A stretch of DNA of 64,000 bases from Trebouxia sp. TZW2008 (lineage: Eukaryota; Chlorophyta; Trebouxiophyceae; Trebouxiales; Trebouxiaceae): contig BDIU01000205.1 of the NCBI GenBank assembly GCA_002118135.1, forward strand, positions 124,001-188,000, in the 5' to 3' direction. Of this stretch, positions 1-64,000 are shown piece by piece. The notes beneath the pieces are model-generated. The model searched no databases and was not told where the DNA came from. It was given only the letters and a program-made list of their open reading frames with translations. Both the position numbers and the translations under genes were made by a program. The first letter of the stretch is position 1. Every line of letters begins with the position of its first letter.

Positions 1-149
1 CATACGTCTCGCAGGTACGCATGATGATGTGCCAAAGCTGTGCAAGCCATTTGATCTGTGATTGGAGGCAGATTGCGTGTATCTTGGGCATCAGGCTCTG
101 CAGAACTCACAACACTCTATATGTGTGCGATTCAGGTCAAATGGCTGCA

Positions 150-3100
150 GGATTCCCCGGTTGAGGCCACGCCACACATCAGTAAAGGCGCGCAGCAACG
201 AAATTGCAACAGTGTCAGCAGCAACTGTGACAGCTAAGCAGTCGCCAGCTACTGTACAACCCGACGGCAGCGTATTGTCAGCTCCTGGTTTCAGCAGCAC
301 ACAGACGCTAGAACGCAGACAGCTACAAGGAAGGGAGGTTGAGGAGCGGGCTTTGGACTGCTGCGTTCAAGCACATCAGGAACGCCCGAATGGCTTGCAG
401 TTGCCCAGCAGATTTGGCGACGGAGGTCTTGACGAAGCATATGAACGATGTGGAGTTGTTACTGCGAGTTATGCCAAAACATTCTACTTGGGCACACAGC
501 TGATGACACCAGAAAAAGCCAAAGCCGTGTGGGCCGTCTATGTCTGGTGCCGACGGACGGATGAGCTCGTTGATGGACCAAATGCCTCTCGCATCACGCC
601 TGAGGTACACAGCACTGATCTCTGTGCCAGGTGTCGTTGCTCAGCAGCTTGGCTTTGTAAACAGTGTACAGCAACCTGCTGGTTCAAAACAGAGATATCA
701 GGCAATACAGCAGCAAGCAGGCACACATTTGCCGCTCAGCAGGATTGTCACGATGCTGCAATCATGACAACACTGTTCGTGTAGTACAGTAGTTCAAAGC
801 TCCCTGCTCTACTGTTCTTGGTTGCAATGAGGCAACAGCTGTGTTGCAAGGTAGTCACAGCATCCAGTGCCCTATTCTGCAGCGTCATCGCTGAACTCAT
901 CATTATTATGCACCAAATATGTGTTATCAAATTTGGCACTCAATGATTACTGATGTTGTTGCAGGCACTAGACAGATGGGAGGAGCGATTAGAAGGTATC
1001 TTTGAGGGCCGACCATATGACATCCTAGACGCAGCACTGACGGACACAGTCAGCAAATTTCCAGTCCACATTCAGCCGTTCCGAGACATGATCGATGGGA
1101 TGCGGATGGACCTTGTCAAGCAGCAATATGAGAGCTTTGATGAGCTGTATGGCTACTGCTATAGGGTAGCCGGCACTGTAGGGTTGATGACAACGCCTAT
1201 CATGGGCATTGACCCCTCATATAAGGTGGAGTCCCTGAAAGCTGTCTTTACGTCTTTGTCAATGTGCTACAAATCTGATTGCGCCTACCACGGGCATTGC
1301 CCTTTTTACAAGGTGGCCAGCAAAAGCTGTCTCTGCATGTTTCTCAATGCATCTATGTAGGTGTACATGGTGGGTGACTGCTTCAGGCAGTCCCCTTTGC
1401 ATGCTTGTTGCCTATCAACAGTGCAAACAGTGCATGTGACATTGCAAATTGACCAGCTTGACCAGGGCCACTGATCCAGGAGCAGCCTTTGCATCTTCCC
1501 AAAAGCACTAACGCAAAGGTACATAGCTGGCTGACTGCGTCAAGCTTATCTGTGGACTTACTGTGTCTCCAGGTACAGTTCAACAATTTTGGCTTGTGCA
1601 TTGAGTTGCGCACTGCTGCGATGTGAAGGCTGTTGCGCAGACTGTGATGAGTGCTGCTGTTTGCAGGTCTGGTGGGTAAAGATGCGTCAATCTCAGCAAA
1701 CATAACAAATGCAGGGCTGTTGCGGCTTTAGCATATTGCATTGAGCATGTGCTGCACACAGATCAGCGTTAATTGCTAAGCAATTTTCAGCCAACCAGGT
1801 CAGCATCCGTTGCAAGCTGGCGGCTTGCATTCATATTCTCCAAGACACATCGCCAGATCAGGGAGGGATGTGTACAATGCAGCGGTAGCATCAGGCACTG
1901 CACTGGTTTTACGCTATTGACTGGCCATACCTATGATGACTGCAGGGCCCCTTCAGAGATGTACAAGGCAGCACTTGTTGCAATCGCTTGTCAAAATTAT
2001 CTCCTGACATACCCTCATGCATGTCTCTGCTTGCCCTTGCGCCTCCTTTGATCTCGTTTGTAATGACTGCAGGGGCCTTTGAGAGATGTGTACAAGGCAG
2101 CTTTAGGGCTAGGCACAGCAAATCAACTCACCAACATCCTGAGGGATGTTGGCGAGGACGCAACAGAGCGGAACAGGATCTATGTTCCCACAGACGAACT
2201 CAAGCAGTTTGGCATCACTGAGTCTGATGTAAGCTCCCCTGTGACTGTTGCACAGCACCCGTTTGCTTTTGCCGTCATACCCTGTGGTCTTTTAGATGTT
2301 GATTGATGTCAGCATGAAGCTTTTTAGAACTCTGCAGTTTGTAATGGGTTCAATTCCCAGGATGGAATTATGCTGTCTTTTTGTGCACAGGAGTGTCTGT
2401 GTGATTTTTCCTTACAACAATCAGGCAAGAGTGTGCCTCTGTCAGCCTTGCTTGACAGACGCTATCACCTAGGTGTACAACTTTGGGTACAAGAGATCCT
2501 GCTATACAGTGTTTTCTCTTTATAAGGACACTTGATATGAGGACATTCTGGTTGTAGGGACAATGCATTTGGGAACCAATCACTGCATTTTGACTGTAGC
2601 GGTACTTCTGAGTAAGAACAATTCAATGTAAGGACAATTTTTCTGGTAACCAATGCAGTCGTCACAAAGAGAAATTACTGTACATGCTTCATGCTTGCAC
2701 TCACCTGTTGATGCACAATTGCAGCACTTGCAGAACTTGTTACACAATCTCATGCATCTCTGCTCGCAGGTGTGCATGGGCTTCATTATATATATTTGGC
2801 TGTTGTGCAGGTTTCTATTGGGATGTTTGCTCCCAGTGCAGGCAAAATTGATGTCAGGTGGCAGCAGCTCATGCATCTGGTTCAAGCCACACTGCCATTG
2901 AGTCACACGTATGTTTGGCTGCTGTGCAGGTTTACCATTGGGATTTTTGCTCCCGGCACATGCAATAGTTGATGACAAGGGGCAGCGGTTCACGCATCTG
3001 CTTTCAGCCAAACTCCTGTCCATGTATATATAAGTTTTGCTATTGAGCAGGTGTGTACTGGCATGTTTGTGCCCAGCACAAGCAAGGCCGGTGACAGTCA

Positions 3101-4485
3101 CCCATACTCCTTGTTGCTGTGCAGGTTTCTATTGGGATGTTTGCTCCCAGTACAGGCAAGATTGATGACAGGTGGCAGCGGTTCATGCAGTTCCAGATCA
3201 AGCGTGCTAGGGAGTACTTTGCACAGGCAGAAGCAGGCGTAGACTTCTTGGACAAAAACGCTAGATGGCCCGTCTGGTAAGCACAGTCGTTTGAGACCCA
3301 AGTTTCAAGCCAGGACTTCAGACCTTGAACTACGTCATCTGCATACATGATCAGTCTGAGACCCCAATCTTACATGGAAAAACCTATGCGACGCCACTTG
3401 AGCAGAAGTTTGTCAGCACAGTTCAGGAAGTGATCACTCTGCTGCATTTCCCTCAGCATACTGCTGTGAGACTGATATGAAAGCCAAATGAGTCTCAGCA
3501 CAGTGTGGATTTCAGCATGGCTTTTTCAGCGCAGTTCAAGAATGGTATACTCTGCTGCATTTCCATCTGCACATCACTTTGCAGTTGATGTGGTAAGCAG
3601 ATAAGCATCAGCACAGCGTCACTTGAGCATGGCTCTGACAGCTATGCTTACTCTGCTGCAATGCCCTCTTTAACAGATCCACAGCTAGTAGCTCAAAACC
3701 ATGCGCGTGCCATGAAACGGTTAGTGTTGCAGTAGCAGTGCTTGCGGAAAGCATCACATGACTCATGAAGGTTGGCAATGTAAAACTGCTCCCCATACTG
3801 CAGTGTCAGCTCTCATGCGTGATGTGGTCATCTTAGCGAGCTATGAAGCTACAATGCTTGGTATATCAGGACATCAGCTATGGAGTTGTACCATCAGCTG
3901 CAGAATGGCATATGTGTTGTACTTGTGTGACTGTGTTGCCAAGAGTGGCGTGAACATGTCAATATGTGGTGGTGGAAAGGCATGTGCAAAGCCTGAGCGG
4001 TCCAGCGCTTGCCTTTGCGCCGTCAGCTGATGCATGATCATGCAGCTCTTGTGCAAGGCACTGCTTGTTTGTCTGTGCTCCTGTGCAGCACAACAGCTGC
4101 AGGATCATGCCTCAGCTGACGGTACAATCATGCAGGTCCTGTGCTGCACAGCAGTACAGACAGACAAATGATGCTTTACAGAAGCACAGACCGACCACTG
4201 GTGCCACTTTGCTTGACAGTGCCCAAACATACGTGACACACAGATTGAAAAGACTGGTCAAGTTGCCAAAGCATATGCCTGTGTTGCAGGTCCGCCCTCA
4301 TTCTGTATCGTCAGATCCTAGACGGCATTGAGAAGAACGGCTATGACAACTTCACCAAGCGTTCATATGTTCCGAAGTGGAAGAAGCTGTTGTCTCTGCC
4401 CTTTGCAGCTGTCAAGGCCAGAGCAGCGACTAATCTCAAGGCCTCAAGCGAAGAGGCTGAAAAACTGTCCTCCTCTTCTTCATGA
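150..4485 (+). CDS. PSY: Phytoene synthase, plastid (5' end outside window)
   Basis: Phytoene synthase condenses two geranylgeranyl diphosphates to phytoene, the committed step of carotenoid synthesis in the plastid. Phase-consistent exons are about 150-604, 965-1225, 2073-2228, 3125-3276 and 4290-4485 (TGA). Visible family blocks are [17 protein letters not shown], the first Asp-rich motif in [21 protein letters not shown], the second motif in [20 protein letters not shown], and the C-terminal [20 protein letters not shown]. The protein ends in a Ser/Glu-rich tail. The reading frame before 150 has no ATG and is closed by TGA at 59-61. A good acceptor sits just before 150, so the first exon and the start codon probably lie upstream of the window. 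The first exon seen carries an Arg/Ser/Thr-rich stretch expected of a transit peptide. Both substrate-binding Asp motifs are intact. Identity is near certain; the N-terminus is incomplete. Confidence 0.96.
1846..1985 (+). repeat. Ghost copies of PSY exon 3 acceptor edge
   Basis: Two decaying copies (near 1850-1900 and 1936-1985) of the acceptor plus the first ~45 bases of the exon at 2073. The shared core reads as AGAGATGTACAAGGCAGCA in the second copy, and that copy keeps a CTGCAG acceptor. Both lie inside the intron upstream of the functional exon. Confidence 0.85.
2806..3118 (+). repeat. Ghost copies of PSY exon 4 acceptor edge (3 copies)
   Basis: Copies start near 2811, 2930 and 3049, before the functional exon at 3125. 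Spacing is about 119, 119 and 76 bases. Each begins with a GCAG acceptor followed by up to ~75 bases resembling the exon (core ATTGGGATGTTTGCTCCCAG in the first). The copies decay to different degrees and lose the reading frame further in. Confidence 0.92.
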
Positions 4486-5232
4486 GGATTGCCTGTTTTG
4501 GAGCCCAATGCAGCTATGCCATGTCATGCTGTCTGGCTCTTGTACTGATTACCCATACAGCCATCACAGCTGCAAAGCTGATCACATGTTGCATCACAAG
4601 ACGCTTAGTCACACTCCCTCGGCAGCAATAAACATGCTGCATGATCTGTCAACGTTTGTGCCCATGTGACCCACGTGTAGCCATGCTATTTCAGTGGCCA
4701 TATATGTCTTTGCAGAGGTCTGGCTGCCTACCTTAGTGTTTGGTTGCTGTCTGAATTCTGCACGTCAAAATTCTGCGGACATCATCATGCCCTGACAGCT
4801 GTTGATGAATCATTTGGATGTGTCCCTCACAAGCCCGGACCGTGTCAGGTGTGTTCAGTATAGAATTTGTTTTTGGTCGCAATGACTCCTGGCTAAAATT
4901 GTTTCTCATGCAGTGTGGTCCATCTTTTGCAATGGAAGTGCTATTTGCTTCAGACAATGACAGTGTTATGTAACTGACCAAAATTCAACGAAGCTGTAGG
5001 CAACCATGTTCCAGCTGGATGCTCCCGTTGTTATAAAGCACATCGATCATTTTCCGGCAGGTCTCAAGTGATTGCCACCTTGCATTCACAGTAACATAGG
5101 GGATTCAACAATTTGACGAGGAGGGCAGTTTGAGTCAAATTATTTGACTTTGGCTCGATTCCGTCAGTCTTCACCCGCTGCATTGCTTGTAAAGCAAACA
5201 AAATCTTGTCTCCTTCTTTCTCTCTCTTCGCA
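4486..5232. other. Intergenic region, PSY 3' side to pseudokinase 5' side
   Basis: About 750 bases of non-coding sequence between two genes on the same strand. It must hold the PSY 3' UTR and the promoter and 5' UTR of the next gene. A pyrimidine-rich CTCCTTCTTTCTCTCTCTTC tract directly precedes the ATG at 5233. I see no RNA gene or mobile element. Confidence 0.6.
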
Positions 5233-8200
5233 ATGATGGACAGTGCAGATAGCCTTCATCAGGTCGAGCATCAGGTTGGCGTGGAAGTGATTCACGACAG
5301 CACTGCAGATGCTTCTGCTGACAACAATGCACCAGCAGTTGTTCCCGACGCCTCTCAACCTCTCAGTGCTGCGGAAGCACCTGATCAGCAGAACAGTAAC
5401 GAAATCGGAGATGCTCCTGCTTCACAGGCGCCAGCTGATGCTTCCAAGGCTGCCTTATTGCCTGCTATAGCTTCAGGCGACTCTGCAGTACCAAGCTCAG
5501 GGACATCTTCGTCCAAGCCCAGAGCAAAAGCCATTGATGCGGAGAAGAGTGCTGGAAGCCTCTCCAAGATCAACAAGCTGCTGCATGGCTTTGGAGCTAG
5601 CAGGCTTTCAAACACAGGCACAGCACTCGGTGGTGCGGCCTACACAGATGCTCAGGTCAGTTGCACCTTTGCCGGTTGTGCACAAAGCTTACTTGTACAA
5701 TGCATGTGTATGCGCATTGTATCTGCACCATGGCATGTGGGATCAAGACAGTCTAGCCCCAATCTCTGTGCCACAGTGCTGACCATGTATTGCCAGGGCG
5801 CCAGCCTCTTACTTGCTTTGGGCTATCACCGCTTGTCTGCCAATGTCTGTCATGCCAAGTGATCATCATGCAACTCTAGCCTCAGTAGACAGGCATTGTT
5901 TGTGGCGTCAACTCCTGCACCAGCTACCACCGCAGTGGGTACAACAGCGCTCTCACAGCGAGCACTGGCATCAGCCCCCTTTCACCTCAAGGTTTGGCTA
6001 TGCCCTGCAGGTTGCAAGTATGAGATACAGCTCCAAAGCAGACTTTTCTGGCAGTGCGCTTCACATCTTGCACCGCGGCAGCAACTACATCACATACATT
6101 GCCACTGCTCAGCAGACAGGGCTCAAGCTGCTGCTCAAAGCCTATGATCTTGGTAAGCCTTCTTCTTGCTGGCAACTGGCTAAAAAACGCCTGCCCCAAG
6201 CCATGCCACACCATTGCATTGCATCATGGCAGCAACTATATCACCTAAATTGCCACTCCTGGGCAGACAGGGCTATGATTTGGGTGAGTCTTCTTTGACT
6301 TACCAAGCCTGTCTGTGGTCATGTCATCAACCCCTTAGCCGAGCTGTTGTTGTTGACGTGCGTAAAGGGCTTTGACAAAGCCCCTTGGACCGCAGTCTTG
6401 AACATGAGGCAGTGCAGAAGTGATTCATGAAGAGAAACTTTCTCTCTGCCTGCAGTGACTATGTTGAATGGGCTGCATCCCCGACACAAGTCCAGCAGCT
6501 GCATGAAGAGTTGCTGCAAGCCTAGCTCAATGACTATGTCCAAACTTCATGCTGCCTGCATGTTTGCACTGTGATGTTGTTCAAGGCAAATTGACAGATG
6601 CAGACCTTGCAAACAAGTTAGCATACTGACAACCCTCAAGCGTGTTCCCATGCTAGTAACAGTGATTCTGGTTGCATGCCATTTCAGGCAAGATGATAGA
6701 TGCAGAGCTTGCGGCTGCCAAGAAAAGCTCAGCATGCTGACAAGCCTCAAGCATGAGGGCATTGCCAGGTGTCATAGCTCCTGACAAGATGGGAAGCACC
6801 TGCATCACGCTGCTCATGTGCTGTTGCAGGCAAGATGACAGATGCAGATGTTGTGTCTGTGAAGCAAAAGATCAGCACGCTGACAAGCCTCAAGCATGAG
6901 GGCTTTGCCAGGTGCCGCGGCTCCTGGCAAGATGAGAAGCACTTGTACTACGTCCAAGAGTACGGCATCCGAGGAGATCTTTTCACCGAGATGTTCTCAG
7001 AGCGGTGAGTGCTTTGTTTTTTTCATCAGTAATTCTGAACGTGTTCTAGACAGGCTCAGCAGGCCCAGCTAGGTATGTACTGGAGCAATCAACTGTTTGT
7101 CATCAGTTTGGTCCTGTGCTATCCCATGTCTGAGTGTTTGACTGCATACCACAGGCATGCCACTTGTTTGTCTTCTGCATAGCAATGCAGAAGTTGACCC
7201 TCCTACTAGTGTACATACTTGCTGTGTAAAAGTGGTGAATTGTTTTGGTGCATATAAGCAGCAGCTTTCAGGATAGTGCTCCACTGACACAGCAATTGAC
7301 TGTGCTGTCTGTGCGTGTGTGCAGGCAGCGCCTGTCAGAGCGTTTCATTGCTTGCAAAGTGCTGAAGCCATTGCTGAACGCACTGGTTGAAGTCCACAGC
7401 CGCCAAATTGTACACAGGTCTGCCTGCTTTGCTTGCTGCTTTGAGTTTGCTGTTCCTGCTGCAGTGGTTTGCTGTCGCGCTTCTGATGCTGTGGTGTTGA
7501 ATGCCACACTCATCATGCTGATCTCTTGGTCCTGCTATATTGTCTTGCTGTTACCCGACTTGCACAACGGTTCCTGCACCTTTGTCAAGCCCGTACTGAG
7601 TGCATTGGTTGATGTTCACAGCCGCCAAGTTGTACACAGGCCTGCCCACTTTGCCTGCTTGAGGCTTGCTCTGCTCTGCTCTGTCTCCATCTTTTTGAGC
7701 TCCTGCTGCTTTCCCCAACTTTTTGTTTCTTCCCATGCTCTTTTGGTCCTACAATGTCAGCACTGTTTTGTTCTGCTTGCACAACACATCATGTACCTCC
7801 ATGGCCCTCCTTGTGCTATAGGGGCACAAGGCGTTGCATTTGGGAGCATCGCAAATAGGTGTCATTGAATGCAGCCCGTGTTGCTCAAGACTGTAAAGCT
7901 TGAGCAATTTTGCTGCATCTCATTGCACATATTCATGTTGCCAAGCTTTAAGTTCTCCCCATAGCAGAAACTCCCAATGCCAGACATGTATGTGTCATTG
8001 CAGAAGCATTCTGCCTGAGAATCTACACTTTGACAAGGACCTCAACATCAAGCTCAGCCACTTCAGCTCGGCAGTGGATCTGAGCTCTGAGTCGCCCTCC
8101 ACTGAGTCTGAGCTTAGCAGACCAGCGAGCTTTGTGGACTACCTTGCCCCTGAGGTGTGCTGCCATTTTGCTTGCATTCTTCCCCTTCTGCCTGCACTCT

Positions 8201-11200
8201 TTCTCTTCTGCCTGCAGTCTTCCTCTTCTGCCTGCAGTCTTCCTCTTCTGCCTGCAGTCTTTCTTCTGCAGCCTACCTGCTTGTGCCTGTATCTGCTTGC
8301 ATTCTTCCTTTCCTGCTGAGGCTTATTCTGATGCTGCCGCTGATGTTTCTTCTTTGCGCAGAAGCTTTCTTTTGCCTCCTGCCAATGCTTTGCGCTCACA
8401 TCTTCTGCTGCTCCTTGCTAATGCCTTTCCTAGTGATGTTGATGGGTCTCCTGCTGGTGCTGCCTGTTTCTACATATGCTGTTGTGATGGTGTACAGGTC
8501 CGGGACGTCATAGCAACACCCTGTCTGAACCGGTCAGGCACCGCATCATGTTTTTTGTGACTGCTTGGTCACACGCTGCAAGAGACAGAATACCTTCATC
8601 TGCCATGATATTACCTTTCTGCCTTTTCTTCAGAAATTTGATTTGCTGTACGGCACTGCTGCATAACTTCTTGCTTGCATGGCAGGTGCTGCAATACTGC
8701 GGTCCAGACAGCAATGCTCACCAAGCAAAACGGTCAGCGCAAGCCTCAGCAGCACATACAATGACTCAAGCAGCAGCACAGCCAGAAATCCAGTCCAACA
8801 AATACACTTCAGTACAGACACTGTCACAGACTGCAGTACAGTCAACAGCAGAGCAACCTGAGCTGCAGACGGACATACGCACCTCAGGACAGACTCCGTC
8901 ACAGACTGCAGTAGACTCAACAGCAGAGCAACCTGAGCTGCAGACAGACACACGCACCTCAGGACAGACTCCATCACAAATTACAGCAGAGTCAACAGCA
9001 GCGCAGTCGAAGCTGCAGATAGTCACACGCACCTCAGGACAGACTTCCACTCAAAGTGCAGCAGAGTCAACAGCAGCCGCCAGCAATGCACAGTTGTTCC
9101 CTTTTGGCAGTGAGTACGCTAGCAGAGTACCGCCCTTCAGGAGGAAAGCTGGGTATGATCAGAAGGCAGATATTTGGGCTGTTGGCTGCCTGTTGTTTGA
9201 ACTGCTGACAGGTGAGCGCTGTCTCTGCTGTGTCTTGCACAAGACGACAAGGTCCAGACAAAGAAAGAAACGATAAGCCTATGCTGCCAGGTGTCATAGT
9301 AGAAGCTTGTGTGAGTTTGCGCAGCACCTAGCAAGGCTGTGTACGTGAAGACAGTGCTTTGACGCGTTTGCTGTCTGATGCCTCAGTATTGCCTGTGCAT
9401 AGACAAATGCGCAATGCTTTTTGATCTGTCTGCATCTTGAGGCTTTCAACATGCCCGACGTCAAATCTTTCAGCTGTTTGGCCATCTCTGCAACTGACGC
9501 TCCTTTTCAAAGATGGCCAGCTGGCACACCTTCCAGCTGTTTGGCCATCTCTGCAACTGACGCTCCTGTTCATGTATTGCAGTTATTGTCATTCTCATGT
9601 CAAAAGAGATTGCAACGTGCAGGAAAAGGCCCCTTTGAGGTGGGCAACAAGGAGCTCACCTGTGCCCTCATCTTATGGGGTACCATTCAGAATTTTCCCC
9701 AGAAAATGTCCCAACCCTGCACTGCTTTCATCCAGGTGTGCTCAAGCAAATCTTCTTTATACACACCCTTCATACGCACATGCGTTGCCTTAAACAAGCA
9801 TGGCCTCACACGTGCATTGCCCAAGCAGCCTTTGCAGATTACTTGTTGCTAACCCGTAGCACAGAGCTTCCTAAGAGAAAAGACAAGTGTCTGCCGACTG
9901 ATGCCCCTTGACAGTCACATGCCTGCTGCATCTGGGCAGTCTTTGATATGATGGCTGTTGATCTCTTCCCACATGACATGGCAGACTTTGCGTATCTGAA
10001 CTTGGTATTAGCCTAAATACACAGGGCCAACTCCAGCAATGCTGCACTAAAGTACAAGCGTCAAACAGATGCCATACCCCCAAGGGGCATCAGCTCTTGC
10101 AGCATGACGTGGCAGACTTTGCCCATTCTGCAGCTCCAGCATGCTGATGCAAGCACTCTAGCTCTGAAAGCAAAGTGTCTGCGCTGCATCATTGTGCCTC
10201 GCACTTGTGGTGGTGCCCAACACACAGACTACCCATGTAGCCAGACTGATGCTCTGTGTTGCTGCTGAAGATAGCATCTGATGCCCTGCCCTGCTCAGGC
10301 CAACAGCCCTCTGCCCTCATACTAGCGGTCAAGCTGTTTATCAGAGTCTCTGATATGCTATCACCACCATCACCGCTCTCATTATAGTGATCAAGCTGCT
10401 TGTCACTGTCTCTGCTACCACCGCCATTACCACTGCCGCCACCACCATTCTCAGTCTAGCAATCAAGCTGTTTATCACTGTCGCTGCTACCACCGCCATG
10501 AACACCATCGTCACTGCCACCATCACCAACATGTCATATCTTGAGGCGAGACAGCACTATTGAACAGCACCAAACTGATGGCTTGCCTGCCTACAGCAGC
10601 AAGTGGTCTACTTCAGTGTTGTCTGTTGTGCTGTGTGTGTAAGCCTGCTTGAGGACAGCACTTCAGCGCAATCTGCTTCACCTGTTGCATGTCTGTCAAA
10701 GCAAGCATGCTTAATTCAGAGCCCGAGGAAGGATCTACTGCCTTGTAAACAGCTTGCCTGCAAGATTGCAACAGCAGCATGGCATCTGATCAAAGCTTGT
10801 TTCAGTGCTTCACCAGACGCCTCAGACTGGTTGCTTGGTGTTTGTTACACTGTGTGTGCAGGTCTGCCTGACTGAACACCCCAGGGAGCGGCCGTCAGCT
10901 CAGCAGCTGCTGCAGCATGACTGCACTTAGCAAGAGAGCAAATTCGATGTCTTGTCTGGCCACAACAGTGTGTGTCAGGACTGTCTGTTGAGCAAAGTGT
11001 GCAGGCCTGCCTGAGCAAGGATTCCAGAGAGCAACCACCAGCTGAGCAGCTTCTGCAGCATCACTGTACTCAAGAGGAGCATGAAAGTGATGGCCTGCTT
11101 GCCCACAGCGAAAGCAGATCTGCTTCAGGGTCGTCTGACATGCTGTGTGTGCAGGCCTGCCTGACTGAAGATCCCAGGGAGCAGCCATCAGCTGAGTATG

Positions 11201-12255
11201 ACTGCACTTGTCAAGGGCACAACAGTAATGCCTTACCTGCCCACAGCAACAGGGATATATTTCAGTGGTGTCAGTTGCGCTGTGTGTGCAGGCCTGCCTG
11301 ACTAAGGACCCCAGGGAGCGGCCATCAGCTGAGCAGCTGCTGCAGCATGAGTGGCTTGTTAAGCAAGTGGAAGCTGAAGCAGCCGGCGTGCCTGAGGTGA
11401 GAACAGCGGAATAGGCCAAGCAAAACAGATTGAACCAATTTGTATGGGATTGACTGTTGCGCGTTGGCACCTGCTACAGCTAATTATCAGTCACAGCTGT
11501 ATCTTGAGGCTGATTGAACTGAACTGAATCAACTGAAATCGGATGGACTTGAATGCTTGAGACGGACTGAATGGTACTAAGAACATAAGACATGCAGGTT
11601 GAACAGCTGCTTGAGTTGCATCATTTGCACACCTTGCTGTGGTTTCACATGAAGCTGTGGCATATCATAGCAATGATGCCATGGCATAGTCTTGATGGCT
11701 GTCGTGAGGCTTGATGGCTTTTCTTTGTTATTTTCCTGATGCCAACCATGTTAGTGGTCATGAGAGTCATAAGGAGAAGAACGTCCTTCTGGTGGTTTTG
11801 AGTGAGTCTGCCTGTGAGGCTCTCTGAGTGTGTCCACAGTATTTGTAGAGCTTCTGCAGAATGCAAACGCATTGTCGCACTGCACATGACAAGTGACGCT
11901 GTTCAGCAGATGCTTGTGTTGATGTAAACACTGTACAGAGTCGCCTCTGAAAGCCTTTCATTGTGAGTGACTATACATGCAGGGTCTGGAGTTCACATCT
12001 ACTGAGCAACGGGCAGCAAGCTCTTCTTCCTCCAGGTGGTTGTCTAGGCAGCTCACAAAGCTCAAGAGCAGCAATAACAGGGCTGCGACGCAACACATCG
12101 GTGCAACAGACGGGCTTGAGAACATTAGTTTGCCAAGCAGACGGTACCCTTTGCATGTGCCCAAGTTGTGTCGGCCACGTGTGTCTGACATTGAAATGGG
12201 TAACAGCGAACTCCAAGGAGAAAAGCAGCCTTACGTAAGGACGCTGAGCAGCTAG
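5233..12255 (+). CDS. Degenerate Ser/Thr protein kinase (probable pseudokinase)
   Basis: Phase-consistent exons are 5233-5655, 6011-6152, 6830-7004, 7325-7417, 8004-8154, 8686-9211, 9623-9735, 11292-11396 and 11983-12255, giving 666 aa. Residues 1-141 are Ala/Ser-rich and look disordered. From ~155 a kinase fold follows: beta-3 lysine candidate K184 (LLLKAYDL), LKHEGF, YYVQEYGIRGDLF, then IVHRSILPENLHF where HRD is expected (catalytic Asp replaced by Ser279), and LSHFSSA where the DFG motif is expected (Asp replaced by His297). The glycine loop keeps one of three glycines. APE, KADIWAVGCLLFELLTG and the C-terminal KDPRERPSAEQLLQHEWL are well conserved. A ~150-residue Gln/Ser/Thr-rich insert separates APE from helix F. 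All exons are open, so the gene looks expressed but catalytically dead. The closest active family is uncertain (AGC/CAMK/Aurora-like). Confidence 0.85.
6180..6290 (+). repeat. Ghost copy of pseudokinase exon 2 donor edge
   Basis: A decayed copy of the last ~100 bases of the exon ending at 6152, with the G|GTGAG donor context at about 6275-6285. Shared blocks include GGCAGCAACTA and GGGCAGACAGGGCT. It lies in the intron downstream of the functional exon. Confidence 0.8.
6565..6800 (+). repeat. Ghost copies of pseudokinase exon 3 acceptor edge
   Basis: Two copies, near 6570-6640 and 6685-6800, of the acceptor and 5' part of the exon at 6830. The cores are GACAGATGCAGACCTTGCAA and AAGATGATAGATGCAGAGCT. 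The second extends about 110 bases, through CTCAAGCATGAGGGC, and keeps a CAG acceptor. Both contain frameshifts relative to the functional exon. Confidence 0.88.
7560..7650 (+). repeat. Ghost copy of pseudokinase exon 4 donor edge
   Basis: A copy of the 3' part of the exon 7325-7417, including CACAGCCGCCAAGTTGTACA and the CACAG|G donor context, about 225 bases downstream. It is still open in frame (VDVHSRQVVHR), which makes it one of the better-preserved ghosts. Confidence 0.85.
8165..8268 (+). repeat. Pyrimidine/CTGCAG minisatellite
   Basis: About five tandem ~20-21-base units with the core TTCCTCTTCTGCCTGCAG. Each unit is a near-perfect polypyrimidine tract plus CTGCAG, that is, a run of strong-looking 3' splice sites. 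It lies just after the donor at 8154 and 420 bases before the acceptor actually used at 8686. Confidence 0.85.
8827..9051 (+). repeat. 75-bp coding tandem repeat (25-aa units)
   Basis: Three in-frame 75-base units inside exon 8686-9211, containing AEQPELQTD and RTSGQTPSQ, followed by a diverged partial unit. The units make most of the low-complexity insert between the APE motif and helix F of the pseudokinase. The 75-base length keeps the frame. Confidence 0.9.
9466..9572 (+). repeat. Direct repeat of ~36 bp in an intron
   Basis: The block AGCTGTTTGGCCATCTCTGC with its following GACGCTCCT occurs twice, about 63 bases apart, in the intron before the exon at 9623. It does not resemble a flanking exon. 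Confidence 0.8.
10329..10535 (+). repeat. 61-71-bp intronic tandem repeat with CCACCACC runs
   Basis: Three units start near 10329, 10390 and 10461 with TCAAGCTGTTTATCA-like blocks, followed by CACCACC/CCGCC-rich sequence. It lies in the 1.5-kb intron between 9735 and 11292. No coding sense is seen. Confidence 0.75.
10858..11215 (+). repeat. Ghost copies of pseudokinase exon 8 acceptor edge (3 copies)
   Basis: Three copies start near 10862, 11004 and 11154, ahead of the functional exon at 11292 (spacing about 140 bases). Each has a GTGTGCAG-like acceptor. The protein sense is LTEHPRERPSAQQLLQH, LSKDSREQPPAEQLLQH and LTEDPREQPSAE, against LTKDPRERPSAEQLLQH in the functional exon. Reading frames are largely intact, so these copies are recent. 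Confidence 0.93.
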
Positions 12256-12602
12256 AGTTTCACAACAACTGTATTGTGCTGCGGAAACCTTTAGCCTGAT
12301 CAGCTGATCACATGTATGCGTCATGGTGGTCATGACAATTCAAACATGCAAAGTATGTATTGCTTTGATGACATGACTGTAGGACCAGCCACAGCAATGT
12401 GTTTGTTGTTTGTGTGCACTCTCACAGATCTGAATAGTATGACATTACACCATACACACTGGTACTACTCAGGTACAGGATAAATTAAATAGATATAGAA
12501 TGTCATCTCTACAATTGCTCACTATGGTTTTATGACATTCATTGTGATGCATGTGCTTGCCTTGCATCACAGCAGCAATGTCTGTCAAAAGTGTTTTGAC
12601 AG
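12256..12602. other. Convergent 3' intergenic region
   Basis: About 350 A/T-richer bases between the stop codons of the pseudokinase (+) and the F-box/LRR gene (-). It presumably holds both 3' UTRs. Nothing else is recognised. Confidence 0.6.
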
Positions 12603-14189
12603 TCACCCTTCAAAATTGAAGTATGGCATGCTGTCAAGCGCCCCATTGTTGACAGCTTCTTGCAAAGCTGTAGCTGTCTGACCAAGAAAACCGTCCGATC
12701 TGTTGTCCCAATCGCCATCTGTGAGTGTCAGTACAAATCTTTTTAGACTGGTGAAAGAAGTCAAAAATGACAAAGGCCTGGTTATCCTCATTCCACTTGG
12801 ACAATTAAAAATGGTCAGGTCGCGTAGATGAGTCATGCAAGACAACACATTGGCATGACATGGCATAAATTGAAACTTGTTGTGAGATAGATCAAGCCTC
12901 TCTAGTGCGCTAAGTCGTGCCAAAGCAACTGGAAGATCAGAGATCTCATTCCGTTCCAAATACAGTTCTCGCAGTCGAACCATGCTACACACACATTCTG
13001 GGACATTGCCATATAACATTTGTGTAATGGAGAGCCTTGTGACCTGGGTTGCACCCTCGAAAGCATCGTCGACCCAGTTGTCAAATTCAAACTCGCACCG
13101 TTCAATTGCGATGTGCGCAAGACTGGGCAGACAATGGAAAGGTGTTGGTTGAGATGTCACCCTACAGCTAGTCAAGGATAGAAACCGCAATGCGCTGAAA
13201 CTCTGAGGCACAGACAAAGAGATGGGCATCACATGCCAATCAGGGTCGCAAAATCGGTCTTTCACTTCAAATACCTCCAGAGCCGGAAAGGTCATGCTGC
13301 TAAGGACGTGAAGGCCTTCTGAACAATTTGGAATGACAAGATTGGTGAGGGTGGACAATGTGCTTAGAGCAGCCAGCACTGGACCCTTTAGGTCGCCTTG
13401 CAAGAAGCTGAAGCTTTTGAGTGAGGTCAGCAAACTCAATTGGCCATGAGACTCCCATCTTGCTGTGGGAATAGCCCATGCAACAATGTCTAGATGTCGC
13501 ATTTTGTGCAAGCTGCTCAGACAATCAAGGTCAAGCTTATCTTGTGGAGCGACGTAGTCAGTGATTGTCAAGGCCACAAGACAGTCGCTCATGCTGTCTG
13601 ACAGCAAGGACTGATGTAGCAAGGGACTGGTCATGATTGCAGCACCTACAGCAGTGTTGCAAGTTTTGATTTGCAACCGGTCCCCGTTTTGGTCACCCCT
13701 GCACAAGCTCTCCAAGATGCAGTGGCCCAAGCTTTGTCACATCTTACCAGTAGTCAGAGAAAACTCGAAATAGCTGTGCTGAAGTTGCAAGCTACCCAAT
13801 AAACGTGGCAGCTGCGTCTGCGCGAAGAAGGGCGAATCTGTGATGAGGCGTGCACTGGTCTCGTGAAGCATTTCGGCTCGAGAAGAACCGAGGTCGGCTC
13901 TCACTATGCCGCGAGCTCGAGCAGCTAACCAGTCAGTGTACAGCTGGACTTGTTTTTGTGTATCGATGTTCGGCCTGCCGCGGCGAGTGACATGCCTGTT
14001 ATAGCAGGGAATGACTCCCCACATGCCTTTGCAGCCCGGATACTTCAAGACTTGATTCCACTGACGGCATACTTTCTGACACCGGACCTTGCTGTTGAAC
14101 GGAAGGTGCAGGAATATTTGGCACAACACCTCAGCCGGCAAAATCTCGATCCCGACTTGCATGCTTCGGTTGCGGTTCAGGCTGCACAT
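12603..14189 (-). CDS. F-box / leucine-rich-repeat protein
   Basis: Two exons read on the minus strand: 14189-13748 and 13645-12603. The 102-base intron has a CTG|GTAAG donor and a phase-1 match. The product is 494 aa. An F-box lies near residues 11-55 (IEILPAEVLCQIFLHLPF, then CQKVCRQWNQVL), the motif that docks on Skp1 in SCF ubiquitin ligases. Residues ~150-450 hold irregular leucine-rich repeats, clearest in LRELYLERNEISDLPVAL followed by LERLDLSHNKF. They would select the substrate. The ATG at 14189 was chosen because the open frame further upstream begins with GTG. This is the only multi-exon gene here whose intron is short and free of ghost copies. Substrate unknown. Confidence 0.88.
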
Positions 14190-15972
14190 CACGCAGCAAA
14201 AATCAAGTAGACTCAGCACAAGCTACTGGTGCTGCGGGCGGCTTGCGCATCTGAAGTGAAGGCGTACACCGCTTCTGTCTTGTCAAAGTGCGTTGCGCTG
14301 ATCAAGGTCCAGGCTGGTTGCTTGACTTCAGAAGGCCTCCGAGAGTGAACACGTGCTAGCTGAAAAGCACATGCATGCATTGACTGAAGCAGAAGGGGTG
14401 TCAATCCTCGTTCAGGGGTTGTTCTTTGTCTCCTTCAGTTGATAGCAAGATGCGTGAGCCTCAGGCAGCCAAGTTTGCATCCAAGGTGTTTTGATAGGCC
14501 AGTGTGTTGCACAAAGCAACTTTCACAGGTAGTTTGACATTGCTTGTGACATTGACGTCTACTTCTCTTGCCTTCTGCATACATTATTTATCAATGAACA
14601 AAGCTTCTTTTCTGTAGACATGCTCAACATTTTTGCAAGATCATGATACAGCTTGACATTGTCTGTATGGCCCCGGATTGGGTCCCCAAGACAGCAATCA
14701 CAGTTGGTTGATTAATTGATTGGTTGCACTGCACATTGACTGCACTGCACATTGACTGCACTGCACTACATGCAGAGGGCTATGCCGCTGTTGTTGCTGC
14801 AGCTGTGAACGCGTTGCAGCGTGTTGAACACACCAGGTGTTGCTGACAGGGCTGGGCCAGCTAGATTGGGCGCCTTATCTTTCCTTGCCAATGTTTCATC
14901 GAGGAGCCCTGATAGCATGATCGATCATGGGGCGCTGGCAGCACAGGAATGATAGAAACTCTATCATAGAGTCTGATTGTGCAGTGTCAGACCTGACTGA
15001 TCATGCAAGGTAGAGACGCTCACAAGGTTGCATGAGACAAGCAGTGGTGTCGTTGCACTCTTTAGGCAATCTGAATGTCGTCTGAATCGACAACTGCTAC
15101 AATGATGCATGTAAAACAATCTGACAGAACCGTGAATCCTATGTATGTGAATTCATGATGCCCTTCAATTTCAGCGTCGTGGGAGCAAGCAGTTGATGGT
15201 GACCATTTCAGGCTGGCTTAGGGCTTCTGAATCCCTTTGACGACCCACGAGTGCCCTGAAATTTAGCTCTGCAAGTGGCTATATAAACGTACCACGTGAT
15301 GAAATCGTTACGTCGTTGTGCCCTGTACGCTTGCGTACCTGCGGCCTCCGGCTTCTGCCTTTTACCGGCATGCTGACCTACTATATAAGGGCCTCCATCG
15401 GCAACCCCTCGGGGAAAACGATCGGCACTTTGCCCTCTGGCAACAGGGGCATTAGGTTTGTGTGACAGGGACGAATAGGGCCCTGAATTTTTAAACGGGT
15501 GGCAACACCCACCATGGTCTTGCAAGCGGAAATCGTGCATACTGTTTTGTCGTTGGTGAGGGTTGCGGCAGAGGAATCGTTGCACCCAAGGCCTGCTAAG
15601 TCACGCAGAGTGAGTGATTCGGCAGCAAGAGAGTATGTTTTGAAGATCAGCTGATGCTGCAACAGGAAGCCGAGAGTTTGGTCTTTGTCTGTCAAAGTTG
15701 CAAGCTTGTGGTTGTCCGGTAGAAAGTGCTCACAATGCCTATGATCAGCCTCGTTACTGATGTCGATTTCCTTCTTGAGAGAAGCAAGCTTATCTTATTG
15801 TCCCTACAGCAGTTTTGAAAACAGACTTGAACTGCACTCTATTTCACTCGAGCTGCCACCCTGTATCCTCCACCCTAAAGACAACACAAGACACATTGAG
15901 ATGAAGATTGTATACGACATCAATACTGCTGACTCGAAAAGTGCTGTATGACCTATATATGCACTAGTACAG
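14190..15972. other. Intergenic region with one unexplained open stretch
   Basis: Promoter side of the F-box gene and 3' side of the receptor kinase. A short TGCACTGCACATTGAC tandem repeat lies near 14727-14765. TATA-like TATATAA elements occur near 15281 and 15381. On the minus strand about 15790 to 15500 is open without an ATG and reads Lys/Leu/Glu-rich (LASLKKEIDISNEAD, LLQHQLIFKTYSLAAESL), ending near a GTGGGT donor-like site. It could be an exon of an unrecognised gene or chance. I cannot name it. Confidence 0.4.
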
Positions 15973-18900
15973 CTACCTAGCCCTCTTGAAGTCCTGATGC
16001 ATCAGAATATCAGTCAACCGCACAATTTCTGCACAGCTAGGCCGTTGATGGGGATCCTTGTGCCAGCACTTTAGGATCAGACGCTTCAAGCCATCTGGAC
16101 AGTCTGCATCCATCCTGGGCCTTTCATCTTGTATGGCAACCTTCACAATAATCTGCATCACACAATCCAAGCTCAATGCCTAGTGCTCCAATCTCAGCTT
16201 GATCTGTAAGATTGAATTTGATTGCGCTCATCTGCTGAACATTTGTCAGTAACCTTCACAATGATCTGCATCACCTTGGTGAGCTTGATGCCTGTGCCAA
16301 TTGCTACATTCTTTGATGCTGATGACAAGTTCAGTCACAGGCTGAACATTGACAACCTTCACAACAATCTGCTTCACACATGCAGCCTCAGTGTCTGTTG
16401 CCACATTCGCTGACAACTTTCTCATGTTGATGTCAAGAACAATCACAGGCTGTACGTTTGGCGTCAAATTCAGCCAAGTATATGCAACACTCATGCTTGC
16501 TGCGTGGCTATGACTACAGCAAACATGTTGCTGTAGGCACAGCAGATCAGCTAGCATGAATGTTGCAGATCATGTGATTGACTTGGACAACACATGCTAT
16601 GGACCTCGATACTTGCTCTTGATGCAACACAGGCTGATCCATCCAGCTTCAACAGCAGTGCTGAAAGTATTACTTGTGCGGTGTAGCGGAAGTCACAGAT
16701 CAGAATAGCGGCACCAAATGATGCAGCAATTTGTCCAACCATGCAAGTCCAAACCATGGCAGCGTAACCGCCCTGCATGGACACTGGACAACACAGCTGG
16801 AATGCTCTGTCACCACACAGCCTGCAGATCTATGCTGTCGATCGCGGGCTGAACTGAACTCAGCTGAATGTCCACAGGACCTCAGAACAAGCAGACTTGC
16901 GCTTTTGGGCTCCAGCAAGGTCTATTAGTGTCAACATGGGACCTCACAACAAGCAGATCTGCACTTGAAAAGTGATGCCAGGCTCATGAGTACCATCAAT
17001 GTAGAACATTGTGACTACCTGAAAGAAGCCTCCATTGTGTGAGCAACCTCGCCAAGGCTGCCGCCGCGTCAGGCACTCATTCACAATGCAACCCAGTGAG
17101 TACACATCCACCCTGCATTGCAACAACAGAAGCTGTCATGCGCTGATACTGCAGTTGTGTGAGCTGTCTTGCACTGCACCCAAGTAAGCTGTCATGCACG
17201 GTAGGTAAGGGGACACACCATTGCCCTGCATGTCGACAGAACAAGCAGTCATGCACTGCAGCAGACTGGGCTGGTGTGTACTGCAATCAGTTGAGGTGTC
17301 ATTCACAGCGCAATCCAGCGAATGCACATCCATTGTGCATTTTGACAGAACGAGCTGTCATGCATTGCGGCAGAGTGAGTTGTCACGCACTTTGGTGATA
17401 GCAATAAAACTGCATTGCAGGTGGCAAAAATTTTGCACTGCATTAGAAAGTCAACATGCAATAAGCACATGGGGCTGCCTAGTGTCATCGCATGCTCATG
17501 ACACGTAACAGCTTACTTTTCATCAACTCTGGTCCCATTGAACTGCTCAGGAGCCATGTACATGGGGGTGCCATTGTTGTTGGTGGTTGTCAGATATGTC
17601 TTGGAAGGATCCTTGGCACGGCTGATGCCAAAGTCAGCAATCTTAGCCCTGCCTCGCTCGTCCAACAGGATATTGCTTGGCTTCAAATCCCTGCACCATA
17701 AATTTGATGTTTTTGATGACGTCAATATCAACCAGCATACCTGCAATACCAGTAACAAGAACACTGATGAAGCCAAAGTCAGCAATCTTAAATCTGCCTC
17801 GCTCATCCAACATGATGTTACTGAGCTTCAAATCCCTGCGTCATTGCCAAGAATGTTATGTTATTGCATTAGTGTCAAACTACTTGTGCTGTGCTCTACT
17901 GTACTGCAATGCTTCAGGATGCAGTCAGGTCCTCTTGCAGTCTCCCAGTCTCATGTAAGCTTGACAACATGGGGAGTGCTTGCTGCATCAGGGAAACGCT
18001 GAGCAGTCTTCCCTGGCAGGGGCACAAGGGAGAGAGGAGGACAGGGCAAAGGAAAGAGGGGGGGGGGGGGGGTGCAGANNAAAAGAAAGGGGGGGGGGGG
18101 GGGGTTGAAGAGAGAAGGCCAAAAAGCAGCAAAGGCTATGGCACATCTTATTAATCTGGCATCAAAAGACCAAGTCACATTGTGTGTATACCTGTGGATG
18201 ACACTGGGATGGAGGTACGCCAATCCCTCAGCCACATCATGGGCCAGTTGCAGAATCTCCTGGTACGTCAGCCGCGGCTTGGAAGCATCATTGATGCGCT
18301 GGTGCAGGTTGCCGCCCTGAGCCAACTCCATAATCAGGCACACATTGGCTTGCTCCTGCATCCCATGAGAAATGTTAGCTTTTTCATCATAATGATCGTC
18401 CTCAGTACGGTTACCATTAAAGAAATGTTGACAGCGGTGCTTCATGGCGTCGATGATGTGTTGATGCAAGTTGCCGCCTTGAGGCAACTTCACTATCAGA
18501 CACACAATGGCCTGCTCTTGCAATTGCAAACAGCACTTTTTAAGATGACTTCAAGGCAGTTTGGAAACTCTCTGCGTTCTGCAACCTGGAACTGGTAAAT
18601 GGCCTTATCAATGTGATACAATACCCTTCCTGTAACAGAGCCAAGCACATTCTGTCAGACAGCCAAAGTCAGCAAGCCAATTTTGCCAGTAAGCCAATCA
18701 GCGACACCAAAAGTGATAGCTAGCCAAGCTCCAGTAGGCAGGCTGATGTAGCGCCCTGACAAATTGAGTCACTGGGCATGCAGGTCAAGGTCAAGGTTCA
18801 CTGTTGTGAGGTACAGTTGAATTATGCGTGGTAGGGTTCAGACCCGGTCAATCTTGATGCAGGAGACTCAGCAATCTGACCTTGAGACAGGCGCCATACA

Positions 18901-21900
18901 CGCGCACAAGCCGCTCGCTGTTAAACTTGCTGCTAAGCTCGACTTCACGCACCAGCGCCCTATACTGCTCACTGTCATGGCCGACGCTGGGCAACAGCTT
19001 TTTGACTGCCACCCCTTTGCCCCTCCATGTTGCAGCGTATACGCTACCAAATCCACCTGAACCCTGCATCACAGCACAATCACATGTTTGTATGTGTGCA
19101 TCGGCAGTCAAACATGCAGATGTGCTCACTGTCATGGCCTGCGCTGGGTAAGGAGCCTTTTGACTGCCACCTCTTTGGCCCTCCAGATTGCTGCGTGCAC
19201 GCTGCCAAACCCTCCTTAACCCTGCATCACAGTGCATTTACGTGTTTGTCACTGTCCAACATCACTCTGCATGTGTAATTGGTCAACATCAATCTCATCA
19301 TGTATGACTGCTCACTGTCATAGCCTGTACTTGGTTGTAATTTCTTGACTGCCACCTCTTTGCCTCTCCATGTTGCCGCATACACGCTGCTCAAATCTCC
19401 TGGGTCCTGCATCATGCCACTTCCACATGTTCGTATCCTTTCACATTTAGTTAACGTCTTGACTGTCATTGCCTACAGTTTTGCTTGAGTAGTGTGCATG
19501 CAGGTCAATGTCAGCAACAGACTGAGAGCAAAGGCTCAAGCAAGCAGCCCGAAAGCTCATCAGGCAACGTTGACAGCTGTGTCGGCCCTTGAATGTATCA
19601 ATGTCTGTGTGCATGCTGTGGTGTTTGAAACAGAATCCGTAGCAACTCAAGTCTGGGTTGTCCTGGGAGCAGTATGCACAAGTATCCAGGCTTGAGTTTG
19701 ACTTTAGAGTTGTACACAGAGACATAGCATGTGAGACATTATAACAGCAGAAGAAAACTTCCATTGAGTCTGAGTTCTCAGGCCTGCTGAGGAAGTATGG
19801 CAGAGACTCACCAAACACTGTCCAAGGAAGGGCGCCACTTCAGTTGAGTAATCCACGTCCAGGTCAATGTCAGCAGCAGGCTGGGAATGAAGGGTGATGG
19901 GTGGGGGCAGGGCCCTGAGGGGAGGCAGTTCCGCAGAATTGGCCCTTCTGAGGCTGGCTTTGTGTTGATGCCTTTGACGGTGCAAGGCAGCTGGCATTGC
20001 CTCTACAGAAGGCCAGTTTTGTAATCTGCAAATAGCAAAACCACCTTGATGAATGTTTCAAAAAGCAGAAAAAGGTTAGTTTGAAGAAATCGCACTTATG
20101 ATGCTGTCCATGTGCTGATGCTGTTGTCGATGCATCTGCTGATGGTCAATTCTGCAACACAGCAACAGCACAAACACCACGAGGAGTGTCTCACAGAAGA
20201 AAATGGAGGTGATTCTTGACACCTGGCAACAAGTCCAAGCGCACCTTGCAACACAGCAGGACACTGCCTACAAGCAAGCTGTCCCTCAGCCAACCTTGAA
20301 GACATAGTAGAGAATGTGCAAGCTCGACGTCGTTGCAACACGACAGAACAGGCACACAACAGGTATGTAAACAAGGCAGTTACAATTTCACCTGCTGCCA
20401 AGCTTTGACATGCAACAACCTTGTGTGGGCAGGTGCAGTTTCTGTGATACAAAGTGTTTGAAAGCCAATGTGTACACTATATGATGCTGTGCCAAGTGTC
20501 AAGTGTCAAGCAGCCTTGCACAGGCAAGTGAATTGATGTTAAGTGAGGCATCAATTGGAGCAAAGTACCCACAAACCTTCCCAGACCAAGCTTGACTGTC
20601 AACAAATCTGCTATGTGCCATTCACATTTTGCGCCTGAAAGCAGGTGTACTCAGCACCATGACAGACGGCTTCACAACATTGAACAAAGCTTTACAAGTG
20701 CAACTACCCCACCTGCCATTCCAAGTCTGTATTGGCCTCTCTCCTGGCAAATTGGCAACTGGTGTGTCCAGCAAACCGCTGTCAAACAGAGCGTCATCAG
20801 AAGCATCACTCTGCAGTCAGAGAAACCACTGTTTGCCATGTGGGCGGAGGACATGATTTGACTTGATACAAAACTTCAACATCACTTTATTTTATCAGCA
20901 TGGATGCAAGAGGAGCCGCATGATGTACAAGCTTCAATCCAAAAACTTGACAAGGTGACGGGGAAGGGGCTAGAGTCCACTTTGTCCAGCGCGCATGATC
21001 AAATAGATTTCAGAAAACATTCAACAACTGCCTGTGGTGACAGACAGCTGTGGTTGCAGAGAGTCACCTGAAGAGACGGCATGGACATTGCCTTCTGCAG
21101 CAGCAAGCGACCCTGCACTTGTGCAGTGGGGACACCTGCACATGATCAGACCACGTGTTACTGCTGGAATGCATATGCTGACATCGTGCAGCTGTGTGTT
21201 GAGAAGCTAGATAGCATGTGCAGTATCAGAGCAGCAAGGTGTGCTAAAATGTGCCATGTGCAAACAGCATGACCTAACAACAATACAATGTGCAGCACAG
21301 CTACGCAACCTGCAGTGCTCAGCCCAAGTCTCAGTTCTTCTCCTTGATATGCTGCAGCAGTTTCCGTGCAGTGCAGTGCAGTGCACGAGGTCTTGACTTT
21401 GCACAGGCCCCAGAAATTACACAGCTTTGATTCAGCACAGCGTACCTGGTCTGGGCTGTTCAAGCAGGGACTGTGGACATGTATGACTGAGCTGTCAGGT
21501 GATGCATCAGATGCTGACAATGCAGATGGTTATGACCTTGTTCACTGCACTGCACTGCATGGCAATAGAGTTTCTTACCGCTATCATACAGTACAGTGCA
21601 GTGCAAAAGGCCATGCGTATCTGATCAGACAGGCATCATGAAGAACACAATTTCAATGCAGCGCAGCATACCTGGCCTTGGCTGTTCAAGCAGGGAGTGT
21701 GGACCATGTATGACTAAGCTGTCAGCTGCTGCGTCAGATGCTGACGGCGCTGGGGCCCATTGTTGCTGCCAGGGCATTCCAGAGCTATGCAAGGGCATTT
21801 GCAGCCCAATGTGCCCTGGACTAGACACCTGGCGCATCATTCCCTGCCCCATCTGATTGACAATGTGCCCGTGTTGGTTCATGACATACTGATCCCCAGA

Positions 21901-24900
21901 TCCAAAGCGGATCAGCCCTGATCCCTGGCGGCTCATGTTTGATCCTGCCCTTCTCAATGGTCCAGCTGTTGACGCTGGTCTGTTGTCAAATGGCAATCGG
22001 TCAAAGCTCCCATTGTGTTGGTTGCTGTTCTGCTGTTGCTCTGCTAGCATTGGTGTGAAAGGCCATCGCTCATCTGCAAATGGGTTGTCATTCCATGTCT
22101 GATGCCTGAAGCCAACATTCTGCTTGCTTTGGCCGTTCACCAGCCCTGAGTGGCTGTTGACCAGCCCTGGGTGGCCACTGACCAGCCCTGATTGACCGTC
22201 GACCAGCCCTTTAGGGCGTGGGCTGGCGGCTTGAGACCTACCACTGCCGTGCCTTTGGAGGGCACAACCCACAGGAGGCAGGTACCCCATTTCCAGCATG
22301 CTGGCGCTCTGATTGGAGTCGCCTGCAGAAAACGGTGCCGCCTGTTCATGCACCATGCCTTGACGCACACTGGACTTGAGAATGTGTGCAATGGTTGATA
22401 TGCCTTCCTAGAATGAGCTCGATTACTGGCAGTCACACATACCATGCAGCTGTGTGCAGCAGTGGCTGGGGACAGTGAAGCATGACTGCTGCACTGTCTA
22501 TGTAAACTTGCACGGCCTAATGGCTGAGTCTGTGCATACTCAGAGTATGGGTTGGTCCGTGCCAAGACATCAATGCAGCACGCTGTGCACCAAGTTCTGC
22601 ATTGTAAATTCAGATTAAAGCAAGCTGTGCGTCCTGCAAAGCTTGCACCAGGATGTGCACACCTGATCTTGACATGGCAGTGCTGTCAGACTCCAGCAAA
22701 TTGCCCTGGAGGGGCTCTTGCTCCTGCCCTTGCTGCCTGTTGAAAAGTGGGTTTCTGGCCCCTGCCAGCAGCCTTTGGGGTGACCCCCCTTCCTGGTTGG
22801 GGTCAGCAGGGGGGTCATTCCCCCTGCGGCTTGAAACCTTGCTGGCAACTGGTGAAGGCTTCATGTGGACGTTCCTCTTTTGCCTCCTCTTGCGCAAGAA
22901 GAAGACTGCTAATGCTGCAATGAGCGCTGCAACCACCACAACCGCAACTACTGTTCCTGCAATTTTGCCAGCAGGCGATACAGGGCTAGACGATGCTATG
23001 CTCCCAGCATTGAAGGGCGTGGTGCTGCTGTTGGCAGGGGCAGGGCTGAGGGCAGTTGGGCTTGGGGCAGGGCTGGTGACACGGGAGACTGCATTTGGAG
23101 ACTGCCCTGCCCCTGCCACAGCTGGGGACAGCAGTGGCATCAGCGCATTGTTGGCAGCGATCTGTTCTGCTGACTGTGAATTGTTTGTTGCAGGCAAAGC
23201 ACTTTGCAGTGCTGCTGGAGTGGCCTGGGGGGTTGCTGGGGGTGACCCCTCTGCAGGAGGGGGGCTGGCTGCAATAGGAGGCAGGGTTGCTGCAGGGTTT
23301 GAGGAATTGGCCAGGGTTGTCGCAGGGTTTGGGGAATTCATTGTGGTTGTTGGTGGACTTGTCTGCTGAGCCAAGCTTAGGTTAGTTGGTGACCCCGGTA
23401 CAGGAGCACTGACGGGTGGCACTACAGTCGTATTCTGTAAGCTGCCGTTTGATGCAGCCTGATTAGGCGATGGAGGCGCTGCTTGGGTCAGATTCCCTGG
23501 AGCTGGGCTGGTGACATTGCCTAGGGTGCCGTTGGTGTTTGTAGGTTCTGGGGAGGGCACAAGGGCAGGGCTGATGGCAGAAGGATTTGCCCCTGGGGCT
23601 GTTGCGTCGTCAGCCACTAGGGCTGAGCTGGCAGGGGCTGGGGCTGTTGTCTGAAGGGCAGTTCCAGGGGCTCCAGGGGCAGGGCTTGGGGCAGATACCA
23701 GGGCTGTTGCATTGCTGCCGACTAGGTTGGGAGGTTGACTGATGACGACTGGGGGCCAGACTGTAGGAATGACTGCTGATAGAGGCCCATCTCCATAGCA
23801 ACAATATGTGGCTGACAGGCCACAGACCTGTATGACAGTGAACAAATCAGTAACAGTAACACCAGTTGTCAGCTTGAAGGCTAGTTGTGCAGGAAGTAAA
23901 TTGCAACAGTATGGTGCAATGCAGCATTGCAGCAAGACAGCAGACTTTGCAGGTACATGTACAAACTTGCACTTCTTTCAGGACCTCAGACCTTCAGGAC
24001 TGTCACTTTCACAATCAAGGGCCTTAGTGATGCTAAAACAGGTCAACAAAGCAGCAACTTTCATTTTGTATGTTCAGGCACGCAGTTGTATGCTGCTGTC
24101 AAGTCAAATGCATGACATGCGCTTGTCAATGACAACAGAGCAAGTTCAGTGCTTAGGCAAGGTTGCTTCAGGACCTTGCAGGAAATTTACATCATCCAAC
24201 ACCCTAGCTGCCCTACTCATTGATGCAAGCACAAGCACAATACAGGTGATTGGAGACAGTGCAATGTCTAGTGCTGATGTGAGTATGTGCACCATATACG
24301 ATGACTTTGCAATAACGGGCTGACCTGTCCTGTTGGTGAAGTCTGGCAGTTAATGCCAGGGGGCAGTTCTGCTCCAGCAGGGGCTTCTGCAGGGGGTCCA
24401 GCCCCAACATACACCTGCATTTGGTCAGCCAGCATAAATCAGGGTAAAGCATAGCCATTGATGCTCATACTACACAATGCAGGACATGTGCCAAAGTATT
24501 TGCATACACACACTGCATGCAAATCAAGTGCTACCCTGACAGAGCACAGTGCAGGCTGGTTGAGCCAGCATGCAATGATTGCAGCAGACGCCGTTGTGAG
24601 TGTATGTGCTGCAGCAGTATAGTTGCAACAGCAATCTGATTGAAGGCAGAATCAGAGATGAGTACACATCATCTGAGCAATCACAATTGGATTTGGGCAC
24701 CCACGGACACCTACTAGTGCAGGTTCACTAGCCCACACAAGTGACTCATTAAGGTTGACAACAGCTCGCTGTGCACAACAGCACAATAGCAGCAATCTGT
24801 TCAGAAATAGTATGCAACCAAGCAACCAGACAGTGTGCTTACCAGGACGGGTTCACTGCCCCACACAAGCGTCCCATTGAGGTAGGCAGTGACCTTGGCA

Positions 24901-27900
24901 TTGGGCACTGCAGTCCTTGGAATGATGCCGCTGGAATTGCTGCTGGTGTTGGTTGCAGGTCCATTCCTGCAGTCATAGGTGACAAATATTTAGAGTCAGG
25001 AACATACGCGGTCCAGGGCAGTTGGGGACTAGAATAGCTGCGGGTGTTGCTTGCAGTCCCATCTTTGCATTCAAGAAGCCAATCAATACACTTGCAGTGC
25101 AGCGTACCTTCACCCAGCTTGCACTTACTGATGCAAGCCTGGGCCTGCTAGAGTTGCAGATTGCATGCAAGTTACAATGCAGGGCCTTTACTGCAGTGGG
25201 TGATGACAAGTCTTCGGCAATATGCATGCATTCCTGCAGAAATGCATACTATGTCGGATTTTCTCATGCCGTCAAGGCAGCCAGCAACAGAATAGCCTAT
25301 CATAATTGTACCCTGCTCATTGGACACCATCCAACGTTATCTGTGTGTCAGACAGCATGGGATGATGCCATAACACGAGCAGTGTTGACTATGACAGAAG
25401 CATATCTATCTCAGCTGACTTGCGTCAAGAACTGTTGATCACGCAGTGCAAGCATGGCAACGGAGCTTTGCAGTTCCTGTCATTAGTAAAATGCATGCTT
25501 TCTTGCCTTTCCAGTGCAGTCAGCAAGGCAATCAGAAGCAGAGCCGCCGTTCACAATCAATCCTGCACAGCTTAGGGCACCGTCACAAGCTGTCTGTCAA
25601 ACTAACCCATATGCGATGATGCCATAAGATGGGCAGTCTTGATTATGAACAGCATATCTGTCATAGCTGGCTTGCTTCTGGGATTGTTTACATAAAGTGC
25701 AAGCATGCCAATAGAGACTTGCAATTCCTTTTGTCAGTGAAATTCACTGAAGTTCATGCCTTCCTGCCTTTCCCATATGGTCAACGAGACGACATTGCAT
25801 GCTGTATTGCACGTGTCAGGGCAATACAGCATGCTGTAATTCAAACCGCATGCTGTAAATCAAACCGCATGCGATGTTGCCCTGACATGGGCAGTGTTGA
25901 CTGTGCTAGAAGCATATCTGTGTCAGCTGACTTGCTTTGACAACAGTTGACAAACAGTGCAAGCATGCCAACAGAGACTTGCCAGTCCTTTTATCAGTAC
26001 TGCACTAGTGCAGTTCATGCCTTCATGCCTTGCTCATGTGGGTCACAAGGCCACCAGAACTAGAACAGCTCTTCACAATCAGAACCGCCCGTGTCAAGGC
26101 TCCATCCCACATAGTCTGTGAATCAAACCGCATGTGATGATGTCATAACATGGGCATGACAGCAGTATATCCATTATCTCACAGATGATGTAAGAACTGA
26201 TGTCATACAATGCAAGCATGCCAGAACAGAACGGCTCTTGATAAAGAAAAGCACACATGTTGCCATCGTCATCCCATGTTGTCTCTGTATTGGAATCACA
26301 TGGGATGATGCCATAACATGGGCAGTCTTGACTGTGACAGAAGCATATCTGTGTCAGCTGACTTGCTTTGAACATTGTTCACAAGAGTACATGCCAACAG
26401 AGAGCTGACACTTCTTTTGATCAGTGTTGTCATGCCTTCCTGCCGCTCTCATGCAGTCAGCAAGGCCACCAGAGTAGCACAGTTCTTCACAACCAAAGTT
26501 GCACATGTCAAGGCTCCGTCCCATGTACTTTGTGTGTCAGACCGCATAAGATGAGGCCACAACATGGGCAGTGTTGATTATGAGAAGCATGATCACTATG
26601 GCTGACTTCCTTTGAGAACTGTCAATATACAGTGCAAGCATGCCGACAGAAATTTGCGTTTCCTTGTATCAGTGAAATGTATGCCTTTCTGCCTTTCCCA
26701 TGTGGTCAGCAAGGCAGCCAGAACAGAACAGAGCTTGCTGATCAAAAGTGCACACGTTGCGGGCATCATCCCATGTCGTCTCTGTATCAGACTGCATGCA
26801 ACGATGCCCATGTCATGGTCAGGAATGATCATGAGAACCATGATCGCCATGGCTGACTTGCTTCTTGAACCGCTCACATGCAATGGAAGCATGTCAACAG
26901 AAACTTGCGAGTCCTCCCATCAGTGAAGCTTGTGACTTCCTGCCTCTCCCATGTGATCAACAAGGCCACCAGAACAGAACAGCTCTTCATGACCAAATTT
27001 GCACATGTCAGAGCATCGCCTCAGATCGTAACTACACAAGACAATGCCACAAGATGGGCATGTTGATGATGAACAGCGTGTCTGCCATAGCAAACTTGCT
27101 GCTGGGACAATTTACGTGCAGTGCAGTCATGCCAACAGAGACTTGGGGTTCCTTTTCTCAATTCCTTCCTTCCTGCCTTTCTCACGCAGTTGCCAAAGCT
27201 ACTAGAACAGAGCAGCCTTTGTAGGTGGCCACAATTGCACACGGCAGGGCAACATACTAGGTTGCTTGTGTTTCAGATCCACATGGGATGATGCCATCAC
27301 ATGCGTGGTGTTGACTATGATAGAAGCATTTTGACTTGCTCTGAGCACTGTTGACATACAGTGCAAGCATGCCAACAGAGACTTGCAAGCCCTTGTACCA
27401 GTGAAGTTCATACTTTTCTGCCTTTCCCACGCAGTCAGCAAGGCCACAGAACAGAGCAGCTTTTGATGGCCACAACTGCACACAATATGGGCACAATACT
27501 ATGTCGCCTGTGTATCAGCTTGACCTAGGATGACGTCATCACATGGGTAGCGCTGAATGTGAAAAGCAGATGTGGCAGCTGACTTGCTCCAAAATTGTGT
27601 GTATAGAGAGTAAGCATGCCAACAGAGACTTGCAACTCAAGGCTGCTGGTGAAGGGCATCAGGAATTGAAACCCGGAGATGCGCAACAGCAGTCGAGTAC
27701 TTACAACTCTGTCCTGAAGCATGACTAAGCGTGACACACAAGGATATGACACTCATGTAAAGGCAAACAAACCCTGGAGGTATCATGTGCACTCACGCTG
27801 GTAGGTCCAGGTACGAGTAGTCCAGGCTGCTGTTGAGCGGCACCAGGAACTGAGTACTGGAGATACTCAACAGCACTTCCATTTCAGCCAACTGCAGAGG

Positions 27901-30900
27901 CCCAGAAGGGGCCAGTGCGGGTGCAAGCCCTGGGGCCATTTCAGGAACTGCCCCTGACCCTCCGTCTGTGGGTATGAGTGTGACGCCATCTGGGTTGTAG
28001 CCTGTTGTGTTGAAGCCCACTGAGATCTTGAATCTTGCGCCTTCAGCTGTTGAATAAGCTGTTGTAATCTGCGAGAGCAGGGCTGCGCAGCCTGCAAAGC
28101 ACAACAGCCGGTTTTGCTGCGCACATGACATTTGCAGTAGTTTAGTACAGAGACCTTGGACACTCCTGCCTAAGGACAGTGACAGCTGTGAGTGGCTTTT
28201 GACACACTCAGGCGAATTCCCATCCTGATCAAGCTCATCAGCGGCTCCATGTCTGGACTGCGCAGCCAGTAGGTCTAACAAGCATACACCCTGATCAATA
28301 CTTTACGTCACACATTCTAGCACAGGTGCCAGATATGTCGGCTCGAGTCCGGCCTCATCAAGCTGTTACTGAGCTTGATAAGCATGCTATCTGACGTTTA
28401 TCAGCAAAAGGTCAGACCAGACAATGCAAACAGATTGCAGTATGCATGTCATCAGCCTGTTACCATTGCTTCAGACCTGAACAGCATGGAAATGCTTACC
28501 TATGGAGGTGTCAATGCAGACTGGCCTGAGCTGATCCACACTGGCAACTGAGTCCTCGAAACCATTGAACCAATAGTCAAACATGCTGTCATTTCTGTTC
28601 AAGCTGGAGTGGAAGAAGTCCCAGGTGATGCCATTCAAGTTCAGGTTAAAGTGTGGGGTAGTTTACCTATGGTTGTGTCACTGCAGACGGGCCTGAGCTG
28701 ATCCACACTGGCAACTGAGTCCTCCAACCCATTGAACCAGTAGTCAAAAGTGATGTCATCCAAGTTCAGGCTGGTGTTCCCCTTGTTTGTCAGCCTGCAG
28801 CACAAGCAGCCATGGTTGAAATCGCACACTGCGACGTAAGCACGTGGAGCTTTCTGGATGGCATGCTGGATGATCAATGCCCAGCAACAAGTTACATGCA
28901 TACTTGCTAAACCACAACAAGAGGCGTTCCCTGACCCCTATGGTCGGTGCCTTTGACCCTGTTGGGGTAAGAAGTTACTCATTTGCCAATCTGCAGAATT
29001 GCCTGCACCTTGTGAAGACCAAAACCAACGTAGCACATGTCCGAGTATGACATGATGCATGCCTGTCTTCATCTTCACAAGGTGCAGATCCTTTGCAGAT
29101 CGACACACTGAACACTTGCCTCATGAGTGGCTCAATGACACGTTTCATTTCTCTAAGACGTGACCGGTCAGGTGCCTTATTTGGAAAATGAGTAGATGCT
29201 CGTAGAAACAAAGATGCCAATGAAAGCACATCTGGACATCAAGGCTTTAAATGGTCAGGCTGCCTGCCCAAAGAGAATGCTCAATAAAAGAAAAGATACC
29301 TGCCTGGGTGAAAGGGGGGAGGCTGACAGGCACATTGAACAGATCAATCAATGCATATCCCTTACAAGCTTTTTGCGTGCCATCCGTAGACTGGAGAGGC
29401 AAACTGTAGCATCCAATTCCACCTGATGAGAAACTGGGTGAACGGTGGGAGGCTGACAGGCACATTGACATAGTCAAAGGCGCATGCTTCAGGTAGATGC
29501 TACTGCTGGGCACAATTGTCATAGCGATGGTGCAGTAATCCATCCAGTGCATACTCCAAGCAGATGCTAATGCTGTCGATAAGCACTCACCTGATAAGAA
29601 ACTGGGTGAACGGTGGCAGGCTGACAGGCACATTGACATAGTCAATGGGCGCATACTCCAGGTAGATGCTAGTGCTGGGCACAATGTTTCCAGTCACAGT
29701 GCGGTACTGGGTTCGACCACTGGTGCCTGTTAAGCTGCTGTTGGCACTGGCATTGGCTGCTCCATAGGATTCACACTTGAAGTTGTTGAACAGCAGATCC
29801 TGAACAATGGACAGACATCAGCATGAGATGTTGCCCACGCGTTTTGGTCAGTGTTGCACAGGGCCTGTGCTTTAGAAGGCTGTTGGCATTGCTCACAACA
29901 CATGCTTGGCTGGTTGGCTAAGGCACACTAAGCAAAGCATATGCGCTCAACTGGATGCTAATGAGTGCAAAAGTTTTCACTGGTGAGGTGTGCTGGACAG
30001 AGCAGATGGCTGCAGCACATGCCAGAGTGTGCACTAAAGTGAGCCTTGTCTGCACGCACTGGGGCATATGTCAATGGATGTATTTAGGCAAGCTCGATCA
30101 AGTCTGTGGACTGGCACATGTGCTACGCGCTGCACACATGCAAGTGACATGCAAGTGGCATTCAAGTGACTTTGACATTGACGCCCCAGGCAGCAGTATC
30201 TTAATCAAACATGACTTTAATGTAGGACCAATTGACACAGAGTCCTGACTCCATCTCATGCTTGTCCACAAACATGGTTATTAATCAATGACACCAGGCA
30301 GTGACTGCCTTTGGCAGCACACCAAGCAGACACCTATGTGTCTGTCCTTGCACAAAGCAAACTTGCATGCACTGGATTGCAGCACTATAGGCAAGAAAGC
30401 GTACAGGAAGGCATACATGCATTCCCGTGTGCTTGATACAAGTGCTTGCCTGGCTGTAGTAGTGCAAACACTACGTCATGCAGGCTGCAAGGGCTTGTGT
30501 CACTGTAGCCAACAATGCACATAGCACAAACAATGGCAAAGAACACATGGCAAGCATTTGTAATACACCCTACCGAGATGGGAGCAACTTTGTATGGATT
30601 TGCAGGATCTGGGTTCACCACAGCCTTGTGACCCAGGAACTGCAGGGTTTGCTCCTGCAACACAAACAATACAACATATCAATATACTGCCTATATGCAG
30701 CTCTGCAGGCAGGCAAGCTGTGTCATGCCTCACCTGCCTGTTATCAAATTGGCAAGAAAGATGCAAGATCGAGACTGTGACCTGGCAGAATCAGGAAGGT
30801 CCAATTGAGAGAAATTTGACTCAGTTTTGATGATAGCTATAGCCCAGTGATCAAATGACTGGCAAATGTGATGGAAGATCTGCAACTGGTCAATTTTCTG

Positions 30901-32531
30901 CCAGCTGGTCAGTGTCGCTTCAGGAGCAGCAAGCAGGTGAAGTCCAGCAAAAACGAGGTTGACCAGCAGTTGTGACCTGACAAAACCAAGCATGCCAAAA
31001 TGAGCAACGGTCCCACCTGTACTGGAAAAACCCAGGCATTCACCAGCCTAGTTGTCATCAGTATTGAACAGAATTGCTGGTCAATGCTAATGACAAGTAG
31101 GCTGGTGAATGCCTGGCTTTATCCAGGCTGTGTGTGCAAGCCAACCAAGACTGGCAGCTCAAACTCGGTGAAACTGAGACAAGTTCTGGTGACAACCAAA
31201 ATTTAGAATTAGCTGTGAAAAGGGTCAGACTCCATTAAGGTCACACCTGCCGTTCTTGACAGCTTGCTGCATGTTGTTTGCAGTCAGTGCGCTGCTGTGG
31301 ATCTCCACATGGCATACATTTACACTGCCAGGCAGTGGGTCAACAGATGTGTCAAAACCAGCAAAAGTCCCACCTGTGCTGGGTAGAACCAAGCATTCTC
31401 CACAGCCTGTTGGGTGTTGTTTGCAGTCAATGCAGTGCTCTGGATCTCCACATGGCTCACATTCACACTGCCAGGCAATGGATAGCTGGTGTTAGGGAAA
31501 TAATCTGCAGCCTCTGAGAGCACTTCTCCGTCTGTGAAGTTCCAGCCTAAGCGCCAGCTCTGCACAGTGATCTACAGAAGCCGCAACACCAATGATTAAC
31601 TTCTGCATGGCGCACATTCACACCGCAAGGCAATGGGTAGCTAGTGTTGGTGAATTAATCTGCAGCCTCTGAAAGCACTTCTCCATCTGTGAAGTTTCAA
31701 TTCAAAACGCCAGCTCTGTACAGTGATCTGCAGAAGCAGAACAATAATCACAACAATAGTAGGCATAGTGAATGGTCAATATCTACTAAGATCAATGCAC
31801 AGCAATGTGCAGGAGCCACAATGGTGTCAATGAGACTAAAGGCAGGCATAAGAATAGTGACAGTTTGAGGTTCCCGCCCAGACCAGCTCTGCACAGTGAT
31901 CTGCAAGAACAAAAACAGTTATATGCAGAGGCCACAATACCCTGATGAAGATGAAAGCAATGTCCATGTTTGTCTCAATGTGAACGTGTCAAGCATACTG
32001 CCATGTCTCAACATACCAGGTGTGCAACCAGGAAATGCATGCAGCTCTCAGTGCCTGCTGCAAACAGCATGTGGCCAACATGTGCTTATGTAATGCCCTT
32101 GTCACTGCAGCATGCAGAACAGGCACACACCAATGTGCATATGGCTACTGCAGAATCACTGCTGCAATGCAACAGCAGCAATGCAAAAGCAGCAATGCAA
32201 CAGCTGGTGTGTGCGCAGACCAAGCACACGCCATAGTGCATACACTGAGTGCGGAAACACTGCTGCAGTGCAATAGCAGGTTTCTGTTAAGGGAGACTGT
32301 TTCGCTGCGGCTCACATTTGCATTGTTGGTGATGCCCAAGCTTGCCACAAAGATTGGGACATTAGAGTTGTCACCGCCACCTTGACCCAGGGACACAGCA
32401 TAATTGACGCTGACTGGACAAGTGCCTTGGGCCGCTGCCAGCTGTGGTGCTAGCAGACTCAGCATGACAGCCACTACCAGCCATTGAGACAAGAAACTCA
32501 GCTTGGACTGCCTAAGCCATGTTGTGGCCAT
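15973..32531 (-). CDS. Receptor-like TKL kinase with CBM2-like and CBM3-type ectodomain
   Basis: Sixteen phase-consistent exons, in coding order: 32531-32316, 31571-31374, 30654-30574, 29799-29591, 28794-28667, 28091-27797, 24966-24843, 24414-24325, 23827-22663, 22322-21672, 20002-19812, 19063-18881, 18355-18192, 17690-17517, 17112-17019, 16152-15973; 1380 aa. Signal peptide 1-35 ([18 protein letters not shown]). Residues ~38-138 form a CBM2-like module ([12 protein letters not shown]). Residues ~166-417 form a CBM3-type module ([37 protein letters not shown]). Then comes a Pro/Ser/Thr-rich hydroxyproline-type stalk, a transmembrane helix ~736-758 followed by RKRRQKR, and a cytoplasmic linker with a GLVxGxS heptad repeat. 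The kinase domain starts ~1115: [14 protein letters not shown] (K1137), HRDLKPSN (D1233), DFG (D1251), APEQF. All catalytic residues are present. Inference: a cell-surface receptor sensing cellulose or related glycan. Confidence 0.9.
16248..16402 (-). repeat. Ghost copies of receptor-kinase last-exon acceptor edge
   Basis: Two copies, near 16250-16275 and 16354-16380, of the acceptor and first codons of the exon starting at 16152 (plus-strand core AACCTTCACAATAATCTGCA in the functional site). They lie upstream in the coding direction, within the preceding intron. Confidence 0.8.
17155..17350 (-). repeat. Ghost copies around the VDVYSLG exon
   Basis: The clearest copy (about 17285-17345) repeats the 5' part of the exon 17112-17019 ([12 protein letters not shown] becomes [12 protein letters not shown]). 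The flanking acceptor context recurs near 17230 and 17340, together with an AGCTGTCATGCA-type intron block. All lie on the acceptor side. Confidence 0.78.
17750..17842 (-). repeat. Ghost copy of the HRDLKPSN/DFG exon acceptor edge
   Basis: A copy of the first ~70 bases of exon 17690-17517. Its minus-strand sense reads [20 protein letters not shown], against [20 protein letters not shown] in the functional exon. The ATCCCTGC acceptor context is retained. It is well preserved and in frame. Confidence 0.9.
17990..18115. other. Poly-purine/poly-G tract with a 2-base assembly gap
   Basis: A purine-rich stretch with G runs at about 18059-18072 and 18090-18104, flanking two N at 18079-18080. It sits inside an intron of the receptor kinase. 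The homopolymers and Ns suggest an unresolved, possibly collapsed, low-complexity repeat. No exon ghost is visible here. Confidence 0.9.
18435..18535 (-). repeat. Ghost copy of the kinase hinge exon acceptor edge
   Basis: A copy of the 5' part of exon 18355-18192. Its sense reads [19 protein letters not shown], against [19 protein letters not shown], and it is open in frame with a Gln-Glu start at the acceptor. It lies on the acceptor side of the functional exon. Confidence 0.9.
19120..19430 (-). repeat. Ghost copies of the glycine-loop exon (2 copies)
   Basis: Copies near 19125-19235 and 19315-19425 of the acceptor and 5' part of exon 19063-18881. The outer copy still reads [18 protein letters not shown]. 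The inner copy is frameshifted. Both are preceded by CTGCATCA-type (plus strand) acceptor context. Confidence 0.92.
19490..19560 (-). repeat. Ghost copy of the juxtamembrane exon
   Basis: The plus-strand block CAGGTCAATGTCAGCAACAG repeats part of exon 20002-19812 (CAGGTCAATGTCAGCAGCAG). It lies downstream of that exon in the coding direction, as donor-side copies do. A copy of more distal exon and intron sequence lies next to it, near 19735-19810. Confidence 0.75.
21440..21520 (-). repeat. Ghost copy of the cytoplasmic-linker exon donor edge
   Basis: About 75 bases matching the 3' end of exon 22322-21672 with its GTA/ACCTGG donor context. The plus-strand core GGCTGTTCAAGCAGGGA is shared. It sits about 210 bases downstream of the functional donor. 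Confidence 0.88.
22137..22220 (-). repeat. Coding heptad repeat GLVxGxS in cytoplasmic linker
   Basis: Four tandem 21-base units in exon 22322-21672 encode [21 protein letters not shown] and GLVNGQS. This is a short in-frame minisatellite in the segment between membrane and kinase domain. Confidence 0.9.
25190..27625. repeat. ~250-bp satellite array (about ten units) inside an intron
   Basis: The block GCAAGCATGCCAACAGAGAC, or close variants, recurs near 25449, 25709, 25961, 26212, 26386, 26635, 26886, 27124, 27363 and 27612. Typical spacing is 238-260 bases, with one ~174-base unit. Each unit also carries GTGGTCAGCAAGGCCACCAG-like and GGATGATGCCATAACATGGG-like blocks. The last unit runs directly into a ghost copy of exon 28091-27797. 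The array fills most of the 2.8-kb intron between 27797 and 24966 of the receptor kinase. No unit has a long open frame. Confidence 0.93.
27625..27722 (-). repeat. Ghost copy of CBM3 exon donor edge
   Basis: A diverged copy of the end of exon 28091-27797. Its sense reads [20 protein letters not shown], against [20 protein letters not shown]. It abuts the 250-bp satellite. Confidence 0.82.
28500..28640 (-). repeat. Second copy of the CBM3 exon (pseudo- or alternative exon)
   Basis: A copy of exon 28794-28667 that reads [17 protein letters not shown], against [17 protein letters not shown], is open in frame and ends in its own ATAG|GTAAGC donor. Its 5' part differs (an insert and no clear acceptor). 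It lies on the donor side of the functional exon. Confidence 0.88.
29300..29545 (-). repeat. Ghost copies of ectodomain exon 4 donor edge (2 copies)
   Basis: Copies near 29305-29400 and 29425-29545 repeat the 3' end of exon 29799-29591. The plus-strand core GGAGGCTGACAGGCACATTGA corresponds to GGCAGGCTGACAGGCACATTGA in the functional exon. Both carry a CACCTG-like donor position. Confidence 0.9.
31010..31350 (-). repeat. Ghost copies of ectodomain exon 2 donor edge
   Basis: Copies near 31010-31060 and 31245-31345 repeat the 3' end of exon 31571-31374 with its CCCACCTGT (plus strand) donor. Shared plus-strand text includes TGGATCTCCACATGGC. A further copy, of the acceptor side, lies at about 31590-31735. 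Confidence 0.85.
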
Positions 32532-32760
32532 GAATTCATGCTGGCGTGCTCTGCTTGGTGTGTGCTGTCTGACAGCAGGCTGTGAGGGAGAGACACCGGG
32601 AAAGTCTGTCTGATCTGGTAAACTGTGTGCTTGTGCTTGTCTCACACAGCTGTGCTGGTGAAGTCTGCTTGCTGGACCAGTTGATGTTGTGAAATGCTGA
32701 TCTGTAGCAGTGTTGGAAGCGTTCTGCAGCTGACAATGCTGCTGCTGCTGCTGCTGCTGC

Positions 32761-32794
<34 letters not shown>

Positions 32795-34187
32795 GCCGTG
32801 TGCTGGACACAGTTGCCTGTGTTGATGGACAGGATGGAAAGCATGGCATAATACTGCTTTTTCGCTTTTGCTACAGAGCGCAGGAGTCATAAACTGGAGG
32901 CAATGCACACGGCGCTGCTGGTGGGTCTGTGACAACGTCTGCTGCTTGATGGGCCCCCTTGTGTGCTTGCTTGCAAGCTTGTAATTGCAAAGTCAGCTTT
33001 TGTTCAACTGAAACGCTGTTGACAGACTCCCAACTTGTCAATGACAGCTCAGCTGGTGCTGTCTATGCAAATTGGGCTTGGCAGCTTGCAAGCTTGGTGA
33101 ACCCAGGACAATCATCTAGACACTATGTCACTGATCAGCATTGCCCCAATTGCAACTGCACTGTTGCGATAGCTGTCAATTTGACAGCTTTGCAGCTTCC
33201 GAGCAGCAGCTTCGAAGGCTGTAAGTCGGCAGCAGCTCGTTTGCAACCGCAGCTCGATCGGATGCTCGATCGCGACTTGGTGACACGCAGTTCGATTGGA
33301 GAGGTGCGTAAAAGGCTGCTGCCCAAGGTCGTGTTGGTGGAGCTAGCAAACAGCGATACAGTCCAGAGCGGAAAAAGCTGGCTGCAGCCTCGGTCCGCCG
33401 GCTACTATCTGCTATGCGATTCACGGGGCGTCCGCGGCTGTCAAATCGAGCACGGCGGCTGTTTCCTGCGCAGTTGGGCCTCGTGGCTTCTGCCAGAAAC
33501 GGTGGCCGTTCAGCAAGGCGAGGCCGCGATACCCACTTGCTGCAACGCTGAGGCGCCTCAGGGAGTTCAGCAGCGTTCTAGTGCCGGGGTAGAGCTAGCG
33601 TCGAACACCTCGCGTTAGCTCTTGGCTGAGGCACAGACGAAGAACCAAGGTCTACCTTTCTTCACGATGTGCACTTTAGAATCCACATCCCCAAACTTTC
33701 TATTTGCATGCCTGTGCACTTCTTCATCGCAGCAGAGGCATGCAGGCTATTTGGGCAGAAGCCGACCTACATGCGCATGCTTCCTTTGGAGTTAGCTTGG
33801 AGAGCTTGGCAAGAGGCTACATGCTCCTGTAGCTACAGATATAGATACGATGTGCAGATCTAGATGCGTGCCACAGTAAGTTACTCAGCGTACTCTACTC
33901 TAGAGATCTCCGCTGCACAGTACAGAAATGCACACTGACTGCGCAACTGATTCCTGTGGGCGAGGTCAGCTTGCAAAGCACGCTAATGATTCTCGCTTAT
34001 CTGTTGCGAAGAAGAGCATGATGCCTCGGCTCCGGAGCCAATTTGTAAGGAAGCGTTATTGGTTGGCGTTTGCAAAGGTTCAGAATGCAGAGGTTCACGA
34101 ATCATTGCGAGAGGTCACGACCTGCTGAAAATGTCGCCGCAGTGGTAAGCATATCTGCAGCCGGCGAGCAGCGTCACACGCGCCGAG
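32532..34187. promoter_or_regulatory. Divergent intergenic region between receptor kinase and ferredoxin
   Basis: About 1.65 kb separate two start codons pointing apart, so both promoters and 5' UTRs should lie here. It includes a CTG/CAG trinucleotide run on the receptor side. A G/C-richer segment around 33190-33620 is open on the plus strand for ~140 codons without a recognisable protein. Nothing else is supported. Confidence 0.6.
32740..32797. repeat. CTG/CAG trinucleotide repeat
   Basis: About 18 consecutive CTG triplets with a few CCG interruptions. It lies roughly 210-265 bases upstream of the receptor-kinase ATG on its sense strand, where it reads (CAG)n and would be in the 5' UTR. 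It would encode poly-Gln only if translation began further upstream. Confidence 0.95.
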
Positions 34188-34684
34188 ATGGTGAGCACGA
34201 TCACATGCAGCATGTCACGCGCTTCGACAAGTTTTGCACGGCGTTCAGTGTTGCGAGCGCGTCCCAGCCGCAGACAAGCTCCGCGCAGAACAAAGATCAG
34301 GCCTTCGGCTTTTACTGTGACCCTCGACACTCCCGAGGGGCAGAAAAAGATCGAGTGCGATGAGAGCACCTACATACTAGATGCCGCAGATGACGCAGGC
34401 CTGGACCTGCCGTACTCCTGTCGGTCTGGCACTTGCGGCACTTGCGCGGCTAAGCTGGCGGATGGCGATATGAGTCTAATAGAGCAGGTGCGAATGGCTT
34501 CCGATGCGCGTGCAATCGATAGGGCTGATCAATTACAAGCGTTCATGAAGTTTGACTGTTGCAGGACTCAAATTCTTTTCTGGAAGACTTCATGGCAGAA
34601 AATAAGGTTCTGCTGACCTGCACAGCGTATCCCAAAGGCGATGTCACTCTCAAAACACATCAAGAGGACAATGTCTATGACTGA
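34188..34684 (+). CDS. Plant-type [2Fe-2S] ferredoxin, plastid
   Basis: Two exons, 34188-34487 and 34565-34684, with a 77-base phase-0 GT-AG intron; 139 aa. Residues 1-~42 are rich in Ser, Arg and Ala with almost no acid ([19 protein letters not shown]), a typical chloroplast transit peptide. The mature part starts near [19 protein letters not shown] and holds the iron-sulphur ligands in [13 protein letters not shown] (three Cys) and the fourth in [12 protein letters not shown]. It ends [10 protein letters not shown]. The protein carries one electron at a time from photosystem I to FNR and other acceptors. The divergence of the linker [13 protein letters not shown] from the usual leaf isoform could mean a minor or non-photosynthetic isoform. 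The intron is short and has no ghost copies. Confidence 0.95.
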
Positions 34685-35902
34685 GCATCGCTGCAGGACA
34701 TGGTTGCTGTCAGCCTAGAATTTTTGGACAGACAGGAAAGATGCAGGAGATTTGGATGCCTTGACTCAGGCGCTGATTGCTGCTAGCAGGATTTGCAGCG
34801 CAAATACGATCTGGGTTTTTGACTTGTGTTAGAAATAGTCAGGTGTAGACAATCTCAGCGTGGAACATATGCATGACCATCGACTGATGTTTCTACAGCA
34901 ACTCCATGTCTATGTGTAAATGCAGAAACAAGCACGTGTAGCTCAATACATCATTGTACAAGCAAAACACACGCGTATCAATACATGCTGGAAGTTTATC
35001 GGGCGCTGATGATTGATCAATCTGTACAATCAGATTGTGATGTCATATGATGCACTTGCATATAGTGCACAGCAATGGCATCCGTCGCCTCTACTGCCAT
35101 GCTTGCCTGATGACTTGCGGCAGTCAAACAGTACACGGTCACCACCCATTTGCTTGCGCCCATTGGCAGACGTTCCCTGGGCAGCCGTTGCTGGCTGTTT
35201 ACATCACGTGGCAGATCTGATTTATATCCTGCCGCTCCGGAACCAGCAACACCTAGCTGAACAGCTACGACCCGATCACGATGCACCGTCGTGTTAGGCG
35301 CGACCGCTGCCATCGTTGCACATAGATCTGTTCTGATTGCACGAAGGCGCGAGCCTGACAATGTTTACCAGCCACCTCCTCATTATGAGCGATCTGACAC
35401 GAGGCCTTTACGGGCCTTGCTGGCCAGCGCAGAAGTGCCGACGCCATTGCTTGATCAACCTGCGATGCTTCACCAAGTACGTTGCCAATCAGATGTGCCA
35501 GGGAGTCGCTCAGCGACACCTGTCAAGCTGCAAGCAGCGATGTTTAAGGCTTCAACTTCACTGCAGGCCTGAAGACGTGGCGGAGTTCACGGTCGTTAGG
35601 ACAGTTCCAAAGCCAATACGACAGGTGCAGCATCTGTTCAATCTTCAGGATCATCCCAAGCAGGTGAATATCAGCATTTAAAAGAGTCCAGCAACTACAT
35701 ATATACATACTGCTAACAAGCTCCCACCCTGCAGAGTTTGCAGATGCCACAGAGAGCGAGCCAGCAGCCGCACCAGCACATGCTGCACCCTGATCAGCAT
35801 ACACAAATAGACAGACCTCAAACAGATAGGCCGCAGGCAGGTCTTCTGTCCATCATTCGAAGCGCAATGCACTAAAAGTCATGCGTATTTGCCTTAAAAC
35901 AG
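34685..35902. other. Region between ferredoxin and OPR gene
   Basis: It holds the ferredoxin 3' UTR (a TGTAA polyadenylation-type motif lies near 34915) and the 5' side of the OPR gene. An open stretch ending near 35663 (RPEDVAEFTVVRTVPKPIR) stops at a CAG|GTGAAT donor. A second, Gln/His-rich, open stretch begins after an acceptor near 35736. These may be 5' exons supplying an organelle transit peptide to the OPR protein. I could not join them in phase with confidence. Confidence 0.45.
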
Positions 35903-38900
35903 ATGGAAAGCACGACATGTTTGCAGGTTGTACAACCCACACCTGCATCAGGCAACATCAACCCCAAGAAGATGAATGCATACATTCAGCAGCAGTCGCA
36001 AGCAGCAGCTAGAGCCGCCAAGACATCAGACCCAACTCCAATCCTGTTGCTCTACTTCCAGCGCATGGCGCAAGTGTGTCATGGCCTAGGCAGATGGCTT
36101 GACCACATACACATCAGCACCATTCTGTACGGCACAGCGACTGTCATAGTATCCATTGAAGCAGAGTGCAAAGACCGGCAGCTGCCTAATCTCGCCCAGC
36201 AAGAACTGAAACTGTTCCTGCGCTTCATGCTTGAACGCCTGCAACCTGTCCTGCCAGACACCAGAGCAAGAGGAGCCAGCGGCATTCTGTGGTCTTTTGC
36301 CAAAATTGGTATCAACCCTGACACCTTGATCCCTGGTACTGTGGACAAAGTAGCACAGCAGTACACTCGCCATATCAGAACAGCCGTTGGGACATCCTAT
36401 GCGTCCCTGCTTTGGGCTTGTGCAGAGCTGAATCTGGACCCCTGCAAAGGGCACCTGCTGCAGAAGGCTCTGGGGCAGTTGGAGCGCGCTGAGCTGTCAC
36501 AGTACAAGGCCCACGAGCTGGCAAACATCGTCTACAGCTTAGCCAAGATGCCGACAATCCAGCCGTCAATCCCACTTCTCAATGGTCTGTGCCATTGCTT
36601 CCTCAAGCAGTTGCAGTCTAATGCGGAGAAGCACCAGCCCATTGCACAAGGGGTTGCCAACTTTGCCTGGGCATTGGCAAAGCTCAAGTTTTTGCCGTCA
36701 TGTGAGCTGACACGCGCCATGATGGACAGAATGCTCAGTCTCTGTCATGACACAGCGCAGCATAGACCTAGTTCCCAGAACATCGCCAACTTCTTGCTCG
36801 GTTGTGCTGAGCTCAGAGTCACAATCCAGCCGGATGAAGCTCAAGCGCTCATGACTCAGCTCCTCGCATGCTCAAAGCTGCAAAACAAGCAGCTTCAGCA
36901 GCACCTGGTCAACTCAGCCTGGGCTCTAGCAGTCAGTGGGCAGCTGCACACACCCCTCTTCAGACAAATCCTGCAACGTGTGAGTGGCTTAGCCCGACCC
37001 TCCGTTCCTCTTCCTGAAGCCCACATGGACCAACTGCACCGCGCTCTACACAGATTACACGCCTCCTCAGATGCAAGCGTTGCAGACCAAACAGCGTGGC
37101 AAGAAGCTCAAGCAGAGCTGCAGCAGTTGGGTCCCATGCCTTTCACACCCGAGACGGTGTTGCTAGGCAAAGAGCAAGTGGCTGCTGCTCTAGAAGCCCT
37201 TGGCCTTGACTTCACCAGTGCAGAATCTGTGGAGGCCTATTGGGTGGATGCCATAGTCTGGCCGCAGACCCCTGAAGCGCCTCCATTGATTGCACTTGTT
37301 GAAGACCCAGATTGCTTCATGAATGAGCCAAGCAGGTAAGCCACCTTACGTGTTGACTGTATCTGTGAAGGACCTTGATTGCTTTACAAATGAGTCAAGC
37401 AGGTATGCACCAGCCAGTACATTTGCCTAGCTGGCTGTTGATGAAGCGCTTCCACTGCTTGTGCTTGTCGAAGACACAGATTGCTTTGTGAATGAGCCAA
37501 GCAGGTAAAGCACAAAGAGAATGTCGACTGCAATTGTGGAAGACCGCAATTGCTTTGTGATTGAGCTGAGCAAATAAAGTAAATAGTACATTTGCCTAAC
37601 TGTCTGCTGATGAAGCACCTCCGCTGATTGTCTCCCTGGAGGATGCAGACTGCCGCATGAATGAGCTCAGCAGGTAAATGGAGTGCATTGCCTAGCAGGC
37701 AGCCGATTGCCGCTTATACAGAAGCCGTCTTGAGCTGCTCTTGATGAGAGAAGACTCACAACATGGCTCATGAGCATGTGCGTGTGTATTTTCTATCCTG
37801 TTCTGCCCAGCAGAGTTGTTTGTCAGGGCAGTGCAGATGTGCTTGCTGTTCAGTACTGCAGCTCATGCAATGTCGTCATGCAATGTCATAATGCTATGCT
37901 CACAGCATGCTCCTTGGTTTTTAGCATCAGTTCCATTTCCTCAACAGCTAACAGCAGCAGGACAACAATGCAATGGCTTGCAGACAGAGGAACAGACACA
38001 CAAGCATGTAGCCAATGCCTGGTGCTGCTTAATGCAGGCAAAACGTCTTTCATGCAATGAGCTGCATGATACTACAGCAGTACGCAGGCAATGACAGTTG
38101 ATGAGCTGTAAGTCTGCAATGCCATTTTATCAGATGAGTCACATCTGGCTCCCTACCCCGGACTGTAAATTCTATTGGTTGATTGATCGATTTTGTATCT
38201 GGCATCATCTCGAATGACTTTGGGCTTCCTCAATTATCAGCTTGCAGGTGTGTAGCTGCCATGTTTGTGCCTCAAAGGCACAGAGCGTGCATTCACAATG
38301 ACATGCACGCTGCTGTTTTGCCAATGGCCTGTTTTTCTGTCTGCAGGCTGGTCTCTGAGCTTCTGCTGTGTACAAGAGCTGTGGCAGCGATGCGCCATGC
38401 CACAATTTGTCTTACTGTAATCTTCTGTTCTGCGTTAGTGCAATTTCATTGCTTTTTGCTAATGGCTTCTTCTTGCCTGCAGGCTGACGGGACGAGCAGT
38501 CTTTCGGCACCAACTACTTCAACAGCGCGGTCAGTTGGCTGTGGTCCCAGCCTTTGTGGCCAAAGGCACCCTGGAGCAGCTGACACACTACCTCAAGCCC
38601 AGGCTAGAAAGCGCTGCAGGAACCAGCCTGAATCCTTATAAATTGGTGCAAGCTGACAGCGGTGACAGCTTGCCTGGTGCAAATCACCCTGGAGCAGCTG
38701 ACACAGTCAACGTACATGGTTCCAACATTTCTGATTTAAAGCACCATGGAGCAGTTGGTACACAGAGTGACAGTGGTCACAGCATTCCTGGTGCAAGTCA
38801 CCCTGGAGCAGCTGACAAAGTGACTCATTGTGGTCACGGCATTCCTGGTGCAAGTCGACCTGAAGCAATTGGCACAGTGGATGATGGTGGCCACGGCATT

Positions 38901-39116
38901 TCTGGTTCAAAGTGCCCTGGAGCAGTTGCAACAGTGAATGATGGATGTCACGGCATTCTTGGCACAAATAATTTGGTAGCGGCTGATACAGTGCATCAAG
39001 CCCAGGCGGCAAAGCACTCCACTAGACACCCTGGAGCAATTGACACAGCTCTGCACACCTCAGCTGAAGGTTACCGTGGAAAATATTCCAAACGCCTCTC
39101 CGCATCTGCAATTTGA
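35903..39116 (+). CDS. Octotricopeptide-repeat (OPR) protein with RAP domain
   Basis: Two phase-matched exons, 35903-37335 and 38483-39116, encode 688 aa from the ATG at 35903. More N-terminal exons are possible. Repeated helical motifs of OPR/FASTK type are visible: ASGILWSFAKIGINPD, YASLLWACAELNLDP, ELANIVYSLAKM, GVANFAWALAKLKFLPS and NIANFLLGCAELRV. The split C-terminal RAP domain reads PPLIALVEDPDCFMNEPSR then LTGRAVFRHQLLQQRGQLA, followed by a VVPAF strand. Such proteins bind organelle mRNAs and control their stability, splicing or translation. The final ~150 residues after KPRLESAAG are a Gly/His/Ala-rich tail made of 57-base repeats that derive from this same exon read in another frame (see the repeat at 38571). 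The true C-terminus could therefore be earlier if an unseen splice is used. Confidence 0.85.
37336..37690 (+). repeat. Ghost copies of OPR exon donor edge (4 copies)
   Basis: Downstream of the functional donor at 37336, four copies of the exon end recur near 37365-37402, 37440-37506, 37535-37577 and 37600-37676. Each ends in AGCAGGTA or AGCAAATA (functional: AGCAGGTAAG). The protein sense of the best copies is EDTDCFVNEPSR and EDADCRMNELSR, against EDPDCFMNEPSR. Most keep a usable donor. Confidence 0.94.
38232..38482 (+). repeat. Ghost copies of OPR second-exon acceptor edge
   Basis: Two decayed acceptor copies, near 38243 and 38345, precede the functional acceptor at 38482. They share the TGCAGGCTG start and the intron text around it (GGCACAGAGC, TTGCCAATGGC/TTGCTAATGGC). 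Confidence 0.75.
38571..39116 (+). repeat. 57-bp tandem repeat derived from the RAP exon, translated in a shifted frame
   Basis: The block CACCCTGGAGCAGCTGACAC starts at about 38569 in the RAP frame (GTLEQLTH). It recurs near 38688, 38744, 38802, 38859, 38916, 38973 and 39029 at about 57-base steps. In the continuing open frame the copies read PGAADTV, PGAADKV, PEAIGTV and PGAVATV, i.e. shifted by one base relative to the first. The frame remains open to the stop at 39114-39116. Further out-of-frame copies run on to about 39440. Confidence 0.9.
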
Positions 39117-41053
39117 ATGGGGCTTCAACGCACCTGGGATGGATGACACAGAGGGGGGCGTCCTGATGCCCATCTGCTTTTGCAAGCTGATTGTGGCTTC
39201 AAGGCACCCTGGAGAAGTCAGCACAGAACACAAGTGAGGCTTGCTGCAGAAAGCACCCTGCAGGCGCTGGTCCCAGCTGCCAGAGTCAAGGCACCCTGGA
39301 GCATCTGACACAGTCCAGGTGATTGCTGCACAGCCTAGGGGGGCTGCTGCAGACAGCACACCCTGGAGCAGCTAAAACACTTCCACAAGCCTCAGAAACT
39401 GCTGCAGAAAAAACCTTGGAGCAGCTGACACATCACCTTTAGTCTGGGCTAAACAGGGTGCTGCAAGATGCGTCCTTGGTGCTGACAGGATGGTGCTGTT
39501 TTCATCAATGGCAAGCATCAGCCTGGTAACGTGAGCCACAAAACTTTTCCGCCAAGTGTTCACAGACGCGTGCTTATAGGTGCTGCCTTTGCCAGTCTGT
39601 CAAAGCTTGTGGCAACCCAGCTGGGCATGACAACTTGCAGGATGCAATGGTCAAACCTGATGTACCACTGAATGGTTAGCACAGATGCTTTGCTGATTGT
39701 TCTTGTGTGGCTCCAAGGAATGGCATACGCAGGACATCAATGTGTTGTTGACGGCTGCCAGGGAGGCCTATTGGCATGCCCTGCGCTCCAGGCCACCTTG
39801 ACTTGGAACATACCCACTAGCATGCTGCTGATGGCAATGCATATGCCATTTCTGGCACTCCAAAGCTCCGCGGTGTTAAGCACATGCAAATGCAAACAAG
39901 AGTTTGCTGCCTCGCAGGTACAAGCTTTGCCATAAAGCAGCTTCGAAAGGGCGTTCTTTGGGCACAGCAGATGCCATATGCCAAGTCCTAAGCAGAGCAC
40001 AAGCATGTCCTGGGTGCGGTCTACATTGACATCTTGTCTTGGGCTGCCAGAGTCGCACCTTTGCTGCAGATGCCATTGCTTGTAGATTTGCGACGTAGGC
40101 ATGTTGTCTTGCTGAACAGCTGCGTAACACTCATCTGTCACAGTACAGCGGAGCAGTGTTGCATCATATGCTGATACTTTGCTGCCAGTGTAACAAGACA
40201 CATAATGTCAATAGTACAGAGATAGTACATTCAATACTGTATGGTCTGATGCAGGCAGAGCATACAAGCATGAATGTGTCATTGTGCCACAAAGGTTTGA
40301 CATTGGGAAGCAATCATTGCTTTTCATACAATGCTGGAATTCCCCAAGCAGCAGCAGAATCAGCAAGTGAACATACCTTGACTTGCTGTCAGACGACTTA
40401 CTTAGTTCTGATCTGAAGGCAAACTCCTGACATTGCACTGACAAGCTTTGGACAAACCGAGATCACATGCTGCCAGCTGATCTGGCCCTGCAAATGTGTC
40501 TAGCAGCTATGATGCATTGATTGCTGTGGAATGTTGACCCGACATGCTGCTATAGGCGTGCGCAAAGCCTATGTCTGTAATCAGCAAATATATCAGTGCT
40601 GAAGACTTGACTTATGTACTTGTTTAGCGAGCAATCAGCAGGTCGTATGGGAAGCTTTGCAAAGCATCAAGGACAAGGCTGACATAGGATGGCGTTCCCT
40701 GTTACAGTAGTAAAGAGTGCCCCCGCAGTGCTGTGCTGAGCTTGTCAATGAACAGAAGATGTAGCTGCTGCAAACTACCTTTCTATTACATCATCTCACA
40801 TTGCACGACGTTGAGGCTTTGTGAAACAACGCCACCCCGCATGAACCTTATACGTTATTATTATCCGGCACATACTGTGTAAGTTGCAGCAGGACAAGCC
40901 CAACTGTCACTTGCAATGCCATATGCAGCATAGATTGGCGAGATTCAAACTTTTGTACTCTTACAAGCCCGGAACATCAAGTTTTGCATTGAAGGAGCTT
41001 TCAGTGTACAACACTAACGGTTTCAGCTCCAGTTGAGACCATCAGTAAGCCTT
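39117..41053. other. Convergent intergenic region
   Basis: About 1.9 kb between the stops of the OPR gene (+) and the AlkB gene (-). The first 320 bases hold decaying copies of the RAP-exon block (near 39206, 39292, 39360 and 39415). The rest, including an unconvincing 154-codon minus-strand open frame at 39737-40201, shows no recognisable gene. Confidence 0.6.
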
Positions 41054-43556
41054 TCATTTCTTCAGCGGTGACTGTCTGAAGGTAATTGAGAGACGTCTTG
41101 GACCTGCCAGATCTGCCTTGCTGATGCCATGTGTATACATGTATCTAGCCTCCTTGGTGATCACCTGCAACAGCATGGAAAAACTTGTAAAACACTACAT
41201 TACTAATGCACTGTTACTGAGTAAGATCAAGTCTGAGGTCAAGGCATGCCCTGTCCTTGGAAAACGCCAATGCATGCACAAACTTTGACTGATCATGCGC
41301 AGCACATTCTGAGAGTGGGGTCAGAGCAAATACAGCACAGTTGGGTTCAGTCCTATACCCACAGCGCATTTGATGCAACCACGTAGTCAACAATATGGCA
41401 GTGTAGTGGCACAAGAAGGTGCTGCACAAAACTGCGCAGTTCTGCAGCTATGCGTGTGAGCAACATGACGCTGCAATGGTCCCAAGATAGCTACCAAAGT
41501 CTGCAGAGTGCATGAGACACATTGAGGCAACAACAAGCGCCATTCTGCAAACAAGCACCTATGTATGCCAGTAACATGTACATCAGCAACATGGGACAGC
41601 AGTAGCACCACAGCGCGCTATATGAACCTGCAGACATGCGGCTATGCATGGAAGCTATGTATGTCAGCAACATGTAAGTTAGTAACATGGAACAGCAGTA
41701 GCACCAGGGCATGCTACATGGACCTGTGGCCAAGTGGCTATGAATGTAAGCAACATGATGCCGCATTAGCATAACAGGATGCTAGACCCACCTGCAGAGT
41801 GCAAGGCGGTAACTCAACTGCAACGCTGTGAGCCTTCTTGCTGCAGCTGAAGGTCATCACGGCCGGCCCTGCCAGACTCAACGTCACAATCTTGTCTGTG
41901 GATAGCTGCCTGTAGTCATTGAAGAGTAAGGTGAGGAAATGTGAGCAAGGCAAACCAGTTTCTTTTGGGTGAAAGATTCTAGCTTGGGATCTTGATGACT
42001 GCCAACCCTGCCAGACTCAGTGCCGCAAATATTGTCTATGGGAAGTTGCCTGTAGCCGTTGAGAGAACCTTACATAGACCACTACAGACTTTAGACAGAA
42101 TGGCTCAACCAATGGTTTGTGCACCTGTATTTGCAGCTTCAACAAAAGCTGTGGCACATACAATTGGACATGCATGAGGCTGCATCACAGCCGTCAAAAT
42201 AAATTATGTATGCAACAGCGTAACCAATAGAAGAAGTTGCTGTGCACCTGTCATCCACATGGGGCTTCAGCCAGTGCCCTAGGGCTTTCTGATAGTCTAT
42301 TGCATTGGCTTCATTGGGCTGGAAGGCTGCCAGCAAAGGGATGCTTTGCATGCGCTGGATGAGCATCAGCAGCTGGGTAGGGAAAGCTGTTGCGCCTGCT
42401 ATCACTGTACGCTTGCCCAGGTCCATCTCAGCGCCCCACCGCTTTCCCCTGCAAGCAACAAAGCATGGTTCCATGAAAGCATTGGTCAGTCGCCACTCTG
42501 CTGCAGCTAATATTCAGGTGATGATGGTGATCGCAATGGCACTGGCTTTGATGCCAAATTGTGAGGATGATCATGTTCATGCCTGCCTTCAGTGGGGCTG
42601 GCCGGCAAAGTTCTGTTTGTTGCATTCGGTCTGTTGCATTCGGTCAGTTGCATTCGGTCTGTTGCCTGACCTAGTGCAAATGTGCTACATTCAGCGCTGC
42701 ATTTGAAGCTTAGCAGCCACATCACACTAAGCTACTATCCCGCCGGGGGCATACACATGCAGCATGTGTGCAAGGTTCTCCCCAATATGGCAAAAGGTGA
42801 CACTTACCTGTGCTTGCCATTGAAGATGCTGTCTTTCCAATGTGGAGCACATGTGTCCAGCATGTCAATGAGGTCCTTCTCCTCTTCCTCAGTGACAAAA
42901 CTTGGTATGCGATATTCCCCACTCAATGTTGCATGAGGTATGGGCTGCAATCTTGAAGATGCAACCGCATGCAGCTGTTGCGCATCTGTTTGTGCATGCT
43001 GCTGCAAGCTGCGTGCAGGACTGTCATGTAACTCTGGCTCGTCTTCAAGACGGTTTTGGTTGTTATCGTGCCGTGCAGGCTCTTCTTTGCTCTTTCTGGC
43101 TACGTTTGGTAAAGTGTCTGCATGCAATGGTATTTCTGCGGACAAGAACTTTTTTTCAGCTTGCCACAGACGGATCAACGAGCACTTCAACAGTCAGAGC
43201 CCATGCATACCTGGTTTTTCTGGAGACGGGCAATGCTGTTTTGTAGATTGTGCTTCGGCAGCTTGCTTTGCTTTAGGCTTTAGCAACGGGCGCTTCAAAC
43301 TATCCCGCTGGCAAGTGGCACTCTCAACGTGTACACTGATGACCGCCAAAGGCACCTGGTCAGGCACCGGCCAAGGTCACTACTACGCCAGATGGTTCAA
43401 ACTTCGCTCAGCTTCCAACATGCAGGAGGTTCTTCGCACCTGCTTGCCGCAAAGAGGACACTCTGCAAAAGCGCTGCCTTCCGCTGTGCGTGCCGGACCA
43501 GACAAGGCAAAAGCCCGCTTTCGCTTTTTGCTCTGCGTCTTCAGTTCGTGAAAAGA
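41054..43556 (-). CDS. AlkB-type Fe(II)/2-oxoglutarate oxygenase with N-terminal zinc finger (5' end unresolved)
   Basis: Phase-consistent exons, coding order: about 43540-43440, 43355-43211, 43135-42808, 42448-42248, 41909-41792, 41164-41054. The N-terminal part is basic (KKRKR) and carries a CPLC...H....C zinc-finger-like motif (ECPLCGKQ then VPLAVISVHVESATC) resembling UBZ4/Rad18 fingers, although the last spacing is longer than usual. A charged linker follows, then the AlkB fold: IPSFVTEEEEKDLIDML, AFQPNEANAIDYQ, iron ligands in KPHVDDRQLS (HxD), VTLSLAGPAVMTF, and the C-terminal ARYMYTHGISKADLAGPRR with the distal His and the 2OG-binding Arg. The family removes alkyl groups oxidatively from nucleic acids or protein. 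An ubiquitin-binding finger would suggest recruitment to damaged chromatin (inference). The start codon was not found; the open frame at 43684-43998 may be the first exon. Confidence 0.85.
41410..41765 (-). repeat. ~115-bp intronic tandem repeat in the AlkB gene
   Basis: Three or more units share GGCACAAGAAGG/AGTAGCACCA, ACCTGCAGACATGCGGCTATG-like text and GTAAGCAACATG blocks (plus strand), near 41410, 41595 and 41695. It lies in the 627-base intron between 41792 and 41164. Confidence 0.75.
41985..42080 (-). repeat. Ghost copy of AlkB exon 5 acceptor edge
   Basis: The plus-strand block CCCTGCCAGACTCAGTGCCG through the GTAG acceptor repeats CCCTGCCAGACTCAACGTCA of exon 41909-41792. It lies on the acceptor side and is frameshifted. 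Confidence 0.88.
42605..42668. repeat. Short GTTGCATTCGGTC tandem repeat
   Basis: Three tandem ~15-base units of TGTTGCATTCGGTC inside an AlkB intron (42449-42807). No other meaning is seen. Confidence 0.85.
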
Positions 43557-43683
43557 TCACAGACAAGGAGCACCGGTTGACCGGGGGAGGCGCTCCGACT
43601 GTTCAGCGACGCTGTGGCGCCAGCGTGATGTCAACAACGCACACTATGTCCCTGAATACAGGTCACCTGCGCTATCAAGGAAG

Positions 43684-43998
43684 TCAAGACGGAAGTTGGA
43701 GCTTTCTGCACGGGTCGAACTGCACCCACATGACACTTGACCCCCCAACCGCCCCGTGATCTTCAACTATTTCTTTGATGCTCGTGCCTGACGCCGGAGG
43801 CCTGCCGTTCATCGTCTTGCTCGCCAGGACTATTGGAATAACGGCCGCTCCAGACTGGCTTGAGCTCGCTTTGAGAGGCGGCTTTAGGTCAAGTGTGAGT
43901 ATCTGCATCACCTCGCAGTCGTGTTCGTCCGTTGCGGAAGACTGCCTTGGAAAGCCTTGCAAGGCCGCAGCAACATTCTCAGCGGTGAACACCGACAT
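43684..43998 (-). CDS. Unidentified open frame, possible first exon of the AlkB gene
   Basis: An ATG-initiated 104-codon frame with coding-like composition (MSVFTAENVAAALQGF, then VMQILTLDLKPPL and IPIVLASKTMNG), G/C-richer than the introns around it. It lies just upstream of the AlkB exons on the same strand and faces the divergent promoter shared with the ARM-PIMT kinase gene. That position suits a first exon, but I could not find a donor that joins it in phase. It might also be a small separate gene. No family is recognised. Confidence 0.5.
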   Translation of the reverse strand: MSVFTAENVAAALQGFPRQSSATDEHDCEVMQILTLDLKPPLKASSSQSGAAVIPIVLASKTMNGRPPASGTSIKEIVEDHGAVGGSSVMWVQFDPCRKLQLPS

Positions 43999-44333
43999 AG
44001 CGACGCCGTTTGGCTAATTTCGTGTGTGTTCGTCACTCTCGCCAGCTAGATCAACTTGATAGCTTACTAAGGCTCTTTCGAGTCGTCGGCACTTACGGCC
44101 AGCAGGCGGCCAGATAAAGCCTGCGGGAAGCTTCAAACGAAGCAATCAGCCTGCAGCGCAGGCTTGCGTTGCTTGATGCGGCATATACGGCCAAGGGAGG
44201 GAAGCAGCAAAGCTGCTTGTCCCAGCTAGTGTGACTCGAAATTTACTTGCTGCGAACAGCGTCAGAGCCTCAGACTTCAGCCCATATCAGGCAACAGTCG
44301 AAGCACACAGCAAAGCAGTAGTTGTGGGTGGTG
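43999..44333. promoter_or_regulatory. Short divergent promoter region
   Basis: About 335 bases between the minus-strand ATG at 43998 and the plus-strand ATG at 44334, if the former is a real start. It is G/C-rich and has no ghost copies. I can name no specific element. Confidence 0.45.
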
Positions 44334-47300
44334 ATGGGCAAATTCAAAGACAAGCTCAATAAGTTCACACGCTCAGTTGTCGGTCCGACCACTGCGCTAA
44401 AACAAAGAGATAGCTCAGAATTTGGGCCCTCAGGAGTCAATTCCTCCAGACCATTGCAAGACAGTGCTGAACAAGATGTCGCTGCCATCAGCAAAGCATA
44501 CAGGTAAGACACGTGTGACTTGACTATCTAAGTTGACCTAGCTTTGGTAAGCTGTCAAGACTCGGATAGTAAGGCAAAAGATGACCAACCCCAACTCTCA
44601 TGCTGCATGTTCCCTGTCATGATGCACCATGCTGTCACATTAATTGTGTGAGATGCTGCTGACGACCACCTTCTTATGTGTTTCCTGCTTTTGTCATGAC
44701 CCTCATACTTGATGTCTTGGCTGTTTAGCATCCTGAGTTGTGAACATCTCCTGAATAGATGCTCCTCTTCCCCTGCAGGGAAGTCCCAGCTGCAGTGGCA
44801 AAGACTGATGGCATGCCACGTGTCATGGCAGTCAACGGCGGCGCACTGCACTCAGACGTTGTATCACCAGCAGTCAGACCAGCGTTTGGTCAAGTACAGG
44901 ACACTGCACTGCAGCATGACACCTCAGCTGCTGTTGCACAGCCACGCTCTCGCCGCCTGCACACCAACAGCTCCATAGAGCAAGCAGAAACTGTAAGCAG
45001 CACAGAGCAATCAACCTTCGCCTCTGGTCCTCACAACATGCAGCGCAGCTCTGCAGAGACTGCGTCAGAGTTCTCGCCTTTTGGGGCTTCCCTTTCTGAT
45101 GGCATTCCGCCTGCTTTCCACACTGGCAGCAGTGCACAATCTGCCAATAGGCTGGCGCCCACTCCTGGCATGCGCTACACTGTCAACCTGGCCACAGGCA
45201 AGTCTAGTCTCTGGAGTCCTTCAGTCTGCAGTGCATTGCACAAGTCTTGGCTTGCTGGTTAGCACTGCACAATCTGCCAATAGGCTGGCGTACACTACAC
45301 TGTCAATCTGGCCACAAGCAAGTTCAGTCATTGAGTATTTTGACTTTGCAATGCGCTGCTAAGGTTTGAGCATGACGTGCGGTACAATGTCGATTTTGCC
45401 ACTGGCAACCTCAGTCACCAAGTGGTCTCTACTGCAATGGACTTCAAGTCTGGCCTCATGCAAGTTCAATCCTCATCTATATGAGTCTGTCCAGCGCATT
45501 GCAAACGTCAGGGCATCCTGATTTGCAATGCCCAATCTGCCGGTAGGATCGCGCCCACTTCTGGCGCATGCTACATTGTCAATCTGGCCACAGGCAAGTG
45601 CAGTCATGAAGTGTCCGCAAGGTGCATTGCGCTGTCAGTCTGACCACACACAAGCTCCTCAGCTGCCACAAGTTTCAGAGGGTAAGGTGGGTGGCCAGAT
45701 AGGTTCCTTGCAGCGGTGACAACACAATGGTTGGGTAGTTACATACTGTGCAGCCAAGTCTTGGTCAAAACAAAGGCTGCCTCAAGCCACAGAGGGCGAG
45801 ATAGAGGGCTTTGCCATTGTCAAGCGACATTAATCTGTGCAACAAAGTCTGGTTTGAGTCTAAGCCCGACACAACATGCTGACCCTTGGCTCCATGCTGT
45901 GCAGCCAAGTCTGGGTCAAGTTTGAGGCTGCCGCAAGACACAGAGGGTGAGATAGAGGGCCTGGTGGAGCAGCTACAGCAGGGCAGTGCAGAAGATCGCG
46001 GGCTGGCGGCTGAGAAGCTGTTTAACAAGGCTGCAGAGGACGAGCAGGCCCGACAAAAAGCTGCTGCTATTGGCGTCATCCAACCCTTGGTAGGCTCAAT
46101 GGCTGGTTGCCACAAACAGAAAGTTTTTTGTTGAGATGAATGGCAGTCAAGGCGCAGTCAGGAAGCATCAGAGCCCTCGAAAGTGTCACAGCGCTTCTTG
46201 ACATCCCGTTTGACATGCCTGTCAAGGATGCAAGCAGGACGCTTATTCATCTCCTCACCTGTTTTGGTTGTGAAATCGTCTCCATCAGCATCAGCTTGAC
46301 AGCTGATAGCAGAGCGCAGGTACTGGGTAGACCACAAGATTCAGGTCGTTTCTGATCGTCTGACATGGACTAGAATTGTAGCATGTCTTCCACCAGACAT
46401 TCCCAGCTGTGGGGGTGGATCCATCGCAAACGAGGCTAAAAGCCCATGCAGTGCAACATGTGAGCACATGTAAACCATGCGTAGTGTTAATTATGGTCCC
46501 ACATTCCGGCACATGTGCTAGGTGTGTGTGGTCAAGTCCTGTCTCGCCAGGCAGGCTTGTTCTGAGCATCTGGCATACTGTGCATAGTGCATAGTGTCTG
46601 AGCACTAAGCTTATGACATGAAATGTATGATTGCAGTTTCGAGTGCTGCATGATGGCAAGGAGAGGGGCCGCATGTACGCTGGCTATGCGCTGAGCATCA
46701 TCAGTTTGCACACACAAGCCACGCGCAATTTGTTGTCGCGCAGCTTCTCAAGTAGATTACATGAATGCAGGTCCGACTGCTGCATGATGGCATGGAGAGC
46801 GGCCGCATGTATGCTGGCTATGCGCTGAGCAGCATCATCAGTTGGTGCACACAAGCTACACACACTTTGTTGACGCACAGCTTCTGAAGCAGATTACATG
46901 AATGCAGGTTTGACTGCTGCATGATGGCAAGGAGAGCGGCCGCATGTATGCTGGCTATGCGCTGAGCAGCATCAACTCGCACACACAAGCTACGCACAGT
47001 GTGTTGACGCACAGCTTCTCAAGCAGATTACATGCATACAGGTTTGACTGCTGCATGATGGCAAGGAGAGCGGCGGGATGTATGCTGGCTATGCGCTGAG
47101 CAGCATCAATCTGCACACACAAGCTACGCACACTTTGTTGACGCACAGCTTCTGAAGCAGGTTACCTATGTGCAGGTCCGACTGCTGCATGATGGGAAGG
47201 AGAGGGGCCGCATGTATGCTGGCTATGCCCTCAGCAGCATCATCTCTCCCCACACTGGCATGACTGAGATCAGAGCAGCTGGGGTCATTCCTGCTCTGGT

Positions 47301-50300
47301 GTCTGTCCTGAGCACGTCCAGGGTAAGCAACCATTTGCCCAGTCACATTCCATCTTGTCTTGCAAGGTTGCCTTCAGCTTATTGTCATGCTTGTTCATGC
47401 CACATTCTGCATTTCAATGGCTCAGTCCCATTTTGTACGAAACTGCCCCAAATGTGCCATCTCAACCCGATTGTCCCCATCATCATGCTTGGGGTGGGGC
47501 TTCGTAATCCTGCTAGGTGCATACAGACGCAGTGAACTGCCTCCAAGTCATTCTGCCTAAAGCCATGTTGTACTAGCAGACATATGACGTCACTTCGTGC
47601 AAATGGAAAGCTGCCATCTGACCACTTGAGTGGTTCCAGCCACTTGTGCATTTGACCAAAACCATGTTTCACAGACAGCCCTTGGGCCACACACCCTTAG
47701 CACCTGTGCTAAGATGTGGAATGCACTTTTGTCATGGTTGCAGCTGTTGTCATAGTTGCTTCTGCTGCTGCTTCTGCTGCTGGCGCTCGCATGAGTGTTA
47801 TCATCTTTCACATTTGCAGGCAATGGCAAGTAAGAAGGGTGCCATGCGGGCGCTGGGGCGAGTGGTGCGCAATGACGAAGCAGCCAATGAGGTGGTGGCC
47901 GCGGGTGGCCTGGTCCCTATCATTACCCTATTGGACTGCAATGACAACTCAGTGGTCAGGAGGTAAGCTCTGCCCTGACATTCCAAGGCTTGTTGAATAG
48001 TCTTGAACACTCAACACTGACTGTGAATGTGTCCGTGTTGACGCTCATTGACAATAGTGAATGTTGGTGTCGACATGCATGATGCTGGACATAAACTGTT
48101 TTGGCAAAGCAAGACTCTGACTCCACGTATGCCCAGCATCTGTGGCGGACAGTTCAGTGCCTGTTGTACATGCCGCTGCTGTTGCTTGCAGCACCAGTCA
48201 GCTGTGTACTTCACACTACTCAACACGGGAGAGTGCTGCAAAGAGAGGAACAGGTTTTCAGTGCTGGTGTTGAGAAGCTTCTGTCTGGTCATTGTGGCGG
48301 TCTCTGCAGATGCTTGATTATCGTCATCATTTATATGCTTGTCAGTGAGGTCCATGAACTCCTCAAGAGCATCCAGGAAATGTGCAGTGCTTGTTCAAAG
48401 GCACCAACTGTCAATGCACAATAAATCTCATTTGTTTGGCCATCTGTGCAGGTGTCTGATGGCGCTGTTTTTCATGCATGCGGACAAAGGGGTGCTGCAA
48501 GGAGAGGTTGTGTCAGCGGGTGCAGTGCCTGGCGTTATCAAGCTGTGCAGCAGTGCTAACTCTGAAGTGCAAGCAGTATCAGTCATTGGCATCCAGAGTT
48601 TTCTGGTCTAACCACTGTACCATTTATGCAGGTGCTTGATGGCGCTGTATTTCATTGGAGCGGACAAGGAAGTGCTGCAAGGGGAGATTGTGTCAGCAGG
48701 TGCAGTGCCTGGTGCCATCAAGCTGTGCAGCAGTGCCAACTCTGAAGTGCAAGCAGAGGCGGCTGATCTGCTCAAGGTGGGCTTGTTCATTTCTATGAGC
48801 ATTCACTTTGGGGAGTTGGCACAGTCAATACTGCTATTGAGCCAGGGCTGTAAGGTGGCTAAGTCATGTCCCCTGGAGTTGTGGCTGCTTGTCTTGAATG
48901 CCAACTATGCCTTACGGAGTCAAGCGTACCAGTGGGTTGAAGCCCAGCTGCCACTACTGACAAGATGGCTGTGTTGTGTCGCCTCAGGCCGTGCTGCTTG
49001 CATTGACTGGCAGCCCTGCTCAACGGAATGCGCTGAAGCCAGGCAGCATTTGTTATTGTGTGGGCTTTTGCTTGCTGATGAGGACTTTTGCAGTGGCAGG
49101 GCCGATCGCGTGTTTCTTGTGTGATTAGGCATTGCTGTACCTGGTTGCAGGTGCTAGCACGCAATCCAAGAGCAGCTGTGACCATAGTCCAGGCAGATGC
49201 ACTGCCAGCATTGGCCATGACTGCTGGAGAAGGCCTCACAGAGCGTGCCCAAACCAATGCTATCAAGGTATACCCATTGACCTGCATGTCGCAGAGTGAG
49301 TACTGGACTTTGCTTTCAGAACCTGCCACGCAGTTGCAGCGTGCTGATCATGACATCATATGACTCAACGGATGGAGGGCACCATTATGCTCTTGAGCAT
49401 GGAAGCGTGACCTTTACCTTCCCTGAGCCTTGTGCCAGCATGCACACACGCTCATGGACATGCCACCTGTCATGCTGTGCAATGGCTGTAGTATCAGCTT
49501 TGAAACAGTTGCAAGCTTAATTTATTGCCTTTCAATGCCCTTACGCCTGCTGCCTTTGGATTTAACAATAGTCTGAGTACTGGCTTTTCTGAAGCTGACT
49601 TGCTTGTTATACTGCCATATGTCCAGAAGACGATCTCACCAAACTTCATTTTGTCACAGGCCATACAGAGGCTGGCAGGGACTCACAGCGTGGAGGCCAT
49701 GGTCTGGAACAGCCCTGCTGGCCGCTTCCTGGACCCACAGGTATGCCAAAGTCTTGAGTAATTTGACCTGCTTCTACTGACAGAAGCTCCTGTTATGATG
49801 TCAAAAGGCACAAACCCTTCAAACTTTTTACTCATACGCATAGCTGTAACCAAAGTCAGCCAGTTTTTACAGTAAGCCTGAGTCTGCTGATCTGTTACAT
49901 GTGAGCGTATCATGCCATTGCCATGTCTCATGTGCAACAATACAATGTGCTGCGAGGCATTGGTAACTCACAACAATCTCCTACACCCTTTGCTTTTGGA
50001 CCTTATGCACTGGATACTTCAAGCAGCATAAGGTATGGGCTGCTGTGCTTATCAACTACTGGGTAAAGTGGTTTTCGCAATTTTGCACGTGTACCGTAAC
50101 AAACCAACGAAGTATTGTACGTGGTGCAGGTTGGAGCTGCCACCAGCACAGTCACAGGTGCTGGCGGTATTGAGCTGGCAAAGCAGTATTCTGACGGGCA
50201 AGCCCTGCTGCAGCATGAGAGGGACCCGCCTGGACATGAGGCTGCACCCAAGTAAGCACACTATTTTCTTTGCAAACCCACAATGCTGTTGTTTTTGCAA

Positions 50301-53300
50301 AGATCGAGCCTACAGCAAAGCAAGCACAATGGTTTCTGCTGCAGGCCTTTGGGCTACGTTGCGTATGTGCCATGCTGTTGTCTACAAGCCCTTGTGTGCT
50401 GCGCCTGTCCTCTGCCTGCTGTTCAGCCTGATATTGCCCTACTAGTATAGCTTCTGCTTGGACCATATGAAATTCAATCAAAGACATCACTTTGTTCACG
50501 CCACTGACATAATCTCTGACCCTTGGTTGCAGAACTGCACTGTTTGGGGATGACGTAACCACCCTTGCTCTATTGCCATTTCAGAGAAGTTCCAACTGTT
50601 TTTCTTGGCCTTGTCCTGTTCTGCCTCAAACTGGGGATGTATGTATGCAGGGGTGTGCAAGGGAAGGGCCTGGTTGCCCCATTAGTCCACCTTTTAGTCA
50701 GCGGGGGCCCTTCTGATCAGGCCCGCGCTGCACGTGCCCTCAGCAACATGGCCACTGACTCCTCTGTCAAGGAGCAGATAGTTGCAGCAGGTATGGCATC
50801 GCCGACACACTGTGTTTTGCATGAGCCTTCTGCATTTGCACATTCTTGCTGCAAAGTAGCATATAATTTCTGCAGGTTTGGCATCACCCTGCACCATGCT
50901 TTGCATGAGCCTTTTCTGCTTGAAGTGCATTTTGCGTGAGCGACACAGCTGACTCTTCTGTGAAGGAGCATAGTTGCTGCAGGTTCAACACTGTGCTGAG
51001 CAGGAGTCTTTCTTGTTCAGCCTACTTTTTGCCTGAACAGAGTTGCTCATGACCGCTTCTCATGCCTTTGCTCAGATCTGCCACTGTGTAGCGCCTCGCT
51101 GTTCTGTCAGACTTGATCCAATGCAACAGCTGCGTTCATTTGTGCATTGTACATGTGTGCTGTGCACTCATCCTGCCCGCAGCAAGCACGTGTCATACCC
51201 TAGACATGCTGGTGCCCATCAATAGCCATAGCCACATGATTTTGAGCTGTTTGTATGCTGACGGGTTTTGCATGATCTGCAGGTGCTGTGCCAATGCTGA
51301 TTGAGATAGTGAAGGAGGGCAGCAGTGCAGTGCAGAGTGCTGTTGTAGCTCTGGAGAAGCTATGCTCCCATGCGTCAGGTTGGCCATGCTCCTCTTGCCA
51401 AAATGCCCTTTCGGCTAGAGCTCTTTCCAACCAAGAATTTGATGTTGCTTATTGCTGTCATTTGCCAAAGGCCCCAGAGCGCAGCTCCTGCATGGCATCA
51501 ATCACCTCCTGTGCAAGGGTGTCAGCCAGCATCTGGAGCTCCTCTGCCTCACGCTAATGTTGCAATCCATCAGCACCTCAAGGAGAATCTATGACCCTGC
51601 CAAGCGCATGCAGAAGCAGATGCACTGTAGATTGTAGACCACCGGTCACAGTGCAATATTCACAGGGAGTTCAGCAAGCCACCCTGGCAGATAATTCCCT
51701 GTTGCAGACTAAGTTTATGTAGCAGCTGCAAAACTGCTGAAAACACGCGTCAGCTGGGCTGCTGAGCAAGGCCAAATGTGTGCTTGCACGCAGCAAAGCC
51801 ATGGTGAGTGGAGTAAGTGAAAGTGACATTCTTGCACTGCTGTTGACCACAGTTTCCTGGCTGTGTGCTTGCGGTTTGTGCAGTGTTGAAGCGTGGCGGC
51901 ATTGCTGCGCTGCTGGGTTGAAGAGCAGCCCCTGCACGCTGACTCTACATGGCACAGCAGCTGCAACTCTGCTTGGCTGATGTCTTGGCTTTGCTGCTAA
52001 GTGATGCTGTTTGCATGCTTGCAGGTAGTGAAGCTATGATGAAGCATGGTGGCATTGCTGCATTGCTGGAGCTGCTGAATGATGGTCACCTGGAGGCGTG
52101 GGCCAGCGCTACCCATACCCTTCACATGCTTTGTACCTCCACGCCCTCCGCCACCCTCATGATCATGCAAGCAGGTATGATCCTTGACAAAGTCTTTGGG
52201 TGATGCATTTGCCTTGTGTCTTCAAAAGACTTGCTGAATAATGCTCATCTTGAGGCTTGGGCCAGCGCCACCCACACCCTACATATGCTGTGCACTTCCA
52301 CACCCTCTGCAACCTCATGATCATGCAAGCAGATAATACGTCTCAGTCGATTTCTGAAGTGTATGTCCTGGCACACGCTGCCCTCCCCCCTCTGCTGAGC
52401 CCCTCGTGTCTCCGGCTGTTATAATTGTGCAAGCAGACATGACTGACGGTCATACATTGCAATTGCAATGGTCATTAAGGTGAAGGGTTGTTTGCACCCA
52501 TGATAAGTCAGCAAAAGAGATAGAGATAGGGAGAATGCATGCTGTGGTTAGCCAACAAGACTGATTGCGTGTGTCAAACCCTGATCAAATATCGAGATGA
52601 TGAAGGCAATCAAGAACAAACTTGAACACCTGCATACGATCCCTTTGCAAGGTGATTTGCTGACTGCAGGCGGAGTGACAGCACTGATGCATGCTTGTGC
52701 TGGCAGCCCAGCAGAGCTTCAGATTGCAACACTAACAGTCCTACGTCAACTGGTTGCTCAGCCAACAGGGCCTGACGCTTTCCTGGTGGCTCGAGCCATT
52801 CCTCTTCTTGCCACACTGCAGCACTCGCTTGTTGGGGAGATCAATGTTGCTGCTACCAAAATTCTGGACAGAATCTCAGCAAGCAGTGGCTCTGCTGAAG
52901 AAGCTATTGCAGAGGAGCATTCAGTCCAGGTGCGTGGGCCTTTTTTACACGCTGTGCTGTTTTTCGTGCGAATGTGTCACAATGCAAAGCACTCATAGAG
53001 CTTGACATTCTGGACATACTTTCAGACAACAGTGGCTCTACTGATACAATCTTAGCCAGCTTTTTTCTGCTGAAGAAGCTGGTGAGCGTTCAGTTCAACT
53101 GTGTGAGATTTCTGCTGCATATGCCTTGCTTCTGCTTGTGCGACAGCTACAGCAAGCTTGAAACATGATTTCAGTTGCTGAATGCCACTTGCACAACAGC
53201 AACCGGCTGTAGGAAGCTCTCATTGCACTTTGCCAAAAGGTGTGAGGGGTAGAATTGAGATGCGGGGGGTGGCAATGGGGGTGCTGCCCCCCCTGGAGGC

Positions 53301-56300
53301 TTTCAGCTCTTGCACTGGCCCTATCTTTACCCAACAAATGTCAGTTCCCAGAGGCAGGAAGCTGTAGGAAGCTCTGATTGTGCTTTGCAGGAAGGAGTAA
53401 ATGACATGGTGGAGCAGCTACGGGTGGCTGTCGTGGTGCTGCCTACTCTGGAGGCTGCCTTCAGGCTTGTTCCCAGATCAGTCTTCCTTGTCTCTCATGC
53501 GGTAAGCATTCAATCAGAGTGTTGACTGCTTCCTGCAAAACATTGCATCATCTTTTGTACAGTGAGCAGCTGGTGCTCTTTCAAAGCAGCCTTCAAGCTT
53601 GTGCCCAGATTGGTCTTCCTCATCTCCCATGCAGTAAGCACCCAGTCCCTGCTTTGAGAGCCTTTTGGAACTTTGCAGCGGCTGCTTTCAGGCTTGTCTC
53701 CAGATCAGTCTACCTTGTCTTGCATGCAGTAAATTCCACATCCTGAAGTGCCTGGCACAATAATAAGTGTTTCATATTTCTGTCTGCAATTTTGCTTAAA
53801 GCAGCCTTGTACGTACACCATGCAGTAAACACCCAGTCACGCCCTCTGATTGCTGCGAAAGTCTTTAATGTATTGCTTTTGGTGTGACTCGGCTGCTGTT
53901 TGCTCACATTAGCTTCATGCTGGCGTGAGATCCTTGCTGCCTGTGTTGCATCATCTTGCTAAATTCCTGCCTGCATTTGCTGCTGTCATGCCAGGCATGC
54001 GAAATTTGGAAGTCCTATGTGCTGACAGACTTTGGCTGGGTAATGCAGGCTGATCGTCTTGGTGCTGCTCCAGCTTTTGATGCTGCTGCTAAGATTGGCG
54101 AGTTACACACGGAGGCGCTTTCTCTACAGGTATCGTGCCGACTTTTTACAGCCTCGGATTTGGCAATGACTTTCATCCTGCATTACATGCCCTCAGTAAA
54201 CACGACCTGTCTTGACTCGTCGTCTCAGAGCTAGCTTGAGCAGCATGTGATGCAGATCCATGTTGCTTGCCACGTCAAGATTGCTGTGTCTGTGGTCAGT
54301 CTCCAATGCACTTGATGTTGGCAAGAGCAGTCTTTGGCATTGGCGCTTTTTACTTTGATCTGCAATGTTGTGTGTGAACTGTCCTGACTCTGGGTATGGA
54401 TTGTGGCAGGCTCTAGGGCCTGAGGAGGGTCAAGCCTTCCTGGACATAGGGTCTGGCACAGGCTACCTCACAATGGTTGCAGCCAATTTGGTGGGCCATA
54501 CTGGCAAGGCTGTGGGTCTTGAGGTAGGCAATGATAACTCCAGTCTGATGGTGACAAAGTTGTTTGCGCAGAGCCCTGACACCTACTCTGCTCGCTGACA
54601 CATTGGTGACATGAATATTGCATCAGTCTCCAATCTCTAGGAAGACATGTACACAATGAGCTGTTGATGAACGTTCCTGTCTTCAATCATACTGTGCTGT
54701 CTTGGGCAAATGTCCCAAAATGGCATCATCGTCTTAGATTTGGGATCATGTTGATTGCTGAAATATCAGACCCACATAACCCTTTGCCCTCCTGCACAGG
54801 GATCCCAAGCACTTCAAGTTCTGCTGCTGCATTTGTGGCAAGGTGCATGCTTGGGTTGCCTTCACTTGTTGCCTTGCACAGATAAATGATGCTTTTCCGT
54901 ACTGTACAGTTGGAGCAAGCAGCCGTAGAGTATGCCTGCAGCAAGCTGCACCAGGTGAAGAAAAGCCGCGGCCTGCCTGCACTGTCTGCCACGTTCCTCA
55001 GAGGCAACATTTTCAGTGAGCACTGGTGTGAGCAGCTGGGCGGACCCTTTGACTGCGTCCATGTGGGTGGTAGCTGCTCTAAGGACAAGATCAACTACCT
55101 CATGCGCCTGGTCAAACAAGGTACACACCAATTCTGCTTTCTTGAAGCATTCCTGTCAACCTTCCTGTAGACATCGTGCTGGAAAGTGATCATGTTTGAG
55201 GATTGGTGCGAGCGGCTTGGAGGACCCTTTGACTGCGTTCATGTGCGCGGCACCTGCTCCAAGGACAAGATCGACTACCTCACGCGCCTGGTCAAGCAAG
55301 GTAGGCCAGCAAGCATCTGAGAATATGGCAGACGGCAGCATCAATGCTCGCATTATCTGTATATGCAAGTCAGGCTGCTGATTGTTGTCCACCGTCAAGT
55401 CACTGACACTGTTGCTGTTGTGTTTATTTGAGACAGTACAGCAAGTCCTTTCACTGTACCAACGCAAGCAGCAGCTACTGGAGAGGTCTCTGGAAGCTTC
55501 AAGCCATTTGTATAATGTGATATGCTGCGTCACATGTCAGCAGGTAGTCTTTGGTGTCAAGCATGGTTCAGTGTCAGCCCCACATCTGCTTATGTTATTG
55601 CTGCTATTGTCATCACGCATTTGTGCTGCTGCAGGCGGCAGGATGACAGTCCCGTGTGAAGGGCAGCTCCTGCTGATGACGCCTCCTTTTGATGGCCTGG
55701 TACCTGAGCCTATTGTGCTGGGCACAATGTCGGCTTGCCCTGGCCTGTTTGATGAACATGGCAAGCAGGTCAAAACTTCACTATGTTGTTGTTCAACTGT
55801 GTCGCTTGCCCACACATCAGTCGATGACGGCACAGGCAGCTTTGCATCCGTTGCACATCTGTGTATCAGCGAATTCTGAGTTATTGTCACAATGCTGTCA
55901 GTCAGTCAACTAATCCAACAAACAAGGTTGCTGTCTTTGGGTTTCAGCAGGAGCATGCACAATTGACACATACCAGTTGAAACATGTTCTGCTCACAATT
56001 ATGCCAGTATGCGAAATGCATTGTCTCAAGCCCACACAAAGTTGTGCCATTATGCGAAATGCATTGTCTGAAGCTCACATGAATTGGGCCCTGACAGTTT
56101 GGCAAACGCTACAGATGGCAGAGGAATGGTATGGCAACGTGACACAGCAGTCGTCACAGCAGTCCACCACCATGCCTTGGCAACCCCCCACCCCTATCAA
56201 GCACCCCTGGTCTGAGGGTAGCATCACCCCCCTCACAGACGCTGCAGGCGACCACCATGCCTCTGGCAGGTGAGCTTGCATGTCAATAATCAACCACAAT

Positions 56301-59300
56301 GGTTGCATAATTGCAGCCTTCACAGTGCTTAGATGCATGCTATTGTTACTTGGTAGTGCTGCAAGCAACCCATACCAAGCACTACTGGTCTGGCGTGAGG
56401 GTAGCATCACCCCCCTGACAGATGCTGCAGGGGATCATCATGCCTCAGGCAGGTGAGCTGACAGCATCTTGCATGCATACTTACAGCATTAGACCATCAT
56501 TTGTGTGCTGAGGTGCATATTGATGCAATTTTGGTGCATCAACATCATGCCTGCACATGTGCACCCCTGCGTGCATCACTGCCTGCAGCCTGCTTCAGCA
56601 TGGACACTTTGTCATGGGTCAGGAGATGTCATCTCAGGGACCAGTGGCAACTGTGACATCCTGTAGGACGGTGCTTTACGAGGGCATAATGTTGCAGGGC
56701 GCTTCAGCTGAGTGACCTGTCAGTTGTCACACCTGTGAACAAAGTCTCATGGGTCTTGCAGAACCGTGTTGCATGGGGGCAGATTGCCAGGAGGGCCCCC
56801 AGCTGAGCACCTGCCTTCTGACCAGCTGGGCCGAGAGGCGCGCTTTGCCCATGTGTATGACCAGGGCAGTGCTCCAAGCGATGCGACTTCTGATGAAGCT
56901 GAAGGGGAGGCACATGGCTGGCTCATTGCCAGGTCAGTGAGAAACTTGTCATCTTCCCAGCGCACAAGGCTCTCAGACAATTTGACTGCTTTGCAATGGT
57001 TGTCTGTATAGCATTGTTCCAGATTCAGGGCCACTCAGGCTGCCTAAGGTATTCATTTGAGCATGTCGCAGGCAAGCCTGGTCTGTCTTGTGCAGAATGC
57101 AGTGCACTTGGCATCGCATTGCTGGGGGCACTGCCTTGATTATACATATGTATATGGCGCAGCAAGCGAGCCTGGCCCAACATGCAAGGGACCCTTGATG
57201 GAACTGAAAAGGGAGGCACACAGCAAAACCTGGTGTGATTTCATTGTCCATTCAATGGTGTGATTTCGTTGTCCATTCAATGATGTGCTATTGCAGGGAG
57301 GACATCAGCATTTGCCGTACCTCAGAGAACAAGAAGTGCCGCCTTGGAGAGGGTGGTTTTGGAGTGGTGTACAAAGCCCTTATGAATGGGGTGGATGAGG
57401 TTGCAGTCAAGCTGGTGAAAGCTGACAAACCCACCAACAAGGAGTTGCTCCTGTTCCACAAAGAGGTACAAAAGCAGCGCCAGGATGCTGTGGGCGGTTG
57501 TGAAACAAGCCTGTTGTTGTTTGTGAAACAATGCTGCTTGATTACTACACACGTACTTTGTTGGATCAAAAATTGGTCAAGGCTAACAAGCTCAGCAACA
57601 AGGAGCTGCCCCTTTTCCACAAAGGTGTGTTTGCAAAGCCAGCATGCAGCAAGCAGCTGGTTCAGTTCAAGCCCTTGGTAGGGGTCAAGGATGTTTCACA
57701 AGCGCTTCATTGTCTCCACACATAAAAACTCCCATGCTGGGTTGGCAAAGCAGTTGCACTTGAGCACCTCAGGCAGGTGCACACAATACATTTGTCCATA
57801 GAAAGTCGGCTCTGTGATGAAGGTCTGCGCAATCTCATGGCTATCTTCAGCCTTGTGATCAGCAAAGCAGGCTTTATTAGTCTTCAGTTTTGACTTTGCG
57901 CTCACAAACTGGTCAAAAAGCGAAACCTGGCTGTGCAAGCAAATTCGTGCAGTATTGATGGTCAATCTGAGACTCAGACCGCCTAACTAGTGACACCAAA
58001 GACCCCTAGTCTTGGTCAAAGTAGCTGAAGTGAACAGCTTGAGCAACTGAACCCACTTCGCTCCAAGGCTAGGAGGCTTTGATGTCGCTTCATTGACAAG
58101 TGGATGTCACAACCGCAATGAGGTGGCTGTAGAGAGTCTCAAGAAACCCTGCTGCGCAAGCATATAGGTACAGTGGAAACCCATGTCACTGTAGGACCCA
58201 GACTGCCTATGTAGTGACATGAAAGGCTCCTGGCCTGCTGGCAAACTAGCCGACCTGAACAGCTTGAGCGACGGCAGCTTACTTGCGTTCAGGTCAGGAG
58301 CTCCCTGTGACACTTCATTGGCAATTTGGGTGTTGCACTGGCAATGAGGTGCCTGCAGCAGGCCTGTGAGCACAGCAGGGTCCAGGTCCAGACCAATTAT
58401 TCAGTGTGCAATGATTTCAAAACTTGCCATAATCTCTTGTGTTCAAAAATGGCTTCGTGAGGTTACTGCATGCACCTGCTTGTGTTGCACTAATCACCTT
58501 GACTGCCAGCTCTCACATTCTTGGGGACAAATGCTGTCTGTGGCTGTGTATAGACCAACAGCTGATATATCAATTTTCCCAGCTGTGCAGATCAGACAAA
58601 AATTGCTTTGATCGAACAGAATTTGCTGAAGCCCAGATCTGCTGCCCCCAATTTTGCAATGAGTGGACGGGAAAGTGTGCCACTTGCAGGTCCGGGTGTT
58701 GCGCACACTGCACCACCGCAACATTGTGCAATTTTATGGAGCATGCCTGGAGCCCAGCAGCATGTTCTTTGTCACAGAGCTCATGAAGGTAAACACATTG
58801 CTCATTCTCAAAGCCGTCTTACAATGGGATGTTGCATGATTATCCATATCACTCATCTATCCAGATTTGCATTGTTTTTTATAGAGCTCAGCAAGGCAGG
58901 CTGTAACATTGCAAAGCATGCTTCCTGTGGTCTTTTCATAGATTGCAAAAGGTCCTGGCGCCACTTGTCTGCATGGCCTTTGCAATGACTGCTATCATTG
59001 TGTTTGATGCTTGAATATCTCAACTGGTGTGTGTAGAGCTGTTCTCCTTTGTTATTGCTGTATAAGCTGTGTCTGTTTCATCTGTTTTTGTGCGCTGCCT
59101 CATGCACACAGTTTTGTGATGATGCTGCCATGCAATTGTGTCTGCCTGCCAGTCAGTGATGGCAATCCTGCTTGTTTCTTGCTTCATCGTAAGCACTTGG
59201 GATGAATGCATCACGATTTCAGCATCCATGTTATCCAGATACCAGAATGACGCTATGACCTATCTTGCGTTGATTCTGAATGTCATTGTTATGCCTGTGA

Positions 59301-61460
59301 CAGGGGTGGGAGCCTTCCGCAGCCATCCTGACAGTAAGTGCTCGGAGCGCCTGATCAACATGTCACATGAAGAGGGTGGTCAAGTCATATTAAAAATGTG
59401 ATCAAAATGGACAAAACTGATTTACTGCAAATTCAATGTGAAGCTTAGTGTTGTGCCTATGGCAGGGAGGAGATCTGTACAGCGCCCTCCGGAACCACCC
59501 TGACACCATGCGCTGGGAACGCTTGGGCCGCAAGGTTGCGCTGGACGTCGCTCTTGGCATCAACTACCTCCACACCAGGCAAGCACCTCTTTGTCACAAT
59601 GCCAGCAGAGCTGTAGCTCTGTCAAGACCTGTGTCAAGACCTGTCAAGACATCTGCTGAAGCCTTCTCACCCTGCAGCAGACTCTGGAGTATTTGTATTC
59701 ACGTTGCTTCTGCTCATCTGCCTGACTTATGCTTGTTTGACTAAAAGTCTACTCAAACATTTCGCTTTTGATTGTCTCCTCATGAATTGACGCTTACATG
59801 CAGGCGGCCCCGAATGATGCACAGAGACCTGAAATCCCCCAATGTGCTACTGAGCGAGGAGGGCGTGGCCAAGATTGCAGACGTGGGCATGGTGCGGCCC
59901 CAGGTGCAGGAGCTCGTCACTGCCCAACCCATCATGACTCCCCTATGGGCTGCCCCTGAGGTGACAACACTGCTCTGAAACCATCAAACAGCGTTCATGA
60001 TCATGACATGTTCAACTACGGTATCACTGCTCAGGCCCACCCATCACAACACCCCCTTAGGCCCCCTAGGAAGTGACAAGCCTGCTTTGAAAGCAGATGT
60101 GATCGCAAACTCAGTCATGCATGCAGTTGGGAATGCAGCTGATCCACCGTGACCCCGCTCTTGGCTGCCTTTGAGGTATCAAGTTTGCTGTCAAACCATA
60201 TGTGATGGTGATGAGCATGCCTGGTCCATCATGACCATGCTGGGCTTTCCCTGACATGTCCAGCCTGTTGTGAACCATCTGTAATGTCATCAACTCTGGA
60301 ACTGTTTTGTACATTTCAAAGCACCAATCTTGATAGAGTAGTGACGTGATTTTGCAGGTGGTGAGGCATGAGAAGGCCAGTGTGAAGGCTGACATGTGGA
60401 GCTACGGCATTCTGGTTTGGGAGCTCATCAGCGACCAGGACATCACCACACTGCAGCCTCTCGCCATTGCCCAAGCCATGCAGGTAAGAACAGTAACAAC
60501 TATAAACAGTACCAACAATGATGTCAACCAAAGTGTAGTAATGACACTAATGTCACCTGGGGACAGCTTAACCTGTCCCCAGGTGAGCTCAACTTAGTAT
60601 GTTCAGCGGCAGCCATGATGCAGCTTGCAAAAGTCAGCAACATATATCACGACTGTTTCTGTGATGTTAAATGTCGTCGTTTCATCAACTTGATAAAGTT
60701 GACCACCATTGTGCCATGTGTCAGCACAAGTGTCAGGTGTGCATGGCCTGTGTCCTGTCTTGCCAGGCCAGCTTGTTATTGGCGTCATGACAAAGATAAG
60801 GGACATCCAGGTCCAAGGCATTCTTTTACACAGCAAGCCAAGCTTTTGTTTGGTGCTGGCAGCAAAGCCTGTCGTTGAGCTGCTGCTTCGTAGATGCGCT
60901 TTGCAATTCCAATCAGCGCACTTCAAGTGGAACTGCAGAGCACACGTATTGAGCGGTTGCTCAATGACGGCCGAATGTCAGCAGGGTGTGAGGGTTTACC
61001 TGGTGCTGGGCAGAGAAATCGATGCTCGTGAATGTTGATCTAGCTCCATTTGATATTCTGCAGTACCGTACAGATGTTTGGCCTCAAACACCACCCATGC
61101 TCAAGATGGCAAGCGGCTGTGGGGTCCGCTGGTTGACACACTACACTAGTCTCACTGTGCAGCTGCATGCTTTTCACAAAACAGCACTCCCTGTGCAAAT
61201 TGTCTGCAACTCACAGCTTTGTTAGTGCATAGGCAAACATTTGGGTCCTCAACACATGTCGCTTGCAACCCATTTGCTCAACTATTGCGAAGGCAGGCTT
61301 AGATATGCTGCCATGTGTGCAGGCTGGCACCACAAAATCACTCCAGCTGCCAGTGGACTGTCCCCCAGTGGCAGCGCGTATCTTCACTGAGTGCACACAC
61401 ACCGAGCCAAACTGCCGGCCTTCAGCACAGCAAGTTGTGGAATGGCTGCGGCAGTCATGA
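44334..61460 (+). CDS. Armadillo - isoaspartate-methyltransferase-like - TKL kinase fusion
   Basis: Twenty-six exons, all phase-consistent, encode 1323 aa: 44334-44503, 44779-45197, 45905-46089, 47176-47322, 47820-47962, 48632-48776, 49151-49267, 49660-49740, 50130-50251, 50651-50790, 51283-51378, 52025-52174, 52652-52929, 53391-53501, 54049-54129, 54410-54523, 54910-55120, 55635-55768, 56115-56269, 56762-56932, 57297-57465, 58690-58788, 59466-59578, 59804-59960, 60358-60483, 61323-61460. Residues ~200-730 are Armadillo repeats (LVAPLVHLLVSGGPSDQARA). Residues ~732-948 match protein-L-isoaspartate O-methyltransferase: NDMVEQLR, VEAAF-like LEAAFRLVPRSVF, motif I FLDIGSGTGYLT, GGRMTVP. From ~1057 there is a TKL kinase: LGEGGFGVVYKA, K1095, HRDLKSPN (D1192), DVG instead of DFG (D1210), AAPE. 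Introns after 45197 and 59578 use GC donors. No start or stop separates the three parts. Confidence 0.88.
45255..45615 (+). repeat. Ghost copies of a GC-donor exon edge (3 copies)
   Basis: Copies of the end of exon 44779-45197 recur near 45262-45325, 45385-45415 and 45523-45610. They repeat CAATCTGCCAATAGGCTGGC (first and third, with substitutions) and end at GCCACAAGCAAGT, GCCACTGGCAACC and GCCACAGGCAAGT. The functional junction is GCCACAG|GCAAGT, so the non-canonical GC donor is copied with the exon. Confidence 0.93.
45645..45835 (+). repeat. Ghost copies of ARM exon 3 acceptor edge
   Basis: Copies near 45650-45695 and 45745-45815 repeat GCTGCCGCAAGACACAGAGG-like text of exon 45905-46089. 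The second keeps the GTGCAG|CCAAGTCT acceptor and about 70 bases of exon. Confidence 0.9.
46632..47172 (+). repeat. Ghost copies of ARM exon 4 acceptor edge (4 near-identical copies)
   Basis: Four copies start near 46636, 46770, 46907 and 47041, before the functional exon at 47176 (period ~134-137 bases). Each has a TGCAG or ACAG acceptor and repeats CTGCATGATGGCAAGGAGAG plus CGCATGTATGCTGGCTATGC. The first reads VLHDGKERGRMYAGYALS in frame. Similarity is very high, so this is the youngest array in the window. After ~65 bases the copies run into shared intron text (GCACACACAAGCTACGCACA) instead of the rest of the exon, and they lack a matching donor. Confidence 0.96.
48452..48575 (+). repeat. 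Duplicate of ARM exon 6 (candidate alternative exon)
   Basis: A near-full copy of exon 48632-48776, 180 bases upstream, with its own TGTGCAG acceptor. It reads ALFFMHADKGVLQGEVVSAG, against ALYFIGADKEVLQGEIVSAG in the functional exon. It is open and ends at a weak GCA|GTATCAG donor that would keep phase 0. Both copies need a phase-2 entry, so they could be used only one at a time. A more decayed third copy lies near 48225-48290. Confidence 0.88.
51882..51935 (+). repeat. Ghost copy of ARM exon 12 acceptor edge
   Basis: A copy of the first ~45 bases of exon 52025-52174 (GGCGGCATTGCTGCGCTGCTG against GGTGGCATTGCTGCATTGCTG), with a GTGCAG acceptor and on the acceptor side. Confidence 0.88.
52236..52440 (+). 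repeat. Ghost copies of ARM exon 12 donor edge
   Basis: Two copies, near 52236-52332 and 52372-52437, repeat the 3' part of exon 52025-52174. The first has GGGCCAGCGCCACCCACACC and ends CATGCAAGCAGATA, where the functional donor reads CATGCAAGCAGGTA. The donor GT has been lost in both. Confidence 0.9.
52990..53098 (+). repeat. Ghost copies of ARM exon 13 donor edge
   Basis: Two copies after exon 52652-52929 share ATTCTGGACA, CAACAGTGGCTCTACTGA and TCTGCTGAAGAAGCTGGTGAG with the exon end. The second keeps a GTGAG donor-like site. Confidence 0.8.
53215..53350 (+). repeat. Ghost copy of methyltransferase first-exon acceptor edge
   Basis: A copy of exon 53391-53501 with GTGCTGCCCCCCCTGGAGGC-type text, against GTGCTGCCTACTCTGGAGGC, on the acceptor side. 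It is decayed and frameshifted. The acceptor-flanking block AGGAAGCTGTAGGAAGCTCT is also duplicated. Confidence 0.8.
53580..53845 (+). repeat. Ghost copies of methyltransferase first-exon donor edge (3 copies)
   Basis: Copies near 53585-53645, 53680-53740 and 53800-53840 repeat GCCTTCAGGCTTGTTCCCAG-like text and end CATGCAGTAAG, CATGCAGTAAA and CATGCAGTAAA. The functional donor is CATGCG|GTAAGC. Confidence 0.92.
55190..55301 (+). repeat. Ghost copy of methyltransferase exon 17 donor edge
   Basis: About 110 bases at ~90% similarity to the 3' half of exon 54910-55120. It reads WCERLGGPFDCVHVRGTCSK, against WCEQLGGPFDCVHVGGSCSK, is in frame, and has an intact CAAG|GTAGGC donor. No acceptor precedes it. 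Confidence 0.93.
56390..56458 (+). repeat. Ghost copy of linker exon 19 donor edge
   Basis: A copy of the last ~60 bases of exon 56115-56269 (GAGGGTAGCATCACCCCCCT, then GGCAGGTGAG) with an intact donor, about 180 bases downstream. Confidence 0.93.
57070..57240 (+). repeat. Ghost copies of linker exon 20 donor edge
   Basis: Decayed copies of the 3' half of exon 56762-56932. The best, 57165-57235, retains GGGAGGCACACAGCAAAACC, against GGGAGGCACATGGCTGGCTC. A weaker one lies around 57125-57165. Confidence 0.72.
57555..57630 (+). repeat. Ghost copy of kinase exon 21 donor edge
   Basis: A copy of the end of exon 57297-57465. It reads KLVKANKLSNKELPLFHK, against KLVKADKPTNKELLLFHK, in frame and with a CACAAAG|GTGTG donor. 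Confidence 0.93.
59300..59365 (+). repeat. Ghost copy of kinase exon 23 acceptor edge
   Basis: A diverged copy of the 5' part of exon 59466-59578 (CCGCAGCCATCCTGACAGTA against CCGGAACCACCCTGACACCA), preceded by a GACAG acceptor and on the acceptor side. Confidence 0.82.
60015..60245 (+). repeat. Ghost copies of kinase exon 24 donor edge (3 copies)
   Basis: Copies near 60030-60080, 60135-60185 and 60220-60255 repeat CCCATCATGACTCCCCTATG-type text of the exon end at 59960, with donor positions GAAGTGACA and GAGGTATCA. Decay is strong. Confidence 0.75.
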
Positions 61461-62729
61461 TACTCAGCTCACGGCACTCCCAGCTGTTGTAGCACCGGGG
61501 CATCTTTACTGTGGGCAGTTGCTGTCCACTGGTGACTGTGCCGAGGAGCAGTCTTGCTCTCAGCTTTTCTGGGCAGATGAAGCAAATTGCAATACGCATT
61601 GTGCAGAAACTGCTTGCGTATTCAGACTGCCTTTGTGGTTAGCTTGTTTGGCATGGGGGCTTTGTGACAATAATGACTGGCATGCGCAACAGGTGCAGAT
61701 TGTGTCCATTTTGATGCAGATTCCAGGCCCTCTCTGGTTAGCATAATGCAGCATTTGGGGTAGCTAAATATATGATGTGTGAGGTCGCAGTGTCACAGAT
61801 GGTACGGCTGCATAAATGATTTAGCAGGTGACAGTTCCGTTGGTGCAATGCCGTTGTCAGCTCAATACGCAGTGCTTTACTCTGACTCAAAATGCCAAAC
61901 TTTTTGTTCTGTCGTGACGTGCTGCAAATCCTGCTGCCTGAATGATTTAGCTCACATTTCTGAAGTGGTCTGTCTTCCTGTTTTTTCGGCATCAAGGTGT
62001 TTGACTGCTACTGCCATGGCAGAAGCAACTTTGTGCTGTACCTTAGATAACAGTTGTGACTGGTGATAAGGCACATCACATATGGGTAGCCTAGCTGGTG
62101 TATATATTCCATGCAGTGGGGGTTTGAATTTAGGTCTGGACTCTGACTCTCGTTGCTGAAGCGCCAGACCTGAACGTTGTGTTACACTTTCAACTCAAAG
62201 CTAATTTCGGCATTTGCATGCTCATGCAAGACCGGCGGTCATGGTTAATGGTGCTGTCGCTTGCCGTCAACTTTGTGCCATGAGTGATCATGCAGATTTA
62301 ATGCAATGCTGCAAATTTTGCAGTGCAAAAGCCAAAACCAAATGCAGACATAAGATCTGACCGACTTGCATGCAGTTGAGCTGCATAGTTGACCAGCAAA
62401 CGCACGCACGTTCATTGCCAGGTCTACGACACGCCCGTCGGTGACACACACCTCTAGCGCTGAGATTGCACAACACGACTGCCCGGCCGACGCCTTCACC
62501 TGCTTTCTTGGCAGGTATGCCTGCATGGCGACTGCACATGCACAGACTGCTGTATCAACGCAGTCGGCACTTTACAGCTGGATGCACACCAGATGCAGTT
62601 TGTTCCTGTTGAGGTCACACAGGGCACGCATAATACCAGTGACCTTGCAGGGTCAACAGGACTAACCTCGCGTGTGATCCGCTTCTGACGCTACGACATC
62701 TTACGGAGCGGCTTTCCCAGGTCGGCGCC
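61461..62729. other. Intergenic region, ARM-PIMT kinase to CNX1-like gene
   Basis: About 1.27 kb between two genes on the same strand. It should hold the 3' UTR of the first gene and the promoter of the second. I see no ghost copies, RNA genes or repeats of note. Confidence 0.6.
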
Positions 62730-64000
62730 ATGCCTCAGTCAGGGCCGGCAACGCCCTCCGCCCTGTACAAGATGATCAGTATCCCAGAAGCACAGGATGC
62801 AGTTCTAGCAGAGACCCAAAGCCTGCCAAGCACATCAGTAGGTATCGCTGATGCTGATGGACATATTCTGGCAGAAGATGTCAAGGCACCAGAGGACGTC
62901 CCTCCATTTCCAGCTTCAATCAAGGTCTGTGCATACTCACTGCGTGCGTCAATGTGCTACATCATTTCAATGCTGCTGACATGCCAGTCCTCTGCAATTG
63001 CATTTTCTGATTGCAACGTCCACATGCAGGAACGACTTTTGCCACATACACCTCGCACATGCGCTACTTATGCATCATCAAGAACATGAGCTAGAAAGTG
63101 ACAACACCAAACATTACCGTTACACTAATGTTGTTATTACATGCAGGACGGATATGCAGTTGTTGCATCAGATGGTCCAGGAGAGTATGTTGTGGCATTT
63201 GCAGCACATGCTGGCCATCAACAGCCAAGGCTACAATCTGGCAGTGTTGCCTACATCACCACAGGTTTGAAATACGCATATCTCATATCCTTCATCCTGC
63301 TGACCAATGCTAGCACCTGGCAGTGTTGCTTACGTCACCACAGGTTTGTGCTACATGTCTCATATCTCGTATGCATTTTCATGCTGGCCGGGGCTGGCAC
63401 CTGGCAGGGTGTTGCTTGCATCGCCACAGGTCTGTGAAACATGTCTCAGATCTCATGCATTTTCATGTCTAGCCAAGGCTTGAACCTAGCAGTATTGCAT
63501 ATATCACCACAGGCATGCATTGCTGCTGTCTAATGCCTGCACTTGTTGAGTCATTGTGTCTTGCACCTGTTGAGTCATTGTGTCTTGCACCGGTCACTCA
63601 TGCATGTCTGCTGTTTGACTTTTCAAGATGCTTCATGGTTTAGGTGCACCTGTGCCCGATGGTGCAGATGCAGTGGTCCAAATAGAGAACTCAGAACAGC
63701 TGCCTGACTTGCAGGACGGCAGCAAAGCATTTGAGGCATCCTGCATGCAAGGCACAAACATGTTTGCGATCCCAAGCGACACTTTGATGCAGACTGCACG
63801 ACAGTCATTGCACCGGAACTGCTCACCTTTGCCAAGAATTGTCTGGGTAGTGAATGTGGCAATTGAAGCAATGCCGCAACACACTGGCTGCCGCTATGCT
63901 GCAATCTCAAATGCATGCTGCATTTGTAGGTGCACCTGTGCCAGCTGGCGCTGATGCAGTGGTCCAGATAGAGAACACAGAACAGCTGCCTGACCGGCAA
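62730..64000 (+). CDS. CNX1: Molybdopterin molybdenumtransferase, CNX1/MoeA E domain (3' end outside window)
   Basis: The E domain of plant CNX1 (bacterial MoeA, animal gephyrin E) inserts molybdenum into adenylated molybdopterin in the cytosol. Exon 1 is 62730-62924: ATG, then MISIPEAQDAVLAETQSLP and ILAEDVKAPEDVPPFPASIK. Exon 2 is 63147-63264: DGYAVVASDGPGEY, then GSVAYITTG. The next exon starts GAPVP.GADAVVQIEN and exists in two copies, at 63644 and 63930. Its phase-1 entry fits either. These are the standard MoeA motifs PPF.AS..DGYAV and P.GADAVV. The start is well supported because the protein begins just before the conserved domain, as in E-domain-first CNX1 proteins. Whether a G domain follows cannot be seen. 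Confidence 0.93.
63280..63520 (+). repeat. Ghost copies of CNX1 exon 2 donor edge (3 copies)
   Basis: Copies near 63309-63345, 63398-63433 and 63484-63515 repeat CTGGCAGTGTTGCCTACATC and end CACCACAGGTT, CGCCACAGGTC and CACCACAGGCA (functional donor CACCACAG|GTTTG). Period is about 80-90 bases. The last copy has acquired a GC in place of GT. Confidence 0.94.
63644..63720 (+). repeat. First copy of CNX1 exon 3 (ghost or alternative exon)
   Basis: It reads GAPVPDGADAVVQIENSEQLPD after a GTTTAG acceptor. The second copy at 63930 reads GAPVPAGADAVVQIENTEQLPD after TTGTAG and runs to the window end. By the rule seen elsewhere (acceptor-side copies precede the functional exon) the second should be the working exon, but the first is fully open and usable. 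Confidence 0.85.

Follow-up and report, generated by a model that had tools for sequence, protein, structure and literature searches.

The window that we analysed is a stretch of 64,000 nucleotides from a contig of the green alga Trebouxia sp. TZW2008 (BDIU01000205.1), in which nine genes were modelled. In eight of these nine genes, an edge of at least one exon is found again at threshold in the adjacent intron, as a decaying tandem copy, in agreement with the original prediction. These copies were studied in a sample of 240 kb, which comprises the window with an extension of 6 kb and, from each of 17 other contigs, a single piece of 10 kb. The ab initio gene models comprise 40 genes with 314 exons; the gene finder was trained on these very 240 kb from a seed of 13 window exons chosen by eye, and the number of nine window genes results from one merged model that was divided by eye into four. 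The 524 exon edges of these models still include decayed copies that the gene finder called exons, at 2811-2852, 55223-55300 and 56357-56452 inside the window, and at 64798-64860, 65098-65178, 67049-67081, 67399-67438 and 69214-69252 beyond its end (past 64000).

The first gene encodes phytoene synthase (PSY, + strand). A decayed copy of the acceptor edge of its exon 2073-2228 lies at 1936-1972 (87% to 2063-2101, below the listing threshold), and two decayed copies of the acceptor edge of exon 3125-3276 lie at 2801-2875 and 2920-2996 (92% and 86% to 3115-3189), 2930-2996 being refound in the edge scan. Exon 3125-3276 is taken as functional on the basis of the gene model and of the Pfam SQS_PSY match of the joined exons; a protein search with a PSY exon gave 161 exon-sized matches, and a scan of viral contigs with the same exon found no relatives. 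In the kinase-A gene (+), a copy at 6219-6274 (84%) comes from near the donor edge of the exon ending at 6152 and starts 29 nt inside it, two acceptor-edge copies of the exon starting at 6830 occupy 6586-6786 (71% and 84%), a donor-edge copy of the exon ending at 7417 is found at 7587-7639 (83%), and three acceptor-edge copies of the exon starting at 11292 occupy 10864-11206 (84-90%, at distances of 137, 287 and 430 nt).

On the minus strand, the receptor-like kinase exons 17517-17690 and 18192-18355 have acceptor-edge copies at 17762-17835 (84%) and 18454-18517 (81%). Further along this strand, donor-edge copies are found at 21446-21518 for exon 21672-22322 (89%) and at 28500-28592 for exon 28667-28794 (89%, donor dinucleotide kept), and exon 29591-29799 has three pieces of its donor end copied, at 29304-29348, 29423-29516 and 29549-29575 (87%, 93% and 89%). 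Copies near a donor edge are also found at 19485-19527 (79%, 32 nt inside the edge of exon 19812-20025), 27637-27691 (78%, 24 nt inside that of exon 27797-28091) and 31253-31330 (83%, 22 nt inside that of exon 31374-31559); this last exon has an acceptor-edge copy as well, at 31615-31715 (85%).

The remaining edge copies are on the plus strand. The FAST/RAP-like exon ending at 37335 is followed by four donor-edge copies (37353-37673, 74-86%), and the exon ending at 45206 by two (45261-45599, 76% and 83%). The 2OG/AlkB gene (41054-42863) is the one without an edge copy at threshold, though a weaker pair (76.5%, 41856-41922 and 41995-42062) spans one of its exon edges. In the ARM gene, acceptor-edge copies precede the exon starting at 45905 (45754-45809, 84%) and exon 48632-48776 (48457-48551, 86%), and the exon starting at 52025 has a copy from near its acceptor (51884-51916, 85%); donor-edge copies follow the exon ending at 50790 (50949-50982, 86%) and exon 52025-52174 (52234-52332, 84%), and the exon ending at 52929 has a copy from near its donor edge at 53007-53044 (85%, 31 nt inside the edge). 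This gene also carries a 134-bp tandem array of an acceptor and a 5' exon edge (46627-47246; TRF, 4.6 copies, 87% matches), whose last copy runs into exon 47176-47322, taken as functional. The four copies match at 87-93% and the nearest is the least similar; contrary to what had been proposed, the copies at 46636-47172 are not near-identical. The PCMT exon ending at 53501 has two donor-edge copies (53586-53727, 83% and 88%), and exon 54910-55120 has one at 55197-55303 (86%), which contains an open frame of 26 codons (55223-55300) and which is absent from our edge-copy list because the gene finder called it an exon. Finally, the kinase-B exon that ends at 57489 has a copy from near its donor edge at 57574-57624 (82%, 26 nt inside the edge), and the CNX1-like gene carries donor-edge copies of exon 63147-63264 at 63304-63512 (85% and 83%) and an acceptor-edge copy of the exon starting at 63930 at 63644-63728 (85%). 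The latter exon, which runs on to 64030 beyond the window, is taken as functional from the gene model and from an alignment to CNX1 that does without the copy. Dispersed intron elements exist too (30 between-locus HSPs, three families), and by inspection those of the window lie outside the copies given here.

In the whole 240 kb, copies in the adjacent intron were found for 81 of the 524 edges, and 69 of the 274 sampled introns, about a quarter, carry such copies. This contrasts with the controls: matches in reverse complement or in other introns were each found for 2 of the 524 edges, and, among exons longer than 220 nt, the near edge matches in 18 of 111 cases and the far edge in none. Wrong orientation and wrong edge thus give background only. 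The copies are not restricted to the window either. Together with the adjacent 6 kb, it has copies at 37 of 149 edges and in 31 of 77 introns, and the other contigs have them at 44 of 375 edges, in 38 of 197 introns and at 12 of the 17 sampled loci, the window being the richer (25% against 12% of edges). Most often there is one copy per edge (45 edges), but two (27), three (5) and four (4) also occur, about equally on the acceptor and donor sides (43 and 38 edges). The expectation that introns would be longer where copies occur was borne out, the median intron length being 646 nt at edges that have a copy and 346 nt at the others, although longer introns also give matches more room.

The arrangement of the copies is that of local tandem duplications. 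Self-comparison of the window (E<=1e-3) gave 80 direct HSPs less than 4 kb apart, no inverted HSP and none at a larger distance, and dinucleotide shuffles, one for each of 23 ten-kb pieces, gave no HSP at all. There are 237 direct HSPs for 13 inverted ones, with offsets of 60-260 bp in 108 of 115 clusters, as obtained by greedy clustering. In the same way, pairs of 12-mers less than 2 kb apart are direct in 4964 cases and inverted in 295, with the top bin at 160-180 bp, and the mode of the repeat unit length is 140-180 bp. The proposal of tandem duplication across exon-intron boundaries is therefore upheld by direct copies with tandem-like spacing that include the splice junctions, and many introns of this alga hold tandem, decaying copies of the neighbouring exon edge and its splice site.

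These copies decay like untranslated sequence. Divergence in the edge alignments is.12,.09 and.211 over the three codon positions, a neutral-like pattern, 55 of the 58 indels shift the reading frame, and 17 single changes create stops. The distance of the nearest copy shows no frame preference (30, 25 and 26 cases for 0, 1 and 2 modulo 3). This makes it highly improbable that the copies serve as alternative exons, whether mutually exclusive or of the cassette type, even if a few keep an open frame (55223-55300, for instance) and some were called exons by the gene finder. The joining in tandem of two haplotypes or strains during assembly is very unlikely as well. Common short-read lengths are close to the unit length, and the copy at 52234-52332 looks allele-like by eye, its differences being mostly at third positions (1, 2 and 12 over the codon positions), but the codon pattern of the pooled edge alignments, the frameshifts and the stops are not those of alleles. 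Nor would such joins fit up to four regularly spaced copies per edge, or the similarity of the copies: among alignments of at least 50 nt, none of the 81 best edge alignments exceeds 93% and none of the 115 clusters exceeds 94.1%, and the window contains only 2 N.

The splice dinucleotide is kept in 43 of the 58 copies that reach the edge (GT in 18 of 26, AG in 25 of 32), which is near the 73% retention expected from the neighbouring exon dinucleotides, so the inner sites came along with the copy and were not singled out for destruction. We consider it probable that splicing uses the outermost site and leaves the protein unchanged, as judged from protein homology in one gene. In particular, when a CNX1-like protein is assembled from the outermost copies, its residues 2-326 can be aligned to plant CNX1 (350.8 bits) with nothing more than small gaps, and this alignment requires none of the five copies left out, which also argues against alternative exons; in this query, 7 and 2 residues were dropped by eye at the predicted exon starts 67607 and 69383, whose acceptors are not exact.

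Taken together, these observations are best explained, with a probability of roughly 0.7, by tandem duplications inside genes that cross exon-intron boundaries, followed by splicing at the outermost site, decay of the inner copies and amplification of the arrays. Units of about 100-220 bp, most often 140-180 bp, would repeatedly be duplicated head to tail inside genes, often across a boundary, and splicing would stay on the outermost site, the likely reason being that no other copy belongs to an exon whose two splice sites are normally spaced (exon definition). The mRNA would then stay the same, while the inner copy would turn into intron and decay as untranslated sequence. The regular spacing suggests that arrays are amplified, with slippage, or unequal exchange among the copies, as possible mechanisms. 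Two aspects of the original prediction have to be reconsidered here. It held that acceptor copies lie upstream and donor copies downstream of the functional exon, and the one-boundary clusters (n=41) do give 40 junction counts in this sense and 3 in the opposite one (19.3 and 13.7 under random placement), yet any tandem duplication that crosses one boundary yields such a polarity, which is thus no special evidence. It also proposed a ratchet, in which each step would leave the newest unit beside the exon; among the 36 edges with at least two copies, the nearest one is more similar in 16, less similar in 18 and tied in 2, so this ratchet is unsupported.

Uniform duplication alone may not account for where the copies are found. 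We counted 57 edge-crossing and 22 intron-only greedy clusters, and a neutral simulation with uniform duplication, in which tolerance, decay and detection were modelled, gives ratios of 0.64-0.78, so that edge-crossing clusters are, relative to intron-only ones, 3-4 times commoner than simulated. Moreover, among the 171 introns of at least 300 nt, an edge copy is present in 61, interior repeats occur in only 11 of the remaining 110, and local copies were found in 2 of 237 intergenic windows. Both the edge excess and the near absence from intergenic DNA go beyond the simple duplication model, and neither these two features nor the unit mode nor the strong divergence of the intron flanks formed part of the original prediction. 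The excess is weakened, however, by the fact that intron interiors match about as often per window as edges do: in introns of at least 400 nt, 161 of 647 interior queries of 100 nt match, for 64 of 237 exon edges (19 and 1 in reverse complement).

One way to account for this excess, which we regard as possible but would not favour, is that ordinary duplications are renewed by the exon. The conserved exon would keep donating by conversion or unequal exchange, so that exon-edge copies would be refreshed while intron and intergenic duplications would decay out of sight; this is compatible with our preferred explanation, as a second step of it. Besides the edge excess and the scarcity of interior repeats where introns lack edge copies, it is consistent with exon parts that are far more similar than the flanks, both from exon to copy (.815 against.581 for the intron flank, with a control at.496; n=93) and from copy to copy (.772 against.609; n=45), a difference that weighs against plain duplication. 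On the other hand, the codon pattern by itself fits plain neutral decay, and interior windows match as often as edges. Some alignments hinted at a breakpoint exactly at the splice junction, yet about half of the flanks are homologous: of 59 copies, 28 have an intron flank that scores higher beyond the junction than the 95% control level, in line with duplication across the boundary, and 31 do not. At the inner end of the copies, homology continues above this level in 9 of 59. It is less likely, though also compatible with our preferred explanation as the mutational cause, that duplication is coupled to transcription, splicing or nucleosomes, with breaks or template switches near the junctions copying a nucleosome-sized stretch. 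The unit mode of 140-180 bp, the near absence in intergenic DNA and the edge excess point in this direction, while the near equality of the acceptor and donor sides does not. A combination, in which nucleosome-sized duplications arise or persist preferentially at junctions and the exon renews the copies by conversion, would make exon edges the seeds of intron growth; this is a speculative proposal, and we hold it rather doubtful.

To our knowledge, intron lengthening without transposon insertion has seldom been observed while it happens. In this alga, introns appear to grow through short duplications with the protein unaltered, and about a quarter of the sampled introns keep readable fossils of these events. 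As the exon provides a built-in reference, the rate, the unit size and the choice between twin splice sites become measurable. If the edge excess is mutational or conversion-driven, exon conservation would be linked to intron growth, and if exon edges do seed and renew the copies, selection on proteins would indirectly drive intron length and repeat content.

Short tandem duplications are a common type of insertion, as Vaughn and Bennetzen in 2014 and Messer and Arndt in 2007 reportedly found, and the copies described here probably belong to this mutational class, from which they are set apart by their bias towards genes and exon edges and perhaps by their unit length. Among the matches listed in our literature search, judged by titles and the beginnings of abstracts and with subscription journals mostly outside its reach, we found no description of exon-edge copies as a genome-wide feature. 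One of the closest cases considered is that of the potato RdRp gene, in which an intron was gained when a tandem duplication crossed a single intron-exon boundary, with a product still obtained by splicing (PMC4974935); that was one event making a new intron, whereas here the copies lie in existing introns. The AGGT-type tandem genomic duplication (PMC3443670; Rogers 1989 and Hellsten 2011, as cited in PMC4974935) likewise leaves the protein unchanged. Intron birth from exonic DNA in this manner would involve the same mutation class, but the expected mark, an intron whose ends are copies of the two flanking exons, is at or below chance here: a 5' intron end resembling the start of the next exon occurs in 1 of 250 introns (1.25 expected), the mirror pattern in none and both in none, which makes such an origin extremely unlikely and led us to reject it. 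Tandem exon duplication, as outlined in PMC9013439 and PMC6071210, shares the exon-like copies in neighbouring introns, detected by searching exons against their gene, but here they are mostly decayed exon edges, with the frameshifts and stops given above. In our sample, 8.5% of exonic bases (5155 of 60455) are found again at 80%, in direct orientation, in their own introns, compared with about 2% in human, 0.08% in fly and 0.06% in worm (PMC9013439, with another search method and annotated genes). Introners, in the account of PMC9860276, also represent one process that shapes many introns of a genome, but the copies of this alga are local and gene-specific, as seen in the other-intron control and in the lack of distant HSPs in the window, and they are distinct from such transposon-like insertions, as had been anticipated. 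They are, thus, a genome-scale form of a known type of mutation.

Exon edges recur in their adjacent introns well above background in the sequence that we analysed, 240 kb made up of the window, the 6 kb beyond it and 10 kb from each of 17 further contigs (the assembly holding the window has 68.5 Mb in 527 contigs). In these 240 kb, a custom hidden-Markov gene finder gave 40 genes with 314 exons and 274 introns, and the splice consensus of the models is CAG|GT(A/G)AG for the donor and TGCAG|G for the acceptor. For each exon edge, the terminal 100 nt were aligned to the adjacent intron with a score cut-off of at least 40, and a copy was found for 81 of 524 edges (38 donor, 43 acceptor), carried by 69 of the 274 introns. 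Wrong orientation and the far edge gave background only, and so do not refute the original prediction: reverse-complemented edges matched in 2/524 cases, as did edges aligned to other introns (2/524), while in exons longer than 220 nt the far edge matched in 0/111 against 18/111 for the near edge. Likewise, 8.5% of exonic bases are matched at 80% by a direct copy in introns of their own gene, versus 0.15% by an inverted copy. Edge copies were indeed found in eight of the nine window genes, as had been claimed, and the pattern extends outside the window, to 44/375 edges in 12 of the 17 sampled loci; the window is nevertheless the richer part, since 37/149 edges have a copy there and in the 6 kb beyond.

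Pfam names the window genes as phytoene synthase (PSY), three protein kinases, an ARM-repeat protein, a PCMT methyltransferase, a 2OG oxygenase and a FAST-kinase-like protein. For the ninth sequence, the extracellular part of a receptor-like kinase, the sole Pfam match is CBM_3, below cut-off. This kinase, predicted at 15973-32849 (-), has an N-terminal part, a proline/serine-rich stretch, a hydrophobic segment (by eye) and a protein kinase domain, and a copied kinase exon near 19130-19406 may be part of its model. The window also encodes a CNX1-like protein whose nearest solved structure is plant CNX1: residues 2-326 of the predicted query, from which five predicted exons resembling decayed copies were omitted, align with chain 6rms_A (350.8 bits); the gaps span 1 to 5 residues, and two lie close to junctions. 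Together with phytoene synthase, this protein makes a green alga the likely source. In the whole window, ARAGORN found no tRNA, and no Rfam family reached its gathering score.

Local repeats in the sequence are mainly direct. Self-comparison of the window gave 80 direct HSPs at less than 4 kb, none inverted and none at longer range; the 240 kb gave 237 direct versus 13 inverted HSPs, which formed 115 local clusters. Counted piecewise, local direct HSPs occur in 22 of the 23 ten-kb pieces, and the 14 inverted ones are confined to four. Pairs of 12-mers at most 2 kb apart are direct in 4964 cases and inverted in 295 (240 kb); their spacing peaks at 160-180 bp, is also enriched near 300-340 and 480 bp, and shows another excess at 20-60 bp that comes from short tandem repeats.

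Other repeats were also observed. A dispersed element of about 180 bp in a PSY intron (2505-2690) has seven other matches in six sampled loci, in both orientations, and by eye its ends resemble terminal inverted repeats, as in MITEs. A dispersed intron element of about 70 bp (46489-46570, 60724-60777, and 66146-66217 and 66283-66334 past the window end) is present in six other sampled loci, and a further one (7038-7124) in three. At 25273-27638, a predicted 2.8-kb intron of the receptor-like kinase gene (-) is made up mainly of about 250-bp units in a diverged tandem array. Coding repeats include in-frame 75-bp units at 8766-9077, inserted in the kinase domain of kinase-A past the LAPE motif, and a predicted 57-bp (19-residue) tandem repeat at 38654-38962, in the C-terminal part of the FAST/RAP-like protein.

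The consistent polarity of the copies had been taken as special evidence for a ratchet, but it is automatic. Nor is there an age gradient toward the exon: for the 36 edges with at least two copies, the nearest was more similar in 16, less similar in 18 and tied in 2, and in the 134-bp array that runs into an ARM exon (46627-47246, +) the copy nearest the exon is the least similar. Spacings between copies are regular (e.g., 174, 347, 493, 667) and therefore point to array amplification. The near-identical copies that had been described were not seen, as alignments of at least 50 nt reach at most 93% (81 best edges) and clusters at most 94.1% (115); thus, either duplication is slow at present or the assembly collapsed young copies.

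The splice dinucleotide is kept in 43 of the 58 copies reaching the edge, where chance would be 1 in 16. Divergence by codon position (.12,.09,.211) is what is expected of a copy free of constraint next to a conserved exon. In the edge alignments, 55/58 indels shift the frame, single changes create 17 stops, and nearest-copy distances show no frame preference (30, 25 and 26 for 0, 1 and 2 modulo 3). A decayed-copy candidate at 55223-55300 has an open 26-codon frame and is a possible alternative exon. Splice sites show no particular loss in the copies (69% and 78% remain intact, versus 73% expected). Since they are largely intact, and the used site outscores that of the copy in just 29/43, site strength seems not to be decisive; exon definition would choose the site, because a partial copy has no partner site.

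Simple neutral duplication leaves several features unexplained. A simulation in which duplications fall uniformly, with tolerance, decay and detection modelled, gave ratios of 0.64-0.78 for edge-crossing to intron-only clusters and 1.07-1.49 for edge-crossing to intergenic ones, whereas 57 edge-crossing, 22 intron-only and 5 intergenic clusters were observed (of the 115, this omits 21 with exon sequence on both sides and 10 combining intergenic with other sequence). Local copies are scarce between genes (2/237 intergenic windows), and interior repeats occur in 35/61 introns of at least 300 nt with an edge copy versus 11/110 without. The mean score of the copies' intron flanks is 2.4-2.8, compared with -5.9 for controls and 21.5-24.8 in the simulation; even between two copies, similarity is.772 in exon parts versus.609 in flanks. 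Renewal templated by the exon would account jointly for these features, and breakpoints near junctions might explain a part of them. A pure edge effect is opposed by the similar match rates of interior windows (161/647) and edges (64/237) in introns of at least 400 nt.

Tandem duplication over an intron-exon boundary is a published route of intron gain in a potato gene (PMC4974935), tandem genomic duplication is listed among such routes (PMC3443670), and intronic exon copies are catalogued in human, fly and worm (PMC9013439). The signature of Rogers-type intron gain was not found above chance among the 250 introns compared, and the exon-edge copies, given the other-intron control, lack that of introners. 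Among the literature matches listed, none describes exon-edge copies as a genome-wide feature, and what appears to be new is their scale, their partial-exon form, their unit size and their gene-biased distribution.
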